Assembly (NCBI RefSeq): GCF_040796495.1 | Contig: NZ_JBFNQN010000011.1 | Location: 1 to 64,000, forward strand | Direction: 5' to 3' | Length of the DNA: 64,000 nucleotides | Source: Kineococcus endophyticus | GTDB taxonomy: Bacteria > Actinomycetota > Actinomycetes > Actinomycetales > Kineococcaceae | Shown: in pieces, positions 1-64,000 of the stretch | How the letters are laid out: each line of letters begins with the position of its first letter | Numbering within the stretch: position 1 is the stretch's first letter | Made by a program: the position numbers and the translations under genes | Notes under the pieces: model-generated | The model's input: only the letters and a program-made list of their open reading frames with translations | What the model was told of the DNA's origin: nothing | Databases searched by the model: none

Positions 1-128
1 ACGTGGCGCAGGAGCTGAACGGGCGACCACGCAAGACGCTCGGCTGGGCCAACCCAGCCGAGCGCCTACGTGATCTACTCACCCTCACGTAGACCACGCG
101 GTGTTGCGAGGACCACGAGAATCCGCCC
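1..128 (+). mobile_element. Right-hand end of an IS30-type insertion sequence, cut by the window edge
   Basis: The element is recognised from the transposase C-terminus encoded at its start. Just downstream of that stop codon is a stretch (about 100-128, around GTGTTGCGAGGACCACGAGA) that resembles the right terminal region of actinobacterial IS30 elements, but I cannot see the left end to prove the inverted repeat. The exact boundary and any target duplication are therefore unknown. Beyond it, at 184-197 and 205-218, is a short direct repeat GCTGCGTnGACGGC, which may be unrelated. Confidence 0.55.
3..92 (+). CDS. IS30-family transposase, C-terminal 29 residues (partial)
   Basis: Only the tail of the gene is inside the window; the stop codon TAG is at 90-92. 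The encoded end contains the run LNGRPRKTLGWANPAERL, which is the highly conserved C-terminal signature of IS30-family DDE transposases (xLNxRPRKxLGxxTPxExL). The rest of the enzyme, including the DDE catalytic core and the helix-turn-helix, lies to the left of the window. I cannot tell whether the copy is intact. Confidence 0.85.
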   Translation: MAQELNGRPRKTLGWANPAERLRDLLTLT

Positions 129-329
129 CGCTAGGTTCGGCCCGATGCGTCAACGATCCCGACCCCAGGCGGCGTTGCAGAGCGCTGCGTAGACGGCTCG
201 TGACGCTGCGTCGACGGCGCGGCGGCGAGTGAGGGAGCTTGCGCGGTCCTGTCCGACGTCCCGGTTAACGTACGCGCACGAGTCCTCCACACGGGTCGGC
301 TCGACGGTGCGAGCGGGCGGAGGTGGGCG

Positions 330-1682
330 GTGACGGACCTCGCCGTGCCCGCCGCCGACGCCTCCGACGTCCCGCCCGGGTCGACGACCTCCGCGCCCTC
401 CGACGCCGGGCTGGCTCTCGTCCACGACCCGGCCCACGGGCTGGCGGTGACGGTCCGCCGCCACCTCGACAACGCGCCCGTGCCCGAGTGGCGCGTGCTG
501 GCCCAGCAGGGGGGCCACCCCCCGTTCACCGGTCCGGACTGGCTGCGGGCCGTGCACGCCCACGTCGGGCGGGGTGAACCGCTGCTGGTCAGCGTCCGCC
601 GCGACGGCCGGCTCCTCGCCTTCGGCGCCTTCGCGCTCCTCGGTGGCCCGCGCCCCCTGCTGACGTTCCTCGGCGCGGGGGGCAGCGACTACGCGGCCGT
701 CCTCACCGACCCCGACGCCGACGTCCCGGCCGTGCGGCTCGTCGCGGCCGTCCTCGACGGCGCCGTGCGCGAGGCCCCGGGGGCGTTCCTCGACCTCGAG
801 CAGGTGCCGGCGCAGGGCGAGCAGACCGAGCACGTCGCCGCCTGGGCCCGGCTGCGCGGGTACGCCCAGCGCACGCTGCCGCAGGCCACCGTCCACTCCG
901 TCGCCCTGCCCGCGACGGTCGAGGAGTACGACGCCTCGCTCGGCCGGCACGCCCGTCACGAGGAGCGCCGGCAGTGGCGGCGGCTGGCCGAGCTGGGCGA
1001 GCTCGCCGTCGCCGACGACCTCCTCGAGCCCGTCACGGCGCTGCGCCCGCACGACCCGGAGGCGGCCGCGGACCGGCTGGAGGAGCTCGTCACCGAGCTC
1101 GCGGAGGTCGACGACGCGCACCCGCACGCCGAGCGCCGCCGCCGGCCCTGGCGGGGCGCCTCGGGCCGCACGCTGACCGAGGTCCTGTGGACCTCCCCGC
1201 CGGGGACCGTCCAGCTGTCCGGGCTGCGCGTGGACGGGGAGCTCGTGGCCTACGCGTTCTGCCTGGCCGGGCCCCGCGCCCTGCACGGGTACGTGCAGAG
1301 CTACCGCTCGCGGTACGCGCCGACGGGTCCGGGCACGCTCCTGCTGCTGCGGCTGTGCCGCCGGGCCGTGCTCACCGGGTACCGCGAGCTGGACCTGCTG
1401 CGCGGGGACGAGGCGTACAAGAGGCGGCTGCACCCCGTCGCGCACCAGACCGTGCGGCTGGTGCTCACGCCCTCGGGGCGGGACGCGCTGCCGGCGCTGG
1501 CCGACCGGTTCGCGCTGCTCCGGCGCACCTACCGCGACGAGGTCCGCCGCTCCGAACGGCTCGACCGGTCGTGGACCGCGCTGGCGGGCGCGCTGGAGCG
1601 GGCCCGCGACGAGGTCGTCCGGCGCCGCCCGGCCCTCCCTGCCCTACCGGCCCCACGCCTGCCGCGACGGCGGCGTCGCTGA
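330..1682 (+). CDS. GNAT-fold acetyltransferase of the BcsL/CelD-like family
   Basis: This 450-residue protein ends in the motif ELDLLRGDEAYKRRL, which matches the typical 'DFLRGDExYK' signature of the Acetyltransf_6 (BcsL/CelD, FemAB-like) family. Members are cytoplasmic N-acyltransferases, often linked to polysaccharide or envelope modification; the substrate here is unknown. The first 35 residues are low-complexity and probably disordered. The GTG start at 330 follows a GGAGG Shine-Dalgarno at about 317-321. The gene stands alone, and its last 39 bases overlap the 3' end of the convergent PrsW gene. The family is fairly sure; the precise role is not. Confidence 0.75.
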   Translation: MTDLAVPAADASDVPPGSTTSAPSDAGLALVHDPAHGLAVTVRRHLDNAPVPEWRVLAQQGGHPPFTGPDWLRAVHAHVGRGEPLLVSVRRDGRLLAFGAFALLGGPRPLLTFLGAGGSDYAAVLTDPDADVPAVRLVAAVLDGAVREAPGAFLDLEQVPAQGEQTEHVAAWARLRGYAQRTLPQATVHSVALPATVEEYDASLGRHARHEERRQWRRLAELGELAVADDLLEPVTALRPHDPEAAADRLEELVTELAEVDDAHPHAERRRRPWRGASGRTLTEVLWTSPPGTVQLSGLRVDGELVAYAFCLAGPRALHGYVQSYRSRYAPTGPGTLLLLRLCRRAVLTGYRELDLLRGDEAYKRRLHPVAHQTVRLVLTPSGRDALPALADRFALLRRTYRDEVRRSERLDRSWTALAGALERARDEVVRRRPALPALPAPRLPRRRRR

Positions 1683-2504
1683 CGGCTGTGCTGACGGTGG
1701 GGTCGCCGGGACGCGCCGGTGGGCCCGCAGGAGGAACACGAACAGCACGACGAGCCCGACGACGGCCACGACGAGGTGGACGAGGTCGCTGCCCGAGGAG
1801 TCCCACGTCGCGTGCAGCACCACCGCCAGCAGGTACGTGCCGACGAACGCCCACACCGCCCGCCCCCGGCGCCGGGCGGAGGGGATGCGCCACAGCATCG
1901 CCACGGTCATGCCCGTCCACGCGATGTGGCAGGCAGGGGAGAGCAGCCCGCGCAGCAGCAGCTCCTCGTCGACCGCGGCGATGCTGCGCGCCCGCAGCAG
2001 TTCCTGGAAGCCGTAGCCCATCGTCTCCAGCACCGCGAAGCCCATGCCCGAGGCGACCCCCACGACGACGCCGCCGCGCGGGTCGCGCGGGCGCAGCACC
2101 AGGAACACCGCCAGGGGCACCACGAGCTTCGCGAACTCCTCGATGAGCCCCACGAAGAGCATCGGGACGGTGCCCAGGGTCCGCAGCGTGTCGAACTCCA
2201 GCGTCCCGGCCGTCACCGTGCCGACCACCCCGCCGGCGATCGCCACGGTGGCCACGAGCCAGCCGCGCACGGCCGGGCCGCGGCCGCCCGTCTCGGCGAA
2301 GGCCAGGACGCTCACGGGGACGGTGATGGCCCCCAGGAGCAGCAGCGAGGGGAAGAAGTTGAGGTTCTCCGTGTTCACCATCACCCGGAGCACGACGACG
2401 TAGGCGAGGACGCCGGCGACGAGCACCCCCAGCCACGCGAGGCGGGCCAGCCGGCCGGTGCGGGGGGACGCGGAGGGCGCTGTCGGGACGTGATCGTGGG
2501 TCAC
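1644..2504 (-). CDS. PrsW family glutamic-type intramembrane protease
   Basis: This polytopic membrane protein of about 286 residues carries the conserved PrsW motifs in order: EEFAK (the EExxK motif), GFAVLETMGYG, a CHIAWTGM segment and a terminal LHATWD. In Bacillus, PrsW performs site-1 cleavage of an anti-sigma factor; actinobacterial homologues are mostly uncharacterised. I chose GTG 2504 because it avoids overlapping the upstream kinase gene and has a CACGCT box 7 nt upstream. A GTG at 2549 would add 15 residues. The tail overlaps the convergent acyltransferase gene by 39 bases. Confidence 0.85.
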   Translation of the reverse strand: MTHDHVPTAPSASPRTGRLARLAWLGVLVAGVLAYVVVLRVMVNTENLNFFPSLLLLGAITVPVSVLAFAETGGRGPAVRGWLVATVAIAGGVVGTVTAGTLEFDTLRTLGTVPMLFVGLIEEFAKLVVPLAVFLVLRPRDPRGGVVVGVASGMGFAVLETMGYGFQELLRARSIAAVDEELLLRGLLSPACHIAWTGMTVAMLWRIPSARRRGRAVWAFVGTYLLAVVLHATWDSSGSDLVHLVVAVVGLVVLFVFLLRAHRRVPATPPSAQPSATPPSRQAWGR

Positions 2505-2523
2505 GCCCGACAGCGTGGCCGAG

Positions 2524-3462
2524 CTACCCCCGGGCCGCCAGTTCCGCACGGGTGGGCGGGTTCGCCCCGGCCCGTGAGCACGTGATGGACGCCGAGGCGA
2601 TGGCCGTGGTGACCAGGGACTCCAGCGTCCCGAGCCCCAGGTGCCGCAGCCTCGGCAGCGCGTCGCCCCCGAGGAGGTCGTGCTCGGCGAGGGCGTGCAG
2701 CAGCCCCGACATGAACGCGTCCCCCGCCCCCACGGTGTCGACGACGTCGACGCGCGGGGCCGGGACGTGCAGCGTGCCGGCGCCCGAGACCGCGACGGCG
2801 CCGGCGCTGCCGCGCGTCACCACGACGAGCGCGGGGCCGCACCCCTGCCAGCGGTGCGCGACGTCCTCGACGTCCTGACCCGGCAGCAGCCACTCGAGGT
2901 CCTCGTCGGAGGCCTTGACGACGTCGGCGGCCGCCACGAACTCCTCCACCCGCGCCAGCGCCTGGGCGGGGGAGTCGAAGAAGGCCGGTCGCACGTTCGG
3001 GTCGTAGCTGGTCGTGGCCCGCCCGCGCACCGAGCGCAGCAGGTCCAGGGCCGTCGTGGCCCCCGGGTCCACGGCCGCGCCGATGGACCCGGTGTGCAGC
3101 AGGGCGAGGTCGTCCGGCAGGGACGTCTCCGGCACCCGCCAGACCAGGTCGAAGTCGTAGGTGGCCTTGCCCTCGGCGTCGATCTCGGCCCGCGCGACGG
3201 CGGTCCGGTCGGCGTCCACGGCGCCCGGCAGCAACCGCACCCCGGCCCCGGCGAGGTGGCCGGTCAGCAGCTCGCCGTGGGCGTCGTCGCCGAGCCGGGT
3301 GAGGAGGGCGACGTCGTGCTCGAGCCGGCCCAGGCCGTAGGCGACGTTCAGCGGGGACCCGCCGGGGTGCTCGGCGCTGGTGTCCTCGCCCGCGCGGTGC
3401 ACGACGTCGACGAGGGCCTCCCCGACGACGACGGTCGGGCGGGAGGGTGCACGTCCCGCCAT
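2524..3462 (-). CDS. PfkB-family sugar kinase (fructokinase/ribokinase-like)
   Basis: The 312-residue protein has both PfkB signatures: a glycine-rich N-terminal GGSPLNVAYGLGRL region (about 34-47) and the C-terminal DTVGAGDAFMSG (about 242-253) with the anion hole GAGD and catalytic Asp near 248. These cytoplasmic enzymes phosphorylate sugars with ATP. Fructokinase is the most likely activity because the gene follows glpX, a gluconeogenic phosphatase, but the substrate is inferred. Its ATG overlaps the glpX stop codon (TGATG), so the two are probably translated from one mRNA. Confidence 0.85.
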   Translation of the reverse strand: MAGRAPSRPTVVVGEALVDVVHRAGEDTSAEHPGGSPLNVAYGLGRLEHDVALLTRLGDDAHGELLTGHLAGAGVRLLPGAVDADRTAVARAEIDAEGKATYDFDLVWRVPETSLPDDLALLHTGSIGAAVDPGATTALDLLRSVRGRATTSYDPNVRPAFFDSPAQALARVEEFVAAADVVKASDEDLEWLLPGQDVEDVAHRWQGCGPALVVVTRGSAGAVAVSGAGTLHVPAPRVDVVDTVGAGDAFMSGLLHALAEHDLLGGDALPRLRHLGLGTLESLVTTAIASASITCSRAGANPPTRAELAARG

Positions 3463-4508
3463 CAGCGCGGACCGGTGAAGTCGACGGCGGAGTAGGCCTG
3501 CAGCTTGGACAACCGGTGCTCGCTCTCGACCTTGCGGATGGTGCCGGACTTGCTGCGCATGACGATGCTCGACGTGGAGATCGTGTCGCCGCGGTAGCGC
3601 ACGCCGTCGACGAGCTCGCCGTCGGTGATGCCGGTGACGACGAAGTAGACGTTGTCGCTGGCCACGAGGGTGGACGTGTCGAGGACGGCGTCGAGGTCGT
3701 GCCCGGCGTCGATCGCCTTCTGCTTCTCCTCGTCGTCGCGCGGCCACAGCCGGCCCTGGATCGCGCCGCCGAGGCAGTGCATCGCGCAGGCCGTGATGAT
3801 CCCCTCCGGGGTGCCGCCGACGCCGAGGAGCAGGTCGACGCCGGTGCCCTCGCGGGCGGCCATGACGGCGCCGGCGACGTCGCCGTCGGAGATGAACTTG
3901 ATGCGGGCGCCGGCGTCGCGGACCTCCTCGGCCAGCTTCGCGTGCCGCGGGCGGTCCAGGATGCAGACCGTCACGTCCTCGACCCAGCGCTTCTTCGCGC
4001 GGGCCAGGCGGCGGATGTTCTCCCGCACCGGCAGGCGGATGTCGACGACGTCCGCGGCCTCGGGGCCGACGGCCAGCTTGTCCATGTAGAACACGGCGCT
4101 CGGGTCGTACATCGTGCCGCGCTCGGCGACGGCCAGGACGGCCACCGCGTTCGGCATGCCCCGCGCCGTGAGGGTCGTCCCGTCGATGGGGTCGACGGCC
4201 ACGTCGCACTCGGCGCCGCTGCCGTCCCCGACGCGTTCGCCGTTGTAGAGCATGGGCGCGTTGTCCTTCTCGCCCTCGCCGATGACGACGGTGCCGTTCA
4301 TCGAGACGGTGCCGATGAGGGTGCGCATGGCGTTGACGGCGGCGCCGTCGGCCTTGTTCTTGTCCCCGCGCCCGACCCACCGGCCGCCGGCCATGGCGGC
4401 TGCCTCGGTGACGCGGACGAGCTCCATCGCGAGGTTGCGGTCGGGGGCCTCGTCGGCGACGACGAGGGAGGGCGGGAGCGTGGTCTGGTGGGACGGGGTG
4501 TGAGCCAT
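3462..4508 (-). CDS. glpX: Class II fructose-1,6-bisphosphatase GlpX
   Basis: GlpX hydrolyses fructose-1,6-bisphosphate to fructose-6-phosphate in gluconeogenesis, in the cytoplasm. The 348-residue protein has the metal-binding DPIDGTT motif (106-112), the GRGDKN segment near 47 and the GVGGTPEG loop typical of the family. The length matches the family. The ATG at 4508 is preceded by a strong AGGAGGT Shine-Dalgarno. The gene is followed by a sugar kinase with an overlapping start, and it is divergent from the DUF4245 gene, the same arrangement I remember for Rv1099c/Rv1100 in M. tuberculosis. Confidence 0.97.
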
Positions 4509-4627
4509 GGGCGGGACCTCCTGGGCGACGTGGATCTGCTGGTCGGCGCTGCGGGATCCGGTGCCCCCGGGCGGGCGGCCGGCGACGCTCGTCGTCGGCT
4601 GCCGACTCTATCCGTCACCATGGGGGC

Positions 4628-5251
4628 GTGAGCACGACCGGTCGCCCCTCCGACAGCCCGTCCGTCGCACCGGGGGAGGACCCCCGCGGCGTCCCGCGGC
4701 AGCGGCACTCCGGCGGCAACGTCCGGTCGATGGTGCTGTCCATGGCCGTGATCCTCGGCATGGTCCTCGTCGTCGTCTGGCTCATCCCGCGGCCCAACGC
4801 CATCGAGCAGCCCGCCGTGGACGTCGCCAACGCCGCCCAGGGCGCCGCCTCCCAGCTGCCGTTCGCCCCCGTCGTCCCGGACGGCCCGGAGGGCTGGACC
4901 GCGACGTCGGCCAACGTCAACCGCTCGACCGACGGCGTCGTGACCTGGCACATCGGGTACCGCACGGACGGCGGGAAGTACCTGGCCCTGGAGACCGCGC
5001 AGGACACGACGCGCACCTGGCTGCGCGCCCAGACCCAGAGCGGTGACGCCCAGGGCGAGCAGACGATCGGCGGGGAGGTCTGGCAGCGGTACCTGCAGCC
5101 GGACCGCGAGCGCTACAGCCTGGTGCGCACCCAGGACGGGCAGACGTTGCTCGTGACGGGGGAGGGCGGGTACGGCGTGCTCACCGAGCTCGTGCAGGCC
5201 GCTGAGGCCGGCTGGACCAAGGCCGGGACGCCCTGGGGCGTGCGCTCCTAG
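4628..5251 (+). CDS. DUF4245 single-pass membrane protein
   Basis: This 207-residue protein has a proline-rich cytoplasmic N-terminus (1-32), one transmembrane helix at about 35-55 and an extracytoplasmic domain rich in Trp and Tyr (motifs GEVWQRYLQP and LVTGEGG). That architecture matches actinobacterial DUF4245 proteins, whose function is unknown. Its position divergent from glpX is conserved in mycobacteria (from memory). The GTG start at 4628 lacks a good Shine-Dalgarno but has CACCAT 6 nt upstream, so the mRNA may be leaderless. Confidence 0.85.
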   Translation: MSTTGRPSDSPSVAPGEDPRGVPRQRHSGGNVRSMVLSMAVILGMVLVVVWLIPRPNAIEQPAVDVANAAQGAASQLPFAPVVPDGPEGWTATSANVNRSTDGVVTWHIGYRTDGGKYLALETAQDTTRTWLRAQTQSGDAQGEQTIGGEVWQRYLQPDRERYSLVRTQDGQTLLVTGEGGYGVLTELVQAAEAGWTKAGTPWGVRS

Positions 5252-5296
5252 GACCCGGCACCGAGATGGCGCCACCAGGTCGCCGGGCCCCCGAGT

Positions 5297-5381
5297 GGCA
5301 CGTTCCGCCCCACGTCCGGGTCCCGAACGGGTCGCGACGCACCACGTCCGCGGTGCGGCACGTTCCCGCGACGGGCGTTCG
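5297..5381. repeat. Structured intergenic element with direct and inverted repeats
   Basis: The element lies downstream of the DUF4245 gene. GGCACGTTCC occurs twice, at 5297-5306 and 5357-5366, exactly 60 bp apart. Between and around the copies is an imperfect cruciform: CGCACC (5338-5343) pairs with GGTGCG (5352-5357), and CGAACG with TCGCG on the left (5324-5336) pairs with CGCGA and CGTTCG on the right (5367-5381). It could act as a terminator or be a dispersed repeat. There is no T-tract. Confidence 0.45.
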
Positions 5382-5465
5382 CCGGCCCGCTCGTGACCGC
5401 ACCGTCGTGCTGTCGGCCGGGACGTCGGGGACCTCGCGGTCCCGCTCGACGTCTTGGGGTCGACC

Positions 5466-5741
5466 GTGAGGGCGTCGCCTCCCCAGCACTCTGATCGCAC
5501 GACCGGGCGGCCGAGGTGGCGGGCGACGACGACGCGTCGACAGTCGAAGACCTTCGCCCTCCTGTGGGGCGTCCTCGCGCTCGTCTGGTGGCTCCTGCTC
5601 GCGTCCGGTGGGAACGCGTGGTGGCAGTACGTGACGGGGGCCGCGTGGACGGCCATGGCCATCGGCCACGGCATCTCGTGGCGCCTGTGGCGGCCGGAGT
5701 GGGACCGCTCGGGGAGTCGGGCCAGCGGTCGGAACCGCTGA
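5466..5741 (+). CDS. Small two-helix membrane protein, unknown function
   Basis: The frame encodes about 91 residues: a basic N-terminus, a hydrophobic helix (TFALLWGVLALVWWLLLASGG), a second moderately hydrophobic stretch (WWQYVTGAAWTAMAIGHGI) and a basic Trp/Arg-rich tail. I do not recognise a family. Aromatic-rich small membrane proteins of this type are common in actinomycetes. The start is uncertain: GTG 5466 is used here and TTG 5454 is also in frame. No strong ribosome-binding site is visible. The spacer 5742-5910 after it holds no gene I can support. Confidence 0.5.
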   Translation: MRASPPQHSDRTTGRPRWRATTTRRQSKTFALLWGVLALVWWLLLASGGNAWWQYVTGAAWTAMAIGHGISWRLWRPEWDRSGSRASGRNR

Positions 5742-5910
5742 GGTCGCGCGATCACCCGGGCTCGATCGACGACGGGCGGGTCAGCGTGACGAGCCCCGAC
5801 CAGCCTGACGAGCCGGCGCCCCGGGGGCCGCTGCCGTCCACCGCGGCGTCGACCGGCGGGGGTGCCGACCACTGCCGCACCCCGCGCCCACGGGTGCGAC
5901 GCGGCGGCAC

Positions 5911-6144
5911 CTACTCCTCGTCGGCGTCGCTCCCACGGGCCGCGTCGAGCCGCTCGCGGGCGCCGTCGAGCCACTGCTGGCAGCGGTCGGCCAGCGCCTC
6001 CCCGCGCTCCCACAGGGCCAGCGCCTCCTCCAGGCCGGTCCCGCCCGTCTCCAGGCGCCGCACGACGTCGACGAGCTCGTCGCGGGCCTGCTCGTAGCTC
6101 AGCTGGTCCGCGGGCGTGGTGGTCGCGGTCGTCTCCTCGGGCAC
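5911..6144 (-). CDS. xseB: Exodeoxyribonuclease VII small subunit
   Basis: XseB is the small helical subunit that assembles with XseA into exonuclease VII, which degrades single-stranded DNA in both directions. The 77-residue protein shows the family core [18 protein letters not shown] and [17 protein letters not shown], followed by a coiled C-terminus. It lies 34 bp downstream of xseA on the same strand. The GTG at 6144 has a TAACCT box 6 nt upstream, so it may also be made from its own leaderless transcript. Confidence 0.95.
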
Positions 6145-6150
6145 CCCGGG

Positions 6151-6156
6151 AGGTTA
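6151..6156 (-). promoter_or_regulatory. Putative -10 box of a leaderless xseB transcript
   Basis: TAACCT, read on the minus strand, ends exactly 6 nt before the GTG start of xseB. This matches the spacing seen before many other genes in the window. No -35 box is obvious. Confidence 0.45.
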
Positions 6157-6178
6157 CCCAGCGCCACCGGCGGACCCG

Positions 6179-7429
6179 TCACCCCGCGGTCGCCGCGACC
6201 TCCCCGTCGGCCAGCCGCAGGCGCAGCGCGGTGCCGGCGGGCGCGTCCTGCGGCTCCCGGACGAGGCTGCCGTCCTCCCGCTGCACCACTGCGTAGCCGC
6301 GCAGCAGCGTCGAGCGGGGGGACAGCGCCCGCACGCTCGTCCGCAGGTGCTCGACGTCGACGGCGGCCCGGTCCAGGCGCCCCGACACGGCCCGGCGCGC
6401 CCGCTCGCGCAGCCCGTCGACCTCGGCCGCCCGCCTGTCGAGCAGGACGTGCGGCGCGGCGAGGACCGGCCGGCTGCGCAGGGCGGCGAGCGCGTGCCCC
6501 TCGCGCTCGACGCGGCCCGTGACGGCCCGCCGCGCCCGCGACCGCAGCTGGCGGACCCCGGCCAGCTCCTCGACGACGTCCGGGACGACGAGGCGGGCGG
6601 CGTCCGTGGGCGTCGAGGCGCGCACGTCGGCGACGAGGTCGACCAGCGGGGAGTCGACCTCGTGCCCGATCGCCGAGACGACGGGGGTGCGGGCCGCGGC
6701 CACCGCCCGCACGAGGGCCTCGTTGCTGAACGGCAGCAGGTCCTCGACGCTGCCGCCGCCGCGGGCCAGCACGACGACGTCGACGGCGGGGTCGGCGTCG
6801 AGCTCGGCGAGCGCGGCCACCACCTCGGTGACGGCGTTGGGCCCTTGGACGGCCACCTCGCGGACCTCGAAGCGCACCGCGGGCCAGCGCAGCCGCGCGT
6901 TCTCCACCACGTCGCGCTCGGCGGCCGAGGCCCGGCCGCAGACCAGGCCGACGGTGCGCGGCAGGAAGGGCAGCGGCCGCTTGCGGGCGGTGTCGAAGAG
7001 GCCCTCGCTGCGCAGCACCCGCTTGAGGTGCTCCAAGCGCGCCAGCAGCTCCCCGACGCCGACGGGGCGCACGTCGTCGGCGGCCAGGGACAGCGACCCC
7101 CGCTTGGCGAAGAACTCCGGCCGGGCGTGGACGACGACGCGCGTGCCGTGGGCCAGGCCGTCGGGGAGCGCGTCGCGCAACCGTCCGAGCACGCGGCGGG
7201 CGATCGTCACCGGCAGGGACATGTCGGTGTCCGCGTCGCGCAGCGTCACGAAGACGACGGAGGAACCGGGGCGGTCGGAGACCTGCACGACCTGGCCCTC
7301 GACCCACGTCCAGGGCATCTTGGCGATGTAGGCGTCCATCTTGGCGGCGAGGAGCCGCACGGGCCACGGGTTCTCGGCGGTCGTCTCCCCGGCGGTGCTG
7401 GGACGGCGCGGCGGCGGGTCGGCGGGCAC
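6179..7429 (-). CDS. xseA: Exodeoxyribonuclease VII large subunit
   Basis: XseA is the catalytic subunit of exonuclease VII. The 416-residue protein has an N-terminal OB-fold (about 20-115), then the catalytic domain with [19 protein letters not shown] and the strongly conserved [20 protein letters not shown] followed by STPTDAA, and a long helical C-terminal part ending in LRGYAVV. The length is typical. The GTG start at 7429 is preceded by GAGGAT 6 nt upstream; the same bases could serve as a weak Shine-Dalgarno. The gene is divergent from ispH and the two share a 44-bp promoter space. Confidence 0.96.
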
Positions 7430-7461
7430 GGGCCCATCCTCCCCGGCCCTGCGCGCCGACC

Positions 7462-7467
7462 TACCAT
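7462..7467 (+). promoter_or_regulatory. Putative -10 box of a leaderless ispH transcript
   Basis: TACCAT ends 6 nt before the ispH GTG at 7474, so transcription should begin at or next to the start codon. There is no Shine-Dalgarno between them. Confidence 0.55.
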
Positions 7468-7473
7468 GGGGCG

Positions 7474-8598
7474 GTGAGCCAGACCGCCGAGACCGCAGCC
7501 GCGACCACCGCCGTCCTCGACGCGGGCCTCGACGCAGGGGACGACTGCAACGACACCTCGCTGCTCGCCCGGCCGACGGAGCGGGCCACCTGGGACGGGG
7601 GCAAGCGCGTCCTGCTCGCGGCTCCCCGCGGCTACTGCGCCGGGGTCGACCGCGCCGTCGTCGCCGTGGAGAAGGCGCTGGACCTCTACGGGTCGCCCGT
7701 CTACGTGCGCAAGGAGATCGTCCACAACAAGCACGTCGTGCAGACGCTGCAGCAGCGCGGTGCCGTGTTCGTCGACGAGACCGACGCCGTCCCCGAGGGC
7801 GCCCACCTCGTGTTCTCCGCCCACGGCGTGAGCCCCGCGGTGCGCGAGGCCGCGGCGGCGCGCTCGCTGCAGACGATCGACGCGACGTGCCCGCTGGTCA
7901 CCAAGGTCCACAAGGAGGCCGTCCGCTTCGCCTCCCAGGACGCCCGCATCCTCCTCATCGGCCACACCGGCCACGAGGAGGTCGAGGGCACGGCGGGCGA
8001 GGCGCCCGAGCACATCACCGTCGTCGACAGCCCCGAGGTCGCCGACACGATCGAGGTCGAGGACACCGGCAACCTCGTGTGGCTCTCGCAGACCACCCTC
8101 AGCGTCGACGAGACGATGGAGACGGTCCGCCGCCTGCGCGTCCGGTTCCCGCACCTGCAGGACCCGCCGAGCGACGACATCTGCTACGCCACCTCCAACC
8201 GCCAGGTCGCGGTGAAGAAGATCGCCCCCGAGGCCGAGCTCGTCATCGTCGTCGGCAGCGCGAACTCCTCCAACTCCGTGCGCCTGGCCGAGGTGGCCCT
8301 CGACGCGGGAGCCCGTGCGGCGCACCGGGTCGACAACGCCGGCGAGGTCGACGACGCCTGGTTCGAGGGCGTCACCACCGTGGGGCTCACCTCCGGTGCG
8401 TCCGTCCCGGAGGTGCTCGTGCAGGAGGTGCTGGCCCTGCTCGCCGACCGCGGCTACGGCGCGGTCGAGGAGGTCACGACGGCCATGGAGGACCTGCAGT
8501 TCGCCCTGCCGACGGACCTGCGCCGCGACCTGAAGGCGGCCGGCGCGAGCCCGACGAACGCGGCCGGACGCCGCTCGCTGCCCGTCACTCCCGTCTGA
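7474..8598 (+). CDS. ispH: 4-hydroxy-3-methylbut-2-enyl diphosphate reductase
   Basis: IspH carries out the last step of the non-mevalonate (MEP) isoprenoid pathway, reducing HMBPP to IPP and DMAPP with a 4Fe-4S cluster. The three cluster cysteines are in [19 protein letters not shown] and [11 protein letters not shown]. The active-site region [10 protein letters not shown] and the loop TSGASVPE are also present. The protein has 374 residues, with an N-terminal extension of about 40 residues before the conserved [12 protein letters not shown]. The 3' end overlaps the convergent rmuC gene by 14 bases. Confidence 0.97.
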
Positions 8599-9745
8599 CC
8601 CGCAGCGGGACGACCTGCTCGTCCAGCAGCTCCGGGGCGGTCAACGGCCGGACGGCGTCCTCGAGGGGGACGAGTGCGGGCAGCGTCTCGTCGGCCAGGT
8701 CCAGCTCGCGGATGCGGCGGGCGGACACGAGGACGCGCCGCTCCAGCGTGCCCACGAAGCGGTTGTAGTCCTCCACGGCGCGGTGCAGCGTGCGCCCGAG
8801 GGAGGCGGTGTGACCCCCGAGCGTCCCGAGCCGCTCGTACAGCTCACGGCCCACCTCGAACAGCTCCCGCGCGTTCCCCGCGACCGCGTCCTGCTGCCAC
8901 GTCAGGGCCACCGTGCGCAGCAGCGCCAGCAGCGTCGTCGGAGTGGCCAGCACGACCCGCCGCGACATGGCGTGCTCGAGCAGCGTCGGGTCCGCCTCGC
9001 ACGCGGCGGCCAGGAACGCCTCGCCCGGCACGAAGCAGACGACGACGTCGGGGGAGTCCTCGACCGCGCTCGGGTACTCCTTCGCGGCGAGGGCGTCGAC
9101 GTGGCCGCGGACCGCGCGCGCGTGGGCCAGCAGCTCGCGGCGCCGCTCGCCGTCGTCGGCCGCCTCGCCCGCGCGCAGGAACGCGGCGAGCGGCGCCTTG
9201 GCGTCGACGACGACGTGCTTGCCGCCCGGGAGGTTGACGACGAGGTCGGGGCGGACGCTGCGCCCGGCGCGCGTCGTGAGCGTCGTCTGCTCGACGAAGT
9301 CGACGCGGTCGAGCATGCCGGCGTGCTCGACGACGCGGCGCAGCTGGACCTCGCCCCACGACCCGCGCGAGCTGGACGCGCGCAGGGCCCCGGCGAGGGA
9401 GGCCGTCTGGTCGCGCAGCGCGTCCGTGCCCTCGGCGACCGAGCGCAGCTGCTCGGTGAGCCGCGCGTACTGCTGCACGCGGTCCCGCTCCAGCGCCGCG
9501 ACCTGCGCCTCGACCCGTTCCAGCGTGGCCGCCACGGGGGTCACCGTCGCCGTCAGCTCGTGGCCGGCCGCGACGCGGTCCTCCAGCTCCTCGACGCGGT
9601 CGCGCAGCAGGTCCCGCTCGGCGCGCAGGGCGGCTTCGGCGGGGGCGGCCCGGCCGCGCAGCACCCAGCGCAGCAGCAGGGCCCCGGCGACGACGCCCAC
9701 GAGCAGGCCGAGGAGCAGACCGAGCAGGAGAGCGAGGACGTCCAT
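8585..9745 (-). CDS. rmuC: DNA recombination protein RmuC
   Basis: RmuC proteins limit DNA inversions at short repeats and are thought to be nucleases of the restriction-endonuclease fold. The 386-residue protein begins with one transmembrane helix (about 3-22), continues with a long coiled coil (about 25-130) and then the RmuC core with [36 protein letters not shown] and a conserved [13 protein letters not shown] segment. The D-x-x-V and VDAK residues fit the nuclease-like site. ATG 9745 places the membrane helix at the very N-terminus; CACAGT lies 7 nt upstream. Confidence 0.93.
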
Positions 9746-9836
9746 GCCGGGGACTGTGCCACCCGCCTCGGACACCGTCCGGGACCTCCCCTCGGACACC
9801 CGGGGCACGGGGCCGGGCGGGTAGGCTCCTGTTCCC

Positions 9837-10922
9837 GTGGCTCTCACCATCGGCATCGTCGGACTGCCCAACGTCGGCAAGTCCACGCTCTTCAACGCAC
9901 TGACCGAGAACGACGCGCTCGCGGCGAACTACCCGTTCGCGACGATCGAGCCGAACGTCGGGGTCGTCGCGCTGCCCGACCCGCGCCTGGACCGGCTCGC
10001 CCAGCTCTTCGACAGCGAGAAGACGGTGCCGGCCACCGTGTCCTTCGTCGACATCGCCGGCATCGTCAAGGGCGCGAGCGAGGGGGAGGGGCTGGGCAAC
10101 AAGTTCCTGGCCAACATCCGCGAGGCGGACGCGATCTGCCAGGTGACGCGCGCCTTCGCCGACCCGGACGTCGTGCACGTCGCGGGGGCCGTCGACCCGG
10201 CCGACGACATCGAGACCGTGCACACCGAGCTCGTGCTGGCCGACCTGCAGACCCTCGAGCGCGCGGTGCCGCGCCTGGAGAAGGAGGTCAAGGGCAAGAA
10301 GGCCGACCCGGCGGTGCTCAAGGCCGCCGTCGCCGCACAGGCCGTGCTCGACTCGGGCCGGCCGCTGTCGGCCGCCACGGCCGCCGACGACGTCGACGTG
10401 GCGCTGCTCAAGGAGCTGGGGCTGCTGACGACCAAGCCCTTCCTCTACGTCTTCAACGTCGACGAGACCGTCCTGGGCGACGAGGCCCGCAAGCAGGAGC
10501 TGCGCACGCTGGTGGCGCCGGCCGAGGCCGTCTTCCTCGACGCCAAGCTGGAGTCCGAGCTGGCCGAGCTGTCGGCCGAGGAGGCGGCCGAGCTGCTCGA
10601 GTCCGTCGGCCAGACCGAGTCCGGCCTCGACCAGCTCGCCCGCGTCGGCTTCGACACGCTGGGCCTGCAGACGTACCTGACGGCCGGTCCGAAGGAGTCG
10701 CGCGCCTGGACGATCCACCGCGGCTGGACGGCGCCGCAGGCGGCCGGGGTCATCCACACCGACTTCCAGCGCGGCTTCATCAAGGCCGAAGTCGTGTCCT
10801 TCGAGGACCTCCTCGCCGCCGGGTCGATGGCGGAGGCCAAGGCCGCGGGGCGGGTGCGGATCGAGGGCAAGGAGTACGTCATGGCCGACGGGGACGTCGT
10901 CGAGTTCCGCTTCAACGTCTGA
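9837..10922 (+). CDS. ychF: Obg-type ATPase YchF
   Basis: YchF (OLA1) is a P-loop NTPase that prefers ATP and associates with ribosomes and the proteasome or stress response. The 361-residue protein has the G1 motif GLPNVGKST (8-16), FVDIAGIVKGASEGEGLG as the G3 region, NVDE in place of NKxD (which explains the ATP preference) and a C-terminal TGS-like domain with REVVSFEDL-type sequence near the end. The length is exactly that of the family. GTG 9837 has TAGGCT 9 nt upstream. Confidence 0.96.
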   Translation: MALTIGIVGLPNVGKSTLFNALTENDALAANYPFATIEPNVGVVALPDPRLDRLAQLFDSEKTVPATVSFVDIAGIVKGASEGEGLGNKFLANIREADAICQVTRAFADPDVVHVAGAVDPADDIETVHTELVLADLQTLERAVPRLEKEVKGKKADPAVLKAAVAAQAVLDSGRPLSAATAADDVDVALLKELGLLTTKPFLYVFNVDETVLGDEARKQELRTLVAPAEAVFLDAKLESELAELSAEEAAELLESVGQTESGLDQLARVGFDTLGLQTYLTAGPKESRAWTIHRGWTAPQAAGVIHTDFQRGFIKAEVVSFEDLLAAGSMAEAKAAGRVRIEGKEYVMADGDVVEFRFNV

Positions 10923-10943
10923 AACGGCCCGGAAGGGTCCGTT
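10923..10943 (+). terminator. Hairpin terminator after ychF
   Basis: Directly after the stop codon, AACGGCCC pairs with GGGTCCGTT (one bulged T) across a GGAA tetraloop. This is an 8-bp GC-rich stem with a short CC-rich tail and no T-tract, as is usual in high-GC actinomycetes. Confidence 0.55.
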
Positions 10944-11443
10944 CCTGCCCGTCCGGAAACGCCGTGGAAACACGGCGGACCCGAGCTGGAAACGATTGTG
11001 TCTCGATCCGTGCCGCGTGCCCCGAAACGGCTGGGAAGGGCGGGCGGAGTGCGTCATGCTCACGGGGCGGTGAGGTCGACGGGGATCTCACCGCTCCCAC
11101 GTCCGGGGCCGGCGCCCCGCGGGTCGAGCCTCCCCGGTGGCCAGACCGACACCACATCGTTACCTCAGGGCCCGATCAGCGCGATCACGCCCTTGACCTG
11201 CGACGACGTGTCATCCTTGATGCACGCTGGGTCACGCGAGGGGTGTCGGACGCCGCGATGGAGGAGGACACTGGGGGCGGTCTGCGCCCTTGACGTCCGC
11301 CAACCGTTCACGGTCGTCCGGAAATGCGTTGACCGGGTGTTAACGTGCTGCCCGACCTGTAGAGGTGGACATCCTGCTCGTCGGGAGTCGCCGTAGATGG
11401 GCAACCTGCCCACCCAGTTCCGCTTGCGAGGAGGAGTTCCACC
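10923..11443. other. 521-bp intergenic region between ychF and the peptide-binding protein gene
   Basis: No credible gene is present. The left part holds the ychF terminator and a second hairpin with a GAAA tetraloop (GCCGTG at 10961-10966 with CACGGC at 10971-10976, flanked by GTCC and GGAC). GGAAAC occurs three times, at 10955, 10966 and 10988, spaced by 11 and 22 bp. Near the right end are TTGACC (11329-11334), GTTAAC and TGTAGA, which could form a promoter although no pair has ideal spacing. A GAGGAGGAG Shine-Dalgarno lies just before the TTG start at 11444. Confidence 0.5.
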
Positions 11444-13162
11444 TTGAGCAGCTTCGAGAAGGACGAGCGCCCGGCTGTCGAGCGCATCGGCATCGTCACC
11501 GGTGGCCTGCAGTCCCCGTTCAGCCGTCGCAACGGCCTCAAGGGCGCCCTGGGCATCGCCGCCCTGACGACGCTCGCGGCCTGCGGTGGCGGCAACGACG
11601 ACAGCGGCAACGGCTCGGGTGATGGCGCCTCCGGCGGCAGCGGCGGCGCCATCGTCGTCAACGGCACCGAGCCGCAGAACCCGCTCGTCCCGACGGCCAC
11701 CAACGAGGTCGGCGGTGGGCGCCTGCTCGACGCGCTGTGGGCCGGTCTCGTCTACTACAAGGCGGACGGCACCCCCGAGAACGACGTCGCGGACTCGATC
11801 GAGTCGACCGACGCGCAGAACTACACCATCAAGATCAAGTCGGGCACCAAGTTCTCCGACGGGACCGCGGTCACCGCCAAGTCCTTCGTCGACGCCTGGA
11901 ACTACGGCGCCCTGGGCACCAACGCGCAGCTGTCGTCCTACTTCTTCGAGCCCATCGAGGGCTACGAGGCCGTGCAGGCCGAGCCGCCGACCGCGCAGAC
12001 GCTCTCCGGTCTGGCTGTCGTCGACGACACGACCTTCACCGTCAAGCTCGTCCAGCCGGAGTCCGACTTCCCGCTGCGCCTGGGCTACTCGGCCTTCTAC
12101 CCGCTGCCCGAGTCGGCGTTCACCGACATCAAGGCGTACGGCGAGAACCCGGTCGGCAACGGGCCGTACAAGCTCAAGGAGAAGGGCGCCTGGCAGCACA
12201 ACGTCCGGATCGACTTCGTCCCGAACGACACCTACGCCGGGCCCCGCAAGGCGAAGAACGACTCCCTCGCCTTCGTCTTCTACGAGACCTACGACGCGGC
12301 GTACGCGGCCCTGCAGGGCGGCGACCTCGACGTCCTCGACAACATCCCCAGCTCGGCGCTGCTGACGTACACCGACGACCTGGGCGACCGCGCCGTCAAC
12401 CAGCCGGCCGCCGTCTTCCAGTCCTTCTGCATCCCCGAGGGCCTGGAGGGCTTCGGCGGTGAGGAGGGCAAGCTGCGTCGCCAGGCCTTCAGCTACGCCT
12501 TCGACCGCGCGGCCGTCTGCAAGGCCGTCTTCAACGACACCCGCACCCCGGCCAAGGACTTCACGTCCCCGGTCATCGCGGGCTACTCCGAGACCGTGCA
12601 GGGCAACGAGGTCCTGAGCTTCGACGCGGCCAAGGCCAAGCAGCTGTGGGAGCAGGCCAACGCCATCAAGCCGTGGAACGGCAGCACCTTCACCATCGCC
12701 TACAACACCGACGGTGACCACCAGGCGTGGGTCGACGCGGTCACCGCGAGCATCCGCCAGGTGCTCGGCATCCAGGCCGAGGGCAAGCCGTACCCGACGT
12801 TCGCCCAGATCCGCACCGAGATCACCAACCGGTCGATCAAGGGCGCGTTCCGCACCGGCTGGCAGGCCGACTACCCGGGTCTGTACAACTTCCTGGCGCC
12901 GCTGTACGCCACGGGTGCCGGCTCGAACGACGGGGACTACTCCAACCCGCAGTTCGACGAGCTGCTCACCAAGGCGGCCGGCACGACCGACCAGGACGCG
13001 GCCAACAAGATCCTGCAGCAGGCGCAGACGATCCTGTTCGCCGACCTGCCCGTGATCCCGCTGTGGTACTCCAACGCCAGCGGTGGTTTCGGCGAGCAGG
13101 CCAAGAACGTCAAGTTCGGCTGGAACAGCGTCCCGCTGTACTACGAGATCACCAAGTCCTGA
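11444..13162 (+). CDS. Oligopeptide/dipeptide ABC transporter substrate-binding lipoprotein
   Basis: This 572-residue protein is a family 5 (DppA/OppA) extracytoplasmic solute receptor. The N-terminal 30 residues are cytoplasmic and basic, followed by a hydrophobic signal and the lipobox LAAC with the lipidated Cys at 47, then a Gly/Ser linker. Typical family segments are ENDVADSIES and FSDGTAVTAKSFVDAWNYG near the N-terminus and NGPYKLKE further on. It lacks a Tat motif, although the RRN pair precedes the hydrophobic part. TTG 11444 has a strong GAGGAGGAG ribosome-binding site. It is the first gene of the transporter operon and is followed by a strong hairpin. Confidence 0.93.
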   Translation: MSSFEKDERPAVERIGIVTGGLQSPFSRRNGLKGALGIAALTTLAACGGGNDDSGNGSGDGASGGSGGAIVVNGTEPQNPLVPTATNEVGGGRLLDALWAGLVYYKADGTPENDVADSIESTDAQNYTIKIKSGTKFSDGTAVTAKSFVDAWNYGALGTNAQLSSYFFEPIEGYEAVQAEPPTAQTLSGLAVVDDTTFTVKLVQPESDFPLRLGYSAFYPLPESAFTDIKAYGENPVGNGPYKLKEKGAWQHNVRIDFVPNDTYAGPRKAKNDSLAFVFYETYDAAYAALQGGDLDVLDNIPSSALLTYTDDLGDRAVNQPAAVFQSFCIPEGLEGFGGEEGKLRRQAFSYAFDRAAVCKAVFNDTRTPAKDFTSPVIAGYSETVQGNEVLSFDAAKAKQLWEQANAIKPWNGSTFTIAYNTDGDHQAWVDAVTASIRQVLGIQAEGKPYPTFAQIRTEITNRSIKGAFRTGWQADYPGLYNFLAPLYATGAGSNDGDYSNPQFDELLTKAAGTTDQDAANKILQQAQTILFADLPVIPLWYSNASGGFGEQAKNVKFGWNSVPLYYEITKS

Positions 13163-13172
13163 CGTGAGGTCC

Positions 13173-13205
13173 GGGGGTGGGTCGTGCCAGGCGCGACCCA
13201 CCCCC
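13173..13205 (+). terminator. 12-bp perfect hairpin between the binding-protein and permease genes
   Basis: GGGGGTGGGTCG (13173-13184) pairs with CGACCCACCCCC (13194-13205) over a 9-nt loop. Placed inside an operon, it most likely causes partial termination or protects the 3' end of the binding-protein mRNA, so that more receptor than permease is made. Confidence 0.7.
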
Positions 13206-13294
13206 GTTCGCGCGCCGGGGAGCCGGCGCGACACTGTGTTCGACCGTGAAGGCCGGGGCGGCCAGGGAAGGTCGTCCCCCCGAGGAGGCTCGTG

Positions 13295-14221
13295 ATGGGT
13301 TGGTACATCGGGCGCCGTCTGTTGCAGATGGTTCCCGTCTTCTTCGGAGCGACGCTCCTCATCTACGCCCTGGTGTTCCTGCTGCCCGGGGACCCGATCC
13401 TCGCGCTGTTCGGGGACAAGCCCGTCAGCGAGACGGCGCGGGCGACGCTGACGGCGCAGTACAACCTCGACAAGCCGTTCATCGTGCAGTACCTGCTCTT
13501 CCTCAAGGGCATCTTCACCCTGGACTTCGGGCAGTCGTTCTCGGGCCAGCCGGTGATCGACCAGATCACCCGCGCGTTCCCGGTGACCGTCAAGCTCGCG
13601 GTCGTGGCCCTCGTCATCGAGGCCGTCTTCGGCATCGCGTTCGGTTTCCTCGCCGGCCTGCGCCGCGGTGGGATCTTCGACTCGACCGTGCTGTTCCTCT
13701 CGCTGATCGTCATCGGCATCCCGGTCTTCGTCCTCGGCTTCGTCGGGCAGTACTTCGTCGGCGTGAAGTGGGGCATCGTCCGCTCCACCGTCGGCGGTGA
13801 CCCCGCGCTCGTGGACCTGCTGCTGCCGGGGACCGTGCTCGGTGCGCTGTCCTTCGCCTACGTCCTGCGGCTGACGAGGAACTCCGTCGCCGAGGGCCTG
13901 TCGGCCGACCACGTGCGCACGGCGACGGCGAAGGGGCTGTCGCGGCCGCGGGTCATGACGGTGCACGTCCTGCGCAACTCGCTCATCCCGGTCGTGACCT
14001 TCCTCGGCACCGACCTCGGCGCGCTCATGGGCGGCGCCGTCGTCACCGAGGGCATCTTCAACGTGCCCGGGGTGGGCAACCTGCTCTACCAGTCCGTCAT
14101 CCGGCAGGAGGGGCCGACCGTCGTGTCGGTCGTGACGATCCTCGTGCTCATCTACCTCGTCGCGAACCTCGTCGTCGACCTCCTGTACGCCGTTCTGGAC
14201 CCGAGGATCCGCTATGTCTGA
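13295..14221 (+). CDS. Peptide ABC transporter permease, DppB/OppB type
   Basis: This 308-residue inner-membrane permease forms half of the transport channel. It has the N-terminal helix with YIGRRLLQMVPVFFGATLL, the characteristic GDP motif LLPGDPILALFG, six predicted transmembrane segments and the EAA loop region EGLSADHVRTATAKGLS that contacts the ATPase. ATG 13295 is preferred because GAGGAGG (13283-13289) sits about 6 nt upstream; GTG 13292 is in frame but too close. The 3' end overlaps the next permease start by 8 nt, showing tight coupling. Confidence 0.95.
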   Translation: MGWYIGRRLLQMVPVFFGATLLIYALVFLLPGDPILALFGDKPVSETARATLTAQYNLDKPFIVQYLLFLKGIFTLDFGQSFSGQPVIDQITRAFPVTVKLAVVALVIEAVFGIAFGFLAGLRRGGIFDSTVLFLSLIVIGIPVFVLGFVGQYFVGVKWGIVRSTVGGDPALVDLLLPGTVLGALSFAYVLRLTRNSVAEGLSADHVRTATAKGLSRPRVMTVHVLRNSLIPVVTFLGTDLGALMGGAVVTEGIFNVPGVGNLLYQSVIRQEGPTVVSVVTILVLIYLVANLVVDLLYAVLDPRIRYV

Positions 14222-15197
14222 GCCCACCACCGGTCGTCACGCACAGCCGGGCGGCGGCGCCGCCGTGCGTCCCGGCCAGGAGCGCTTCGTCGCCCCGCTG
14301 GAGGAGACCCCGCTCGCGGCGGTCGACGCGGTCGACGAGTCCGCCCCCACCGGCGGCCTCTTCGCCGAGGCCTGGAAGCAGCTGCGCAAGCGGCCGATCT
14401 TCATCGTCGCGAGCCTCATCATCCTGCTGCTCGTCGTGGTCTCGGTGTTCCCGTCGTGGTTCACCTCGACCAACCCGCGGTTCGTCGACCTGTCGGTCGC
14501 GCTGCAGGGCCCCTCGGCCGCCCACCCCCTCGGGGTGACGCGCGGCGGCACCGACGTCTACGCCCGCCTCGTCTACGGTGCCCGCGCCTCGGTGAGCGTC
14601 GGGATCCTCACGACCGTCATGGTCGTCGTCGTGGGCGGTGTCGTCGGTGCGCTCGCCGGCTTCTACGGCGGGTGGCTGGACGCGATCCTGTCCCGCGTCG
14701 CGGACATCTTCTTCGCCCTGCCGCTCATCCTCGGGGCGATCGTCCTGCTGCAGACGATCCGCAGCCGCAACGTCGTGACCGTGGCCCTCACGCTGGCCCT
14801 CTTCGGCTGGCCGCAGGTCGCGCGCATCATGCGCGGGGCCGTCCTGCAGGTCCGGACCAACGAGTACGTCACGGCCGCCAAGTCCCTCGGGCTCTCGCGG
14901 ATGGCCACGCTGCTGCGGCACGTCGTGCCGAACGCCCTCGGGCCCGTCATCGTCGTCGCGACGATCTCGCTGGGCACGTTCATCGCGGCCGAGGCGACGC
15001 TGTCGTTCCTGAGCCTGGGCCTGCCGCCGAACATCGTCTCCTGGGGCGGTGACATCTCCAACGCGCGCGCCACCCTGCGCACCGACCCGATGATCCTGCT
15101 CTGGCCGTCGATCGGGCTGTCGATCACCGTCCTGTCGTTCCTCATGCTCGGTGACGCCCTGCGCGACGCCCTGGACCCGAAGGGCCGCACCCGATGA
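14214..15197 (+). CDS. Peptide ABC transporter permease, DppC/OppC type
   Basis: This is the second channel subunit, 327 residues long. A 45-residue hydrophilic N-terminus precedes FAEAWKQLRKRPIFIVASL, typical of OppC. The conserved HPLGVTRGGTDVYARLVYGAR motif region, the EAA loop (EYVTAAKSLGLSRMATLLRHVVPNA) and six transmembrane segments are present. The gene overlaps the upstream permease by 8 nt and the downstream ATPase gene by 4 nt (ATGA). Confidence 0.95.
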   Translation: MSEPTTGRHAQPGGGAAVRPGQERFVAPLEETPLAAVDAVDESAPTGGLFAEAWKQLRKRPIFIVASLIILLLVVVSVFPSWFTSTNPRFVDLSVALQGPSAAHPLGVTRGGTDVYARLVYGARASVSVGILTTVMVVVVGGVVGALAGFYGGWLDAILSRVADIFFALPLILGAIVLLQTIRSRNVVTVALTLALFGWPQVARIMRGAVLQVRTNEYVTAAKSLGLSRMATLLRHVVPNALGPVIVVATISLGTFIAAEATLSFLSLGLPPNIVSWGGDISNARATLRTDPMILLWPSIGLSITVLSFLMLGDALRDALDPKGRTR

Positions 15198-16933
15198 GCC
15201 CGCAGAACACCTCCGCGGCCCCCGTCGACCGGACCAAGCCCGTCCTGGAGGTCCGCGACCTGGAGGTCGACTTCACCTCCGGCGGCCGGGCCGTCCACGC
15301 CGTCCGCAAGGCGAACTTCACGGTGTACCCCGGTCAGACGGTCGCCATCGTCGGCGAGTCCGGGTCCGGGAAGTCGACGTCGGCGATGGCCGTCATCGGG
15401 CTGCTGCCCGGCACGGGGAAGATCGTCGGCGGGCAGGTCCTGTTCGACGGCAAGGACATCGCGCACGCCTCGCGCAGCGAGTACGTCGCGCTGCGCGGCA
15501 CGCACATCGGCCTGGTCCCGCAGGACCCGATGTCGAACCTGAACCCGGTGTGGAACATCGGCTTCCAGGTCAAGGAGGCCATCGAGGCCAACGGCATCGC
15601 CAAGGGCGCCGCGGCCAAGAAGCGCGCGATCGAGGTGCTCGGCGAGGCCGGCCTCGGCGACGCCGAGCGCCGCTACCGCCAGTACCCGCACGAGTTCTCC
15701 GGCGGGATGCGCCAGCGCGCGCTCATCGGCATCGGCCTGGCCTCCCGGCCGCGCCTGCTCATCGCCGACGAGCCGACGTCCGCCCTCGACGTGACCGTGC
15801 AGCGGGGGATCCTGGACCACCTGGACTCCCTCACCGCCGACCTCGGCACGGCCGTCCTGCTCATCACCCACGACCTCGGGCTCGCGGCCGAGCGGGCCGA
15901 GCACCTCGTCGTCATGTACAAGGGCCAGGTCGTCGAGTCGGGCCCGGCCCTGGAGATCCTCCAGGACCCCCGTCACCCGTACACCCAGCGCCTCGTCGCG
16001 GCGGCTCCGTCGCTGGCCTCGCGGCGGATGCAGTCCAGCCACCGCGCCCAGATCGTCGAGCAGGCCGAGGCGCGCGCCGAGCTGGTCCACGAGCAGGTCG
16101 CGGCGCAGACGCCCGTCGACGTGCCCGACGCGCCCACGGCCGACGTCATCGAGGTGCAGGGGCTGACGAAGGAGTTCGTCATCCGCGGCGCCGGGGTGCG
16201 CGGCGAGAAGCTGCTCGCGGTCGACGACGTGAACTTCGCGGTGCGCCGCGGGACGACGCTGGCCGTCGTGGGGGAGTCGGGGTCGGGCAAGTCGACCGTG
16301 GCGCAGATGGTCCTCAACCTGCTGCCCGCGACGTCCGGCAAGGTGCTCTTCGACGGGGTCGACATCACGACGCTGGACCGCAAGCAGCAGTTCGCGTTCC
16401 GCCGCCGGGTGCAGCCGATCTTCCAGAACCCGTACGGGTCGCTGGACCCGAGCTGGAGCATCTTCTCCTCGATCGAGGAGCCGCTGCGGGTGCACGGCGT
16501 CGGCGACGCCAAGAGCCGGGAGGCGCGCGTGCGCGACCTGCTCGACAAGGTCGCGCTGCCGCAGAGCTCGCTGCGCCGGTACCCCAACGAGCTGTCCGGC
16601 GGCCAGCGCCAGCGCGTGGCCATCGCCCGGGCGCTCGCGCTGCAGCCCGAGGTCGTCGTCTGCGACGAGGCCGTCTCGGCGCTCGACGTGCTGGTGCAGG
16701 GGCAGATCCTCACCCTGCTCAACGACCTGCAGGCCGAGCTGGGGCTGACGTACCTGTTCATCACGCACGACCTCGCGGTCGTGCGGGAGATCGCCGACGA
16801 CGTCGTCGTCATGCAGAAGGGCCGGCTCGTCGAGCACGCCAGCGTCGAGGAGGTCTTCACCTCCCCGCAGCAGGAGTACACGCGGGCCCTGCTCGAGGCG
16901 ATCCCCGGCCGCACGCTGCAGCTCGGCGCCTGA
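15194..16933 (+). CDS. Fused peptide ABC transporter ATPase, OppD-OppF type
   Basis: One 579-residue polypeptide carries two nucleotide-binding domains and powers the transporter. Domain 1 (about 15-270) has Walker A GESGSGKST, signature FSGGMRQR and Walker B LLIADEPTSALD. Domain 2 (about 315-570) has GESGSGKST, LSGGQRQR and VVCDEAVSALD. Both end with the OppD/F extension containing HPYTQ or QQEYTRALL. OppD and OppF are separate proteins in many bacteria; the fusion is common in actinomycetes. The start overlaps the upstream permease stop as ATGA. Confidence 0.95.
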   Translation: MSPQNTSAAPVDRTKPVLEVRDLEVDFTSGGRAVHAVRKANFTVYPGQTVAIVGESGSGKSTSAMAVIGLLPGTGKIVGGQVLFDGKDIAHASRSEYVALRGTHIGLVPQDPMSNLNPVWNIGFQVKEAIEANGIAKGAAAKKRAIEVLGEAGLGDAERRYRQYPHEFSGGMRQRALIGIGLASRPRLLIADEPTSALDVTVQRGILDHLDSLTADLGTAVLLITHDLGLAAERAEHLVVMYKGQVVESGPALEILQDPRHPYTQRLVAAAPSLASRRMQSSHRAQIVEQAEARAELVHEQVAAQTPVDVPDAPTADVIEVQGLTKEFVIRGAGVRGEKLLAVDDVNFAVRRGTTLAVVGESGSGKSTVAQMVLNLLPATSGKVLFDGVDITTLDRKQQFAFRRRVQPIFQNPYGSLDPSWSIFSSIEEPLRVHGVGDAKSREARVRDLLDKVALPQSSLRRYPNELSGGQRQRVAIARALALQPEVVVCDEAVSALDVLVQGQILTLLNDLQAELGLTYLFITHDLAVVREIADDVVVMQKGRLVEHASVEEVFTSPQQEYTRALLEAIPGRTLQLGA

Positions 16934-16947
16934 GGCACCCGTCCACT

Positions 16948-16985
16948 TCGGGCGGCTCCTGGGAATCACCCCAGGAGCCGCCCGA
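16948..16985 (+). terminator. 16-bp perfect hairpin terminator after the peptide transporter operon
   Basis: TCGGGCGGCTCCTGGG (16948-16963) pairs perfectly with CCCAGGAGCCGCCCGA (16970-16985) across a 6-nt loop, 14 nt after the ATPase stop codon. Confidence 0.85.
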
Positions 16986-17025
16986 GGGGCTGTGCCGCAG
17001 CGCCTTCGGGGTCTACGGTGGTCCG

Positions 17026-17184
17026 ATGCACTACATCGCTGTGGTCGTGCTCGCCGTCGTCGTCGGCATCGCGGTCGTCTACTGGCGGACCAGTCCGCGC
17101 CACCGGGTGGCCGCCGTCGCCCGCGGTGACCACGGGGACCGCGCCCGGCGCGCCCGGGAGGCGGCCCGACGCCACGAGGTGTGA
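17026..17184 (+). CDS. Short single-helix membrane protein, unknown function
   Basis: ATG 17026 opens a 52-residue frame: an N-terminal transmembrane helix (YIAVVVLAVVVGIAVVYW) followed by a basic tail rich in Arg and Ala (RARRAREAARRHEV). I do not recognise a family. The compact helix-plus-basic-tail shape and the start just past a strong terminator make it plausible as a real small gene, but no clear ribosome-binding site is visible. Confidence 0.45.
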   Translation: MHYIAVVVLAVVVGIAVVYWRTSPRHRVAAVARGDHGDRARRAREAARRHEV

Positions 17185-17296
17185 CGATCCTCACCCACCG
17201 TGAGCAGTGCCGGGGTGAACGATCCCGTCGCCCGCGACGTTGACTCGATGACGCCACGAGGTCCCACGTGGCGCCACCACGGGAAGGACCAGCACG

Positions 17297-17935
17297 TTGA
17301 GCCAGACGCCGTCCCCGGCGCCCCAGCCCTCCAAGGACCGCTCCGACCGGGCCGCCCGCGTCGCGGCCATGAAGAAGGCGGAGAAGGCGCACGCCCGTCG
17401 GCGGCGGGTCCTGGTCGTGGCGATCCCGACCGTGGCGGCCCTCGCCGTGGCCGGCGGGGTGACCGCCGTCTTCCTCAACCGGCCGCAGCCGCCGTCGCTG
17501 GACGCGGTGAAGACCTTCGACTACCGGGGCGGGCAGCACGTCGAGACGCCGGTGACGTACACCGAGAACCCGCCCGTCGGCGGTGAGCACAACCCGGTGT
17601 GGCTGAACTGCGGGGTCTACGACGCGCCGGTGCCCAACGAGAACGCCGTGCACAGCATGGAGCACGGCGCCGTCTGGATCACCTACCGGCCGGACCTGCC
17701 GTCCGCCCAGGTGGACCAGCTGAAGTCCGACGTCCAGGGCGAGACGTACACCGTCCTGTCGCCCTACGAGGGGCTGCCCGCGCCCGTCGTCCTGTCCGCC
17801 TGGAACCACCAGCTCCAGCTGCAGTCGGCCGACGACCCGCGGGTCGACGCGTTCCTCGCCAAGTACGTGCAGGGGGCGCAGACGCCGGAGCCCGGGGCCC
17901 TGTGCTCCAACGGCACGGGGACGCCGACCGGCTGA
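17297..17935 (+). CDS. DUF3105 membrane-anchored extracytoplasmic protein
   Basis: This 212-residue protein has a basic cytoplasmic N-terminus rich in Ala and Lys, one transmembrane helix at about 39-60 and an outer domain with the DUF3105 signatures NPPVGGEHNPVWLNCGVYD, HSMEHGAVWITYRPD and LSAWNHQLQL. Conserved His, Met and Cys residues suggest a metal- or redox-related role, but the function is unknown. Start TTG 17297 follows a GGAAGG Shine-Dalgarno. The stop overlaps the DUF305 start (TGATG), so the two are likely made together. Confidence 0.9.
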   Translation: MSQTPSPAPQPSKDRSDRAARVAAMKKAEKAHARRRRVLVVAIPTVAALAVAGGVTAVFLNRPQPPSLDAVKTFDYRGGQHVETPVTYTENPPVGGEHNPVWLNCGVYDAPVPNENAVHSMEHGAVWITYRPDLPSAQVDQLKSDVQGETYTVLSPYEGLPAPVVLSAWNHQLQLQSADDPRVDAFLAKYVQGAQTPEPGALCSNGTGTPTG

Positions 17936-18576
17936 TGCGCGGCCTCACGGCCCGGCAGGTCCTCCTCGCGACGGCGGGTCTGCTCGTGGCCCTCGTCGCC
18001 GGCGTGCTCGTGGGCCGCGCACTGCCCGCCGCCCCGGGCGCGAACTCCGTCGACGTCGGCTTCTCCCGCGACATGGCGACCCACCACGGGCAGGCCGTCT
18101 CGATGGCGTACACCGCCCTCGCGAAGGCCCCGTCGTCGCAGGTCCGGCAGCTGGCCGTCGACATCGCCTCGACGCAGGGCAACCAGGCGGGCCGGATGCA
18201 GCAGCTGCTCCTGTCCTGGGACCAGCCCCTCTCCTCGGCCGGACGTCCCGTCATGGCGTGGATGGCCGGCACCGACCTGCACGCCCGGCACGAGGTGGAG
18301 CAGGCGCAGGGCCGGATCATGCCGGGCATGGCGACGGCGGCCGAGATGGCGCGGTTGAACGCCGAGGACGGTGAGGCGTTCGAGGTCGACTTCCTGCAGC
18401 TCATGCTGCGCCACCACGCCGGGGGGATCGAGATGGCGCAGTACGGCGCCGAGCACGCCACGACGGCGGAGGTCCGGGACCTCGCGGCGGCCATCGTGGC
18501 CAGCCAGGAGGCGGAGTCGCAGCTGCTGACGACGTACCTCACCGAGCGCGGAGCCGCCCCGCTCCCGGCGTCGTGA
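17935..18576 (+). CDS. DUF305 ferritin-like exported protein
   Basis: The 213-residue protein has an N-terminal signal or anchor helix (about 8-30) and two DUF305 halves with the paired motifs DMATHHGQAVSMA and LMLRHHAGGIEMAQYG. The repeated His-His and Met residues suggest metal binding; some family members are linked to copper. It is secreted or membrane-anchored outside the cell. It overlaps the upstream DUF3105 gene by one base, and a Nudix gene follows after 10 bp, giving a three-gene operon. Confidence 0.9.
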   Translation: MRGLTARQVLLATAGLLVALVAGVLVGRALPAAPGANSVDVGFSRDMATHHGQAVSMAYTALAKAPSSQVRQLAVDIASTQGNQAGRMQQLLLSWDQPLSSAGRPVMAWMAGTDLHARHEVEQAQGRIMPGMATAAEMARLNAEDGEAFEVDFLQLMLRHHAGGIEMAQYGAEHATTAEVRDLAAAIVASQEAESQLLTTYLTERGAAPLPAS

Positions 18577-18586
18577 GGGGAGTGCG

Positions 18587-18994
18587 GTGAGGCTCGTCGT
18601 GGGTGCGGCCCTCGTCGACGACCTGAGCGCTCCGCGACGGCTGCTGGCCGCCCGGCGCAGCGCACCGCCGGCGCTCGCGGGGAAGTGGGAGCTGCCCGGG
18701 GGCAAGGTCGAGCCGGGGGAGACGCCGCAGGAGGCGTTGCACCGCGAGCTGGCCGAGGAGCTCGGGGTCGTCGTGCGGCTCGGGGACGAGGTCGTGCACC
18801 CGGACGGCGCGTGGCCCCTGACCCCCGACCTGGAGATGCGCGTGTGGTTCGGCGTGCTCGTGCGCGGGACGCCGGAACCCCTGCAGGACCACGACGAGCT
18901 GCGGTGGCTGGAGCGCGGGAGCTGGGCCGGCGTCGACTGGCTGCCCGGCGACGTGCCGCTCGTCGCGGCGATGGAGCGGCTCGCCCGGCCCTGA
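18587..18994 (+). CDS. Nudix hydrolase, MutT-like (putative 8-oxo-dGTP diphosphatase)
   Basis: The 135-residue protein contains a full Nudix box, GKVEPGETPQEALHRELAEE followed by LG, with the catalytic glutamates in the REL-x-EE part. The preceding GKWELPGG is typical of MutT proteins that clean oxidised nucleotides from the pool. The substrate is inferred from similarity only. GTG 18587 has GAGGGGA about 5 nt upstream, overlapping the end of the DUF305 gene. The product is cytoplasmic. Confidence 0.88.
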   Translation: MRLVVGAALVDDLSAPRRLLAARRSAPPALAGKWELPGGKVEPGETPQEALHRELAEELGVVVRLGDEVVHPDGAWPLTPDLEMRVWFGVLVRGTPEPLQDHDELRWLERGSWAGVDWLPGDVPLVAAMERLARP

Positions 18995-19020
18995 CGGGCC
19001 GCCGCCCTGGACGCATCGTC

Positions 19021-19055
19021 GGCACCTCGCTCCCGTTCAACGGGAGCGAGGTGCC
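19021..19055. terminator. Near-perfect 35-bp palindrome between convergent genes
   Basis: GGCACCTCGCTCCCGTT (19021-19037) is followed after one base by its exact reverse complement (19039-19055). The flanks add ATCGT / ACGAT with one mismatch. It sits between the Nudix gene (+) and the BCCT gene (-), so it can act as a bidirectional terminator. It shares the GCACC...CGCTCCCGTTC sequence with a hairpin near 26407-26424, so it may also be a dispersed repeat. Confidence 0.75.
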
Positions 19056-19094
19056 AACGATCGTCCCCCCGGGCGGTCGCCGGGGCCGCGCGGG

Positions 19095-20792
19095 TCAGCG
19101 GGAGGGTTCGGCGCCCGGGGCGGGCGGCGTGGCCTCGACGTGGGTCGGGACCGGGCTGTCCCAGTCGCTGTCGGCGGCCGTCACCTTCGGGTCGCGGCGG
19201 TCGCCGCGGCGGCGCTGGGGCGAGGTGATCTTCGGGTCGCGGGCGAGGTCCTTCACGAGCGCGACCGCCATGAGCGCCATGACCACGAGGAACGGGGCCG
19301 CGGCGATGATGGTGATGTCCTGCAGCGCTTCCAGACCGCCGGCGAAGAACAGCACGATGGCGACCAGACCCATGAGGCCGCCCCACAGCGCGACGAGCCA
19401 CTTCTGCGGTTCGTCGACGCCGTAGGAGCTCAGCGAACCCATGACGATGCTCGAGGCGTCGGCGCCGGAGACGAAGAAGATCGCCACGAGCACGACGACG
19501 AGCACGGACGTGAACCCGGCCCACGGGAACTGCTGCAGGAACGTGAACATCTGCGACTCCTGGTTCGCGATGCCCGCGATGTCGGCGCCGCCGGCGCCGT
19601 CCACGAACTTGCGCTGCAGGTCGATCGCGGCGCCGCCGAGCACCGAGAACCACACCAGGCTGACGGCCGTCGGGACGAGCATGACGCCCACGATGAACTC
19701 ACGGATGGTGCGGCCCTTGGAGATCTTGGCCAGGAAGGCCCCGACGAAGGGCGTCCACGACACCCACCACGCCCAGTAGAAGAGCGTCCAGGCGCTCAGC
19801 CAGTCGGTGCCGCCGAAGGCGCCCGTGCGGGTGGCCATCGTCGGCAGCGCGGCGAGGTAGTTGCCCGCCGAGGCCGGGATGAGGTTGAGCATGAAGACGG
19901 TCGGGCCGACCACGAAGAGGAAGAACAGCAGCGCCAGGGCCAGCACCATGTTGGTGTTGGACAGCCACTTGATGCCGCGCTCGATGCCGCTGATGGCCGA
20001 GACGATGAAGCAGACCGTCAGGACGGCGATGATGAGGACCTTGACCGTCGTGGAGTTGGCGATGCCGAAGACCTCGGTGAGGCCGCCGTTCATCTGCGCC
20101 GCGCCCAGGCCGAGGCTGACCGCCGAGCCGAACAGCGTCGCGAAGATCGCGAAGACGTCGATGACGCGCGCCGCGCTCTTGCCGCGGCGGCCGCGCAGCA
20201 GGGGGGCGAAGGCCGCCGAGAAGCCGCCCGCGCGCTCCTTGCGGTAGCTGGAGTACGCCAGGGCGAGCCCGACGACGGCGTAGATCGCCCACGGGTGCAG
20301 GCCCCAGTGGAAGAGCGAGTAGTTCATCGCCTCGGTGGCGGCGGCCTGCGAGCCGGGGGTCTGGTCGTTCTGCGGGACCGTCATGAGGTGGGTCACGGGC
20401 TCGGTCACGCCGTAGAACATCAGGCCGATGCCCATGCCGGCGGAGAACATCATCGCGATCCACGACGCCCGCGAGTGCTCGGGGCGGTCCTCGTCGCGGC
20501 CGAGGCGGATGCGGCCGAAGCGGCTGAAGGCCAGGACGAGGGCGAGGACGACGAAGCCCGTCGCCCCCAGCACGAAGGCCCAGCCGAAGTCGCCGACGAC
20601 GACCTGCAGGACGGCGTCCGCGCCGGACTTCAGCTGGGTCGGCCAGACGGCGCCGACGATCAGGAAGAGGACCACCACGCCCGCGGCGACCGCGAACGTC
20701 CGCTTGTCGACGGGTGGACGTCCGGCTGCTCCGGCGGGGCCGGGTGAGGGGGTGGACGACGTGCCGGTTCGGTGCTCAGGCGGTGCGGACAT
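19095..20792 (-). CDS. BCCT family osmolyte transporter (betaine/choline/carnitine type)
   Basis: This 565-residue membrane protein has about 12 transmembrane segments. It contains the family hallmarks FSAGMGIGLMFYGVTEPVTH and the Trp-rich segment FYWAWWVSWTPFVGAFLAKI followed by SKGRTIREF. Such carriers import compatible solutes (glycine betaine, choline, carnitine), usually with sodium, in response to osmotic stress. The acidic and charged C-terminal tail (about 520-565) could be the osmosensory region. The N-terminal 25 residues are low-complexity. The specific substrate cannot be read from the sequence. It is a single-gene unit ending at a shared palindrome. Confidence 0.94.
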   Translation of the reverse strand: MSAPPEHRTGTSSTPSPGPAGAAGRPPVDKRTFAVAAGVVVLFLIVGAVWPTQLKSGADAVLQVVVGDFGWAFVLGATGFVVLALVLAFSRFGRIRLGRDEDRPEHSRASWIAMMFSAGMGIGLMFYGVTEPVTHLMTVPQNDQTPGSQAAATEAMNYSLFHWGLHPWAIYAVVGLALAYSSYRKERAGGFSAAFAPLLRGRRGKSAARVIDVFAIFATLFGSAVSLGLGAAQMNGGLTEVFGIANSTTVKVLIIAVLTVCFIVSAISGIERGIKWLSNTNMVLALALLFFLFVVGPTVFMLNLIPASAGNYLAALPTMATRTGAFGGTDWLSAWTLFYWAWWVSWTPFVGAFLAKISKGRTIREFIVGVMLVPTAVSLVWFSVLGGAAIDLQRKFVDGAGGADIAGIANQESQMFTFLQQFPWAGFTSVLVVVLVAIFFVSGADASSIVMGSLSSYGVDEPQKWLVALWGGLMGLVAIVLFFAGGLEALQDITIIAAAPFLVVMALMAVALVKDLARDPKITSPQRRRGDRRDPKVTAADSDWDSPVPTHVEATPPAPGAEPSR

Positions 20793-20934
20793 GAGGGCGA
20801 GGGTGGCACGGAATGGCTCGTCCGGGCCACCCGGCGATGATCAGAACGGACTACCGGACGAGCGTTTCCGCAGGTCAGAGGGTCGTTCAAGAGTGAAGGA
20901 CCGCGCGCCCGTCCCGGGGGCCGGAGGGCGCGGA

Positions 20935-20940
20935 TAGACT
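20935..20940 (+). promoter_or_regulatory. Possible -10 box for typA
   Basis: TAGACT lies about 105 bp before the typA start, in the 252-bp space between the divergent BCCT and typA genes. No matching -35 is visible, so this is weak. The rest of that space shows no gene or repeat. Confidence 0.3.
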
Positions 20941-21044
20941 GTGGTGTCAACCCCTCCCGGCCCGGCCGCGCTCTCGACTGCGCAGCGGGGTGGAGCCCGT
21001 CGCGGAGCCGACGACCAGACCACGAGAAGCGGATCGAGAACCTG

Positions 21045-22937
21045 ATGCCCCTGAGCACCCGCGAGGACCTGCGCAACGTCGCGATCGTCGCCCACGTCGA
21101 CCACGGCAAGACGACGCTCGTCGACGCGATGCTCTGGCAGTCCGGCGCGTTCCGCGCGGGCTCCGACGTCGCCGACCGCGTCATGGACTCCGGCGACCTC
21201 GAGCGCGAGAAGGGCATCACCATCCTCGCGAAGAACACCTCGGTCCGGTACGCCGGCCCCGGTGCTCCCGAGGGCGGCATGACCATCAACATCATCGACA
21301 CCCCCGGCCACGCCGACTTCGGTGGTGAGGTCGAGCGCGGCCTGTCCATGGTCGACGGCGTCGTCCTGCTCGTCGACGCCTCCGAGGGCCCGCTGCCGCA
21401 GACCCGCTTCGTGCTGCGCAAGGCGCTCGCGGCCGGCATGCCCGTCGTCATCCTCGTCAACAAGGTCGACCGCCCCGACGCGCGCATCGCCGCCGTCGTG
21501 GAGGAGACGTACGACCTCCTGCTCGACCTGGCCGCCGACGTCGAGGGCATCGACGCCGACAAGCTGCTCGAGGTCCCCGTGGTCTACGCCTCGGCCAAGA
21601 ACGGCCGTGCGTCCCTGACCCAGCCCGAGGACGGCGGCCTGCCGGACTCCGAGGACCTCGTCCCGCTGTTCCAGACGATCCTCGACACCATCCCGGCGCC
21701 GACGTACGACCCCGAGACGCCGCTGCAGGCGCACGTCACCAACCTCGACGCCTCCCCGTTCCTCGGCCGCCTCGCGCTGCTGCGCGTGTTCTCCGGTGAG
21801 CTCGTCAAGGGCCAGACCGTCGCGTGGTGCAAGCACGACGGGTCCATGGAGCGCGTGCGCATCACCGAGCTGCTCGTCACCGAGGCCGTCAGCCGCGTGC
21901 CCGGCGAGAAGGCCGGCCCCGGCGACATCGTCGCGGTCGCCGGGATCGAGGGCATCACCATCGGCGAGACCCTCGCCGACCCCGAGGACCCGCGCCCGCT
22001 GCCGCTCATCACCGTCGACGAGCCCGCCATCTCGATGGTCATCGGCACCAACACCTCGCCGCTGGCCGGCCGGGTCAAGGGCTCGAAGGTCACCGCGCGC
22101 CTGGTCAAGGACCGCCTCGAGTCCGAGCTCGTCGGCAACGTGTCCATCCGCGTCCTGCCCACCGAGCGCCCCGACGCCTGGGAGGTCCAGGGCCGCGGTG
22201 AGCTGGCGCTGGCGATCCTCGTCGAGCAGATGCGCCGCGAGGGCTACGAGCTGACCGTCGGCAAGCCGCAGGTCGTCCTGCGCAAGGACGAGAACGGCAA
22301 GACGCTCGAGCCCTTCGAGAACCTGACGATCGACTCCCCCGAGGAGTACCTGGGGCCGATCACCCAGCTCCTCGCCGCCCGCAAGGGCCGCATGGAGACG
22401 ATGACGAACCACGGCACCGGCTGGGTGCGCATGGAGTTCTACGTCCCCTCCCGCGGGCTCATCGGCTTCCGCACCGAGTTCCTCACCGACACCCGCGGCA
22501 CCGGCATCGCGCACGCGCTGTTCGCGCAGTACGACCACTGGGCCGGCGAGATCCGCACCCGCCAGTCCGGCTCGCTCGTCGCCGACCGCGCCGGTGTCGC
22601 CACTGCGTTCGCGATGACGAACCTGCAGGAGCGCGGCCAGATGTTCATCGAGCCCACCTCCGAGGTGTACGAGGGCATGATCGTCGGGGAGAACTCCCGC
22701 GCCGACGACATGGACGTCAACATCACCAAGGAGAAGAAGCTCACCAACATGCGCTCGTCGACGTCCGACGAGTTCGAGCGCCTCATCCCGCCGCGCCACC
22801 TGTCCCTCGAGCAGTGCCTGGAGTTCTGCCGCGAGGACGAGTGCGTCGAGGTGACGCCGGAGGCCGTGCGCATCCGCAAGGTCGAGCTGGACCAGACCCA
22901 GCGCGCTCGCGCCACGTCCAAGGCCAAGCGCAGCTGA
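21045..22937 (+). CDS. typA: Ribosome-associated translational GTPase TypA/BipA
   Basis: TypA is an EF-G-like GTPase that binds the ribosome and helps 50S assembly and stress adaptation. The 630-residue protein starts with NVAIVAHVDHGKTTLVDAML (G1), has EREKGITI (G2), DTPGHADFGGEVER (G3), VNKVDRPDAR (G4) and SAKN (G5), followed by domain II, domain III and the BipA-specific C-terminal domain with the GYVP-like RGLIGFRTEFLTDTRGTG. The length is normal. From memory it neighbours mshB in mycobacteria as well. Confidence 0.97.
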   Translation: MPLSTREDLRNVAIVAHVDHGKTTLVDAMLWQSGAFRAGSDVADRVMDSGDLEREKGITILAKNTSVRYAGPGAPEGGMTINIIDTPGHADFGGEVERGLSMVDGVVLLVDASEGPLPQTRFVLRKALAAGMPVVILVNKVDRPDARIAAVVEETYDLLLDLAADVEGIDADKLLEVPVVYASAKNGRASLTQPEDGGLPDSEDLVPLFQTILDTIPAPTYDPETPLQAHVTNLDASPFLGRLALLRVFSGELVKGQTVAWCKHDGSMERVRITELLVTEAVSRVPGEKAGPGDIVAVAGIEGITIGETLADPEDPRPLPLITVDEPAISMVIGTNTSPLAGRVKGSKVTARLVKDRLESELVGNVSIRVLPTERPDAWEVQGRGELALAILVEQMRREGYELTVGKPQVVLRKDENGKTLEPFENLTIDSPEEYLGPITQLLAARKGRMETMTNHGTGWVRMEFYVPSRGLIGFRTEFLTDTRGTGIAHALFAQYDHWAGEIRTRQSGSLVADRAGVATAFAMTNLQERGQMFIEPTSEVYEGMIVGENSRADDMDVNITKEKKLTNMRSSTSDEFERLIPPRHLSLEQCLEFCREDECVEVTPEAVRIRKVELDQTQRARATSKAKRS

Positions 22938-22952
22938 CGCCCTGACGCCTCC

Positions 22953-22989
22953 GCAGAGCCCCGCGAGCCCCGTGCTCGCGGGGCTCTGC
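22953..22989 (+). terminator. 16-bp perfect hairpin terminator after typA
   Basis: GCAGAGCCCCGCGAGC (22953-22968) pairs with GCTCGCGGGGCTCTGC (22974-22989) across a CCCGT loop, 15 bp after the typA stop. Confidence 0.85.
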
Positions 22990-23042
22990 GCGTTCGGGGC
23001 TGCGGCGCGGCGGGTGTGATCGCGGGCGGGGGGCTACCGGGC

Positions 23043-23048
23043 CAGGAT
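23043..23048 (+). promoter_or_regulatory. Possible -10 box of a leaderless mshB transcript
   Basis: CAGGAT ends 6 nt before the ATG at 23055, the same spacing as other leaderless candidates here. The first base is C instead of the usual T. Confidence 0.35.
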
Positions 23049-23054
23049 GGGGAC

Positions 23055-24122
23055 ATGACGACGACACCTCCCGAACGGCCCGACGACGCCGGGGCGGCGG
23101 TGGCGGGGCGCGACCCGCTGGAGATCGCGGCGGACGTCGTCGAGGACGCGCTGGGGGAGCTCGACCCCGAGGCGCTCGCGGCGATGGACGCCCTGGACCA
23201 GCCCCGGCGCATCCTCCTCGTCCACGCGCACCCGGACGACGAGACGATCGGCACCGGCGCGACGATGGCGCGCTACGCCGAGGCGGGAGCGAGCGTCACG
23301 CTGCTCACGGCCACCCGCGGGGAGCTGGGGGAGGTCATCCCGGCCGAGCTCGCCCACCTGGACCCCGACGCCCTGGGGGAGCACCGCACGCACGAGCTGG
23401 CGACGGCGATGGAGGCCCTCGGGGTCACCGACCACCGCTTCCTGACGCGTCCCGACGGCTCGGGGTACCGGGACTCGGGCATGGTCTGGCTCGCGCCGGG
23501 GCAGGCCGCGTCGACGACGGTGGACGGCGGGGAGGTCGACCCGCGGGCGCTCACGGCGGCCGACCCCGACGAGGTCGCCGCGCAGGTCGCGGCCGTCGTG
23601 CGCGAGGTGCGTCCGCAGGTCGTCGTCACCTACGAACCGGGCGGCGGGTACGGCCACCCCGACCACGTCCGGGTGCACGAGGCCACCGTGCGCGCCCTGG
23701 TGCTGGCGGCGGGTGACCAGCACGACGGGACGGTGCCGTGGCAGGTCGCGAAGGTCTACGAGATCGTCCAGCCCGAGTCGGCCGTCCGGGTGGCGTTGCG
23801 CGCCCTCGCCGGGACCGGGGCCGCGGGCGCCGGGGACCCCGACGGGACGCTGCCGAGCGTCGTCGTGCCCGACGGGGAGGTCACGACGGTGGTCGACGGC
23901 ACGGGACAGCTGCCCGCCAAGCTCGCCGCGCTGCGCGCCCACGCCACCCAGGTCGAGCTCGACCTCGACGCCGACGTGCCCGTCATGCGCCTGTCCAACG
24001 GTGTGCCGCAACCGGTCTGGCCGACCGAGCACTTCCGCCTGCGGCACGGCGTGGCCTCGGGGCCGTTCGACGCCGACGGTCGGGAGACGGACCTGTTCGC
24101 CGGCGTCGCCCCCGCGGAGTGA
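23055..24122 (+). CDS. mshB: Mycothiol biosynthesis deacetylase MshB
   Basis: MshB removes the acetyl group from GlcNAc-inositol in mycothiol synthesis, the actinobacterial equivalent of glutathione production. The zinc site is visible: HAHPDDE (57-63) with His and Asp/Glu, and GYGHPDHVRVH further on with the third ligand. GELGEVIP and GYRDSGM are typical of MshB rather than of the mycothiol conjugate amidase Mca. The first ~50 residues, before RRILLVHAHPDDE, are an extra acidic segment compared with mycobacterial MshB as I remember it. The start ATG has no Shine-Dalgarno. Confidence 0.92.
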   Translation: MTTTPPERPDDAGAAVAGRDPLEIAADVVEDALGELDPEALAAMDALDQPRRILLVHAHPDDETIGTGATMARYAEAGASVTLLTATRGELGEVIPAELAHLDPDALGEHRTHELATAMEALGVTDHRFLTRPDGSGYRDSGMVWLAPGQAASTTVDGGEVDPRALTAADPDEVAAQVAAVVREVRPQVVVTYEPGGGYGHPDHVRVHEATVRALVLAAGDQHDGTVPWQVAKVYEIVQPESAVRVALRALAGTGAAGAGDPDGTLPSVVVPDGEVTTVVDGTGQLPAKLAALRAHATQVELDLDADVPVMRLSNGVPQPVWPTEHFRLRHGVASGPFDADGRETDLFAGVAPAE

Positions 24123-24301
24123 CGCGGCGCTAGCACACCGCGGCGTCGTGCGCCGGGTGATCGGTTCGACACGTTCCGTTGCTCCGGGCGGGTGAACGCG
24201 ATCGTCCGAACGCGTCACGGTGGGTGGCCGTGCGTGAGGGGCCGGGGTTGGCTGGACCCACGTCCGGAACCCGCCGGGCGTGATCCGAGGAGGAGCGGCC
24301 C

Positions 24302-26269
24302 GTGGCCCACGTCCTGCGCGCCCCCGACGCCCGGCGCACGTCCGAGCAGCCCGCCCGTCACGGCGCACCCCGCGCCGGCCGCGACAGCGCCGACGTCGGC
24401 CGGCTGCGCGAGCGCAACCGCCGCCGCCGCACCCGGACGCTGCTGCTCGTCGTGCTCGCCGCGCTGCTCGTCCTCGACGTCCGCCTGGCCACCGGCGGGT
24501 CCCTCGTCCCGGACCTGCCGGCCGTCGACCCCCTGTACCTCATGATCGGCGTCTTCTTCGCCTTCATGATCGCGCTGATGCTCGGCCAGACCCTCGTCTC
24601 CGGGCGCTCGCCGCACGTCGTGTACCGGCCCGAGCAGATCGACGTCTCCCTCGACGACGTCAAGGGCCTGGACCCCGTCAAGGAGGACGTCGAGCGCAGC
24701 CTCGACCTGTTCCTCGGCTCGCGCACCTTCCGCAGCCGCATGGGCGGCCGTCCGCGCCGCGGCCTCCTCTTCGAGGGCTCGCCGGGCACGGGCAAGACGC
24801 ACATGGCCAAGGCCATGGCGCGCGAGGCGGGCGTCCCGTTCCTCTTCGTCTCCGCGACCAGCTTCCAGTCCATGTGGTACGGCGCGACGGCCCGCAAGGT
24901 GCGCTCCTACTTCAAGGCCCTGCGCAAGGCCGCCCGCCGCGAGGGCGGCGCCATCGGGTTCATCGAGGAGATCGACGCGATCGCCGGTGCCCGCGGCGGC
25001 ATGAGCTCGATGACCGCCGCCACGACCGCGAGCGTCATGGGCTGCGGTGGCCTCACCAACCTGCCCATGTCCCTGCCGGGTACCGCTCCCGCGACGGGAC
25101 ACGCTGCGCTGCAGACCGAACGGCTCGCCTCCAGCGAGGGTGCCAGCGGCGTCGTCAACGAGCTGCTCGTGCAGATGCAGTCCTTCGACGAGCCCACGAC
25201 GTCCGAGCGCCTGCACGGCTGGTTCGTCGACACGGTGAACCGGTTCCTGCCCGCCGACCGCCGGCTCCAGCGTCCCGTCGGCGAACCCGTCGAGGTCCTG
25301 ATCATCGCCGCGACCAACCGCGCCGACGCCCTCGACCCGGCGCTGCTGCGCCCCGGCCGCTTCGACCGCCGCATGACCTTCGGTCTGCCGGACAAGGCCG
25401 GTCGCCGGCAGCTCGTCGACCACTTCCTGGCCCGCAAGGCCCACGAGGCGCCCCTCGACGAGGCCGAGCGCCGCGACGCCCTGGCCGGCATCACCAACGG
25501 CTACTCGCCGGTGATGATCGAGAACCTGCTCGACGAGGCCCTCGTCAACGCGGTCCGCCGCGGCGGCGACGGCATGAGCTGGGCCGACGTCGAGCACGCC
25601 CGGCTCGTCACCGAGGTCGGCCTCGGCCAGCCGGTCGCCTACACCGACCACGAGGCGCGCCTCATCGCGACCCACGAGGCCGGGCACGCCGCCGTCGCGT
25701 GGCTCGTCGCGCCGCAGCGGCGCCTGGAGATCCTCACGATCGTCAAGCGCGCCAGCGCCCTCGGGCTGCTCGCCCACGGTGACGCCGAGGACGTCTACAC
25801 CCGCTCGCGCACCGAGCTGGCCGGCATGATCAAGATCGCCTTCGGGGGGCAGGTGGCCGAGGAGCTGTTCTTCGGCGACGTCTCCACCGGTCCGGCCGGC
25901 GACCTGCAGTCGGCGACGTCGGTCGCCGCCCAGATGGTCGGCTCCGCGGGCATGGCGGGCACGCTCGTGTCCTTCGCCGCCGTCCAGCAGGGCGCCTTCG
26001 CCGACGGCAACCTCGTCTCCCGCGTCCTGGGCGACTCCGAGGGCCGCCGCCTGGTGGAGAACCTGCTGCGCGAGCAGAAGGAGGCCGTCCGCGAGCTGCT
26101 CGGTCGCCACCGCCACCTCGTCGAGGCGCTGCGCGACGCGCTGCTGGAGCGCCACGAGCTCATCGGCCACGAGATCACCGACGTGCTCCAGGCCGCGCAG
26201 GCCGAGCACGCGTCGGCTGCCCCGCAGCGGGTCATCGACCTGCGCGACCCCGCCGACCGGCGGATCTGA
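24302..26269 (+). CDS. Divergent FtsH-like membrane AAA ATPase / zinc metalloprotease
   Basis: The 655-residue protein follows the FtsH plan: two transmembrane helices (about 45-62 and 78-98), an AAA domain and an M41 peptidase domain. Walker A is GSPGTGKT (159-166); the pore loop reads MWYG (191-194) where FtsH has FVG. Walker B reads FIEEID (220-225), with Glu replacing the usual Asp of FIDEID. The second region of homology is AATNRADALDPALLRPGRFD. The zinc site HEAGH (458-462) and the third ligand in GDLQ (near 534) are intact. The loop between the helices is only about 15 residues, and two inserts (about 232-282 and 297-330) interrupt the AAA core. A GAGGAGGAG ribosome-binding site precedes GTG 24302. 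It is probably an accessory FtsH paralogue with altered ATP turnover. Confidence 0.85.
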   Translation: MAHVLRAPDARRTSEQPARHGAPRAGRDSADVGRLRERNRRRRTRTLLLVVLAALLVLDVRLATGGSLVPDLPAVDPLYLMIGVFFAFMIALMLGQTLVSGRSPHVVYRPEQIDVSLDDVKGLDPVKEDVERSLDLFLGSRTFRSRMGGRPRRGLLFEGSPGTGKTHMAKAMAREAGVPFLFVSATSFQSMWYGATARKVRSYFKALRKAARREGGAIGFIEEIDAIAGARGGMSSMTAATTASVMGCGGLTNLPMSLPGTAPATGHAALQTERLASSEGASGVVNELLVQMQSFDEPTTSERLHGWFVDTVNRFLPADRRLQRPVGEPVEVLIIAATNRADALDPALLRPGRFDRRMTFGLPDKAGRRQLVDHFLARKAHEAPLDEAERRDALAGITNGYSPVMIENLLDEALVNAVRRGGDGMSWADVEHARLVTEVGLGQPVAYTDHEARLIATHEAGHAAVAWLVAPQRRLEILTIVKRASALGLLAHGDAEDVYTRSRTELAGMIKIAFGGQVAEELFFGDVSTGPAGDLQSATSVAAQMVGSAGMAGTLVSFAAVQQGAFADGNLVSRVLGDSEGRRLVENLLREQKEAVRELLGRHRHLVEALRDALLERHELIGHEITDVLQAAQAEHASAAPQRVIDLRDPADRRI

Positions 26270-26274
26270 AGGCT

Positions 26275-26314
26275 CGTCGCGACCGGGACCCGGAGGGGAG
26301 TCCCGGTCGCGACG
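26275..26314 (+). terminator. 15-bp perfect hairpin terminator after the FtsH-like gene
   Basis: CGTCGCGACCGGGAC (26275-26289) pairs with GTCCCGGTCGCGACG (26300-26314) over a 10-nt loop, beginning 6 bp after the stop codon. It is the first of three consecutive hairpins. Confidence 0.8.
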
Positions 26315-26320
26315 CAGGAC

Positions 26321-26424
26321 CTCGCGACGGCACCGGAGCCGGGGGGCTGAGCTCCGGGGGGCGGTCGTCGCGAGTGGGGCACGGGAGCGGGGCACCCCGG
26401 GGGGCTGGGGTGCACCGCTCCCGT
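26321..26424. repeat. Two further consecutive long hairpins before the riboswitch
   Basis: The first is bounded by CTCGCGAC (26321-26328) and GTCGCGAG (26367-26374), with an inner stem CCGGAG / CTCCGG. The second has arms ACGGGAGCGG plus GCACCCC (26381-26398) and GGGGTGC plus CCGCTCCCGT (26407-26424), a 17-bp stem with one G-A mismatch. Together with the terminator at 26275 they form three tandem hairpins between the FtsH-like gene and the promoter of the next gene. Confidence 0.65.
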
Positions 26425-26436
26425 TCGGCCGTGCGC

Positions 26437-26466
26437 TTGAACCGGACCGGCAGGGTCTGGTTTCCT
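26437..26466 (+). promoter_or_regulatory. Putative promoter of the SAM-IV-controlled gene
   Basis: TTGAAC (26437-26442) and TTTCCT (26461-26466) are separated by 18 bp. The predicted start of transcription, near 26473, falls exactly at the first stem of the riboswitch, which supports the assignment although the -10 is poor. Confidence 0.4.
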
Positions 26467-26472
26467 GCTCCC

Positions 26473-26575
26473 AGGTCATGAGCGCCAGCGCGAAGCCCCG
26501 GCTCGCTGGCCGGCAACCCTCCTCGTCGTGGGGTGCCCCGGGTGACGACCTGACCCTGGTGCTCCGGCACGGGTA
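26473..26575 (+). promoter_or_regulatory. SAM-IV riboswitch
   Basis: The sequence matches the SAM-IV class found in actinomycetes. It opens with GGTCATGAGCGCCAGCG, then AAGCCCCGGCTCGCTGGC, CGGCAACCCTCC, GTGGGGTGCCCCGGGTGA and the closing GACC. P1 is AGGTC (26473-26477) with GACCT (26547-26551). A second stem is GCCAGCG with CGCTGGC. After P1 a small GTGC-TCCG-GCAC hairpin follows, as in other SAM-IV RNAs. The riboswitch senses S-adenosylmethionine and normally shuts off sulfur-assimilation or methionine genes when SAM is plentiful. Here it precedes an SfnB/DszC-like oxidoreductase by about 65 nt. Confidence 0.9.
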
Positions 26576-26638
26576 AGGACGAACGGTCCCCGCGCCGCCG
26601 GCCCCCCGCCCGGGCCCTCCGCGACCGAGGAGACCCCG

Positions 26639-27901
26639 TTGACCAGCGACACGCTGACCGCCACCACCCAGTCCGCCGCCGAGCGCTTCGCCCCGCTCTT
26701 CGCCCGGTTCGCCGAGGGCGTCGTCGCCCGCGAGCAGGACCACGAGCTGCCGCGCGCGCAGGTGCGCGACCTCCTCGAGGCCGGGTTCGGCCGGCTGCGG
26801 GTGCCCGTCGCCGAGGGCGGGGAGGGGCTGGACCTCGTCGAGTTCGCCGACCTCCTCGTCGACCTGGCGGCCGCGGACTCCGCTCTGCCGCAGGTGTTCC
26901 GCGGGCACATCGCCTGGGTCGAGCAGGTGCTGAGCCTGCCGGCGGGGGAGTACCGGTCGCGCTGGGTCGAGCGCGTCGTCGCCGGTGAGCTCGTCGGCAA
27001 CGCGTGGAGCGAGGTCGGGGACGGCGTCACGGGCCGGCAGCAGACGGTCGTGACCACCCGCGACGGGCGCACCAGCGTCAGCGGCCGCAAGTACTACACG
27101 ACCGGCACGATCTTCGCGGACTGGACCGACGCCACCGCCCGCCGCGAGCTCCCGGACGGCTCCTTCGAGACCGTGACCGTCCTCGTGCCGGTCCACGCCG
27201 AGGGCGCGAGCGTCTCCGACGACTGGGACGGGTTCGGGCAGCAGCTCACCGGCACCGGCACCCTCGTCCTGGACGACGTCGAGGTGGACGCCGCCGACGT
27301 CGCCCCGTTCACCGACCGGTTCCGCTACCAGACGGCGCTCTACCAGCTCGTCCTGCTCGCGGTGCACGCCGGCATCGCCGCCGCCGTCGAGCGCGACACC
27401 GGCGCACAGGTGCGCGGCCGCACCCGCAGCTACACCCACGGCCTCGCCCCGCTCGTCCGGAACGACGCCCAGGTGCTGTCGGTCGTGGGGGAGATCTCCG
27501 CGACCGCCTTCACGGCCCGCGCCCTCGTCCGCGCTGCGGCGCAGGCCGTCCAGGGGGCCGCCGACACCGCGCACCTGCCCGGCACGGACGCCGACCGCGA
27601 GGCCAACGTGCTGGCCGAGATCCGCACGGCGCAGGCCCAGGTCGTCCTGTCCGAGACCGTCCCGCGCGCCGCGACGCTGCTCTTCAACACGCTCGGCGCG
27701 TCCGGCACGTCCCGCGCCAAGGACCTCGACCGGCACTGGCGCAACGCACGCACGGTCGCCTCGCACAACCCGGTGGTCTACAAGCAGCGCATCGTGGGGG
27801 ACTGGTCGGTCAACGGCACCGAGCCGCCCTTCGTCTGGGACATCGGCACCCACGCGTCCGTGGACGCCGCGGCGGTGCGGTCGCAGGAGACGGGTCGGTA
27901 G
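26639..27901 (+). CDS. SfnB/DszC-like flavin-dependent sulfur-acquisition oxidoreductase (acyl-CoA dehydrogenase fold)
   Basis: The 420-residue protein has the acyl-CoA dehydrogenase fold of the SfnB/DszC monooxygenase group: a helical N-domain (LRVPVAEGGEGLDLVEFADL), a middle beta domain (GRKYYTTGTIFADW, TGTGTLVLDDVEVDA) and a C-terminal helical bundle with FNTLGASGTSRAKDLDRHWR. These enzymes use reduced flavin and oxygen to attack organosulfur compounds. The sulfur role is inferred from the upstream SAM-IV riboswitch as well as the family. TTG 26639 has GAGGAG about 7 nt upstream. The exact substrate is unknown. Confidence 0.8.
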   Translation: MTSDTLTATTQSAAERFAPLFARFAEGVVAREQDHELPRAQVRDLLEAGFGRLRVPVAEGGEGLDLVEFADLLVDLAAADSALPQVFRGHIAWVEQVLSLPAGEYRSRWVERVVAGELVGNAWSEVGDGVTGRQQTVVTTRDGRTSVSGRKYYTTGTIFADWTDATARRELPDGSFETVTVLVPVHAEGASVSDDWDGFGQQLTGTGTLVLDDVEVDAADVAPFTDRFRYQTALYQLVLLAVHAGIAAAVERDTGAQVRGRTRSYTHGLAPLVRNDAQVLSVVGEISATAFTARALVRAAAQAVQGAADTAHLPGTDADREANVLAEIRTAQAQVVLSETVPRAATLLFNTLGASGTSRAKDLDRHWRNARTVASHNPVVYKQRIVGDWSVNGTEPPFVWDIGTHASVDAAAVRSQETGR

Positions 27902-27908
27902 TCCGGTG

Positions 27909-27990
27909 GCGAACGGGATGTCTGCACGCCGGGCCCCGAAAAGCGTCTTCTGAGCGCTTTCCCGGTCCGACGTGCAGACATCCCGTTCGC
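27909..27990. repeat. 82-bp long hairpin element with 20-bp perfect inverted repeats
   Basis: GCGAACGGGATGTCTGCACG (27909-27928) is repeated exactly as its reverse complement at 27971-27990. The inner part folds further: CCGGG with CCCGG and AAAGCG with CGCTTT. It fills the space between two convergent genes, so it could terminate both. The arm length and elaborate interior also resemble a non-autonomous mobile or REP-like palindromic element. Confidence 0.7.
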
Positions 27991-27993
27991 TCG

Positions 27994-29010
27994 TCAGCGC
28001 TGCGGCGCGACCCGGTAGTGGTAGGCGTGGTGGACGGTGAACCCGACGCCCGCGTACAGCGCCCGCGCGGCCGCGTTGTCGCCCTGCACCTGCAGGTAGG
28101 TCGACGCGGCGCCGCGCGAGCGGGCCCAGTCCGCGACCTCGGCCAGCACCCGCCGGCCGAGGCCGCGGCGCCGGTGCGAGGGGAGCGTCTCCACGGCCGT
28201 CACCCCGGCCCAGCCGGGGGACAGGGACCCGCGGGCGATCGCCACCGTCGTCCCGCCGTCCGTCCCGGTGTCGACGATCCGCACGAACACCTGCTCGTCG
28301 GCCGAGACGAGGATGCGGCGTCCGGCCGGCGGCACCGTCGGCAGCCCCTGGTAGTGGTACCGCTCGAGCCAGGCGTCGTCCGGCTCGGCGGACGTCTCGA
28401 CGCGCAGGCCCGCGGGCAGCGGGACCTCCGCGGCACCGGGCAGGTCGTCGGTCGCGGCGGTCAGCACGACCGTCGGCGTCCGGACGGTCCAGCCGGTCGC
28501 GGCCAGCAGGTCGACGAGCGCGGTGCCCTCGCCCAGCCCGCCGTCGGGGTGGGCGACGGCCACGAGCGGCTGCAGCCCGCGGGCGGTGTGGAAGTCCACG
28601 ACGGCGGCGACCGCCTCGCGCAGCGGCAGGCCCGGGTCCCCGAGCGCCAGGGCCGAGTTGGCCCGGCCCGTGAACCCCTCGCTCGCCCGCAGGCGCCAGC
28701 CGCCGAGGTCGACGCGCTCCAGCGGGCGCCAGTGCTCGGCCATGACGCGTTCGAGGTCCTCGGTCCCGACCGCGGTGTGCGGCGGGCCCTTGCGCGCCGG
28801 CGGCGGGGGTACGGGCTTGGCGGCCAGCACGTCCGCGCGGGCCACGACGACCTCCCCGCGCCGGGTGGCGATGCGCAGGGTCTCCCCGTCGTCGGCGAGC
28901 AGGTCCCCGAGGGCGTCGGTGGCCGAGCCGTCGGGCAGCCGGTGGCGCACGACGACGCGCCCGCCGACGGTCAGCGGGCGGACGAGCGCATCGGGCGTGG
29001 GGTCGGTCAC
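27994..29010 (-). CDS. GNAT family N-acetyltransferase, Rv0428c-like two-part protein
   Basis: The 338-residue protein has an N-terminal small beta domain (about 10-65, VRPLTVGGRVVVRHRLPDG), a linker and a C-terminal GNAT domain with the acetyl-CoA-binding motif HRRRGLGRRVLAEVADWA and the closing ALYAGVGFTVHHAYHYRV. This layout resembles mycobacterial Rv0428c-type histone-acetyltransferase-like proteins. The substrate is unknown. GTG 29010 is preceded by GGGAGAG at about 5 nt. It is convergent with the SfnB-like gene and divergent from fdxA. Confidence 0.82.
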   Translation of the reverse strand: MTDPTPDALVRPLTVGGRVVVRHRLPDGSATDALGDLLADDGETLRIATRRGEVVVARADVLAAKPVPPPPARKGPPHTAVGTEDLERVMAEHWRPLERVDLGGWRLRASEGFTGRANSALALGDPGLPLREAVAAVVDFHTARGLQPLVAVAHPDGGLGEGTALVDLLAATGWTVRTPTVVLTAATDDLPGAAEVPLPAGLRVETSAEPDDAWLERYHYQGLPTVPPAGRRILVSADEQVFVRIVDTGTDGGTTVAIARGSLSPGWAGVTAVETLPSHRRRGLGRRVLAEVADWARSRGAASTYLQVQGDNAAARALYAGVGFTVHHAYHYRVAPQR

Positions 29011-29108
29011 TGCTCTCCCGGGGTGGTGCGTGTGCGGTGTGCCGCAGGCGTCGGCGATACTACGGAGGGCGTCCCGGCCGCCCGCCCGCCGGAGGAGGAG
29101 GACATCCC

Positions 29109-29435
29109 GTGACCTACGTCATCGCGCAACCCTGCGTCGACGTCAAGGACAAGGCCTGCATCGAAGAGTGCCCCGTGGACTGCATCTACGAGGGCAAGCG
29201 GTCGCTCTACATCCACCCGGACGAGTGCGTCGACTGCGGTGCCTGCGAGCCGGTCTGCCCCGTCGAGGCCATCTACTACGAGGACGACGTCCCCGAGCAG
29301 TGGTCGGCCTTCACGGCGGCCAACGTCGAGTTCTTCGACACCGTCGGCTCGCCCGGCGGCGCCGCCAAGATGGGCGTCATCGACACCGACCACGCGGTCG
29401 TCACCGCGCTGCCCCCGCAGGCCGAGGGCCACTGA
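29109..29435 (+). CDS. fdxA: 7Fe ferredoxin, FdxA/FdxC type
   Basis: This small electron carrier of 108 residues starts with TYVIAQPCVDVKDKACIEEC, giving the CxxxxxxC...C pattern of the 3Fe-4S cluster, then CVDCGACEPVCP for the 4Fe-4S cluster. The C-terminal 40 residues are the usual acidic tail. GTG 29109 follows a GGAGGAGGAGGA ribosome-binding site. The stop codon is one base from the dapC start, so the two are co-transcribed; the same fdxC-dapC pair is known in mycobacteria (from memory). Confidence 0.95.
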   Translation: MTYVIAQPCVDVKDKACIEECPVDCIYEGKRSLYIHPDECVDCGACEPVCPVEAIYYEDDVPEQWSAFTAANVEFFDTVGSPGGAAKMGVIDTDHAVVTALPPQAEGH

Positions 29436-29436
29436 C

Positions 29437-30618
29437 GTGAGTGCGCCGACCCGCCACGAGCCGGTGACCGGGGCCCGCGGCCGGGTCGGCGCCTCGCTCC
29501 CCGACTTCCCCTGGGACTCCCTCGCGGGCGCCAAGGCCCGCGCCCGGTCCCACCCCGACGGGATCGTCGACCTGTCGGTCGGCACCCCCGTCGACCCGAC
29601 CCCCGCCGTCGTCGCCGACGCCCTGCGCTCGGCCGCCGACGCCCCCGGCTACCCCCAGACGCACGGCACCGCGCCCCTGCGCGAGGCCGTCGCGGCCTGG
29701 TTCGCCCGCCGCCGCGGCGTCCCCGGCCTCGACCCGGACGGCGTCCTGCCCACGGTCGGCTCCAAGGAGCTGGTGGCCTGGCTGCCGTTCCTGCTCGGCG
29801 TGGGCGCGGGCGACACCGTCGCCCACCCCGCGGTGGCCTACCCGACGTACGACGTGGGGGCCCGGCTGGCCCGCGCGACGCCGCTGGGGGCGGACACCGT
29901 GGAGGAGCTGCAGACCGCCTGGGACGGCGGTGCGCGCATCCGGCTGCTGTGGCTGAACTCCCCGTCGAACCCGACCGGCGCGGTCCGGACGGTCGCCGAG
30001 CTCGCGGCCCTGGTGGCCTGGGCGCGCGAGCACGACGTCGTCGTCGCCTCCGACGAGTGCTACGCCGAGCTGGGCTGGTCCCCGGCCCACGACACGACGG
30101 CCGGGGGGCTCGTCGCCTCTGTCCTGGACCCGCGCGTGTGTGGGAACGATCACACCGGACTGCTCGTCGCGTACTCGACGTCCAAGCAGTCGAACCTCGC
30201 CGGGTACCGGGCCGCGTTCCTCGCCGGCGACCCGGCCCTGGTCGCCGAGCTCCTGGAGGTGCGCAAGCACGCCGGGATGATCGTCCCGTGGCCCGTGCAG
30301 GTGGCCCTGCAGGCCGCCCTGAGCGACGACGAGCACGTCGCCGCGCAGCGCGAGGTCTACCGCGCGCGGCGCGAGGTGCTGCGGAAGGCGTTGCAGGGCG
30401 CCGGTTTCCGCATCGACGCGAGCGAGGCCGGGCTCTACCTGTGGAGCACCCGGGACGAGCCGGCGCGCACGACCGTCGACCTGCTGGCCGACCGCGGGAT
30501 CCTCGTCGCCCCCGGCGACTTCTACGGCCCGCCCGGGGCGCGGCACGTCCGCGTGGCCCTCACGGCGACCGACGAACGGGTGGCCCGCGTGGGGGACCGG
30601 CTGGCCGACCTGGCGTGA
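29437..30618 (+). CDS. dapC: N-succinyldiaminopimelate aminotransferase DapC
   Basis: DapC is a PLP enzyme that transfers an amino group to N-succinyl-2-amino-6-ketopimelate in the succinylase branch of lysine/DAP synthesis. The 393-residue class I aminotransferase has NSPSNPTGAVRT, the DECYAELGW segment and the PLP lysine in STSKQSNLAGYR. The last motif (SKxSNxAGYR) is typical of the DapC/DapL-like actinobacterial group. GTG 29437 lies one base after the fdxA stop. dapD and dapE are 2-4 kb downstream. Confidence 0.93.
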   Translation: MSAPTRHEPVTGARGRVGASLPDFPWDSLAGAKARARSHPDGIVDLSVGTPVDPTPAVVADALRSAADAPGYPQTHGTAPLREAVAAWFARRRGVPGLDPDGVLPTVGSKELVAWLPFLLGVGAGDTVAHPAVAYPTYDVGARLARATPLGADTVEELQTAWDGGARIRLLWLNSPSNPTGAVRTVAELAALVAWAREHDVVVASDECYAELGWSPAHDTTAGGLVASVLDPRVCGNDHTGLLVAYSTSKQSNLAGYRAAFLAGDPALVAELLEVRKHAGMIVPWPVQVALQAALSDDEHVAAQREVYRARREVLRKALQGAGFRIDASEAGLYLWSTRDEPARTTVDLLADRGILVAPGDFYGPPGARHVRVALTATDERVARVGDRLADLA

Positions 30619-30677
30619 CCGTCCGCCCGTCTTCCACCGGTGGCGGACCTGTGTCGCGGGTGGACGATCGGGGCGGG

Positions 30678-30683
30678 TACGGT
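30678..30683 (+). promoter_or_regulatory. Putative -10 box of a leaderless gltA transcript
   Basis: TACGGT ends 6 nt before the ATG at 30690, and no Shine-Dalgarno lies between. Confidence 0.5.
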
Positions 30684-30689
30684 CGCGAC

Positions 30690-31976
<1,287 letters not shown>

Positions 31977-31986
31977 CCCGGCGCGC

Positions 31987-32943
31987 TCACGCGCCCAGGC
32001 GCACCTGGACGCCGCCCCGGGGGACCCCAGTGGCGGCGCTCGTCCAGCCGCGCCCGGACTCCTCGCGCGACCAGCGCGAACCCTCGACGCTGACCTCCGT
32101 CACGTCGTAGACCGAGGCGCTGGCCACGGACCAGCTCGCGACGGCCCAGGCCGTGCGCTGGGCGTCGTCCCCGCCCAGGGTGAACTCCACCGCCCGTCCT
32201 CGCGTCCCCGCGACCACCTCCGGTGCCGACGTCGTCACCTGGGTGCCGGCCGCGTCGGCGAAGCGCTGCGCCGCCGGGGCGAGTTCCACGTCGTCCCCGG
32301 ACTCCTGCGACACCGGTGCCGGGCGCAGGTGGCAGGTGAAGCCGCCCGGGGTGTACCCCGTCAGGGCCGAGGCCACGAGCCGCGCCTCCGGTTCGTGGTC
32401 GCCGTAGGCGAGTGGGAAACCGCTGCGCTGCACGCGTTGTGCCGCATCGGTGACCGGCAGGTCGCGGTACCCCTCGACCTTGACCAGGGCGTCGTAGAAG
32501 GCGTTCGTCGCGTACACCGGGTCCTGCACCTGTTCCGGCGTTCCCCAGCCCTGGGAGGGCCGCTGCTGGAACAGGCCCAGGGAGTCGCGGTCGCCGTGGT
32601 CGAGGTTGCGCATCCCCGACTCCTGGACGATCGTCGCGATCCCGATCGTCGCCGCCCGCGCGGGCAGCCCCCGGCGGACGGCGATCCCGACGACCGTCGC
32701 GGCGTTCGCGGCCTGCTCGGGCGACATCGACGTGGACTCGCCGTCGACGCTGGCGCGGCAGCGCTCCACGACGACCGGCGCCTCGGGGTCGCGCGTCAGC
32801 CACACGACGCCACCGGCCACGACGACACCCGTCGCGACGAGCGCCGTCACCAGCCGGAGGCGACGGGTGTGCCGGGCGCCCGGGGACGGTCGACGCGAAC
32901 GGGGACGGGAGCGGGGACGCGGGCGGGCTGGGGTGCCGGCCAC
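31987..32943 (-). CDS. Membrane-anchored or secreted protein with a lysozyme-like domain
   Basis: The 318-residue protein has a very basic N-terminus (Arg/Pro/Ser-rich, 1-28), a single membrane helix at about 29-50 and an extracytoplasmic region containing IGIATIVQESGMRNLDHGDR and DSLGLFQQRPSQGWGT. This Glu-Ser plus SLGLFQQRPSQGWG pattern resembles lysozyme/transglycosylase-fold proteins of actinomycetes, with the Glu in QES as the likely catalytic residue. Some homologues are mis-named heavy metal transporters. The C-terminal ~130 residues are not recognised. It lies directly downstream of dapD (1-bp gap), so it is probably co-transcribed, consistent with a cell-wall role. Confidence 0.65.
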   Translation of the reverse strand: MAGTPARPRPRSRPRSRRPSPGARHTRRLRLVTALVATGVVVAGGVVWLTRDPEAPVVVERCRASVDGESTSMSPEQAANAATVVGIAVRRGLPARAATIGIATIVQESGMRNLDHGDRDSLGLFQQRPSQGWGTPEQVQDPVYATNAFYDALVKVEGYRDLPVTDAAQRVQRSGFPLAYGDHEPEARLVASALTGYTPGGFTCHLRPAPVSQESGDDVELAPAAQRFADAAGTQVTTSAPEVVAGTRGRAVEFTLGGDDAQRTAWAVASWSVASASVYDVTEVSVEGSRWSREESGRGWTSAATGVPRGGVQVRLGA

Positions 32944-32944
32944 C

Positions 32945-33934
32945 TCAGTTGGCGTGCAGCGCGGGGTTCAGCTCGACCCGGACGCCCTTGCGCGGCAGCG
33001 CCTCGACCTGACCCGTCTGGGAGTTGCGGCGGAACAGCAGCCCGTCCGAGCCCGACAGCGTGCGGGCCGACACGGTCTGCTGCACGGTGCCGTCCTCGCC
33101 CAGCAGGCTGACCTTCGTCCCGGCCGTGATGTACGTGCCGGCCTCCACGACGCAGTCGTCGCCCAGGCTGATGCCGGTGCCCGAGTTCGCGCCCAGCAGC
33201 GTCCGCTCGCCGATGCTGACGACCTGCTTGCCGCCGCCCGACAGCGTCCCCATGATCGAGGCGCCGCCGCCGACGTCGGACCCGTCGCCGACGACGACGC
33301 CCGCGGAGATGCGGCCCTCGACCATCGACGTGCCGGTGGTGCCGGCGTTGAAGTTCACGAACCCCTCGTGCATGACCGTCGTGCCGGCCGCCAGGTGCGC
33401 ACCGAGGCGGACGCGGTCGGCGTCGGCGATGCGCACGCCCGTGGGCGTCACGTAGTCGGTCATGCGCGGGAACTTGTCGATGCCGAAGACGGTGACCGGC
33501 CCGACGTTCGCCCGCAGGGCCAGGCGGACCCGCTCGAAGTCGGCGACTGCGCACGGCCCGTGGTTCGTCCACACGACGTTGGCCAGGACGCCGAAGATCC
33601 CGTCGAGGTTCGCGCCGTGCGGGGCGACGAGCCGGTGCGAGAGCAGGTGCAGCCGCAGGTAGGCGTCGGCGGTGTCGGCCGGCGCGGCGTCGAGGTCGAT
33701 GTCGACCGTCAGGACGCGCTGCCTGGTGCGGCGGTGGATGTCGTCGGTCTCCAGCGAGGCCAGCTCGGCCGGGACGCCGTAGGAGCTCGTCGTCGGCGCG
33801 GGGGCGAGCGCGGGGAAGGGGAACCAGACGTCGAGCACGGTGCCGTCCTCGGCGTACGTCGCGAGGCCGTGGCCCCACGCCCGACGGCTCTGCTCGGGGC
33901 TGGGCTGGGGGGACGGGGTGTTCGGCTCGCTCAC
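32945..33934 (-). CDS. dapD: Tetrahydrodipicolinate N-succinyltransferase DapD
   Basis: DapD transfers succinyl from succinyl-CoA to tetrahydrodipicolinate in lysine/DAP synthesis. The 329-residue protein is the actinobacterial type: an N-terminal alpha/beta domain, then a left-handed beta helix of hexapeptide repeats ([40 protein letters not shown]), ending in a short C-terminal domain with [11 protein letters not shown]. The GTG at 33934 has TAGGGT 7 nt upstream. It is divergent from dapE with 43 bp between the start codons. Confidence 0.95.
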
Positions 33935-33941
33935 GCGCTCG

Positions 33942-33947
33942 ACCCTA
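33942..33947 (-). promoter_or_regulatory. Putative -10 box of a leaderless dapD transcript
   Basis: TAGGGT on the minus strand lies 7 nt before the dapD GTG. It is mirrored by an identical box for dapE 17 bp away, so the two promoters are arranged symmetrically. Confidence 0.55.
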
Positions 33948-33964
33948 CAAGCGGGGCCCCTGGC

Positions 33965-33970
33965 TAGGGT
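33965..33970 (+). promoter_or_regulatory. Putative -10 box of a leaderless dapE transcript
   Basis: TAGGGT ends 7 nt before the dapE GTG at 33978. The pair of boxes forms an inverted repeat around GCGGGGCCCC in the 43-bp divergent space. Confidence 0.55.
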
Positions 33971-33977
33971 GAGGTGC

Positions 33978-35126
33978 GTGAGCGTCCCCACCTCCACGCC
34001 CGTCACCCCGGCCGGTCCGCCGACCGACCTGAGCGACCCCGCCCTCGACGTCGTCGAGCTGGTCCGGCGGATCTGCGACATCCCCTCGGTCAGTGGTGAC
34101 GAGCGCGCGCTGGCGGACGCCGTCGAGGCTGCGCTCAGCGCCCTTCCGGGGTTGGAGGTCGCGCGCGACGGCGACGCCGTCGTGGCCCGCACGACGCTGG
34201 GTCGTTCCGAGCGCGTCCTGCTCGCCGGCCACCTCGACACCGTGCCGCTGACGGATCCGCCGAACCTGCCGGTGCGGCGCGAGCAGCACCCCGTCGACGG
34301 CGACGTCCTGGTCGGCCGCGGCACGTGCGACATGAAGGGCGGTGTCGGCGTCCAGCTCGCGCTCGCCCGCCGCGTGGCCGCGGCGGGGGAGGACCTCACC
34401 CGCGACGTGACGTTCGTCTTCTACGACCACGAGGAGGTCGAGGCCGCCCGCAACGGCCTGGGCCGGCTCGCCCGGAACCACCCCGAGCTGCTCGCCGCGG
34501 ACTTCGCGGTGCTGCTCGAACCGTCCTCGGCCGTCGTCGAGGGCGGCTGCAACGGAACCCTGCGCGCCGAGGTGACGACGACGGGCAAGGCCGCGCACTC
34601 TGCCCGGCCCTGGCGCGGGCACAACGCCATCCACGACGCCGCGCCCGTCCTGGCCCGCCTGGCGGCCTACGCGCCGCGGGAGGTCGACGTCGAGGGCCTG
34701 GTGTTCCGCGAGGCGCTCAACGCCGTCCTGGTCAGCGGCGGCATCGCGGGCAACGTCATCCCCGACCGCTGCACGGTCACGGTGAACTACCGGTTCGCGC
34801 CGTCGCTGGACGCCGCCGGCGCGCAGGCGCACGTGCGCGAGGTGTTCGACGGGTTCGCCGTGGAGGTCACCGACGTCGCCGAGGGCGCCCGGCCGGGGCT
34901 GCACCTGCCGGCCGCCGCCGACTTCGTGGCCCGCACGGGCACGACCCCGCTGCCCAAGTACGGCTGGACCGACGTGGCGCGCTTCTCGGCCCTCGGCGTG
35001 CCCGCCGTGAACTACGGGCCCGGCGACAACGCGACGGCCCACGCCGACGACGAGCGGTGCCGCACGGCCGAGGTCGAGCAGTGCCTGGAGGTCCTCTCGG
35101 GCTGGCTGCTGGACGGCGCCCGGTGA
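33978..35126 (+). CDS. dapE: Succinyl-diaminopimelate desuccinylase DapE
   Basis: DapE removes succinate from N-succinyl-LL-DAP, giving DAP for lysine and peptidoglycan. The 382-residue M20 metallopeptidase has the zinc motifs [16 protein letters not shown] and [10 protein letters not shown], plus the dimerisation (lid) domain with [35 protein letters not shown] carries the last His ligand. Start GTG 33978 was chosen for the upstream box; an in-frame GTG at 33969 also exists. The stop overlaps the next start as GTGA. Confidence 0.95.
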
Positions 35127-35764
35127 GCACGATCTGCCTGTACGGCAGCGCCTCCGGCGGCATCGACCCCGCGCACGTCGAGCTGGCCGCCACCGTCGGG
35201 CGCCGCATCGGCGAACGCGGTCACGACCTCGTCTACGGCGGGGGCGGCACGTCCGTCATGGGGGCCGCGGAGGCCGCCGCGCGGGCCGCCGGTGCCCGCA
35301 CGACGGGCGTCATGCCGCAGGCCCTGATGGACCTGGAACTGCCGCCGCAGGGCCTGGGTGAACTCGTCGTCACGGGCGACATGCGCGAGCGCAAGGCGCA
35401 GATGGACGCCCGCGCCGACGCGTTCGTCGTGCTGCCCGGGGGCCTCGGGACGCTCGAGGAGCTCTTCGAGATCTGGGTCGCCCGCACCATCGGCCTGCAC
35501 ACCAAACCCCTGGCCGTCCTGGACAGCGCGGGGCACTACGCCGGGCTGAAGACATGGCTGGAGACGCTCGTCGACTCCGGGTTCGCGCGTCCGCTGGTCT
35601 TCGACTGCATCTGCTGGACCGAGGACGTGGAGGAGGCCCTCGACCACCTCGAGACCGCTCCGCGGGACCGGGTGTCGCTGCCCAGTTCGGAGATCGTCGG
35701 GTCGTTCGCGGTCTTCCCGACCGACGGGGAGACCGAGCCCGCGGACGGGGGACCCGCGTCGTGA
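35123..35764 (+). CDS. LOG family (TIGR00730) nucleotide 5'-monophosphate phosphoribohydrolase
   Basis: The 213-residue Rossmann-fold protein has the LOG signatures: LVYGGGGTSVMGAAEAAA, DMRERKAQMDARADAFVVLP and PGGLGTLEELFE (PGGxGTxxE). Such enzymes hydrolyse cytokinin riboside 5'-monophosphates or AMP to the base and ribose-5-phosphate; bacterial targets are less clear. An extra acidic tail (about 180-213) follows the fold. The start overlaps dapE and the stop overlaps the next gene, each as GTGA. From memory the mycobacterial homologue is Rv1205. Confidence 0.93.
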   Translation: MSTICLYGSASGGIDPAHVELAATVGRRIGERGHDLVYGGGGTSVMGAAEAAARAAGARTTGVMPQALMDLELPPQGLGELVVTGDMRERKAQMDARADAFVVLPGGLGTLEELFEIWVARTIGLHTKPLAVLDSAGHYAGLKTWLETLVDSGFARPLVFDCICWTEDVEEALDHLETAPRDRVSLPSSEIVGSFAVFPTDGETEPADGGPAS

Positions 35765-36042
35765 CCCTGTTCCTGCTCGTCCTCGTGCTGCTGGCCGTCG
35801 GCGCCGTCGTGGCCGTCGTCACCGGCCGCGTCGGTGGGGGCATGGGCCCCGCCACGTCCACGCGGCCCCACCGCGGCCTGCCCGAGGGTCCCGTGGTGGC
35901 CTCCGACGTCGACGCCGTGCGGTTCTCCCTGGGCCTGCGGGGGTACCGGATGGACGAGGTCGACGCGGTCCTGGACCGGCTGCGCGAGGAGATCCGCGAA
36001 CGCGACGAGGAGCTGGCGGCGTGGCGGACGGCCGAGGAGTGA
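35761..36042 (+). CDS. DivIVA-domain small membrane protein
   Basis: This 93-residue protein has an N-terminal transmembrane helix (LFLLVLVLLAVGAVVAVVTG) and a C-terminal DivIVA-type segment, VRFSLGLRGYRMDEVDAVLD followed by a charged coiled coil (RLREEIRERDEELAAWR). DivIVA proteins organise the cell pole and growth in actinomycetes; this short form is likely an accessory. Both ends overlap neighbours by GTGA, which fixes the GTG start at 35761. Confidence 0.85.
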   Translation: MTLFLLVLVLLAVGAVVAVVTGRVGGGMGPATSTRPHRGLPEGPVVASDVDAVRFSLGLRGYRMDEVDAVLDRLREEIRERDEELAAWRTAEE

Positions 36043-36548
36043 GCCGGCCGGGCCCGCAGGGGCGCCTCGTGGAGTTCACGGCGTCCGCGGTCGTCACCGG
36101 CCGCGTCAAGCACGTCTTCGACGTCCTCACCGACTGGCCGCGGCAGACGGCGTGGGTGCCGGCGACCGTCGTGGCGCGGGCGCAGGACAGCCCCGTCGCC
36201 GCCGTGGGGGAGCGCTTCGTCGGGACGACGACGTTCGGCCCGTTCGTCCTCGTCGACGCCATGGAGGTGGTCGACCGCGTCCCGCCGGACGGGACCGAGG
36301 GACCGGGCGCGGTCGGCCGGGTGCGCGTCGCCAAGACCGGCGACGTCTTCGGCGGCGACGTCGACATCGTCGTCGCCCCCGCCGGGCCCGGTCGCGTCCG
36401 CGTGGACTGGACCGAGCGGATCCTCGTCCGGCCGCGCTGGCTGGCCCGGCTCGCAGGTCTAGGCGGGCCCGTCCCGGGCCTGGTCGGCAAGCTCGCCTTC
36501 GAGGCGGTGCTGCGGACCGCCTCGGACGACCTGCGCGGTCCGTCGTGA
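36039..36548 (+). CDS. SRPBCC (START/Bet v1-like) family protein
   Basis: The 169-residue protein reads as a polyketide cyclase/SRPBCC hydrophobic-ligand fold: an N-terminal strand VEFTASAVVTGRVKHVFDVL with TDWPRQTAWVP, then ERFVGTTTFGPFVLVDAMEV, VRVDWTERILV and a C-terminal helix. The ligand is unknown. GTG 36039 overlaps the previous stop (GTGA); a GTG at 36021 is in frame but less likely. The stop again overlaps the following gene. Confidence 0.82.
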   Translation: MSRPGPQGRLVEFTASAVVTGRVKHVFDVLTDWPRQTAWVPATVVARAQDSPVAAVGERFVGTTTFGPFVLVDAMEVVDRVPPDGTEGPGAVGRVRVAKTGDVFGGDVDIVVAPAGPGRVRVDWTERILVRPRWLARLAGLGGPVPGLVGKLAFEAVLRTASDDLRGPS

Positions 36549-37786
36549 CGGCGGTCGACGCCTCGGGGGGCCTGCGGCTGGGGCTGCGGAGCCGACTGCT
36601 GCTCCGCTGGCTGCGGCTGCCCGTGGCCGTGCGCGTCCTCGTCGTCTACGCGGCCGCGCGCCTGTTCACCGCCGTCGTCCTGGCCGAGGTCGCCCGGTTC
36701 CAGCCCGAGAGCACGTGGACCCCGGCGAACCCCGGCTACGGCGACATGCTCGGGCTCTGGGACGCCACCTGGTACGAGAAGATCGCGACCGAGGGCTACC
36801 CCGGCGCCGTCCCGCTCGGTCAGGCCGGCGACCCGCAGCAGTCGGCGCTCGCGTTCTACCCCGTCGCGCCGCTGCTCGCGCGGCTGCTCATGACGACGGG
36901 CCTGTCCTTCGGGGCGGCCGGGGCGCTCGTCTCCCTCGTCGCGGGGGCCGCCGCGGCCGTGGGGGTCGAGGCGCTGCTGCGCCGGACGCTGCGGACGCGC
37001 GTGAGCGCCACCCTGGCCCGCCGCGGGGCCTGGAGCGGCGCGGTCCTGTTCTGCGTCACCCCGCCCGCGCTCGTCTACCAGGTGCCGTACACCGAGGGGC
37101 CGGCCCTCGCCCTGCTCGTGGCGTTCCTGCTCTGCCTGCAGCGCGGTCGCTACCTGCCGGCGGCCCTGCTCGCGCTGCTGCTGGGGCTGACGCGCCCCGT
37201 CGCCGTCCCGCTGTCCGTGGTCGTCGTGGTGCACCTGGGGCTGCGCGCGTGGGCCGGCCACCGGGCCGGGACGGTCCTCGGCGGTCGCGAGGCCGTGCGG
37301 GGCCTGGGCCTGCTCGCGGCCTCCGGCACGGCGGGCCTGCTGTGGCCCTTCACCGCCTGGCAGCTCACGGGGCAGCCGGACGCCTACACGGCGACGATGG
37401 GCGCCTGGCGCGCGGGCGGGGAGGTCGTCCCGCTCAAGCCCTGGTGGGGGATCTCGCAGTACGTCCTCGGGCCCGTCGGCCCCCTCGTCCTCGTGGCCGG
37501 CGTCGCCGCCTACGCGGCCTGGCTGCTGTCGCGGCGCACGCGGGCGCTCGGGCCGGAGCTGCGCGCCTGGTGCCTGGCCTACGTCGGGTACCTGCTGCTC
37601 GTGCTCGACCCGTTCACCAGCCTGTTCCGCTACCTGGTCTTCCTCTTCCCCCTCGGGGCGCTCGTCGGGCTGCGGCCGGGCCGGCGCGTCCCGATCACGG
37701 GCTGGGTCGTCTGCTGCCTGGCGCTGCAGGTCGTCTGGGTCGCGTGGCTGTGGCGCTTCTCACCCCCCGCGGACTGGCCGCCGTGA
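36545..37786 (+). CDS. Polytopic membrane glycosyltransferase-like protein, PIG-V/GT-C type
   Basis: The 413-residue protein has about 9-10 transmembrane helices. The segment WDATWYEKIATEGYP after the first helix matches the WDxxWYxxIAxxGYP motif of PIG-V (GPI mannosyltransferase 2-like) family proteins in actinomycetes, and an acidic residue before the second helix fits a GT-C active site. It probably transfers a mannosyl unit from a lipid-linked donor outside the membrane. It ends a five-gene overlapping run starting at dapE. The assignment is by motif and topology only. Confidence 0.75.
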   Translation: MTAVDASGGLRLGLRSRLLLRWLRLPVAVRVLVVYAAARLFTAVVLAEVARFQPESTWTPANPGYGDMLGLWDATWYEKIATEGYPGAVPLGQAGDPQQSALAFYPVAPLLARLLMTTGLSFGAAGALVSLVAGAAAAVGVEALLRRTLRTRVSATLARRGAWSGAVLFCVTPPALVYQVPYTEGPALALLVAFLLCLQRGRYLPAALLALLLGLTRPVAVPLSVVVVVHLGLRAWAGHRAGTVLGGREAVRGLGLLAASGTAGLLWPFTAWQLTGQPDAYTATMGAWRAGGEVVPLKPWWGISQYVLGPVGPLVLVAGVAAYAAWLLSRRTRALGPELRAWCLAYVGYLLLVLDPFTSLFRYLVFLFPLGALVGLRPGRRVPITGWVVCCLALQVVWVAWLWRFSPPADWPP

Positions 37787-37942
37787 CCGGGGTGCACCCC
37801 TTGCCGTGACCTGACGGTGATCCTCCGGCGAGCCCCTGCGCCCGCCCGACCGGTCCGGTGGGGGATGATGTACGTCAACACGTCCTCCGCGGCACCCGGC
37901 CGCGGATGACGCGCGCACGCGACGACGAGAGGGAGCACGCCG

Positions 37943-38110
37943 ATGGCGGCCATGAAGCCGAGGACCGGGGACGGTCCGCTGGAGGTCACCAAGGAAGGAC
38001 GTGGCATCGTCCTGCGGATGCCGCTGGAGGGTGGTGGCCGGCTCGTGGTGGAGATGACGCCCGACGAGGCCAAGGCCCTCGGGGAGGCCATCACCTCGGT
38101 CGTGGGCTGA
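37943..38110 (+). CDS. DUF3117 small conserved protein
   Basis: This 55-residue cytoplasmic protein opens with AAMKPRTGDGPLEVTKEGRG and ends in EMTPDEAKALGEAI, the nearly invariant DUF3117 sequence of actinobacteria (Rv1211 in M. tuberculosis, from memory). Its function is unknown. ATG 37943 has GAGGGAG about 8 nt upstream. It has its own terminator hairpin and is probably a single-gene unit; the 156-bp upstream space should hold the promoter, but none is clear. Confidence 0.92.
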   Translation: MAAMKPRTGDGPLEVTKEGRGIVLRMPLEGGGRLVVEMTPDEAKALGEAITSVVG

Positions 38111-38119
38111 GGGACGGAA

Positions 38120-38151
38120 CGGGGCGGGTACCGGAACGGGTACCCGCCCCG
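38120..38151 (+). terminator. 13-bp perfect hairpin terminator after the DUF3117 gene
   Basis: CGGGGCGGGTACC (38120-38132) pairs with GGTACCCGCCCCG (38139-38151) over GGAACG, starting 9 bp after the stop codon. Confidence 0.85.
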
Positions 38152-38213
38152 ACCCGTCTCCCCAGCCGTCCGCACCGCGCCCCCGCGCCCGCCCGCGAGA
38201 GTCAGGAACCCCT

Positions 38214-39776
38214 GTGAGCACCGAGACCGTGACCGCCGCCGCCCCGGACCTGCGCCGCTGGACCCCGCCCACCGTCGAGGTGCGGCGCGGGGGTGTCCTC
38301 GGGGCCGACCTCGGGGGCTTCGACGTCCTGGCCGTCCCGGTCGCCGCGGGGGAGGGCGCCGACGCCCCGCTCCAGCCGCGTCCCGGCGCCGCCGACGCCG
38401 CCGTCCGGTACGGGATCGACCTGGCCGCCGCGTGCACGGCCGAGGGGTTCACCGGTCGCGCCGCGCAGACGACGCGCCTGCCGGTGCCCGCGCCGCAGGG
38501 CAGCCCGCGCCGCCTCCTCGTGGTCGGCGTGGGCGACTCCTCGCCCACCGCCCTGCGCCGCAGCGGGGCGGCCCTGGCCCGCGCCGTCGGCAGCGCCTCC
38601 GGCGACGTCGCCACCACGCTCGCCGACGGCGTCGGCAGCGCGGGTGCGCGCGCCTTCGTCGAGGGGTTCCTCCTCGCCTCCTACGTCCCGCCGGTCAGCG
38701 GCCGCCGCGCCGCGACCGCCCCGGCCCCCCGGCGCCTGCTGCTGCTCGGCGCCGTCGACGCGGCCGACGTCCGGCACGCCGAGGTGAGCGCCGGGGCGAC
38801 GGTCCTGACGCGCGACCTCGCCGCCACGCCGTCCAACCTCAAGGACCCGCAGTGGATGACGGCCCAGGCCCTCGAGGTCGCGGCCGGTCTGCGCCTGAAG
38901 GTGGAGGTGCGCGACGAGGACCGGCTGCGCCGCGAGGGGTTCGGCGGCCTGCTGGCCGTCGGTGCCGGGTCGGCGTCCTCCCCGGCCCTCGTGCAGGTGG
39001 GCTGGACCCCGCGCGCCCGGCCGGACGCCCCGCACGTCGTCCTCGTCGGCAAGGGCATCACGTACGACACGGGCGGGCTGGGCATCAAGCCGCGCGAGTC
39101 GATGGTCGCCATGAAGACGGACATGGCCGGCTCGGCCGCCGTGCTGGCCGTCGTCGCCGCGGCGGCCCGGCTCAAGCTGCCCGTCAAGGTGACGGGGCTG
39201 CTCGCCCTGGCGGAGAACGCCTTCGGCGCGGCGGCCTACCGTCCCGGCGACGTCGTGACGCACTACGGCGGCCGGACGACCGAGGTCAACAACACCGACG
39301 CCGAGGGCCGGGTCGTGCTCGGTGACGCGCTGGCCTACGCCGACGCCGTCCTGCGCCCCGACGTCCTCGTGGACGTGGCGACCCTGACGGGCGCGGCGAC
39401 GCTGGGGCTCGGCAAGCGGCACGCAGCCCTCTACTCCGGCGACGCCGAGCTCGTCGCCCAGCTCGAGGCCGCGGCCGCGGCCTCGGGGGAGCGCGTGTGG
39501 CACATGCCGCTCGTCGAGGACTACGTGTCCGCGCTGGACTCCGACGTCGCCGACGCCCGCCAGGTGACGACCACCCCCGGCCACGGCGGCGGGTCGATCG
39601 TGGCGGCGCTCTTCCTGCGGCCCTTCACGGGCGGGCGGCGCTGGGCCCACCTCGACATCGCCGGCACCGGTCGCGCCGACGGGCCCGAGCACGAGGTCGT
39701 CAAGGGCGCCACGGGGTACGGCGCCCGCCTGCTCCTGGAGTGGCTGGAGACGTCGGTGGCGGCCGGGGCGCGCTGA
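38214..39776 (+). CDS. pepA: Leucyl aminopeptidase (M17)
   Basis: This 520-residue cytoplasmic di-zinc/manganese peptidase removes N-terminal amino acids. The metal and active-site motifs are all present: VGKGITYDTGGLGIKPRESM, MKTDMAGSAAVLA and the family signature NTDAEGRVVLGDALAYAD, with WAHLDIAGT near the C-terminus. The N-terminal macro-like domain (1-190) is typical. GTG 38214 has AGGAA about 7 nt upstream. It is convergent with the O-methyltransferase. Confidence 0.95.
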   Translation: MSTETVTAAAPDLRRWTPPTVEVRRGGVLGADLGGFDVLAVPVAAGEGADAPLQPRPGAADAAVRYGIDLAAACTAEGFTGRAAQTTRLPVPAPQGSPRRLLVVGVGDSSPTALRRSGAALARAVGSASGDVATTLADGVGSAGARAFVEGFLLASYVPPVSGRRAATAPAPRRLLLLGAVDAADVRHAEVSAGATVLTRDLAATPSNLKDPQWMTAQALEVAAGLRLKVEVRDEDRLRREGFGGLLAVGAGSASSPALVQVGWTPRARPDAPHVVLVGKGITYDTGGLGIKPRESMVAMKTDMAGSAAVLAVVAAAARLKLPVKVTGLLALAENAFGAAAYRPGDVVTHYGGRTTEVNNTDAEGRVVLGDALAYADAVLRPDVLVDVATLTGAATLGLGKRHAALYSGDAELVAQLEAAAAASGERVWHMPLVEDYVSALDSDVADARQVTTTPGHGGGSIVAALFLRPFTGGRRWAHLDIAGTGRADGPEHEVVKGATGYGARLLLEWLETSVAAGAR

Positions 39777-39785
39777 GGGGGCCCG

Positions 39786-40442
39786 TCAGCCGTTCTTGAC
39801 GGCGAGCAGCAGCCCGTCGCCCGAGGGCACCAGCGTGGGGAACCAGTTGCCGTCCTCCAGGACGACGCGGGCGACCTCGCGCTGGGCGGCGGTCGAGGCG
39901 TCGCGCGCGGCGGGGTCGGTGACCCGGCCCTTCCACAGCGCGTCGTCGACGACGAGGAGACCGCCCGCGCGCAGCAACCGGTGGGCCTGCTCGAGGTAGG
40001 CGCTGTTCTCGCGCTCGTCGCCGTCGAGCAGGACGAGGTCGTAGGTGGCGTCGGTGAGGCGGGGCAGGACCTCCAGGGCCCGGCCGTTGATGAAGCGGGC
40101 GCGGTTGCTGCGGATGCCGTCCTCGGCGACCGCCTCGCGCGCGGCGCGCTGGGCCTCGCCGTCGGGGTCGATCGTCGTGACGACACCGTCCTCGCCCGTG
40201 CCGCGCAGCAGGCTGAGCAGCGAAACGCCGGTGCCCGTCCCGACCTCGACCACCGTGCGGGCGCGGGCGGCCGCGGCGAGCACCGTGAGGGTGGCGGCGA
40301 CGCCGGGGGAGACGGCTTCGACGCCCAGCTCGGCGGCCCGGGCCCGGGCCCGCTGCAGCACCTCGTCCTCGGGGACGAACTGCTCGGCGTAGGCCCAGCT
40401 GGCGGGCTGCTTGCTGGACGGGCGAGACGAGGGCGTCGGCAC
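39786..40442 (-). CDS. Class I SAM-dependent O-methyltransferase
   Basis: The 218-residue protein has the OMT_3 (caffeoyl-CoA-type) layout: [16 protein letters not shown] for SAM binding, [29 protein letters not shown] and [15 protein letters not shown]. The acceptor is unknown. GTG 40442 is supported by TACAGT 6 nt upstream. The gene is divergent from sigE; the same OMT-sigE arrangement exists in mycobacteria (Rv1220c, from memory). Confidence 0.92.
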
Positions 40443-40448
40443 GTGCGC

Positions 40449-40454
40449 ACTGTA
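40449..40454 (-). promoter_or_regulatory. Putative -10 box of a leaderless methyltransferase transcript
   Basis: TACAGT on the minus strand lies 6 nt before the GTG at 40442. Confidence 0.5.
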
Positions 40455-40602
40455 GAGCACCGCCGTTCGTGACCCCCGGTGGCCGGACCGTGGCTCCCCG
40501 TGAGGGGGCCCTGCGGACGGTGCCCCGCCCGTGCCGGGGCTGCGCAGGACCTGTGCAGGTTCCCGCCGTTCACCCGGTCGGCGGGGTCCGGGGGCTGACC
40601 GG

Positions 40603-40630
40603 GGAACCGCGCAGGTCAGACCTCCGTTGG
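40603..40630 (+). promoter_or_regulatory. ECF-type promoter in front of sigE (probable autoregulation)
   Basis: GGAACC (40603-40608) and CGTTGG (40625-40630) are separated by 16 bp, matching the GGAAC-N16/17-CGTT pattern used by SigE/SigH-type ECF sigma factors of actinomycetes. It lies in the 314-bp space upstream of the sigE start used here, so the sigma factor probably activates its own gene. Confidence 0.7.
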
Positions 40631-40756
40631 ACCCTTCGACGCCGACCGGCTGGACCTGCCGGCGGTGACTGGCCGAGACGATGGGAGTGGGAGAGCATGG
40701 GAGCACTGGCGGTGCCGTTCGCGGCCCCCTTCCCCGCCCGTTCCAGGAGGAACCCC

Positions 40757-41416
40757 GTGAGCGACGACACCGGCGACACCGCCGGTCGACCGGTGCCCGT
40801 GGTGCCGGGACTGCCGCACGTCGAGGACCCCGCGACGCTGTCCCCGGCCGTCGCCGCCTCGACCTGGGTCCCCCCGACGTGGGAGGAGGTCGTCCGCGAC
40901 CACTCCGCGCGGGTCTACCGCCTCGCCTACCGGCTGACGGGCAACCGGCACGACGCCGAGGACCTCACGCAGGAGGTCTTCGTCCGCGTCTTCCGGTCGC
41001 TGTCGAACTACCAGCCCGGCACCTTCGAGGGCTGGCTGCACCGCATCACGACGAACCTGTTCCTCGACCAGGTCCGCCGCAAGCAGCGCATCCGCTTCGA
41101 CGCCCTGGCCGAGGACGCCGGCGAGAAGCTGGCCAGCACCGACATCGGTCCCGAGCGCGCCTACGAGCACCGCAACCTCGACGACGACGTCCAGCGCGCG
41201 CTGGACGCGCTGCCGCCGGACTTCCGGGCGGTCGTCGTCCTGTGCGACATCGAGGGCCTGTCCTACGAGGAGATCGCAGCGACGCTCGGCGTGAAGCTGG
41301 GGACGGTGCGCTCGCGGATCCACCGCGGTCGCGCCCAGCTGCGTGCCGCCCTCGCCCACCGGGCCCCGCGCCCGGGCACGGCCCCGCAGCTGGCCTACGG
41401 CGAGGAGCGACCGTGA
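40757..41416 (+). CDS. sigE: ECF sigma factor SigE
   Basis: SigE directs RNA polymerase to envelope-stress genes. The protein of about 219 residues has region 2 ([31 protein letters not shown], the latter contacting the -10) and region 4 ([40 protein letters not shown]) as the -35 helix-turn-helix. GTG 40757 has a perfect AGGAGG (40745-40750) at 6 nt. ATG 40697, in frame, would add 20 residues and also has a GGGAG upstream; two starts may be used. The stop overlaps the anti-sigma gene as GTGA. Confidence 0.93.
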
Positions 41417-42024
41417 GCGGACCGCACCTCGGCGCGCGGGTGACCGCACTCGTCGACGGGCGGCTCGCCACGGACGCCGAAGCCCGCGCCCACGACCACG
41501 TCCGGGCGTGCCCGGACTGCTCCGACGCCCTCGAGGCCGAACGGCTGGTCCGGGCGCGCCTGCACGCCCTGGGCGAGCCGGAGCTGTCGGAGGACCTCGT
41601 GGTCAGGCTGCTGCAGATCGGTGGCCCCTCCGGTCCGCTCCCGCCGCGCGACGCCCCGATGGCGAACCCGGCGCGGCCCGTCGTCGGGGTGGCGCCGCCC
41701 TCGCGCACCGACCCCGTGCGGTCGCGGTCCTCGCGCGGCCCGGCCGGCCGCGCCGTCCGCCGTGTGCGGCGCCGTCCCGTGGCGGCCGCGCTCGCCGGGA
41801 CCTTCTCCCTCCTCGGGGCGGGCATCGCCGGGGTCCTCGTCCTCGGCGGGCTGCCCGGTGGCGGGCAGGCCCCGGTGGCCGAGCTCCGGACGACCCCCTC
41901 GTCCGCGCCGTCGTCGGCGGGCTTCACGCCCGGGTCGGACGCGCCCGGGACGGCCACGGTCAGCCGCGTGCAGCCCTCCGGGCCGGCGACGCCGACCGCG
42001 AGCCCCACGACGACCGCTCCGTGA
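41413..42024 (+). CDS. rseA: Zinc-binding anti-sigma factor, RseA-like
   Basis: The 203-residue protein has an N-terminal cytoplasmic ZAS domain with the [10 protein letters not shown] motif (HxxxCxxC), a positively charged linker, one transmembrane helix at about 124-145 ([20 protein letters not shown]) and a Ser/Pro/Thr-rich outer tail. It should bind and silence SigE until the motif is oxidised or the protein is cleaved. It overlaps sigE and the HtrA gene by GTGA at both ends. The tail ends close to the membrane, leaving a short exposed segment for proteolysis. Confidence 0.9.
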
Positions 42025-43415
42025 GCGACCCGTACGGCACGGGCGCGCCCGACCCCCGCCGCGACGAGGGCGGTCGCCCCGACCCGTGGGCGGCGCCCGG
42101 TCACGACGGCCGGTCCGCCGATGGACCCTGGCGCCCGGCCGACGCGTGGGGCCAGGCGCCCGCCGGTCCGCAGCAGCCCGCCGGCCACGACGCCTTCCCG
42201 CCCCCCTACGACCCCTACCGGGCCGGTCCGGCCGTGCCCCAGGCCGCCCGGCCCGAACCCTTCGGTCTGCTCCCCGCGCAGGGATCCGAGCCGTGGCCAC
42301 CGCCCGCCCCCCGCTCGCGGCGTTCGCCGGCGCGCTGGATCGGCGCCGGATCCCTCGTGCTCGTGCTGGGGGTCGTCGGCGGCTTCGCCGGTGGCCTGCT
42401 GCAGGACGAGCTGTCCGACGGCTCCGGCGGGACCTACCCGGGGGTGTCGCTGCCCTCGCCGTCGGCCGGGTCGACGCAGCGGGCCGCCGGGTCCGTGGCG
42501 GGCATCGCGGCCGCCGCGCTGCCGAGCGTCGTCGCGCTCCAGGTGCAGGGCTCGCAGGGCTCGGGCACCGGGTCGGGCTTCGTGCTGGACGCGCCCACCG
42601 ACGGCGGCAGCTTCGTCCTCACCAACAACCACGTCGTGGCCGGGGCGGCCACCGACGGCATCGTCGTCGTCTTCCAGGACGGCCAGCAGGCCCGGGGCCG
42701 CGTCGTCGGCGCGGACTCCTCCTACGACCTCGCGGTCGTGCGCGTGGACCGCACGGGCCCGCGCGCCCTGCCGTTCGGCGACTCCTCCAGCGTGGTCGTG
42801 GGTGACCCGGTCGTCGCCGTCGGGGCACCGCTCGGCCTGCAGGGCACCGTGACCGAGGGGATCGTCTCGGCGCTCAACCGCCCGGTGACGGCGGGGGAGT
42901 CCCAGGACGAGACCTCCTACATCCAGGCCATCCAGACCGACGCCGCGATCAACCCGGGGAACTCCGGCGGGCCGCTGCTCAACGCGGCCGGCGAGGTGAT
43001 CGGCGTCAACTCGGCCATCGCGGCGCTCCCCGGCGCCGGGGGGCAGGCGCCGACGGGCAGCATCGGGCTGGGGTTCTCCATCCCCTCCGAGCAGGCCCGG
43101 CGCACCGCCGAGCAGCTCATCCAGACCGGCCGCGCCGTCCACCCCGTCATCAAGGTCTCCCTCGACGGGACCTACCAGGGGCAGGGCGTGCGCATCGTCG
43201 ACCAGCCCGGCGCCGTCACGCCCGGCGGTCCGGGGGACCGCGCGGGGCTGCAGCCCGGGGACGTCGTGCTGGCCATCGACGGCCGTCCCGTGACCGAACC
43301 GTCCGAGCTGATCGTCGACATCCGCGCCCGCGAGCCCGGCGAGACGGTGACGCTGTCCGTCCGCAGAGGTGGAGAGACGGTGGACGTGCCGGTCACCCTG
43401 GAAGCCGACGGTTAG
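42021..43415 (+). CDS. htrA: Membrane-anchored HtrA-type trypsin-like serine protease with PDZ domain
   Basis: The 464-residue protein has a Pro/Gly-rich cytoplasmic N-terminus (1-105), one transmembrane helix (106-127) and an outer protease domain with the triad His204 (NNHVV), Asp236 (YDLAVV) and Ser315 (GNSGGP). A C-terminal PDZ domain contains GDRAGLQPGDVVLAIDGRPV. It is the likely periplasmic quality-control protease of the SigE regulon and could process the anti-sigma factor. The start overlaps rseA by GTGA. tatB follows after 9 bp. Confidence 0.95.
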   Translation: MSDPYGTGAPDPRRDEGGRPDPWAAPGHDGRSADGPWRPADAWGQAPAGPQQPAGHDAFPPPYDPYRAGPAVPQAARPEPFGLLPAQGSEPWPPPAPRSRRSPARWIGAGSLVLVLGVVGGFAGGLLQDELSDGSGGTYPGVSLPSPSAGSTQRAAGSVAGIAAAALPSVVALQVQGSQGSGTGSGFVLDAPTDGGSFVLTNNHVVAGAATDGIVVVFQDGQQARGRVVGADSSYDLAVVRVDRTGPRALPFGDSSSVVVGDPVVAVGAPLGLQGTVTEGIVSALNRPVTAGESQDETSYIQAIQTDAAINPGNSGGPLLNAAGEVIGVNSAIAALPGAGGQAPTGSIGLGFSIPSEQARRTAEQLIQTGRAVHPVIKVSLDGTYQGQGVRIVDQPGAVTPGGPGDRAGLQPGDVVLAIDGRPVTEPSELIVDIRAREPGETVTLSVRRGGETVDVPVTLEADG

Positions 43416-43418
43416 GAT
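43413..43418 (+). promoter_or_regulatory. Putative -10 box of a leaderless tatB transcript
   Basis: TAGGAT overlaps the htrA stop codon (TAG) and ends 6 nt before the tatB GTG, so tatB may be transcribed both from here and by read-through. Confidence 0.45.
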
Positions 43419-43424
43419 CGCCCC

Positions 43425-43826
43425 GTGTTCGGCATCAACGGGGGCGAGTTCCTCGTCCTCCTCGTCGTGGCGCTGGTGGTCCTCGGTCCCGAGCGGCTGC
43501 CGCACTACGCCGAGCAACTGGCAGGTCTGGTCAAGTCCGCGCGTCGCTTCGCCAAGGGGGCTCAGGCCCAGATGCGCGAGGAACTCGGTCCCGAGTTCGA
43601 CGACATCGACTGGCAGAAGCTGGACCCGCGGCAGTACGACCCCCGGCGCATCGTCCGCGAGGCCCTCACCGAGGCGTGGAACGACGACGACGACGAACCG
43701 GTGGCCGCGAAGTCGACTCCCCCCGCGTCGTCCGGTGCGGCCACGGGAAGTGGGGTCGACCTCGGCAAGAAGTCGGCCGAGCCGGCCAAGGCCTCCCCGG
43801 CGCCCTACGACGAGGACGCCACCTGA
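43425..43826 (+). CDS. tatB: Sec-independent translocase subunit TatB
   Basis: TatB is the receptor subunit of twin-arginine protein export. The 133-residue protein has the typical N-terminus: a short lead MFGINGGEF, one membrane helix (LVLLVVALVVLGPE), the hinge PERLPHYAEQLA and an amphipathic helix, then a charged tail rich in Asp and Lys. It is longer than TatA and lacks the FGxKKLP hinge motif. It follows the SigE cluster, as in mycobacteria. Confidence 0.93.
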   Translation: MFGINGGEFLVLLVVALVVLGPERLPHYAEQLAGLVKSARRFAKGAQAQMREELGPEFDDIDWQKLDPRQYDPRRIVREALTEAWNDDDDEPVAAKSTPPASSGAATGSGVDLGKKSAEPAKASPAPYDEDAT

Positions 43827-43850
43827 CGCGCCCCGCCCGACCCGACCGGG

Positions 43851-45005
43851 TCAGGCGACGCTGACGCCGAGCCGGCGTCCCGCGAGGCCGCGGGGTCGCC
43901 GGGCCAGCGTGCGCGCGAGGTCGCGCAGCACGACGGCCGCCGGCGCGTCGGGGTGGGACAGCACGACCGGCGTTCCCGCGTCCCCGCCCTCGCGCAGCAC
44001 GACGTCCATCGGGACCTGCGCCAGCAGCGGCACCGACGTCCCCAGGCGCTCCGTCAGCGACGTCGCGACGGCCTGACCGCCGCCGGAGCCGAAGACCTCC
44101 AGGCGCTGCCCGTCCGGCAGTTCCAGCCAGCTCATGTTCTCCACGACGCCGACGACCCGCTGCTCGGTCTGCGAGGCCACCGACCCGGCGCGCTCGGCCA
44201 CCTCGGCGGCCGCTACCTGCGGCGTCGTGACGACGAGGACCTCGGCCCCCGGCAGCAGCTGGCCCACGCTGATGGCGATGTCGCCCGTGCCCGGGGGCAG
44301 GTCGAGCAGGAGGACGTCGAGGTCGCCCCAGTGCACCTCGGAGGCGAACTGCTGCAGCGCCCGGTGCAGCATCGGCCCGCGCCAGGCGACGGGCTGGTTG
44401 CCCGGGACGAACATCCCGATCGAGATGACCTTCACTCCGTGCGCCACGGGCGGGATGATCATGTCCTCGACCTTGGTCGGCGTGCCGCGGACGTCGAGCA
44501 GCCGCGGGATCGAGAAGCCGTGGACGTCGGCGTCCAGGAGACCGACCCGCAGGCCGTCGGCGGCCATCGCGGCCGCGAGGTTCGCCGTGACGCTCGACTT
44601 GCCGACCCCGCCCTTGCCCGAGGCGACCGCGTAGACGCGGGTGAGGTTGCCGGCGTCGTTGAAGGGGATGGTGGGGGCCGCACCCGTGGTGCCGCGCACC
44701 TTGGCGGTCAGCTCGCGGCGCTGCTCGGAGGTCATCTCCCCGAGGTGCACGCGCACCCCGCGGGCGCCGTCCACCGTCCGCACGGCGGCGGTGACCTCCC
44801 GGGTGAGCGTGTCGCGCATGGGGCAGCCGGCGGTGGTCAGCAGGATGCGGACGTCGACGAGGCCGGCCTCGTCGACGTCGACCCCGTCGACCATGCCGAG
44901 GTCGGTGATGGGGCGGTGCAGTTCGGGGTCGTCGACGGTGCGCAGGGCCTGCAGGACCTCCGCGCGCACGCTCTGGGGACCGGGCGTGGGCGGGGTGGTG
45001 GACAT
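43851..45005 (-). CDS. mrp: Iron-sulfur cluster carrier Mrp/ApbC-type ATPase
   Basis: The 384-residue protein has an N-terminal MIP18 (DUF59) domain (about 13-85, DPELHRPITDLGMVDG, TTAGCPMRD) and a ParA-like ATPase domain with the deviant Walker A SGKGGVGKSS, then DADVHGFSIPRLL, DLPPGTGDIA and ENMSWLELPDG. The usual CxxC cluster-binding pair after the ENMS segment is absent (LPDGQ instead), as I recall for actinobacterial Mrp proteins. It likely delivers Fe-S clusters in the cytoplasm. Confidence 0.92.
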   Translation of the reverse strand: MSTTPPTPGPQSVRAEVLQALRTVDDPELHRPITDLGMVDGVDVDEAGLVDVRILLTTAGCPMRDTLTREVTAAVRTVDGARGVRVHLGEMTSEQRRELTAKVRGTTGAAPTIPFNDAGNLTRVYAVASGKGGVGKSSVTANLAAAMAADGLRVGLLDADVHGFSIPRLLDVRGTPTKVEDMIIPPVAHGVKVISIGMFVPGNQPVAWRGPMLHRALQQFASEVHWGDLDVLLLDLPPGTGDIAISVGQLLPGAEVLVVTTPQVAAAEVAERAGSVASQTEQRVVGVVENMSWLELPDGQRLEVFGSGGGQAVATSLTERLGTSVPLLAQVPMDVVLREGGDAGTPVVLSHPDAPAAVVLRDLARTLARRPRGLAGRRLGVSVA

Positions 45006-45011
45006 GGGGCC

Positions 45012-45017
45012 AGCCTA
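45012..45017 (-). promoter_or_regulatory. Putative -10 box of a leaderless mrp transcript
   Basis: TAGGCT on the minus strand lies 6 nt before the mrp ATG at 45005. Confidence 0.55.
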
Positions 45018-45060
45018 CGTGGCGCCTTGACCCCGGCCCGGGGCGGTGGAAGGGTGTGCC

Positions 45061-45074
45061 GGAAAGCGCTTGCC
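45061..45074. promoter_or_regulatory. LacI-family-like operator upstream of the oxidoreductase gene
   Basis: GGAAAGCGCTTGCC contains the 8-bp palindrome AAGCGCTT, the core of many LacI/GalR-family operators. It is 21 bp before the GTG of the Gfo/Idh gene, where a repressor would block expression. Confidence 0.5.
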
Positions 45075-45094
45075 CGCCGTCGAGGAGGACGTCC

Positions 45095-46456
45095 GTGCCC
45101 AGCCCCCGTCGCTACGCCCTGGTGGGCGCCGGCTCCCGCGCGACGATGTACGTGGACGCCCTCGCCGGGCCGCACGCCGGTGACGGCGAGCTCGTCGCCC
45201 TCGCCGACACCAACCCCGGGCGGGCCGCCCTGCACGCCCGCCGGTACGCCGCGGCGGGACGCCCCGCGCCGGAGCTGGTCGACCCCGCGCAGCTGGCGGA
45301 CACCGTGCGCCGGCTCGGGATCGACCGCGTCGTCGTCACCACGCCCGACCACACCCATGCCGACGTCGTCGTCGCGGCCCGCGACGCAGGCGCGGACGCC
45401 GTGGTCGAGAAGCCCCTGACGACGACGCAGGAGGGGGTGCGCCGCATCGCCGAGGCCGTCGAGCGGACGGGCCGCGACGTCCTCGTGACGTTCAACTACC
45501 GGTACGCGCCGCGGAACACCGCGCTGCGGCAGGTCATCGCCGACGGCGGGATCGGGACGGTGACGAGCGTGCACTTCGAGTGGGTGCTCGACACCGCCCA
45601 CGGCGCCGACTACTTCCGCCGCTGGCACCGCCAGAAGGAGAACTCCGGCGGGCTGCTCGTGCACAAGAGCTCCCACCACTTCGACCTCGTCAACTGGTGG
45701 ACCCAGGGGGTGCCCGGGCGCGTGTTCGCCAGCGGCGGCCTGCGGTTCTACGGCGCGGCGAACGCCGCCGCGCGCGGGGTCGGTCCCCGCCCCGAGCGGG
45801 GGACGTCGCAGGCCGGACGCGCCGACGCCTTCTCCCTCGACCTGGCCGCCGACCCGAAGCTGCGCGAGCTGTACCTCGAGAACGAGCAGCACGACGGCTA
45901 CCTGCGCGACCGCGACGTCTTCGACGAGGGCATCACCATCGAGGACAACCTCGCCCTCGTGGTGGACTCCGCCGTGCCGGGCGGCACGGCGACCCTGTCG
46001 TACGCCCTCAACGCGCACTCGCCGTGGGAGGGCTACGTCGTCGCGGTGAACGGCACCCGCGGCCGCGCGGAGCTGACCGTCGTCGAGCGGGGGGAGGTGC
46101 CCCTGGCCGAGGGCCGCCGGCAGGTCGACCCGAGCATGCACCCCGAGGACGTCGAGGCCGGGACGGGGGTGCGGCCGGTCTCCGAGCGGCTCCTCGTGCA
46201 GCGGCACTTCGAGGCGGCGCACGAGGTGCCGATCCCGGTGGGGGAGGGCGGCCACGGCGGCGGCGACGCCCTCCTGCTGCGCGACGTGTTCGCCGGGCCC
46301 GTACCGGACCCGTTGCACCGCACCGCTTCCTGGCGCGACGGGGTGCGCTCGGTCGTCGTCGGGATCGCCGCCAACCGCTCGCTGGAGACGGGGCAGGCCG
46401 TGCGCGTCGACGACCTCGACCTCGGCCCCGCCGCCGCGGCCCTCGCTCGCCCCTGA
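45095..46456 (+). CDS. Gfo/Idh/MocA family NAD(P)-dependent oxidoreductase
   Basis: The 453-residue cytoplasmic enzyme has an N-terminal Rossmann domain (YALVGAGSRATMYVDALAG), the signature EKPLTTTQEG with its catalytic Lys, FNYRYAPRNTALRQVI, and a C-terminal substrate domain with GGLLVHKSSHHFDLVNWW. The His pair is typical of sugar dehydrogenases of the group. It probably acts on a sugar or inositol derivative; the substrate is not evident. GTG 45095 has GAGGAGGA 5 nt upstream. A LacI-like operator supports sugar-responsive control. Confidence 0.88.
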   Translation: MPSPRRYALVGAGSRATMYVDALAGPHAGDGELVALADTNPGRAALHARRYAAAGRPAPELVDPAQLADTVRRLGIDRVVVTTPDHTHADVVVAARDAGADAVVEKPLTTTQEGVRRIAEAVERTGRDVLVTFNYRYAPRNTALRQVIADGGIGTVTSVHFEWVLDTAHGADYFRRWHRQKENSGGLLVHKSSHHFDLVNWWTQGVPGRVFASGGLRFYGAANAAARGVGPRPERGTSQAGRADAFSLDLAADPKLRELYLENEQHDGYLRDRDVFDEGITIEDNLALVVDSAVPGGTATLSYALNAHSPWEGYVVAVNGTRGRAELTVVERGEVPLAEGRRQVDPSMHPEDVEAGTGVRPVSERLLVQRHFEAAHEVPIPVGEGGHGGGDALLLRDVFAGPVPDPLHRTASWRDGVRSVVVGIAANRSLETGQAVRVDDLDLGPAAAALARP

Positions 46457-46476
46457 CCCCACGCGGATGAGGGGGG

Positions 46477-47523
46477 TCAGCGGGAGGGGACGACCACGGC
46501 GCGGCCGGTGAGGGTGCCGGCGTGCAGCCGCTCGTACGCCTGCGGCGCCTCCTCGAGGGAGAACGTCTCGGTGTGCACGTCGAGGACGCCCTGGTGGGCG
46601 AGCTCGACGAGCTCGATCAGCTCGCTGCGCGAACCCCAGTAGGGCACCGCGACCGACGCCTCGTAGGCCTGCCGGAAGAACCCGACCTGCGCGGCCGCCG
46701 GCCGGGAGGAGATGCCGACGATCGTGACGTCGGACTCGACGTCGGCGAGCGCCATCGCGGTGTCGATGGTCGGCTGCGCGCCGACGAAGTCCAGGACGAG
46801 CTGGGCGCCGCGGCCGCCGAGCAGCGCGCGGACGTTCCGGGCGGCGTCGGCGTCGGACAGCACGACGTCGTGGGCGCCGACCGAGGAGGCGAACGCCAGC
46901 TTCTCCTCGCTGACGTCGAGGGCGACGACGCGGGCGGGGGACAGCACCCGCAGCAGCTGGATCGCGACGTGCCCGAGGCCGCCGGCCCCGATGACGACGG
47001 CCGTGGAGCCGGCCCGCAGCTTCGGCAGCGACCGCTTGACCGCGTGGTACGGCGTGAGGCCGGCGTCGGTGAGGGGGACGGTGGCGACGGGGTCGAGGTC
47101 GCCGATCGGCACGAGGTGGCGCGGGGAGTCGACGAGCATGAACTCCGCGAGGGCGCCCGGGGCGCCCAGACCGGGCGGGGCGATGCCGAGGTCGGCGGCG
47201 CGCGGGCAGTAGTTCTCCTTGCCCTGGGCGCACTGGTGGCACGTCCCGCAGCCCCACGGGCCGTAGACGACGACGTTCGTGCCGACCTCGACGCCCTCGG
47301 CGCCGGGGCCGAGCTCGACGACCCGGCCGGCCCCCTCGTGGCCGAGGGTGAGCGGCAGGCCGTAGGTGTACTGGTCCTCGGGCAGGCCCATGACGAAGTC
47401 GTCGGAGTGGCAGATCCCGGCGGCGGTCACCTCGAGCAGGACCTGACCGGGCCCGGGCGTCGGCTTCTCGACCTCGACGACCTCGGGGGCCGCTCCGATC
47501 CGGCGGTACTGGACTGCGCGCAC
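46477..47523 (-). CDS. Zinc-dependent alcohol dehydrogenase (MDR superfamily)
   Basis: The 348-residue enzyme has the catalytic-zinc residues AGICHSDD and GHEGAG, and the structural zinc site CGTCHQCAQGKENYC. The nucleotide-binding fold is AVVIGAGGLGHVAIQLL, followed by VVALDVSEEKLAFA, where the Asp indicates NAD. It oxidises or reduces small alcohols or aldehydes; the substrate is unknown. GTG 47523 has GAGGAGAGGAA about 7 nt upstream. The gene is convergent with the Gfo/Idh gene and is preceded by the PilB-like gene cluster on the same strand. Confidence 0.93.
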   Translation of the reverse strand: MRAVQYRRIGAAPEVVEVEKPTPGPGQVLLEVTAAGICHSDDFVMGLPEDQYTYGLPLTLGHEGAGRVVELGPGAEGVEVGTNVVVYGPWGCGTCHQCAQGKENYCPRAADLGIAPPGLGAPGALAEFMLVDSPRHLVPIGDLDPVATVPLTDAGLTPYHAVKRSLPKLRAGSTAVVIGAGGLGHVAIQLLRVLSPARVVALDVSEEKLAFASSVGAHDVVLSDADAARNVRALLGGRGAQLVLDFVGAQPTIDTAMALADVESDVTIVGISSRPAAAQVGFFRQAYEASVAVPYWGSRSELIELVELAHQGVLDVHTETFSLEEAPQAYERLHAGTLTGRAVVVPSR

Positions 47524-47588
47524 GACGGCGTTCCTCTCCTCGACGGCTGGTCCGTCGAGGCTACGCCCGTCAATCCGACAGTCGTCGG

Positions 47589-49352
47589 TCAGCCTGCCGT
47601 GACGCGGATGACCTCCTCGAAGGTCGTCTCGCCGCGCATGGCCTTGGCCAGCGCGGACTGGCGCAGGTTCTTCATGCCAATGCGCTCGGCCTCGGCCAGC
47701 AGCGCCGACTCCGTCGCGTCGTGCATGAGGACCTTGCGCATGCTCGGGGTGACGTCGAGGACCTCGTAGACCGCGGTCCGGCCGCGGTAGCCGGTCCCGC
47801 CGCACTCCGGGCAGCCGGTGCCCTTCAGCGGCGTCGCGTCGAGGATGTCCTCGATCGTGAGGTCGAGCAGCGCCAGGGTGTTCTCGTCCGGGATGTACCC
47901 GTCGGCGCACGAGTCGCAGGGTTTGCGGACGAGGCGCTGGGCGATCGCGGCCGTCAGCGAGCTGGCGACGAGGAACGGCGCCGCGCCCATGTCGACCAGA
48001 CGCGTCAGGGCGCCGACGGCCGAGTTCGTGTGCAGGGTCGTCAGCACGAGGTGACCGGTCATCGACGCCTTGAGCGCCAGCTCGGCCGTCTCGGTGTCGC
48101 GGACCTCACCGATGAGGACGATGTCGGGGTCCTGGCGCAGGACCGAGCGCAGGCCGGCGGAGAACGTCATGCCGACCTTGGCGTGCACCTGGACCTGGGT
48201 GATCCCGGGCAGCTGGACCTCGACGGGGTCCTCGAGGGTGATGATGTTCTTCTCCGGCGACATCGTCGCGTGGATGGCCGCGTAGAGGGTGTTCGTCTTC
48301 CCGGACCCGGTGGGGCCGGTGATGAGGACCAGACCCTGCGGCACGCTGAGGGCCTTCTCGAAGATCTCGAGCTGCTCGGGTTCGAACCCGAGGGAGGGCA
48401 GCGAGGGGACGTCGTCGCCGCGCGTCAGCAGGCGGATGACGATCTTCTCTCCGTGCAGCGCCGGCAGCGTCGAGACACGGCAGTCGATCGCGGACCCGTC
48501 GACCATGACGCGGGTGCGGCCGTCCTGGGGGATGCGGCGCTCGGAGATGTCCAGGCCGGAGATGATCTTGATGCGGCTGATGACGCTCGGCGCGACCCGC
48601 TTGGGGGCGCTCATGACGTCGCGCAGCAGGCCGTCGACGCGGAACCTCACGCGCAGCTGGTCGCGCTGGGACTCCAGGTGGATGTCGGAGCAGCGCAGCC
48701 GGACGGCGTCGGACAGGATCCGGTTGACGAGCTTGACGATGGGGGCGTCGTCGTCGACCGAGCCGTTGAGCGCGGCGAGCGGGTCCTCGTCCTCGTCGTC
48801 GGTGGCGTCCTCGACCATCCGCGAGACCTGCGAGGTGTCCTCGGTGAGGGACCACGCGCGGGCGAGGTGGTCGCGGATCTGGGAGTCCATCGCGACGACG
48901 ACGTGCAGCTCGGGGGTGCGCGTGTAGAGCTTCACGTCGTCCAGGGCGAGGACGTTCGTGGGGTCGGCGGCCGCGACGAGCAGGTACTCCGGCGTCTTGT
49001 CCAGGACGAGGACGCGGCAGCGCTCGGCGACGGCGCGCGGCAGGATCCGCACGACGTCGGGGGCGAGGTTGATGCGCGAGAGGTCGACGTGCTCGAGGTT
49101 CAGCAGCTCGGCGAGGCACTGGGCCAGCTCGGCCTCGGAGACCATGCCGAGCTCGACGAGGATCTGCCCCAGGCGCCGGCGCGGGCCCTCGACGTTGCGC
49201 TGCTCGGCGAGCGCCACCTCGAGGTCCTCGGGGACCAGCAGGCCCTTCTCGACGAGGACGTCGCCCAGGCGCTTGCGGACCTGGTTGCCACCCTGCTCGG
49301 GGACCTGGCCCGTGGCGGGGCCCGCTCCGGGGCCGTCGTCGAGAGTCGTCAC
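47589..49352 (-). CDS. GspE/PilB-family secretion or type IV pilus assembly ATPase
   Basis: The 587-residue protein has MshEN-type N-domains (about 28-165, KRLGDVLVEKGLLVPEDLEV), an acidic linker and the ATPase core: Walker A GPTGSGKT (346-353), RQDPDIVLIGEVRDTETAEL as Asp/His and Walker B regions, and LVLTTLHTNSAVGA. A zinc-binding tetracysteine (CDSC...CPEC) is in the C-terminal part. It powers pilin extension or type II secretion. No pilC, pilT or pilin genes are nearby, so it is either an orphan or works with genes elsewhere. The start overlaps the upstream DUF1003 gene by ATGA. Confidence 0.93.
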   Translation of the reverse strand: MTTLDDGPGAGPATGQVPEQGGNQVRKRLGDVLVEKGLLVPEDLEVALAEQRNVEGPRRRLGQILVELGMVSEAELAQCLAELLNLEHVDLSRINLAPDVVRILPRAVAERCRVLVLDKTPEYLLVAAADPTNVLALDDVKLYTRTPELHVVVAMDSQIRDHLARAWSLTEDTSQVSRMVEDATDDEDEDPLAALNGSVDDDAPIVKLVNRILSDAVRLRCSDIHLESQRDQLRVRFRVDGLLRDVMSAPKRVAPSVISRIKIISGLDISERRIPQDGRTRVMVDGSAIDCRVSTLPALHGEKIVIRLLTRGDDVPSLPSLGFEPEQLEIFEKALSVPQGLVLITGPTGSGKTNTLYAAIHATMSPEKNIITLEDPVEVQLPGITQVQVHAKVGMTFSAGLRSVLRQDPDIVLIGEVRDTETAELALKASMTGHLVLTTLHTNSAVGALTRLVDMGAAPFLVASSLTAAIAQRLVRKPCDSCADGYIPDENTLALLDLTIEDILDATPLKGTGCPECGGTGYRGRTAVYEVLDVTPSMRKVLMHDATESALLAEAERIGMKNLRQSALAKAMRGETTFEEVIRVTAG

Positions 49353-50005
49353 CCGTCAGGTGTCGGCACCTCACGCTCCGAACCTGAGTCCGGCTCCGCC
49401 ACGCGGGTGGGCGCACCCGGCTCGGTCACCCGCTTGCGCTTCTTGCCGCCCTTGCGCTTGGCGTCGCGTGACGGCGACGCCGAGACGGTGACGCCCTCCT
49501 CGGCGAGCTCCTCGAGGATCGAGCGCAGCTCCGAGCGGACGAAGTCGCGCGTGGCGACGTCGCGCAGCGCGATGCGCAGGGCCGCGACCTCGCGGGTGAG
49601 GTACTCGGTGTCGGCCAGCGCCCGTTCGTCGCGTGAGCGGTCCTGCTCGTTGAGGACGCGGTCGCGGTCGTCCTGCCGGTTCTGCGCGAGCAGGATGAGG
49701 GGAGCCGCGTACGACGCCTGCAGCGACAGGATGAGCGTGAGCAGGGTGTAGTTCAGGGCCCGCGGGTCGAACTGCACGCTCTTGGGGGCGAAGGTGTTCC
49801 ACGCCAGCCACACGGCGACGAACACCGTCATGTAGACGAGGAAGCGGCCCGTGCCCATGAAGCGGGCGAAGCCCTCGGAGGCGCGGCCGAACGCGTCGGG
49901 GTCGAACTGCGGACGCGCCAGCCAGGGGCGCCGGCTCTCGCGGGGGGTGTCGAGGGACACCGCCTCGCGGCGCTGGCCGCGGCGGTTCTCGCGGGCTTCA
50001 GGCAC
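49349..50005 (-). CDS. DUF1003 membrane protein
   Basis: The 218-residue protein has a basic N-terminus, two transmembrane helices (FLVYMTVFVAVWLAWNTFAP and LNYTLLTLILSLQASYAAPLI) and the DUF1003 signature ILLAQNRQDDRDRVLNEQDR. A coiled-coil region and a Lys/Arg-rich tail follow. The family's function is unknown. It overlaps the PilB-like gene (ATGA) downstream and the MgtE-like gene upstream (8 nt), so all three are probably one operon. Confidence 0.93.
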   Translation of the reverse strand: MPEARENRRGQRREAVSLDTPRESRRPWLARPQFDPDAFGRASEGFARFMGTGRFLVYMTVFVAVWLAWNTFAPKSVQFDPRALNYTLLTLILSLQASYAAPLILLAQNRQDDRDRVLNEQDRSRDERALADTEYLTREVAALRIALRDVATRDFVRSELRSILEELAEEGVTVSASPSRDAKRKGGKKRKRVTEPGAPTRVAEPDSGSEREVPTPDG

Positions 50006-51305
50006 GGGTGCTCTCCTGTCCGGTCGGCCCTTCGAAGACCTCCTCCTCCGCGTCGCGCCAGTCCTCCGGCAGCAGGTGGTCCAGGACGTCGTCGGCGGTC
50101 ACGGCCCCCAGCAGGTGGCCGTCCTCGTCGACCACGGGCAGCGAGACGAGGTTGTACGCCGCCAGCTGGCGCGTCACCGCCTGCAGCGTCTCCTCCGGGG
50201 CGAGGGGGTCGATGTCGTTGTCCAGCAGCTGACCCAGCGGTGTCTGCGGCGGTTCGCGCAGCAGCCGCTGCAGGTGCGCGGTGCCGAGGTAGCGCCCCGT
50301 GGGCGTCTCCAGCGGCGGCCGGCAGACGTAGACGGCGGTGGCGAGCGGGACGTTCAGCTCGGTGCGCCGCACGTGGGCCAGTGCCTCTGCGACGGTGTCG
50401 TCGGGGGCCAGGACGACGGGGTCGGTCGTCATGAGACCACCGGCGGTGTAGTCGTCGTAGGCCAGGAGGCGGCGGACCGGGTCGGCGTCCTCGGGGTCCA
50501 TGAGGGCCATGAGCCGCTCGGCCTGCTCCGAAGGCAGCTCCGACAGCAGGTCGGCCGCGTCGTCGGGCTGCATCTCCTCCAGGACGTGCGCGGCGCGGTC
50601 GCCCTCCAGGCCCGAGAGGATCTCGATCTGGTCGTCCTCGGGCAGCTCCTCGAGGACGTCGGCGAGCCGCTCGTCGTCGAGGGCCGCGGCGACCTCCCGT
50701 CGGCGCTTGGGCGTCAGCTCGTGGATCACCTCGGCCAGGTCGGTCGCCTTGAGCTCCTCGAAGGCCGCGAGCAGGTTCGTCGCCCCCTGGTCCAGGTCGG
50801 GGGAGGCCAGCCCGATGACGCCGCCGAGGACGCCCTCGACCGGGATGGTCATGGTCTCCCCGCGCCGCCGGAGCCGGCCGGACAGCCCGCGCGGGTTCGT
50901 CCCGCGACGCACGAACAGCCGGGTGAGGTGCCAGTCGCGGGCGCGGACGGCGTCCAGTCCCAGGTCCTCGATCGTGGCCTCCCCGCTGCCGTCGGCGAGC
51001 TGGACCGTGCGGTCGAGGAGCTCTGCGAGCAGCAGCGTCTCGGCGCCGCGCTGCTCGAAGCGGCGCATGTTCACCAGGCCCGTCGTGATGACCTGACCGG
51101 CGTCGATGGACGTCACGCGGGTCATGGGGACGAAGACGCGGCGGCGACCGGGGACCTCGACGACCAGACCGATGACGCGCACCGGTCCGCGCGGTCGCAG
51201 CATCCCCACGACGTCGCGGACCCGGCCGACCTGGTCGCCCTGGGGGTCGAAGACCGACGTGCCCGCCAGGCGGGCGGCGAAGACACGCGTGGTGGGTCCG
51301 GTCAC
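49998..51305 (-). CDS. MgtE N-domain/CBS protein lacking the transport channel
   Basis: The 435-residue protein has a PRC-barrel-like N-terminus (about 1-130), an MgtE_N superhelical domain (about 180-275, DVLEELPEDDQIEILSGLEG) and two CBS domains (about 280-420, MTTDPVVLAPDDTVAEALAH, LPVVDEDGHLLGAVTADDVL). The five-helix membrane channel of true MgtE magnesium transporters is missing, so it is soluble and probably senses Mg2+ or nucleotides. GTG 51305 has TAGATT 7 nt upstream. The mycobacterial homologue is Rv1232c, from memory. Confidence 0.88.
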   Translation of the reverse strand: MTGPTTRVFAARLAGTSVFDPQGDQVGRVRDVVGMLRPRGPVRVIGLVVEVPGRRRVFVPMTRVTSIDAGQVITTGLVNMRRFEQRGAETLLLAELLDRTVQLADGSGEATIEDLGLDAVRARDWHLTRLFVRRGTNPRGLSGRLRRRGETMTIPVEGVLGGVIGLASPDLDQGATNLLAAFEELKATDLAEVIHELTPKRRREVAAALDDERLADVLEELPEDDQIEILSGLEGDRAAHVLEEMQPDDAADLLSELPSEQAERLMALMDPEDADPVRRLLAYDDYTAGGLMTTDPVVLAPDDTVAEALAHVRRTELNVPLATAVYVCRPPLETPTGRYLGTAHLQRLLREPPQTPLGQLLDNDIDPLAPEETLQAVTRQLAAYNLVSLPVVDEDGHLLGAVTADDVLDHLLPEDWRDAEEEVFEGPTGQESTRA

Positions 51306-51312
51306 ACGTTCC

Positions 51313-51318
51313 AATCTA
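51313..51318 (-). promoter_or_regulatory. Putative -10 box of a leaderless transcript for the MgtE-N/CBS gene
   Basis: TAGATT on the minus strand lies 7 nt before the GTG at 51305. Confidence 0.5.
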
Positions 51319-51357
51319 GGGGTTGACTTCCAGCTCGCGGTGCGCGACGTGCGCTCC

Positions 51358-51363
51358 TACCGT
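51358..51363 (+). promoter_or_regulatory. Putative -10 box of a leaderless dps transcript
   Basis: TACCGT ends 6 nt before the dps ATG at 51370 in the divergent space shared with the MgtE-N gene. Confidence 0.5.
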
Positions 51364-51369
51364 GACGGC

Positions 51370-51972
51370 ATGGCCAAGGAGAGCAAGAAGATGAAGTCCG
51401 AGGGCACCCCGCTCTACACGATCCCCGGGCTGACGACGGAGCAGGGCGCCGAGATCGCAGCGCTCCTGCAGGACCGCCTCAACGCCCTGACCGACCTGCA
51501 CCTGACGCTGAAGCACGTCCACTGGAACGTCGTGGGCCCGCACTTCGTGGCGGTCCACGAGATGCTCGACCCGCAGGTCGACGCCGTCCGCGAGATGGCC
51601 GACACGACCGCCGAGCGCATCGCCACCCTGGGCCTGTCGCCCGTCGGCACCCCGGGCGCGCTCGTCGCCGACCGCGGCTGGGACGACTACTCCATCGGTC
51701 GCGCGGGCGCCATCGAGCACCTGGGTGCGCTCGACCTCGTCTACAGCGGCGTCATCGAGGACCACCGCAAGGCCATCGAGGCCACGGACGACCTCGACCT
51801 CGTCACGCAGGACATGCTCATCGCGCAGGCCGGCCAGCTCGAGCAGTTCCACTGGTTCGTCCGCGCCCACCTCGAGACCACCGGTGGTCAGCTCACCACC
51901 GCCGGTGCCAGCACCGAGGTCGAGGCCACGCGGCAGGCGGGACGCGCGGGCGTCAAGCGCAAGTCCGCCTGA
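51370..51972 (+). CDS. dps: DNA-protecting ferritin-like protein Dps
   Basis: Dps forms a 12-mer that oxidises and stores iron and covers DNA during stress. The 200-residue protein has the ferroxidase residues in KHVHWNVVGPHFVAVHEMLD and the downstream D...E helix (VDAVREMADTTAERIATLG). Lys-rich N- and C-terminal tails (KESKKMK; VKRKSA) fit DNA binding. ATG 51370 was chosen for the upstream -10 box and the family's usual start. The product is cytoplasmic. Confidence 0.94.
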   Translation: MAKESKKMKSEGTPLYTIPGLTTEQGAEIAALLQDRLNALTDLHLTLKHVHWNVVGPHFVAVHEMLDPQVDAVREMADTTAERIATLGLSPVGTPGALVADRGWDDYSIGRAGAIEHLGALDLVYSGVIEDHRKAIEATDDLDLVTQDMLIAQAGQLEQFHWFVRAHLETTGGQLTTAGASTEVEATRQAGRAGVKRKSA

Positions 51973-51975
51973 GCA

Positions 51976-51988
51976 CTCCCTGGGAGTA
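51976..51988 (+). terminator. Short palindrome after dps
   Basis: ACTCCCTGGGAGT forms a 5-bp stem 4 bp after the dps stop. This is a weak terminator candidate. Confidence 0.35.
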
Positions 51989-52111
51989 CGGTCCCGGCGG
52001 GCACTGAGCGTGGTCCCGCGGCGTTGACCAGGACGACGGCGGCCCCGCCAGGGGCGCGTCGCCGATCCTGCGCCGACGTCGCGGGACGGGTCGAGAAGGT
52101 GAGGAAGTCTG

Positions 52112-52897
52112 ATGTCGAACCTCGGGCCCATGGGTGGTCCGCGCCGGATCACCACGCCGACGCCCCCCTCGGGCGAGACGATCGGCCGCTACGGGACCTA
52201 CTCCGAGGCGCAGCGCGCGGTGGACTTCCTCTCCGACGAGCACTTCCCGGTGCAGAACGTGACGATCGTCGGCACCGGGCTGCAGATGGTCGAGCGGGTC
52301 ACGGGGCGGCTGACCTACGGTCGCGCAGCGGGCGCGGGGGCCGCCTCCGGAGCTTGGTTCGGTCTGCTCATCGGGCTCATGCTGTCGGTGTTCGGTCCCG
52401 GCGGCAGCGGGGCGCTCCTGACGGGCATCCTCGTCGGTGCCGGGTTCGGGATGCTCTTCGGCGTCATCTCCTACGCCCTCACCGGCGGGCGCCGCGACTT
52501 CACGTCGTCCTCGCAGATCGTCGCATCGGAGTACACCGTCCTGTGCCTGCCGCAGCTGGCCGGTCAGGCCCGGGAGGTGCTCTCGCGCCTGCCCAACGGG
52601 CTCGGCCGCGACAGCGGGTCGCCGTCGGGCCAATCCCCGTGGGGTGCGCCCGACGCGTCGCAGCGACCGTGGGGTCCGCCGCCCGGCGGCACCCAGCCGT
52701 ACATGCCGCCGCCGCAGCCCGGCTCGGCTCCGGCGACGCAACCGCCACCCCCGCCGTCGTTCGAGAAGGCACCCGAGCCCGAGCCGGTGCACGACCTCTC
52801 GGGTCCGACGTACGCCGAGAAGATGGAGGAGGCACGCCGTCAGCGGCGCGCTGCCGAGGCGAGAGCGCGCGAGGAGCAGGACCGCTCCGAGCGCTGA
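52112..52897 (+). CDS. General-stress-type membrane protein (YflT/GSP17M-like domain)
   Basis: The 261-residue protein has an N-terminal domain resembling the general stress protein 17M fold (TIGRYGTYSEAQRAVDFLSD, VTIVGTGLQMVERVTGRLTY), two or three membrane helices rich in Gly (AAGAGAASGAWFGLLIGLML) and a long Pro/Ser-rich cytoplasmic tail (about 170-261) ending in a charged helix. Function is unknown; the position after dps fits a stress role. ATG 52112 has GAGGAAG about 6 nt upstream. Confidence 0.8.
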   Translation: MSNLGPMGGPRRITTPTPPSGETIGRYGTYSEAQRAVDFLSDEHFPVQNVTIVGTGLQMVERVTGRLTYGRAAGAGAASGAWFGLLIGLMLSVFGPGGSGALLTGILVGAGFGMLFGVISYALTGGRRDFTSSSQIVASEYTVLCLPQLAGQAREVLSRLPNGLGRDSGSPSGQSPWGAPDASQRPWGPPPGGTQPYMPPPQPGSAPATQPPPPPSFEKAPEPEPVHDLSGPTYAEKMEEARRQRRAAEARAREEQDRSER

Positions 52898-52908
52898 CCG
52901 TCGACCAG

Positions 52909-52945
52909 GGACCGCCGTCCGACGCCTCGCGTCGGGCGGCGGTCC
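52909..52945. terminator. 17-bp hairpin between convergent genes
   Basis: GGACCGCCGTCCGACGC (52909-52925) pairs with GCGTCGGGCGGCGGTCC (52929-52945) with one G-T pair, across CTC. It lies 12 bp after the stress-protein stop and before the aminopeptidase P stop, so it can serve both. Confidence 0.8.
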
Positions 52946-52960
52946 TGTCTCGTCCGGGTG

Positions 52961-54568
52961 TCAGCGCAGCGACGCCATCCACGCCTCGACGTCGTCGGGC
53001 GTGCGGGGGAGGGCGGCCGACAGGTTCTCGACCCCGTCGGCCGTGACGAGCACGTCGTCCTCGATGCGGACGCCGATGCCGCGCAGCTCCTCGGGCGCCA
53101 GCTCGTCCTCGGTCTTGATGTAGATCCCCGGCTCGATGGTGAAGACCATCCCCTCGCGCAGCTCGGCGTCGAGGTACATCTCCTTGCGGGCCTGCGCGCA
53201 GTCGTGGACGTCGAGGCCGAGGTGGTGGCTCGTGCCGTGCGGCATCCAGCGCCGGTGGAACTGCCCCTCCTCGCCGAGGGAGGTGGCGGCGTCAACGGGC
53301 AGCATCCCCCAGGCGGACAGCCGGTCGGCGACGACCTCCATGGCCGCCGCGTGCACCTCGCGGAACTTCACGCCCGGCCTGGCGACGGCGAAGGCGGCCT
53401 CGGCGGCGTCGAGCACGGCCTGGTAGACGCGGCGCTGGGCCGGGGTGAACGTGCCGTCGACGGGCAGCGTGCGCGTGACGTCGGCGGTGTAGAGCGAGTC
53501 CACCTCGACGCCGGCGTCCAGCAGCAGCAGCTGACCGGGGGCGATGGCGCCGTCGTTGCGGATCCAGTGCAGCGTGCAGGCGTGGTCGCCGGCCGCCGAG
53601 ATCGTCTCGTACCCGACGCCGTTGCCCTCGATGCGGGCCGTGCCGTCGAAGGCGGCCTCGACGACGCGCTCACCGCGGGCGTGACCGACGGCGCGGGGGA
53701 GGGTGCGCACGACCTCCTCGAAGCCGCGGGCGCTGGCGGCGACGGCGTCGCGCAGCTGCGCGACCTCCCACTCGTCCTTCACGAGGCGCAGCTCGGACAG
53801 CGCCGTGACGAACTCCTCGTCGGCCTTCTCGCGTGCCTTCTCGTCCGCCGGGCCCCGCAGCGGCGTCACGAGCGCGGTGACCGCCGGGTCGGCGTCGGGC
53901 ACGATCCGCAGCCCGCGCGCGCCCTCGAGGCCGGCCGTCACCTCGTCGGTGAGCGTCGCGACGTCGTGGCAGGCCAGGCCCGTCTGGGCGGCGAGGGCCG
54001 GCAGGGTCGTGCGCGGGCCCACCCACAGCTCGCCGTAGCGGGCGTCGGCGAAGAACTCCTCGGTGTCGCGCGCCGCCTGCGGCCGCACGTACAGGACGGC
54101 GTCGTGGCCCTGGTCGGTCGGGAGCAGGACGAGGACGGCGTCCGCCTCGCGGTCGGTGCCCAGGCCCGTGAGGTGCGCGAACGCCGAGTGCGGGCGGAAG
54201 CGGTAGTCGCAGTCGTTGGACCGGCGCACCAGCGTGCCGGCGGGCACGACGAGCACCTCGCCCGGGAAGAGCGAGGACAGCACCTCGCGGCGGCGGGCGG
54301 CGAAGGGCGCCACCCCCGCGGCCTCGAGGTCCTCGGCCGGACGCGGACCCCAGCCCTGCGCGATGAACTGCCGGAAGGCGGCCGAGCGCGGCGTCGACCG
54401 GTGCGACGTCATCGTCCCGTCCTGCGCGTCCGCACCGCTCGCGTCACCCTCCACGACGGTGCCCTCGCCCTCGGGCGCCTGGCGGTCCAGCAGGTCCGCC
54501 ACGCCCCCGTCCTTGGCCCCGTCGGGAGCGCCGTCGGTGGTCTGGTCGGTCGTCGTCTGCGAGCTCAC
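52961..54568 (-). CDS. Aminopeptidase P family metallopeptidase (M24B)
   Basis: The 535-residue protein removes N-terminal residues before proline. The five metal ligands are visible: Asp in LLLDAGVEVDSLYTADVTRT (two), His in MPHGTSHHLGLDVHD, and Glu in FTIEPGIYI and GVRIEDDVLVT. The N-terminal creatinase-like domain has VLVVPAGTLVRRSNDCDYRF and the typical SAFAHLTG. The first ~55 residues are an acidic, low-complexity extension. GTG 54568 has GATGAT 6 nt upstream. It is cytoplasmic and stands alone. Confidence 0.93.
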   Translation of the reverse strand: MSSQTTTDQTTDGAPDGAKDGGVADLLDRQAPEGEGTVVEGDASGADAQDGTMTSHRSTPRSAAFRQFIAQGWGPRPAEDLEAAGVAPFAARRREVLSSLFPGEVLVVPAGTLVRRSNDCDYRFRPHSAFAHLTGLGTDREADAVLVLLPTDQGHDAVLYVRPQAARDTEEFFADARYGELWVGPRTTLPALAAQTGLACHDVATLTDEVTAGLEGARGLRIVPDADPAVTALVTPLRGPADEKAREKADEEFVTALSELRLVKDEWEVAQLRDAVAASARGFEEVVRTLPRAVGHARGERVVEAAFDGTARIEGNGVGYETISAAGDHACTLHWIRNDGAIAPGQLLLLDAGVEVDSLYTADVTRTLPVDGTFTPAQRRVYQAVLDAAEAAFAVARPGVKFREVHAAAMEVVADRLSAWGMLPVDAATSLGEEGQFHRRWMPHGTSHHLGLDVHDCAQARKEMYLDAELREGMVFTIEPGIYIKTEDELAPEELRGIGVRIEDDVLVTADGVENLSAALPRTPDDVEAWMASLR

Positions 54569-54688
54569 CCGTTCATCATCGCCCCGGGCGGGTCGCGCTG
54601 TCGCTCCGCCCCGGCCCGTCGCCGGACGACCCGCGACGCAGCGTGACCAGAGGTTGACGACGGACCGTCACCGGGGCCACCGTGGAGC

Positions 54689-55357
54689 ATGGGCGGTACA
54701 GCGCAGTGCCCCCGCTGCGACGGCGCGGTGAGGGCACCCAGCATCTGGCACTCCGGCTACACCTGTGCGGTGCACGGGGAGGTGGTCCCGCTGCAGCCGC
54801 CGCACCCGGCTGACGCCGAGCACCTCGACTGGATCGCCCGGCACGCCGACGTGCCGGTGTGGCTGCCGTGGCCCCTGCCGGACGGGTGGCTCGTCACCGG
54901 AACGCGGTGCGTGCGCGACGAGAAGCACGAGGCGCAGGCCGTCGTCGTCGCCGTGTCGGGCCCGCACCACGGCCCCGCCGGCTGCTCACCGGTCGCGGAC
55001 GTGCTCCTCGTGGCTGAGCAGCCCGGCAGCGGCCTGGGAGCGCACCTGGCCGGACGGGACGACCTGGACCCGGGGGAGGACCTCGTCACGGGCCGCCCGG
55101 CCGCCCGGTTGCACGCCGCCGGGGCCTCGACACCGCTGTGGTCGGTCCCGGCCGAGGGCGATCGCGCCGTGCTCGTCGGGGAGGCGGGCGGCGTCTGGTT
55201 GTGGGCGCTGCTGTGGCCCGCGGCGGCCGGCGTCACGCTGCTCGACGACCTCGAGCTCGTCGACCTGCGCGACCCCGCCCACGAGCTCGACGTCCCGTGC
55301 GGAGCGCTGTCGCCGCGGCTGCGCTGGGCCGGACAGGCGGTTCCCGCCCGCGCCTGA
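54689..55357 (+). CDS. DUF6758 family protein with an N-terminal zinc ribbon
   Basis: The 222-residue protein starts with a zinc-ribbon-like CPRCDGAVRAPSIWHSGYTC and continues with aromatic- and Pro-rich segments (DVPVWLPWPLPDGWLVTGTR) and a mainly hydrophobic C-terminal half. I recognise it as a DUF6758-type actinobacterial protein; function is unknown. It could be cytoplasmic or membrane-associated. The ATG at 54689 has CACCGT 5 nt upstream. The PHP gene follows 68 bp later, so the two may form a unit. Confidence 0.75.
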   Translation: MGGTAQCPRCDGAVRAPSIWHSGYTCAVHGEVVPLQPPHPADAEHLDWIARHADVPVWLPWPLPDGWLVTGTRCVRDEKHEAQAVVVAVSGPHHGPAGCSPVADVLLVAEQPGSGLGAHLAGRDDLDPGEDLVTGRPAARLHAAGASTPLWSVPAEGDRAVLVGEAGGVWLWALLWPAAAGVTLLDDLELVDLRDPAHELDVPCGALSPRLRWAGQAVPARA

Positions 55358-55413
55358 GCGGCCGTCCCCGCACGACGGACGCACGAGCGCACGGGGAGGG
55401 CCGCCACGGAGAG

Positions 55414-55419
55414 TAGGCT
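55414..55419 (+). promoter_or_regulatory. Putative -10 box of a leaderless PHP-gene transcript
   Basis: TAGGCT ends 6 nt before the GTG at 55426. Confidence 0.55.
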
Positions 55420-55425
55420 CGTGCG

Positions 55426-56274
55426 GTGCGCATCGACCTGCACACGCACTCCACGGCGTCCGACGGGACACAATCCCCGGCCGACGTGATCGCCTCCGCC
55501 GCACAGGCCGGACTCGACGTCGTCGCCCTCACCGACCACGACACGAGCTCGGGCTGGCCGGAGGCCACGGCCGCGGCCGACCGACGGGGACTGAGGTTCG
55601 TCCCGGGCGTCGAGATCAGCTGTCTGCTCCGTGGAGTGTCCGTGCACCTCTTGTCCTACCTCCACGACCCCGAGGACCCCGCCCTGGTGCGGATGCTGAC
55701 CGAGTCCCGGACCTCCCGCGAGAGCCGGGCCCGTCGCATGGTCGACCGGCTCGGCCCCGACACGGGCCTGTGCTGGGAGGACGTCCAGGAGCACGTCCAC
55801 GGGCGGGCCACGATCGGCCGCCCCCACATCGCCGACGCCCTCGTGGCGCGCGGTGTCGTCGCCGACCGTGACGAGGCCTTCGCGACCCTGCTCTCCGGCC
55901 GGGGCAAGTACTTCGTGCCGCAGACGGCGCCGGACCCCGTCGAGGCCGTCCGCGTCGTGCGGGCCGCCGGGGGTGTGCCGGTCATCGCCCACCCCGCGGC
56001 GTCCAAGCGCGGCAGCTGCATCGACGACGACGAGGTGGCGGCCATGGCCGAGGCCGGGATGGCCGGCCTCGAGGTCGACCACCGCGACCACTCCGACGCC
56101 GAGCGCGCCCACCTGCGCGACCTCGCCGCCGCCCTCGGGCTGTTCGTCACCGGGTCCAGCGACTACCACGGGGCGGGCAAGCGGAACCTGCTGGGGGAGA
56201 ACACGACCGACCCCGAGTCGCTCGCGCGCATCGACGAGGTCGCCGCCGCGTCCCGCCTGGCGCACCCGGCGTGA
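55426..56274 (+). CDS. PHP-domain phosphoesterase (YciV/TrpH-like, 3',5'-nucleoside bisphosphate phosphatase)
   Basis: The 282-residue protein begins DLHTHSTASDGTQSP and has VALTDHDTSSGW, FVPGVEISC and a C-terminal VTGSSDYHG, the four metal-binding motifs of PHP enzymes. In bacteria, members (RnmN/YciV) hydrolyse pAp and short RNA or nucleotides. The His-rich site is complete, so it should be active. It overlaps the marC start by GTGA. Confidence 0.92.
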   Translation: MRIDLHTHSTASDGTQSPADVIASAAQAGLDVVALTDHDTSSGWPEATAAADRRGLRFVPGVEISCLLRGVSVHLLSYLHDPEDPALVRMLTESRTSRESRARRMVDRLGPDTGLCWEDVQEHVHGRATIGRPHIADALVARGVVADRDEAFATLLSGRGKYFVPQTAPDPVEAVRVVRAAGGVPVIAHPAASKRGSCIDDDEVAAMAEAGMAGLEVDHRDHSDAERAHLRDLAAALGLFVTGSSDYHGAGKRNLLGENTTDPESLARIDEVAAASRLAHPA

Positions 56275-56873
56275 ACTGGCAGCTGTTCGGGGAGAGCTTC
56301 GTCACGCTCTTCGTCATCATGGACCCGCTCGGGACCGTGCCGATCTTCCTGGGGCTCACCGCGAGCTTCAGCACCACCGAGCGGTCCCGCGCCGCCCGGC
56401 AGGCCGTCGTCGTCGCCTTCGGCGTCATCGTCGCCTTCGCCGTCTTCGGCCAGCGCATCCTCGACTACCTGCACATCAGCCTCCCGGCGCTGCAGGCCGC
56501 GGGTGGTCTGCTGCTGCTGCTCATCGCCCTCGAGCTGCTGACCGGGAAGGGCGACGAGCCGACGAGCACCGTCGGCGTGAACGTCGCGATGGTGCCGCTC
56601 GGCACGCCGCTGCTGGCCGGGCCCGGCGCCATCGTCGCGACCATGGTGTTCGTGCAGCAGGCGCAGGACTGGGGGGACCGCGCGGCCATCGCCCTCGGCG
56701 TCGTGGCGGTGCACGTGACGCTGTACCTGGCCATGCGCTTCGCCGGGCTCGTGCACCGCGTCCTGGGCGACTCCGGTGTGCTGCTGGTGACGCGCGTGGC
56801 GGGTCTGCTGCTGTCGGCCATCGCCGTGCAGCTGGTCGCCGACGCCGTCCGGACGTTCGTCGTCGGCGCCTGA
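56271..56873 (+). CDS. MarC family integral membrane protein
   Basis: The 200-residue protein has six transmembrane helices. It matches MarC/SNARE-like proteins: FVTLFVIMDPLGTVPIFLGL at the N-terminus, a charged ERSRAARQAV loop, GGLLLLLIALELLTG and PLGTPLLAGPGAIVATMVF. Its function is uncertain; the family was once linked to multiple antibiotic resistance but that is disputed. It is translationally coupled to the PHP gene and followed by a strong terminator. Confidence 0.92.
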   Translation: MNWQLFGESFVTLFVIMDPLGTVPIFLGLTASFSTTERSRAARQAVVVAFGVIVAFAVFGQRILDYLHISLPALQAAGGLLLLLIALELLTGKGDEPTSTVGVNVAMVPLGTPLLAGPGAIVATMVFVQQAQDWGDRAAIALGVVAVHVTLYLAMRFAGLVHRVLGDSGVLLVTRVAGLLLSAIAVQLVADAVRTFVVGA

Positions 56874-56885
56874 GCGCCCCTCGAC

Positions 56886-56923
56886 ACGAAGGGCCCCCTC
56901 CCGGCCGGGAGGGGGCCCTTCGT
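56886..56923. terminator. 17-bp perfect bidirectional hairpin terminator
   Basis: ACGAAGGGCCCCCTCCC (56886-56902) pairs with GGGAGGGGGCCCTTCGT (56907-56923) across GGCC, between the convergent marC and DEAD-box helicase genes. Confidence 0.9.
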
Positions 56924-56937
56924 CGTGGGCGGGTCCG

Positions 56938-58607
<1,670 letters not shown>

Positions 58608-58611
<4 letters not shown>

Positions 58612-59018
58612 GCGTCTCCCGTGCAAGGGGCGAGCGCGGCCGCGTCCGCGGAGGACCCGCCCCAGCGGCTCGGCGAGAAGTCGGAGCCACCGGCGGGGAA
58701 CGTCGTCAGGCGGAGCGTGCAGCCGCGTCGCGGCAGTCGGCAGCCGATCGTGACTGGCGACCGGGCAACCCTGAACCCCGCAATGGTAACCGGCTGCGTC
58801 GCCGGGGTGACGCGTGGGCGTCCCGGCGGCGCGCCGATGTCGACGTAGCCGATCGAGGCCGCCGGGACCACGACCTGACGGCCCTTCTCGTCGACCAGCG
58901 ACAGCACCGTGCCGGCGGACAGCGCCTGCGAGACGGCGCTCGTGATCTCCTCGCTGGTCTGGGCCGACTCGAACACCAGCTCGCGTGCGACGTTCTGCAC
59001 GCCGATCCGAACCTCCAC
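58608..59018 (-). CDS. DUF3107 protein with a long C-terminal extension
   Basis: The 136-residue protein starts VEVRIGVQNVARELVFESAQ and continues TSEEITSAVSQALSAG and VVVPAASIGYVDIG, which is the whole DUF3107 domain (usually about 75 residues). Here the frame runs on for some 60 residues (VTIAGFRVARSPVTIGCRLP...ADAAALAPCTGDA) with no known domain. The end overlaps the helicase start as ATGA, which argues that the long version is real. The stop could alternatively be a frameshifted end of the normal protein. GTG 59018 has GGGAGGGG upstream. Confidence 0.75.
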
Positions 59019-59191
59019 CGCAGTCCCCTCCCGGGTCGCCGATCTGGACTTGCCGCCGTCTCGCCCGAGACGGCTCCGGCTCCACGCTAGTCCCCCGCCG
59101 CGACACCGGGCGTCCGGTTCGCTGCCGGCGGACGGTCGGGCCGCGCCCGGCACCTCCCGGCCGCGCCGAGCGCGGGTGCCATGCTGCGCGG

Positions 59192-59995
59192 GTGCCCGCC
59201 GCCGTCCCGGACCCCGCCCGCCGCGCCCTGCTCCTGGGCGGAGCCGGGGTGCTCCTCGCCGGCTGCACGGGGCAGACCCCGTCCGCCGGACCGGTCTCCT
59301 CGACCTCCTCGTCGTCCGCGCCCGGGACGAGTGCGGCACCGGCCTCCTCCGCCGCCGCGGCGGAAACCTCCCCGTCCCCTTCCTCTCCCTCGTCGTCCAC
59401 GACCGCACTGCCGCCCGGCCTCACGGCCGACGACGTCCGCGCCGGCGTGCTCGGCGCCGACGTCCCGCAGTCCGGCGGTGGGGTCCTCACCGTCGTCCCC
59501 GGCTCCTCGTCCGCGCCGCCCTCGGCCCGCGTCCGCACCGTGCGCGTCGAGGTCGAGCAGGACCTCGTCGCCGCCGGTCTCCTCGACCCCGTCGCCTTCG
59601 CCGACTTCGCCCTCGGCGTCCTCAACGACCCGCGCAGCTGGGGCGCCGGCGGCGCGATGAGCTTCGCGCGCACCGACGGCGACGCGCAGATGCGCCTCGT
59701 GCTGGCCACGCCCGACACCTCCGCCGCCCTGTGCCGGCCGCTGCGGACGATGGGCACGCTCTCGTGCCGGTCCGGGGACGCCGCCGTCCTCACCTGGTAC
59801 CGGTGGGTGCGGGCCATCCCCGACTACGGCCAGGACCGGACGGGCTACCGCCAGTACGTCGTCAACCACGAGATCGGCCACGTCCTCGGACACGGGCACG
59901 ACCCCAACCCCGGGCCCGGGCGACTGGCGCCGGTGATGATGCAGCAGACCAAGGGGCTGCGGGGCGCGCTGCCCAACCCGTGGCCCCACCCCTGA
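59192..59995 (+). CDS. DUF3152 lipoprotein with a zinc metalloprotease-like motif
   Basis: The 267-residue protein has a signal peptide with lipobox LAGC (Cys near 25), a Ser/Pro/Ala-rich linker (about 30-75) and a DUF3152 domain that includes VVNHEIGHVLGHGH, the HExxHxxxxxH zinc-binding signature of metzincin-like peptidases. It is therefore probably an extracytoplasmic peptidase; the family is uncharacterised. The start GTG 59192 has CATGCT 6 nt upstream. Confidence 0.85.
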   Translation: MPAAVPDPARRALLLGGAGVLLAGCTGQTPSAGPVSSTSSSSAPGTSAAPASSAAAAETSPSPSSPSSSTTALPPGLTADDVRAGVLGADVPQSGGGVLTVVPGSSSAPPSARVRTVRVEVEQDLVAAGLLDPVAFADFALGVLNDPRSWGAGGAMSFARTDGDAQMRLVLATPDTSAALCRPLRTMGTLSCRSGDAAVLTWYRWVRAIPDYGQDRTGYRQYVVNHEIGHVLGHGHDPNPGPGRLAPVMMQQTKGLRGALPNPWPHP

Positions 59996-59998
59996 CCC

Positions 59999-60481
59999 TC
60001 ACCGCACCACCGTGCGCGGGCCGGCTCCGTCCCGCCACGACGTGATGCGCAGGCGCTCGCCGTCGAGCTCGGTGAGGACGACCGCCGTGGGGTGCAGGCG
60101 CAGGAGGACGTACGGCTCCGGCGGGTGCCGGTCGGCCGTGTAGGCGGCCAGGACGTCCGGGTCCGTGACCACCACCGCGCGACCGGAGACCTTCGCGTCC
60201 CCGTCCGCCATCGACCCGTCCCCGGTGTGGGCGTGCAGGGCGAAGCGCGGGTCGCGGCGCAGGTCGTCGAGCTTGCGCGCCGGGACCATCGAGCCGAGCA
60301 GCAGGTCGCCGTGCCAGCTGTCGACCTCGGTGCCCCACACCCGGGGGGACCCGTCCCGCGAGAGCGTCGCCAGCACGTGGTGGCGGGCTGCGCCGAAGCG
60401 GGCCAGGACGGCACGCGCCAGCTCGGGGGCGCCGGCCTCGACGTCGGACCACCGCGGGCCGGGGGAGGGATCGTTCGTCAT
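59999..60481 (-). CDS. Pyridoxamine-5'-phosphate oxidase-fold (PPOX/FMN-binding) protein
   Basis: The 160-residue protein has the split-barrel flavin-binding pattern: HHVLATLSRDGSPRVWGTEV, WHGDLLLGSMVPARKLDDLR, DPRFALHAHTG and AVVVTDPDVLAAY. Such proteins bind FMN or F420 and act as oxidoreductases; those of actinomycetes are often F420-dependent. The cofactor is not proven. The start ATG 60481 has CAGGGT 6 nt upstream. It is convergent with the DUF3152 gene (gap of 3 bp). Confidence 0.85.
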   Translation of the reverse strand: MTNDPSPGPRWSDVEAGAPELARAVLARFGAARHHVLATLSRDGSPRVWGTEVDSWHGDLLLGSMVPARKLDDLRRDPRFALHAHTGDGSMADGDAKVSGRAVVVTDPDVLAAYTADRHPPEPYVLLRLHPTAVVLTELDGERLRITSWRDGAGPRTVVR

Positions 60482-60536
60482 GGCGGCACCCTGCACCGCG
60501 GGTCCGACACGAGCACCCCTCTGACAGGCTGCGGCT

Positions 60537-60893
60537 GTGGAGAGCGCGCTGCCCGCCCGGGCCGAGGAGGTCCTCGAGGTGGTCCACGCCATCCCGTCCG
60601 GGCGGGTGCTGACGTACGGCGACGTCGCCGCGCGCGTCGGCGACCGGGGTCCCCGCTTCGTCGGCAACGTGCTGCGCCGCTTCGGGTCCGGTGCGCCCTG
60701 GTGGCGCGTCCTGCGGGCCGACGGCAGCGCGCCGCCGCCCCTGGCCCCCGAGGCGCTGCACCGCTGGCGGGCCGAGGGGACGCCGTTGCGCCGGCTCGCC
60801 CACGACCCCGTGGACGTGCGGGTGGACCTCGACCGCGCCCGCTGGGACGCGGGTACGTGGACGGCGCCGTGGGAGGAGGTGCCCGCCCCGTGA
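60537..60893 (+). CDS. Alkyltransferase-like protein (ATL), MGMT family without the active-site cysteine
   Basis: The 118-residue protein has the MGMT DNA-binding fold with PSGRVLTYGDVAARVG and FVGNVLRRFG, but the methyl-accepting Cys of PCHR is replaced: GSGAPWWRVLRADG, with Trp55-Trp56. This defines the alkyltransferase-like proteins, which bind O6-alkylguanine and pass it to nucleotide excision repair. It is single-domain and cytoplasmic. GTG 60537 has CAGGCT 6 nt upstream. The stop overlaps metF (GTGA). Confidence 0.9.
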   Translation: MESALPARAEEVLEVVHAIPSGRVLTYGDVAARVGDRGPRFVGNVLRRFGSGAPWWRVLRADGSAPPPLAPEALHRWRAEGTPLRRLAHDPVDVRVDLDRARWDAGTWTAPWEEVPAP

Positions 60894-61789
60894 CGGGTCA
60901 CCCGTCCCTGGTGGACGACCTGCGCGCCGCCCGCCGCCGCTTCTCGGTCGAGTTCTCCCCGGCCCACGACGAGGCCACCGCGCAGCGGCAGTGGCGGGCC
61001 GTGCAGCGCCTGGAGCCCCTGGCCCCCGTGTTCGCCTCGGTCACCTACGGGGCGGGCGGCGGGGACCGCGCCGGCAGCGTCGACCTCGCCTCCCGGCTGG
61101 CCCGCGAGACCACGGTCCGGCCGCTGGCCCACCTCACGGCCGTGGGCCAGTCCACGGCCCAGCTCGCCGACGTCCTCGACGAGCTCGCCGCCGGCGGTGT
61201 GCGCGACGTCCTGGCCCTGCGGGGGGACCCCGACGGCGACCCCCACGCCCCGTGGGAGCCGCACCCCGAGGGGCTCGAGCACGCCGACGAGCTCGTGCGC
61301 CTCGCGCTGCAGCACGGCGCCGACACCGTCGCGGTGGCGGCCTTCCCGCTGGGGCACCCCGACTCGCCCGACCTCGACACCGACCTGCGCCGCCTCCTCG
61401 GCAAGTTCGCCGCCGGGGCCCGCTGCGCGATCGCCCAGCTGACGTTCGACGTCGAGGACTTCCTGCGGTTGCGGGACCGGCTCGCGGCCGCCGGCTGCGA
61501 CGTCCCGCTCCTGCCGGGGCTGCTGCCCGTGACCAGCCCGCGCGTGCTGGAGGTGACGCGCCGCCTGACCGACGGTCACGAGCCGTCGTGGCTGCACCGT
61601 CGCCTCGACCCCTTCCTCGACGACCGCGGAGCCTTCCGCGAGGAGGGGATGCGGGTGGCGGTCGAGGACGGCCGTCGCCTCCTCGCCGAGGGCGTGGAGG
61701 TGCTGCACCTGTACTCCCTCAACGCCGCCTCCAACGTCGAGGCGCTCGTGGGCGAGCTGGGGCTGGCCGGTCCCGGTGGCGCCCGCTGA
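60890..61789 (+). CDS. metF: Methylenetetrahydrofolate reductase
   Basis: MetF reduces 5,10-methylene-THF to 5-methyl-THF for methionine synthesis, using FAD. The 299-residue TIM-barrel protein has FSVEFSPAHDEATAQRQWRA, VTYGAGGGDRAGSVDLA, HLTAVGQST, VLALRGDPDGDP and FPLGHPDSPD, all typical of MTHFR. The first motif (EFSP) includes the catalytic Glu. It overlaps the alkyltransferase-like gene. Methionine and SAM supply links it in pathway terms to the SAM-IV-controlled gene, though it has no riboswitch of its own. Confidence 0.94.
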   Translation: MTGHPSLVDDLRAARRRFSVEFSPAHDEATAQRQWRAVQRLEPLAPVFASVTYGAGGGDRAGSVDLASRLARETTVRPLAHLTAVGQSTAQLADVLDELAAGGVRDVLALRGDPDGDPHAPWEPHPEGLEHADELVRLALQHGADTVAVAAFPLGHPDSPDLDTDLRRLLGKFAAGARCAIAQLTFDVEDFLRLRDRLAAAGCDVPLLPGLLPVTSPRVLEVTRRLTDGHEPSWLHRRLDPFLDDRGAFREEGMRVAVEDGRRLLAEGVEVLHLYSLNAASNVEALVGELGLAGPGGAR

Positions 61790-61790
61790 G

Positions 61791-61828
61791 CGGTTCCGAC
61801 GTGTCGTCGGGAGGTCGTGTCGGAGCCG
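61791..61828 (+). terminator. Possible hairpin after metF
   Basis: CGGTTCCGAC (61791-61800) pairs with GTCGGAGCCG (61819-61828) with one G-T pair over an 18-nt loop. This is moderate evidence for a terminator. Confidence 0.4.
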
Positions 61829-61845
61829 TGTGGTCACATGACGGC

Positions 61846-64000
61846 GTGCTGAGGGTGGACGTGACGGACGCGGGTGCTGCGGGTGCCGGCCAGGGGGGCG
61901 CGCAGGGCGGCGGGGGCGAGGGCCGGCGGCGGCCCCCGGTGCCCCGGCTCCGTCGCGCCGTGCCCCTCGTCGCCGACGCGCCGGAGGCCGACGACCGCCA
62001 GGACGCCGTCGTCGCGACGCGTCCGGGCAGCGGCCCGCTCGTCGTCGTGGGGGCTCCCGGGACGGGCCGCACGCACACGCTCCGCGCCCTGGTCACCGCC
62101 CGCGTCGCCCGCGACGGGGTCGACCCCGACCGCGTCCTCGTCCTCGCGCCCACGCGTCGTGCGGCCGACCTGCTGCGCGACGACCTGTCCGACGCCCTGC
62201 GCCGCACGACCGGTCAGCCCGCGGCCCGCACCCCGCATAGCTACGCCTTCGGCGTCCTGCGCCGTGTGCACGTGCACGAGGGGGCCCCGCCGCCCCGCCT
62301 GATCTCCGGCGCCGAGCAGGACGCGATCCTCGCCGACCTGCTGCGCGGCCACCTCGCCGTGACGTCGGAGGACGCCCCGGCCGAGCTGTTCGACCTCGAC
62401 GCCGACGGCCGCGTCACCCTCACCGGCGCGCTCGCCGCCCCCGACTGGCCCGGTGACGTCCCGCGGGCCTCCTGGGGGCTGCGCAGCTTCCGCAACGAGC
62501 TGCGGGACCTGCTGATGCGGGCCGTCGAACGAGGGCTGCGCGCCGAGGACCTCGTCGAGCTCGGCCGCCGCCACGGTCGCCCGGAGTGGGTCGCCGGGGC
62601 CGCCGTCCTGGAGGAGTACCTGCAGGTCAACGCCCTCGGGCGGGCTGAGGCGTACGACCCCGCCGCCGTCGTGGACGAGGCCGTCGCCGCGCTGCGCGCC
62701 GAGCCGGAGCTGCTGGCCGCCGAACGCGACCGCTGGGACCTGGTGGCCGTCGACGACGCCCACGACCTGTCCGAGGCCGGGCTCCGCCTCCTCGAGGCCG
62801 TGGCCGGCGGCCGCGACCTCGTGCTGACGGCCGACCCCGACAGCGTCACGCAGGGCTTCCGCGGCGCCGACGCGCGCACGGCCTCGGCGCTCTCCGACCG
62901 CTTCGCCGTCCGCGGTGCCCCCGCGCCCGCGGTGGTCCTGGGCTCCGACCACCGCCAGCGGCCGTCCCTGCGCGCGGTCACGCGCGCGGTGGCCGAGCGG
63001 GTGGGCGCCCTCGGCGGGGCGCCGCAACGGGCGGCCGTCCCGGTGCGCGCCGGGGAGGGCCGCGTCGAGGTCGCCGTGCTCGGGTCTCCGACGCAGGAGG
63101 CCGCCTGGGTCGCCCAGCGGCTGCGCCGCCGACACCTCCTCGACGGCGTCCCGTGGTCGCAGATGGCGGTCGTCGTCCGGTCCGCCGGGCACACCGCCGC
63201 CCTGCGCCGCGGGCTCACGCACGCGGGCGTGCCGCTGGCCGTGCCGCTGGCCGAGGTGCCCGTGCGCGACGAGCCGGCGGTCCGGCCCCTGCTGACGGCC
63301 CTCGCGGTCGTCCTCGAACCGGCCGAGCTCACCGAGGCCGTCGCCCACGAGCTCGTGACCTCCCCGGTCGGCGGGGCCGACGTCGTGGCCCTGCGCCGGT
63401 TGCGGCAGTCGTTGCGGCGCAGCGAACGGGCGGACGGCGGCGGCCGCAGCAGCGACGTCGTGCTCACCGCCGCGCTCGCCGAGGTCCTCGCCGACCCCGA
63501 GGCCGACCTCGGGGCCGAACCGGGCGCCGACGGGACCACGGGAGACCTGGCGCGCGTGCGGGCCGACGACCCGGCGCTGGTCCCCGCCCAGCGCGTCGCC
63601 GCCGTCCTGCGCGCCGGCCGCCGCGCCGCCCTCGCCCCCGACGCCTCGGCCGAGACGGTGCTCTGGGCGGTCTGGGACGCCACCGGCCTCGCGACGCGCT
63701 GGCAGCGCTCGGCGCTCGCGGGCAGCACGCTCGAGGGGGCGGACGCCGGACGGGCCGACCGCGACCTCGACGCCGTCCTGGCCCTGTTCGAGGCCGCCGG
63801 TCGCTTCGTCGACCGCTTCCCGGGCGCGGGCAGTGCGGCCCGGTTCCTGGAGCAGCTGCAGAACGCCGAGGTCCCCTCGGACACGCTGGCCGACCGCGCC
63901 CCGGACGCCGGGGCCGTGACGCTGACGACCCCGCAGGGCGCGGTGGGGCGGGAGTGGGACCTGGTCGTCGTCGCGGGGGTCCAGGAGGGGGTCTGGCCGG
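61846..64000 (+). CDS. UvrD/PcrA-superfamily helicase, AdnA-like (cut by the window edge)
   Basis: The open frame runs past the right edge, so at least 718 residues are seen. It is a superfamily 1 helicase with degenerate ATPase motifs: GAPGTGRTHT (69-78), where Arg75 replaces the Walker A Lys, and WDLVAVDDAHDL in place of DExQD. GSDHRQRPSLRA and VTLTTPQGAVGREWDLVVVAG match later UvrD motifs. In mycobacteria AdnA, the partner of AdnB in DNA end resection, has a vestigial motor of this kind and a C-terminal nuclease (not visible here). The start is uncertain (GTG 61846, 61855 or 61861). Confidence 0.8.
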   Translation, partial: MLRVDVTDAGAAGAGQGGAQGGGGEGRRRPPVPRLRRAVPLVADAPEADDRQDAVVATRPGSGPLVVVGAPGTGRTHTLRALVTARVARDGVDPDRVLVLAPTRRAADLLRDDLSDALRRTTGQPAARTPHSYAFGVLRRVHVHEGAPPPRLISGAEQDAILADLLRGHLAVTSEDAPAELFDLDADGRVTLTGALAAPDWPGDVPRASWGLRSFRNELRDLLMRAVERGLRAEDLVELGRRHGRPEWVAGAAVLEEYLQVNALGRAEAYDPAAVVDEAVAALRAEPELLAAERDRWDLVAVDDAHDLSEAGLRLLEAVAGGRDLVLTADPDSVTQGFRGADARTASALSDRFAVRGAPAPAVVLGSDHRQRPSLRAVTRAVAERVGALGGAPQRAAVPVRAGEGRVEVAVLGSPTQEAAWVAQRLRRRHLLDGVPWSQMAVVVRSAGHTAALRRGLTHAGVPLAVPLAEVPVRDEPAVRPLLTALAVVLEPAELTEAVAHELVTSPVGGADVVALRRLRQSLRRSERADGGGRSSDVVLTAALAEVLADPEADLGAEPGADGTTGDLARVRADDPALVPAQRVAAVLRAGRRAALAPDASAETVLWAVWDATGLATRWQRSALAGSTLEGADAGRADRDLDAVLALFEAAGRFVDRFPGAGSAARFLEQLQNAEVPSDTLADRAPDAGAVTLTTPQGAVGREWDLVVVAGVQEGVWP

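Follow-up and report, generated by a model that had tools for sequence, protein, structure and literature searches.

Across a 64,000-nt window from Kineococcus endophyticus (the whole stretch of DNA that was analyzed), and across 1.26 Mb of the same genome, a TAnnnT box ends at a fixed short distance before the start codon of many genes that stand first in their transcription units. This pattern is best read as leaderless transcription from promoters dominated by the -10 element, a prediction from sequence that we consider very probably correct. In the mechanism that we infer, which covers the sigma factor, the position of the transcript ends and how the message is translated, the boxes would be the -10 elements of housekeeping-type promoters, with recognition resting mainly on the box and no visible -35 consensus. 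Transcription would begin at the first base of the start codon, whether ATG or GTG, and the ribosome would recognize the 5'-terminal start codon of a message that has no 5' leader, rather than a Shine-Dalgarno sequence.

Start-adjacent boxes in the window

The boxes found in the window are given below, with the distance from the end of the box to the start codon.

2512..2517, minus strand: weak box CACGCT, 7 nt from candidate prsW start GTG 2504 (caller preferred start 2426)
4616..4621, plus strand: CACCAT, 6 nt from GTG 4628 of the DUF4245 gene
6151..6156, minus strand: TAACCT, 6 nt from GTG 6144 of xseB
7436..7441, minus strand: GAGGAT, 6 nt from GTG 7429 of xseA, divergent from ispH
7462..7467, plus strand: TACCAT, 6 nt from GTG 7474 of ispH
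9753..9758, minus strand: CACAGT, 7 nt from ATG 9745 of rmuC
9822..9827, plus strand: TAGGCT, 9 nt from GTG 9837 of ychF
23043..23048, plus strand: CAGGAT, 6 nt from ATG 23055 of the PIG-L/mshB-like gene
30678..30683, plus strand: TACGGT, 6 nt from ATG 30690 of gltA
33942..33947, minus strand: TAGGGT, 7 nt from GTG 33934 of dapD
33965..33970, plus strand: TAGGGT, 7 nt from GTG 33978 of the dapE-like gene
40449..40454, minus strand: TACAGT, 6 nt from GTG 40442 of the O-methyltransferase gene (caller preferred 40361)
43413..43418, plus strand: TAGGAT, 6 nt from GTG 43425 of tatB
45012..45017, minus strand: TAGGCT, 6 nt from ATG 45005 of mrp
51313..51318, minus strand: TAGATT, 7 nt from GTG 51305 of the MgtE_N gene
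51358..51363, plus strand: TACCGT, 6 nt from ATG 51370 of the dps-like gene, divergent from the MgtE_N gene
54575..54580, minus strand: GATGAT, 6 nt from GTG 54568 of the aminopeptidase P gene (pepP)
55414..55419, plus strand: TAGGCT, 6 nt from GTG 55426 of the PHP-domain gene
60488..60493, minus strand: CAGGGT, 6 nt from ATG 60481 of the PNPOx-like (PPOX) gene
60525..60530, plus strand: CAGGCT, 6 nt from GTG 60537 of the alkyltransferase-like gene

The first-pass annotation had listed 11 strong boxes, and all 11 are confirmed, each ending 6 or 7 nt short of an in-frame start. Its nine weaker boxes fared less evenly: eight are seen as nAnnnT 6–7 nt from an in-frame start, the prsW box among them when start 2504 is used and absent with the caller-chosen start 2426, and the box assigned to a DUF3152 gene was not found. 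That gene was not located in the window, where the candidate ORF 31987-32943 has neither a Pfam match nor a box. Such nAnnnT boxes are cheap, because 36 of 603 first genes carry one at any of three neighboring control distances. The ychF box was absent from the earlier list. Matches above Pfam cut-offs support the identity of the strong-box genes xseB, ispH (LYTB), gltA, dapD, dapE-like M20, mrp, MgtE_N, ferritin/Dps-like, PHP and O-methyltransferase, and of the weak-box genes PrsW, DUF4245, xseA, rmuC, PIG-L, aminopeptidase P, PNPOx and alkyltransferase-like. The tatB product scores barely below both cut-offs (Pfam 20.8 bits against 21, NCBIfam 94.3 against 96).

The box is locked in position to the start codon

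Starts were placed by coding score alone, without upstream signals, and first genes were counted. Among 399 first genes (864 kb), TAnnnT ends 6, 7 and 8 nt before the start in 29, 20 and 6 cases, and the 49 boxes at 6 and 7 nt compare with a mean of 1.04 (maximum 4) in 50 dinucleotide shuffles. The larger set of 603 first starts (1.26 Mb) gives 45, 27 and 11, a total of 83, with 0–3 at every other distance within 0–29 nt. The spacing that the first-pass annotation had set against random ATG/GTG codons is nearly absent there: at 6–7 nt, a box precedes 1 of 8784 internal codons in frame and none of 2922 out of frame. Leaderless transcription fits these results because the box is position-locked at first starts and nearly missing before internal start-like codons. 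Before other intergenic ATG/GTG codons a minor peak remains (29 of 3705 at 6–7 nt, 1 to 8 per distance elsewhere), which we read as probable true starts missed by the caller.

The peak recurs at 6, 7 and 8 nt in the genomes G008 (10/5/1 of 144) and G015 (7/7/2 of 137). In 80 actinobacterial loci, boxes number 37, 20 and 30 at these distances and 17 at 9 nt (of 623), the 8–9 nt share being mostly ychF. All 80 loci carry ychF, the query ORF 8783-11293 being a shadow frame over that gene, and they form a broad but not random actinobacterial sample.

Boxed starts lack a Shine-Dalgarno word, as had been claimed: none of the 83 has one, compared with 129 of the 520 unboxed first starts and 287 of 8007 internal codons. 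This absence is partly geometric, because the box and a Shine-Dalgarno sequence compete for the same bases. It bears on the possibility that transcription, despite ordinary -10 elements in these boxes, usually starts elsewhere: a second promoter upstream would give a message with a leader, and the box next to the start codon would provide a minor or stress start. Such dual starts have a precedent in the 47 Mycobacterium tuberculosis genes reported with both kinds (PMC3898074), and boxes of the tatB type sit within likely operons. A leadered message would, however, lack the usual ribosome site at these genes because no boxed start has a Shine-Dalgarno word, and we regard this arrangement as unlikely, at perhaps one chance in several.

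Share of first starts and composition of the motif

A mixture model places 42% of first starts in the boxed class (33% at posterior >0.95; 1.26 Mb), with 302 of 693 above 0.5 and 228 of 693 above 0.95. The corresponding counts for the window are 18 and 13 of 36 scored first genes, and the earlier estimate of about a third of transcription units is a fair one. Two scrambled EM seeds converge on the same motif: T 0.52, A 0.87, N, N, N, T 0.97. The third base is C at 0.36, i.e. TAC boxes are common. Three window starts that are weak members of the class (2426, 32850 and 61960) have no nAnnnT box.

Decoy spacings separate less cleanly than the shuffles do: refits with the box forced to 15–21 or 22–28 nt still claim 22% and 25% of first starts, although with a weaker and different motif and with log-likelihoods of 878 and 885, some 300 units short of 1177. 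The mixture share is therefore permissive, and its 42% should be read as an upper estimate; counting plain TAnnnT boxes at starts placed without signals gives the 83 of 603 above. The refits, and the fact that 155 of 662 caller starts moved once signals were allowed, could also be taken to mean that a caller or reader favoring starts after AT-rich hexamers creates the signal. The peak is nevertheless present with coding-score-only starts, ortholog alignment backs the starts of gltA, dps and ychF, and the fixed model run on shuffled upstream sequence yields a class share of 0.4% (2 and 3 operon-internal genes of G015 exceed 0.5 on shuffled sequence). We consider such an artefact extremely improbable; when tested it is not supported for the peak itself, but may inflate the share.

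Leaderless-class first starts comprise 219 GTG and 80 ATG codons, and TTG is less frequent than among the others (3 of 302 vs 14 of 391, p 0.04). A search for a -35 consensus in 205 box-aligned promoters gave no more than 0.05 bit per position at 20–30 nt before the box end; a rise in ortholog identity at 25–26 nt may be a weak -35.

Conservation among relatives

The nAnnnT box is kept in 50 of 52 ortholog comparisons with its distance shifted by no more than one base, and in 43 without any shift, compared with 36 of 603 first genes for the three control distances. At gltA, GGGTACGGT occurs in 9 of 9 family genomes compared, our own included, and G012 and G015 have a Shine-Dalgarno-like stretch in place of the box. 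Conservation extends beyond the box, the six preceding bases being 0.63–0.83 identical. This feature, together with a fixed distance from the start codon of the kind typical of translation signals, might suggest that the boxes serve translation or bind a regulator rather than acting as promoters. Against this, the box matches the -10 consensus that RNA-seq has mapped in other actinobacteria, it precedes operon-internal genes less often (11 of 280) than first starts (83 of 603), and it is common to genes of unrelated function, leaving a non-promoter role with very little probability. The leaderless reading proposed in the first-pass annotation is thus supported by the spacing lock, the missing Shine-Dalgarno words, the 6–8 nt tolerance, the scarcity of TTG and conservation in the genus. 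For annotation, this means that the box can set start codons in such genomes, and that short or low-scoring genes such as xseB and tatB gain support from it.

A stop codon as the first half of the box

At tatB, box bases 43413-43415 are also the TAG stop of the trypsin/PDZ (HtrA-type) gene 42021-43415, an overlap absent from the first-pass annotation. Across four sets, the upstream stop forms the first half of a box for 26 of 144 TAG/TAA stops compared with 7 of 1123 TGA stops. Context matters as well: TAG-nnT is found at 1 of 82 stops without a following same-strand gene and at 26 of 54 with one (own genome, G008 and G015). The counts are not independent, three Streptomyces and Kitasatospora hits sharing identical letters and the G008 tatB hit being the ortholog of that in the window, and p-values therefore overstate the effect. 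Among the nine own-genome hits, two depend on an in-frame start lying further upstream than the one called (called gaps 84 and 87) and two are low-scoring genes (scores 18 and 21). Weak boxes of the form TGAnnnT, in which TGA would supply the A, were tested as well and gave no clear peak, with 4 of 579 own-genome TGA stops at register. The converse idea, that the boxes are merely stop codons, was rejected since TAC boxes are common.

The overlap might be a coincidence of compact spacing with no real dual use. In GC-rich DNA, an in-frame TAGnnT terminates any upstream ORF that reaches it, and selection is unnecessary for the overlap because the box ends whatever ORF runs into it. The bias between stop types makes chance unlikely, and the near absence of TAG-nnT where no same-strand gene follows also argues against it; we judge coincidence improbable. 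This default-stop route and selection for the overlap fit these data alike. Dual use would provide a concrete reason for TAG persisting at some gene ends in a genome with TGA at 93% of its stops, and implies that altering the shared stop codon also alters the promoter of the next gene. Among the matches listed from the open-licence PMC literature, none describes a stop codon within a leaderless -10 box, which argues only weakly that no such description exists.

An offset box at ychF

An adjacent box precedes ychF in 62 of the 78 actinobacterial loci examined, and in 61 of these 62 it lies at 8–9 nt rather than the usual 6–7 nt, usually with two pyrimidines directly before the GTG. The window ychF is 93.6% identical to that of Kineococcus vitellinus. 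YchF is reported to inhibit translation of leaderless mRNA in E. coli (PMC8138138); the same gene in the window is itself box-adjacent. We tentatively suggest, as a rather unlikely scheme, that a stretched promoter places the 5' end of the ychF message on the GTG, or that the message carries a 1–3-base leader, and that the fixed offset may render ychF responsive to the protein it encodes. Such feedback would set the capacity for leaderless translation in a phylum that relies on it, and the ychF offset makes it directly testable. The available text of PMC8138138 gives no match for 'autoregulat', 'actinobacteria' or 'mycobacter', and the matches listed from the open-licence PMC literature include no offset box at ychF, which is weak evidence of absence.

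Divergent gene pairs

Where divergent genes lie <75 nt apart, both sides are leaderless in 26 of 40 pairs. The dapD/dapE-like spacer is 43 nt, and because it is so short each box falls near the -35 position of the other promoter. A special spacing of ∼43 nt, suspected from this pair, found no support on inspection, since the 26 both-leaderless spacers span 22 to 70 nt, four of them being 41 nt long.

Comparison with known systems

That leaderless mRNAs are established in Actinobacteria, as the first-pass annotation stated, is confirmed by three reports (PMC3160421, PMC3898074, PMC3890552). Zheng et al. (2011, PMC3160421) predicted that 86 of 89 actinobacteria have leaderless genes, which account for around 20% of the total, and the TA-led genes that they describe resemble ours in having TAnnnT about 10 bp before the start in high-GC genomes and a large gene share. 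The present analysis differs in treating one genome with a free-start mixture and an ortholog check, and in expressing the share (about 42%) over first starts. In M. tuberculosis, 26% of genes with a primary TSS are leaderless (Cortes et al. 2013, PMC3898074), likewise with TAnnnT, no -35 motif and transcription starting on the start codon, and juxtaposed divergent promoters are called common there; the evidence is experimental in that system and predictive in ours, where the main leaderless start is GTG. In Corynebacterium glutamicum, 33% of mapped mRNAs are leaderless with AUG and GUG starts only (PMC3890552), a similar proportion of about a third and the same two start codons, whereas AUG accounts for about 79% there. 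The density called notable in the first-pass annotation is only partly so: the 42% is a share of first starts from a permissive model, and beside these figures it is high without being exceptional.

Outside the phylum, a -10 motif adjoining ORFs is reported as experimentally tested in Deinococcus (PMC12340547), the same TANNNT beside the ORF in Deinococcus-Thermus; 'stop codon' has no match in the available text of that report. PMC2784483 describes how stop codon usage is adapted where a Shine-Dalgarno sequence overlaps the stop, whereas the overlap here is with a -10 box. In their TAnnnT spacing of 6–8 nt, their ATG and GTG starts with few TTG, and their lack of a strong -35 and of a Shine-Dalgarno sequence, the boxed genes of K. 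endophyticus resemble the leaderless genes known from Actinobacteria.

Spacing of the boxes

The source assembly comprises 5.04 Mb in 46 contigs, and the window has a G+C content of 70-79% (4 kb steps). Genes were called from coding statistics and start-codon type only, leaving upstream signals unused, and their labels were checked by profile searches, with tatB slightly under the cut-off in both libraries. The first-pass annotation had described widespread -10 hexamers ending 6 or 7 nt before start codons. All 11 of its strong boxes (TAnnnT) were found at these distances, as were 8 of the 9 weaker ones as nAnnnT, the exception being a DUF3152 gene that was not located in the window; the weak box of prsW fits only a start other than the gene caller's choice. 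The observation is confirmed, and its interpretation as leaderless transcription, a kind already known, is supported.

The 399 first genes of an 864 kb set have 29, 20 and 6 TAnnnT boxes ending 6, 7 and 8 nt before the start, and no other distance out to 35 nt has more than 3. Dinucleotide shuffles of this set gave 1.04 for 6 and 7 nt together (maximum of 4 in 50 rounds). The same spacing is almost absent before internal ATG or GTG codons, being found at 6-7 nt in 1 of 8784 in-frame and 0 of 2922 out-of-frame cases. The remaining intergenic ATG/GTG codons have a small peak (29/3705 at 6-7 nt), perhaps made up of overlooked true starts. A larger set of 1.264 Mb contains 45, 27 and 11 boxes at 6, 7 and 8 nt in 603 first genes, and 8, 3 and 0 in 280 operon-internal genes; the pattern recurs in a same-genus genome (G008) and a same-order relative (G015). 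The reported lack of a Shine-Dalgarno sequence at boxed starts also holds, with such words at 0/83 boxed versus 129/520 unboxed first starts, although this absence is partly geometric because the two signals would occupy the same positions. Internal codons have a Shine-Dalgarno word upstream in 287 of 8007 cases.

Share of predicted leaderless starts

In a mixture model in which start positions were free to move, the box class took 42% of first starts and the Shine-Dalgarno class 56%; a refitted share of this kind is permissive, because decoy refits, with the box forced to 15-21 or 22-28 nt, claimed 22% and 25%. The decoy motifs were weak and different, and the log-likelihood was ~300 lower. 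The main model, begun from two scrambled seeds, arrived at its own motif again. With the model fixed, dinucleotide-shuffled upstream sequence gave 0.4%, and 0/995 genes exceeded a posterior of 0.5 (two rounds); the identical control in G015 gave 1%, and 2 and 3 operon-internal genes exceeded 0.5 there. The density originally put at about a third is supported as a third or more of first starts: 228/693 first starts fall in the box class at >0.95, as do, of the 36 first genes scored within the window, 18 at >0.5 and 13 at >0.95. These do not include xseB, tatB, the alkyltransferase-like gene or, when read from its boxed start, the O-methyltransferase.

Conservation among relatives

Syntenic stretches from seven same-genus, one same-family and three same-order genomes were aligned at orthologous starts. 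Box conservation was counted for the 18 window genes with nAnnnT in six same-genus genomes and the same-family genome, excluding the very close G006; a comparison was accepted when the protein alignment extended to residue 1, this residue lay at a start codon and identity was ≥55% (n = 52). An nAnnnT box is kept within one base of its distance in 50/52 comparisons and at the identical distance in 43/52, the chance level at three control distances being 36/603. Registering the rows on the box gives identities of 0.94, 0.96 and 0.98 at its T, A and final T; the middle bases have 0.81-0.83, the six bases preceding the box 0.63-0.83 and positions farther upstream 0.29-0.75. A peak in identity 25-26 nt upstream of the box end may represent a weak -35. 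Registration on the start codon gives 0.83, 0.86 and 0.83 for T, A and T (42 comparisons, TAnnnT genes). The signal is switched at gltA, where GGGTACGGT is present in 9/9 family genomes compared and a Shine-Dalgarno-like stretch in the genomes G012 and G015.

Upstream of the DUF4245 gene (4598-4621), tatccgtcaccatgggg is near-identical in several same-genus genomes, a conservation exceeding what the box alone accounts for.

Divergent pairs

33934-33978, divergent: spacer of dapD and the dapE-like gene, 43 nt, containing both boxes

Among 193 divergent pairs, both starts are predicted to be leaderless in 26/40 separated by <75 nt versus 15/117 at ≥110 nt; counted by starts, the values are 60/80 versus 87/234. 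The dapD/dapE boxes are retained in G008, where the spacer is >60 nt and diverged. Both-leaderless spacers of 22-41 nt are present elsewhere in the genome. The spacer between the genes at 29010 (-) and 29109 (+) carries cgtcggcgatacta; this stretch, whose core is TAGTAT/ATACTA, is conserved in several same-genus genomes and may be a promoter or regulator site that both genes share.

A TAG stop inside the box

43413-43415 (+): TAG stop of the HtrA-type gene (42021-43415), supplying the first three bases of tatB's box TAGGAT (43413-43418)

Six same-genus genomes (G001, G005, G006, G007, G008 and G010) preserve the sequence surrounding this stop and box; that TAG is the actual end of the upstream gene was computed for G008 only. 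A test anchored at stops, using signal-free gene calls, sought stop-nnT followed 6-8 nt on by the in-frame ATG/GTG of the next gene. Fusion was found for 9/34 TAG/TAA versus 5/579 TGA stops in the window's own genome, 3/7 versus 1/108 in G008, 5/22 versus 0/117 in G015 and 9/81 versus 1/319 in 80 named actinobacterial loci, comparisons whose p-values are inflated by relatedness among sites. The TAG/TAA matches in all four sets are TAG, and TAnnnT boxes near TAG stops that are followed by an in-frame start occupy a single register, on the A of TAG, in 9/9, 3/3, 5/5 and 9/11. Of the own-genome leaderless genes with a same-strand upstream gene, 7/158 are TAG-fused, or 7/22 where the gap is ≤12 nt. 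Across the three genomes, TAG-nnT occurs at 26/54 stops when a same-strand gene comes next and 1/82 otherwise, versus 98/804 and 80/703 for TGA-nnT; in the named loci the TAG-nnT contrast is weaker (16/59 versus 15/207).

Two further fused pairs vary among same-genus copies. The MFS transporter has a TAGnnT box in 7/9 readable copies (G001, G003, G005, G006, G007, G008, G010) and TACGGT in G002 and G009, the G004 copy being truncated; the upstream coding end and TAG are visibly retained only in G005 and G006. The AAA ATPase has the box in 4/6 (G001, G005, G006, G008; absent from G002 and G009). At xseB (6144-6181), the window has TAACCT, with xseA terminating upstream of the box, whereas in G008 the upstream gene terminates at the box itself (TAGCCT), so fusion varies within the genus.

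The simplest origin would be that a TAG box offers a ready-made stop to any upstream frame entering it. Stray TAG-nnT elsewhere would be purged, since it might act as a promoter, in agreement with the depletion of TANNNT reported for M. tuberculosis coding sequence (PMC10653884). This fusion is one of two parts worth following.

The offset box of ychF

9822-9837: ychF box, 9 nt before the start

The other is the ychF offset. The window gene is 93.6% identical to ychF on a Kineococcus vitellinus contig. In 78 of the 80 named loci, a broad, non-random sample, the alignment was usable from the first three residues; 62/78 have a TAnnnT box, 38 at 8 nt, 23 at 9 nt and 1 at 7 nt, and 36/42 genus labels have it at 8 or 9 nt. 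Boxes are absent among these 78 from Streptomyces, Kitasatospora, Streptacidiphilus and Catenulispora loci and from one locus each of Blastococcus, Geodermatophilus, Mycolicibacterium and a metagenome bin. The 8-9 nt distance is found in 61/62 boxed ychF genes versus 14/141 of the remaining leaderless genes in these loci, and both bases preceding the start are pyrimidines in 58/62 versus 58/141. A leaderless ychF would be unusual, or is argued against, because in M. tuberculosis 0 ribosomal protein, initiation or elongation factor genes were leaderless (PMC3898074). In E. coli, YchF is an inhibitor of the translation of leaderless messages (PMC8138138). The offset box may reflect feedback of YchF on its own message.

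A long open shadow frame (8783-11293) lies over ychF and matches other genomes only because the gene beneath is conserved, a caution for ORF lists in high-GC DNA.

Comparison with mycobacterial promoters

When 205 high-confidence boxes were self-aligned, T, A and the final T had frequencies of 0.64, 0.97 and 1.00, and they yielded no -35 consensus. The same holds at mapped starts of M. tuberculosis (PMC3898074), a species for which closely spaced divergent promoters are already recorded in that paper, and the -10 of M. smegmatis is likewise the same (PMC6448022).
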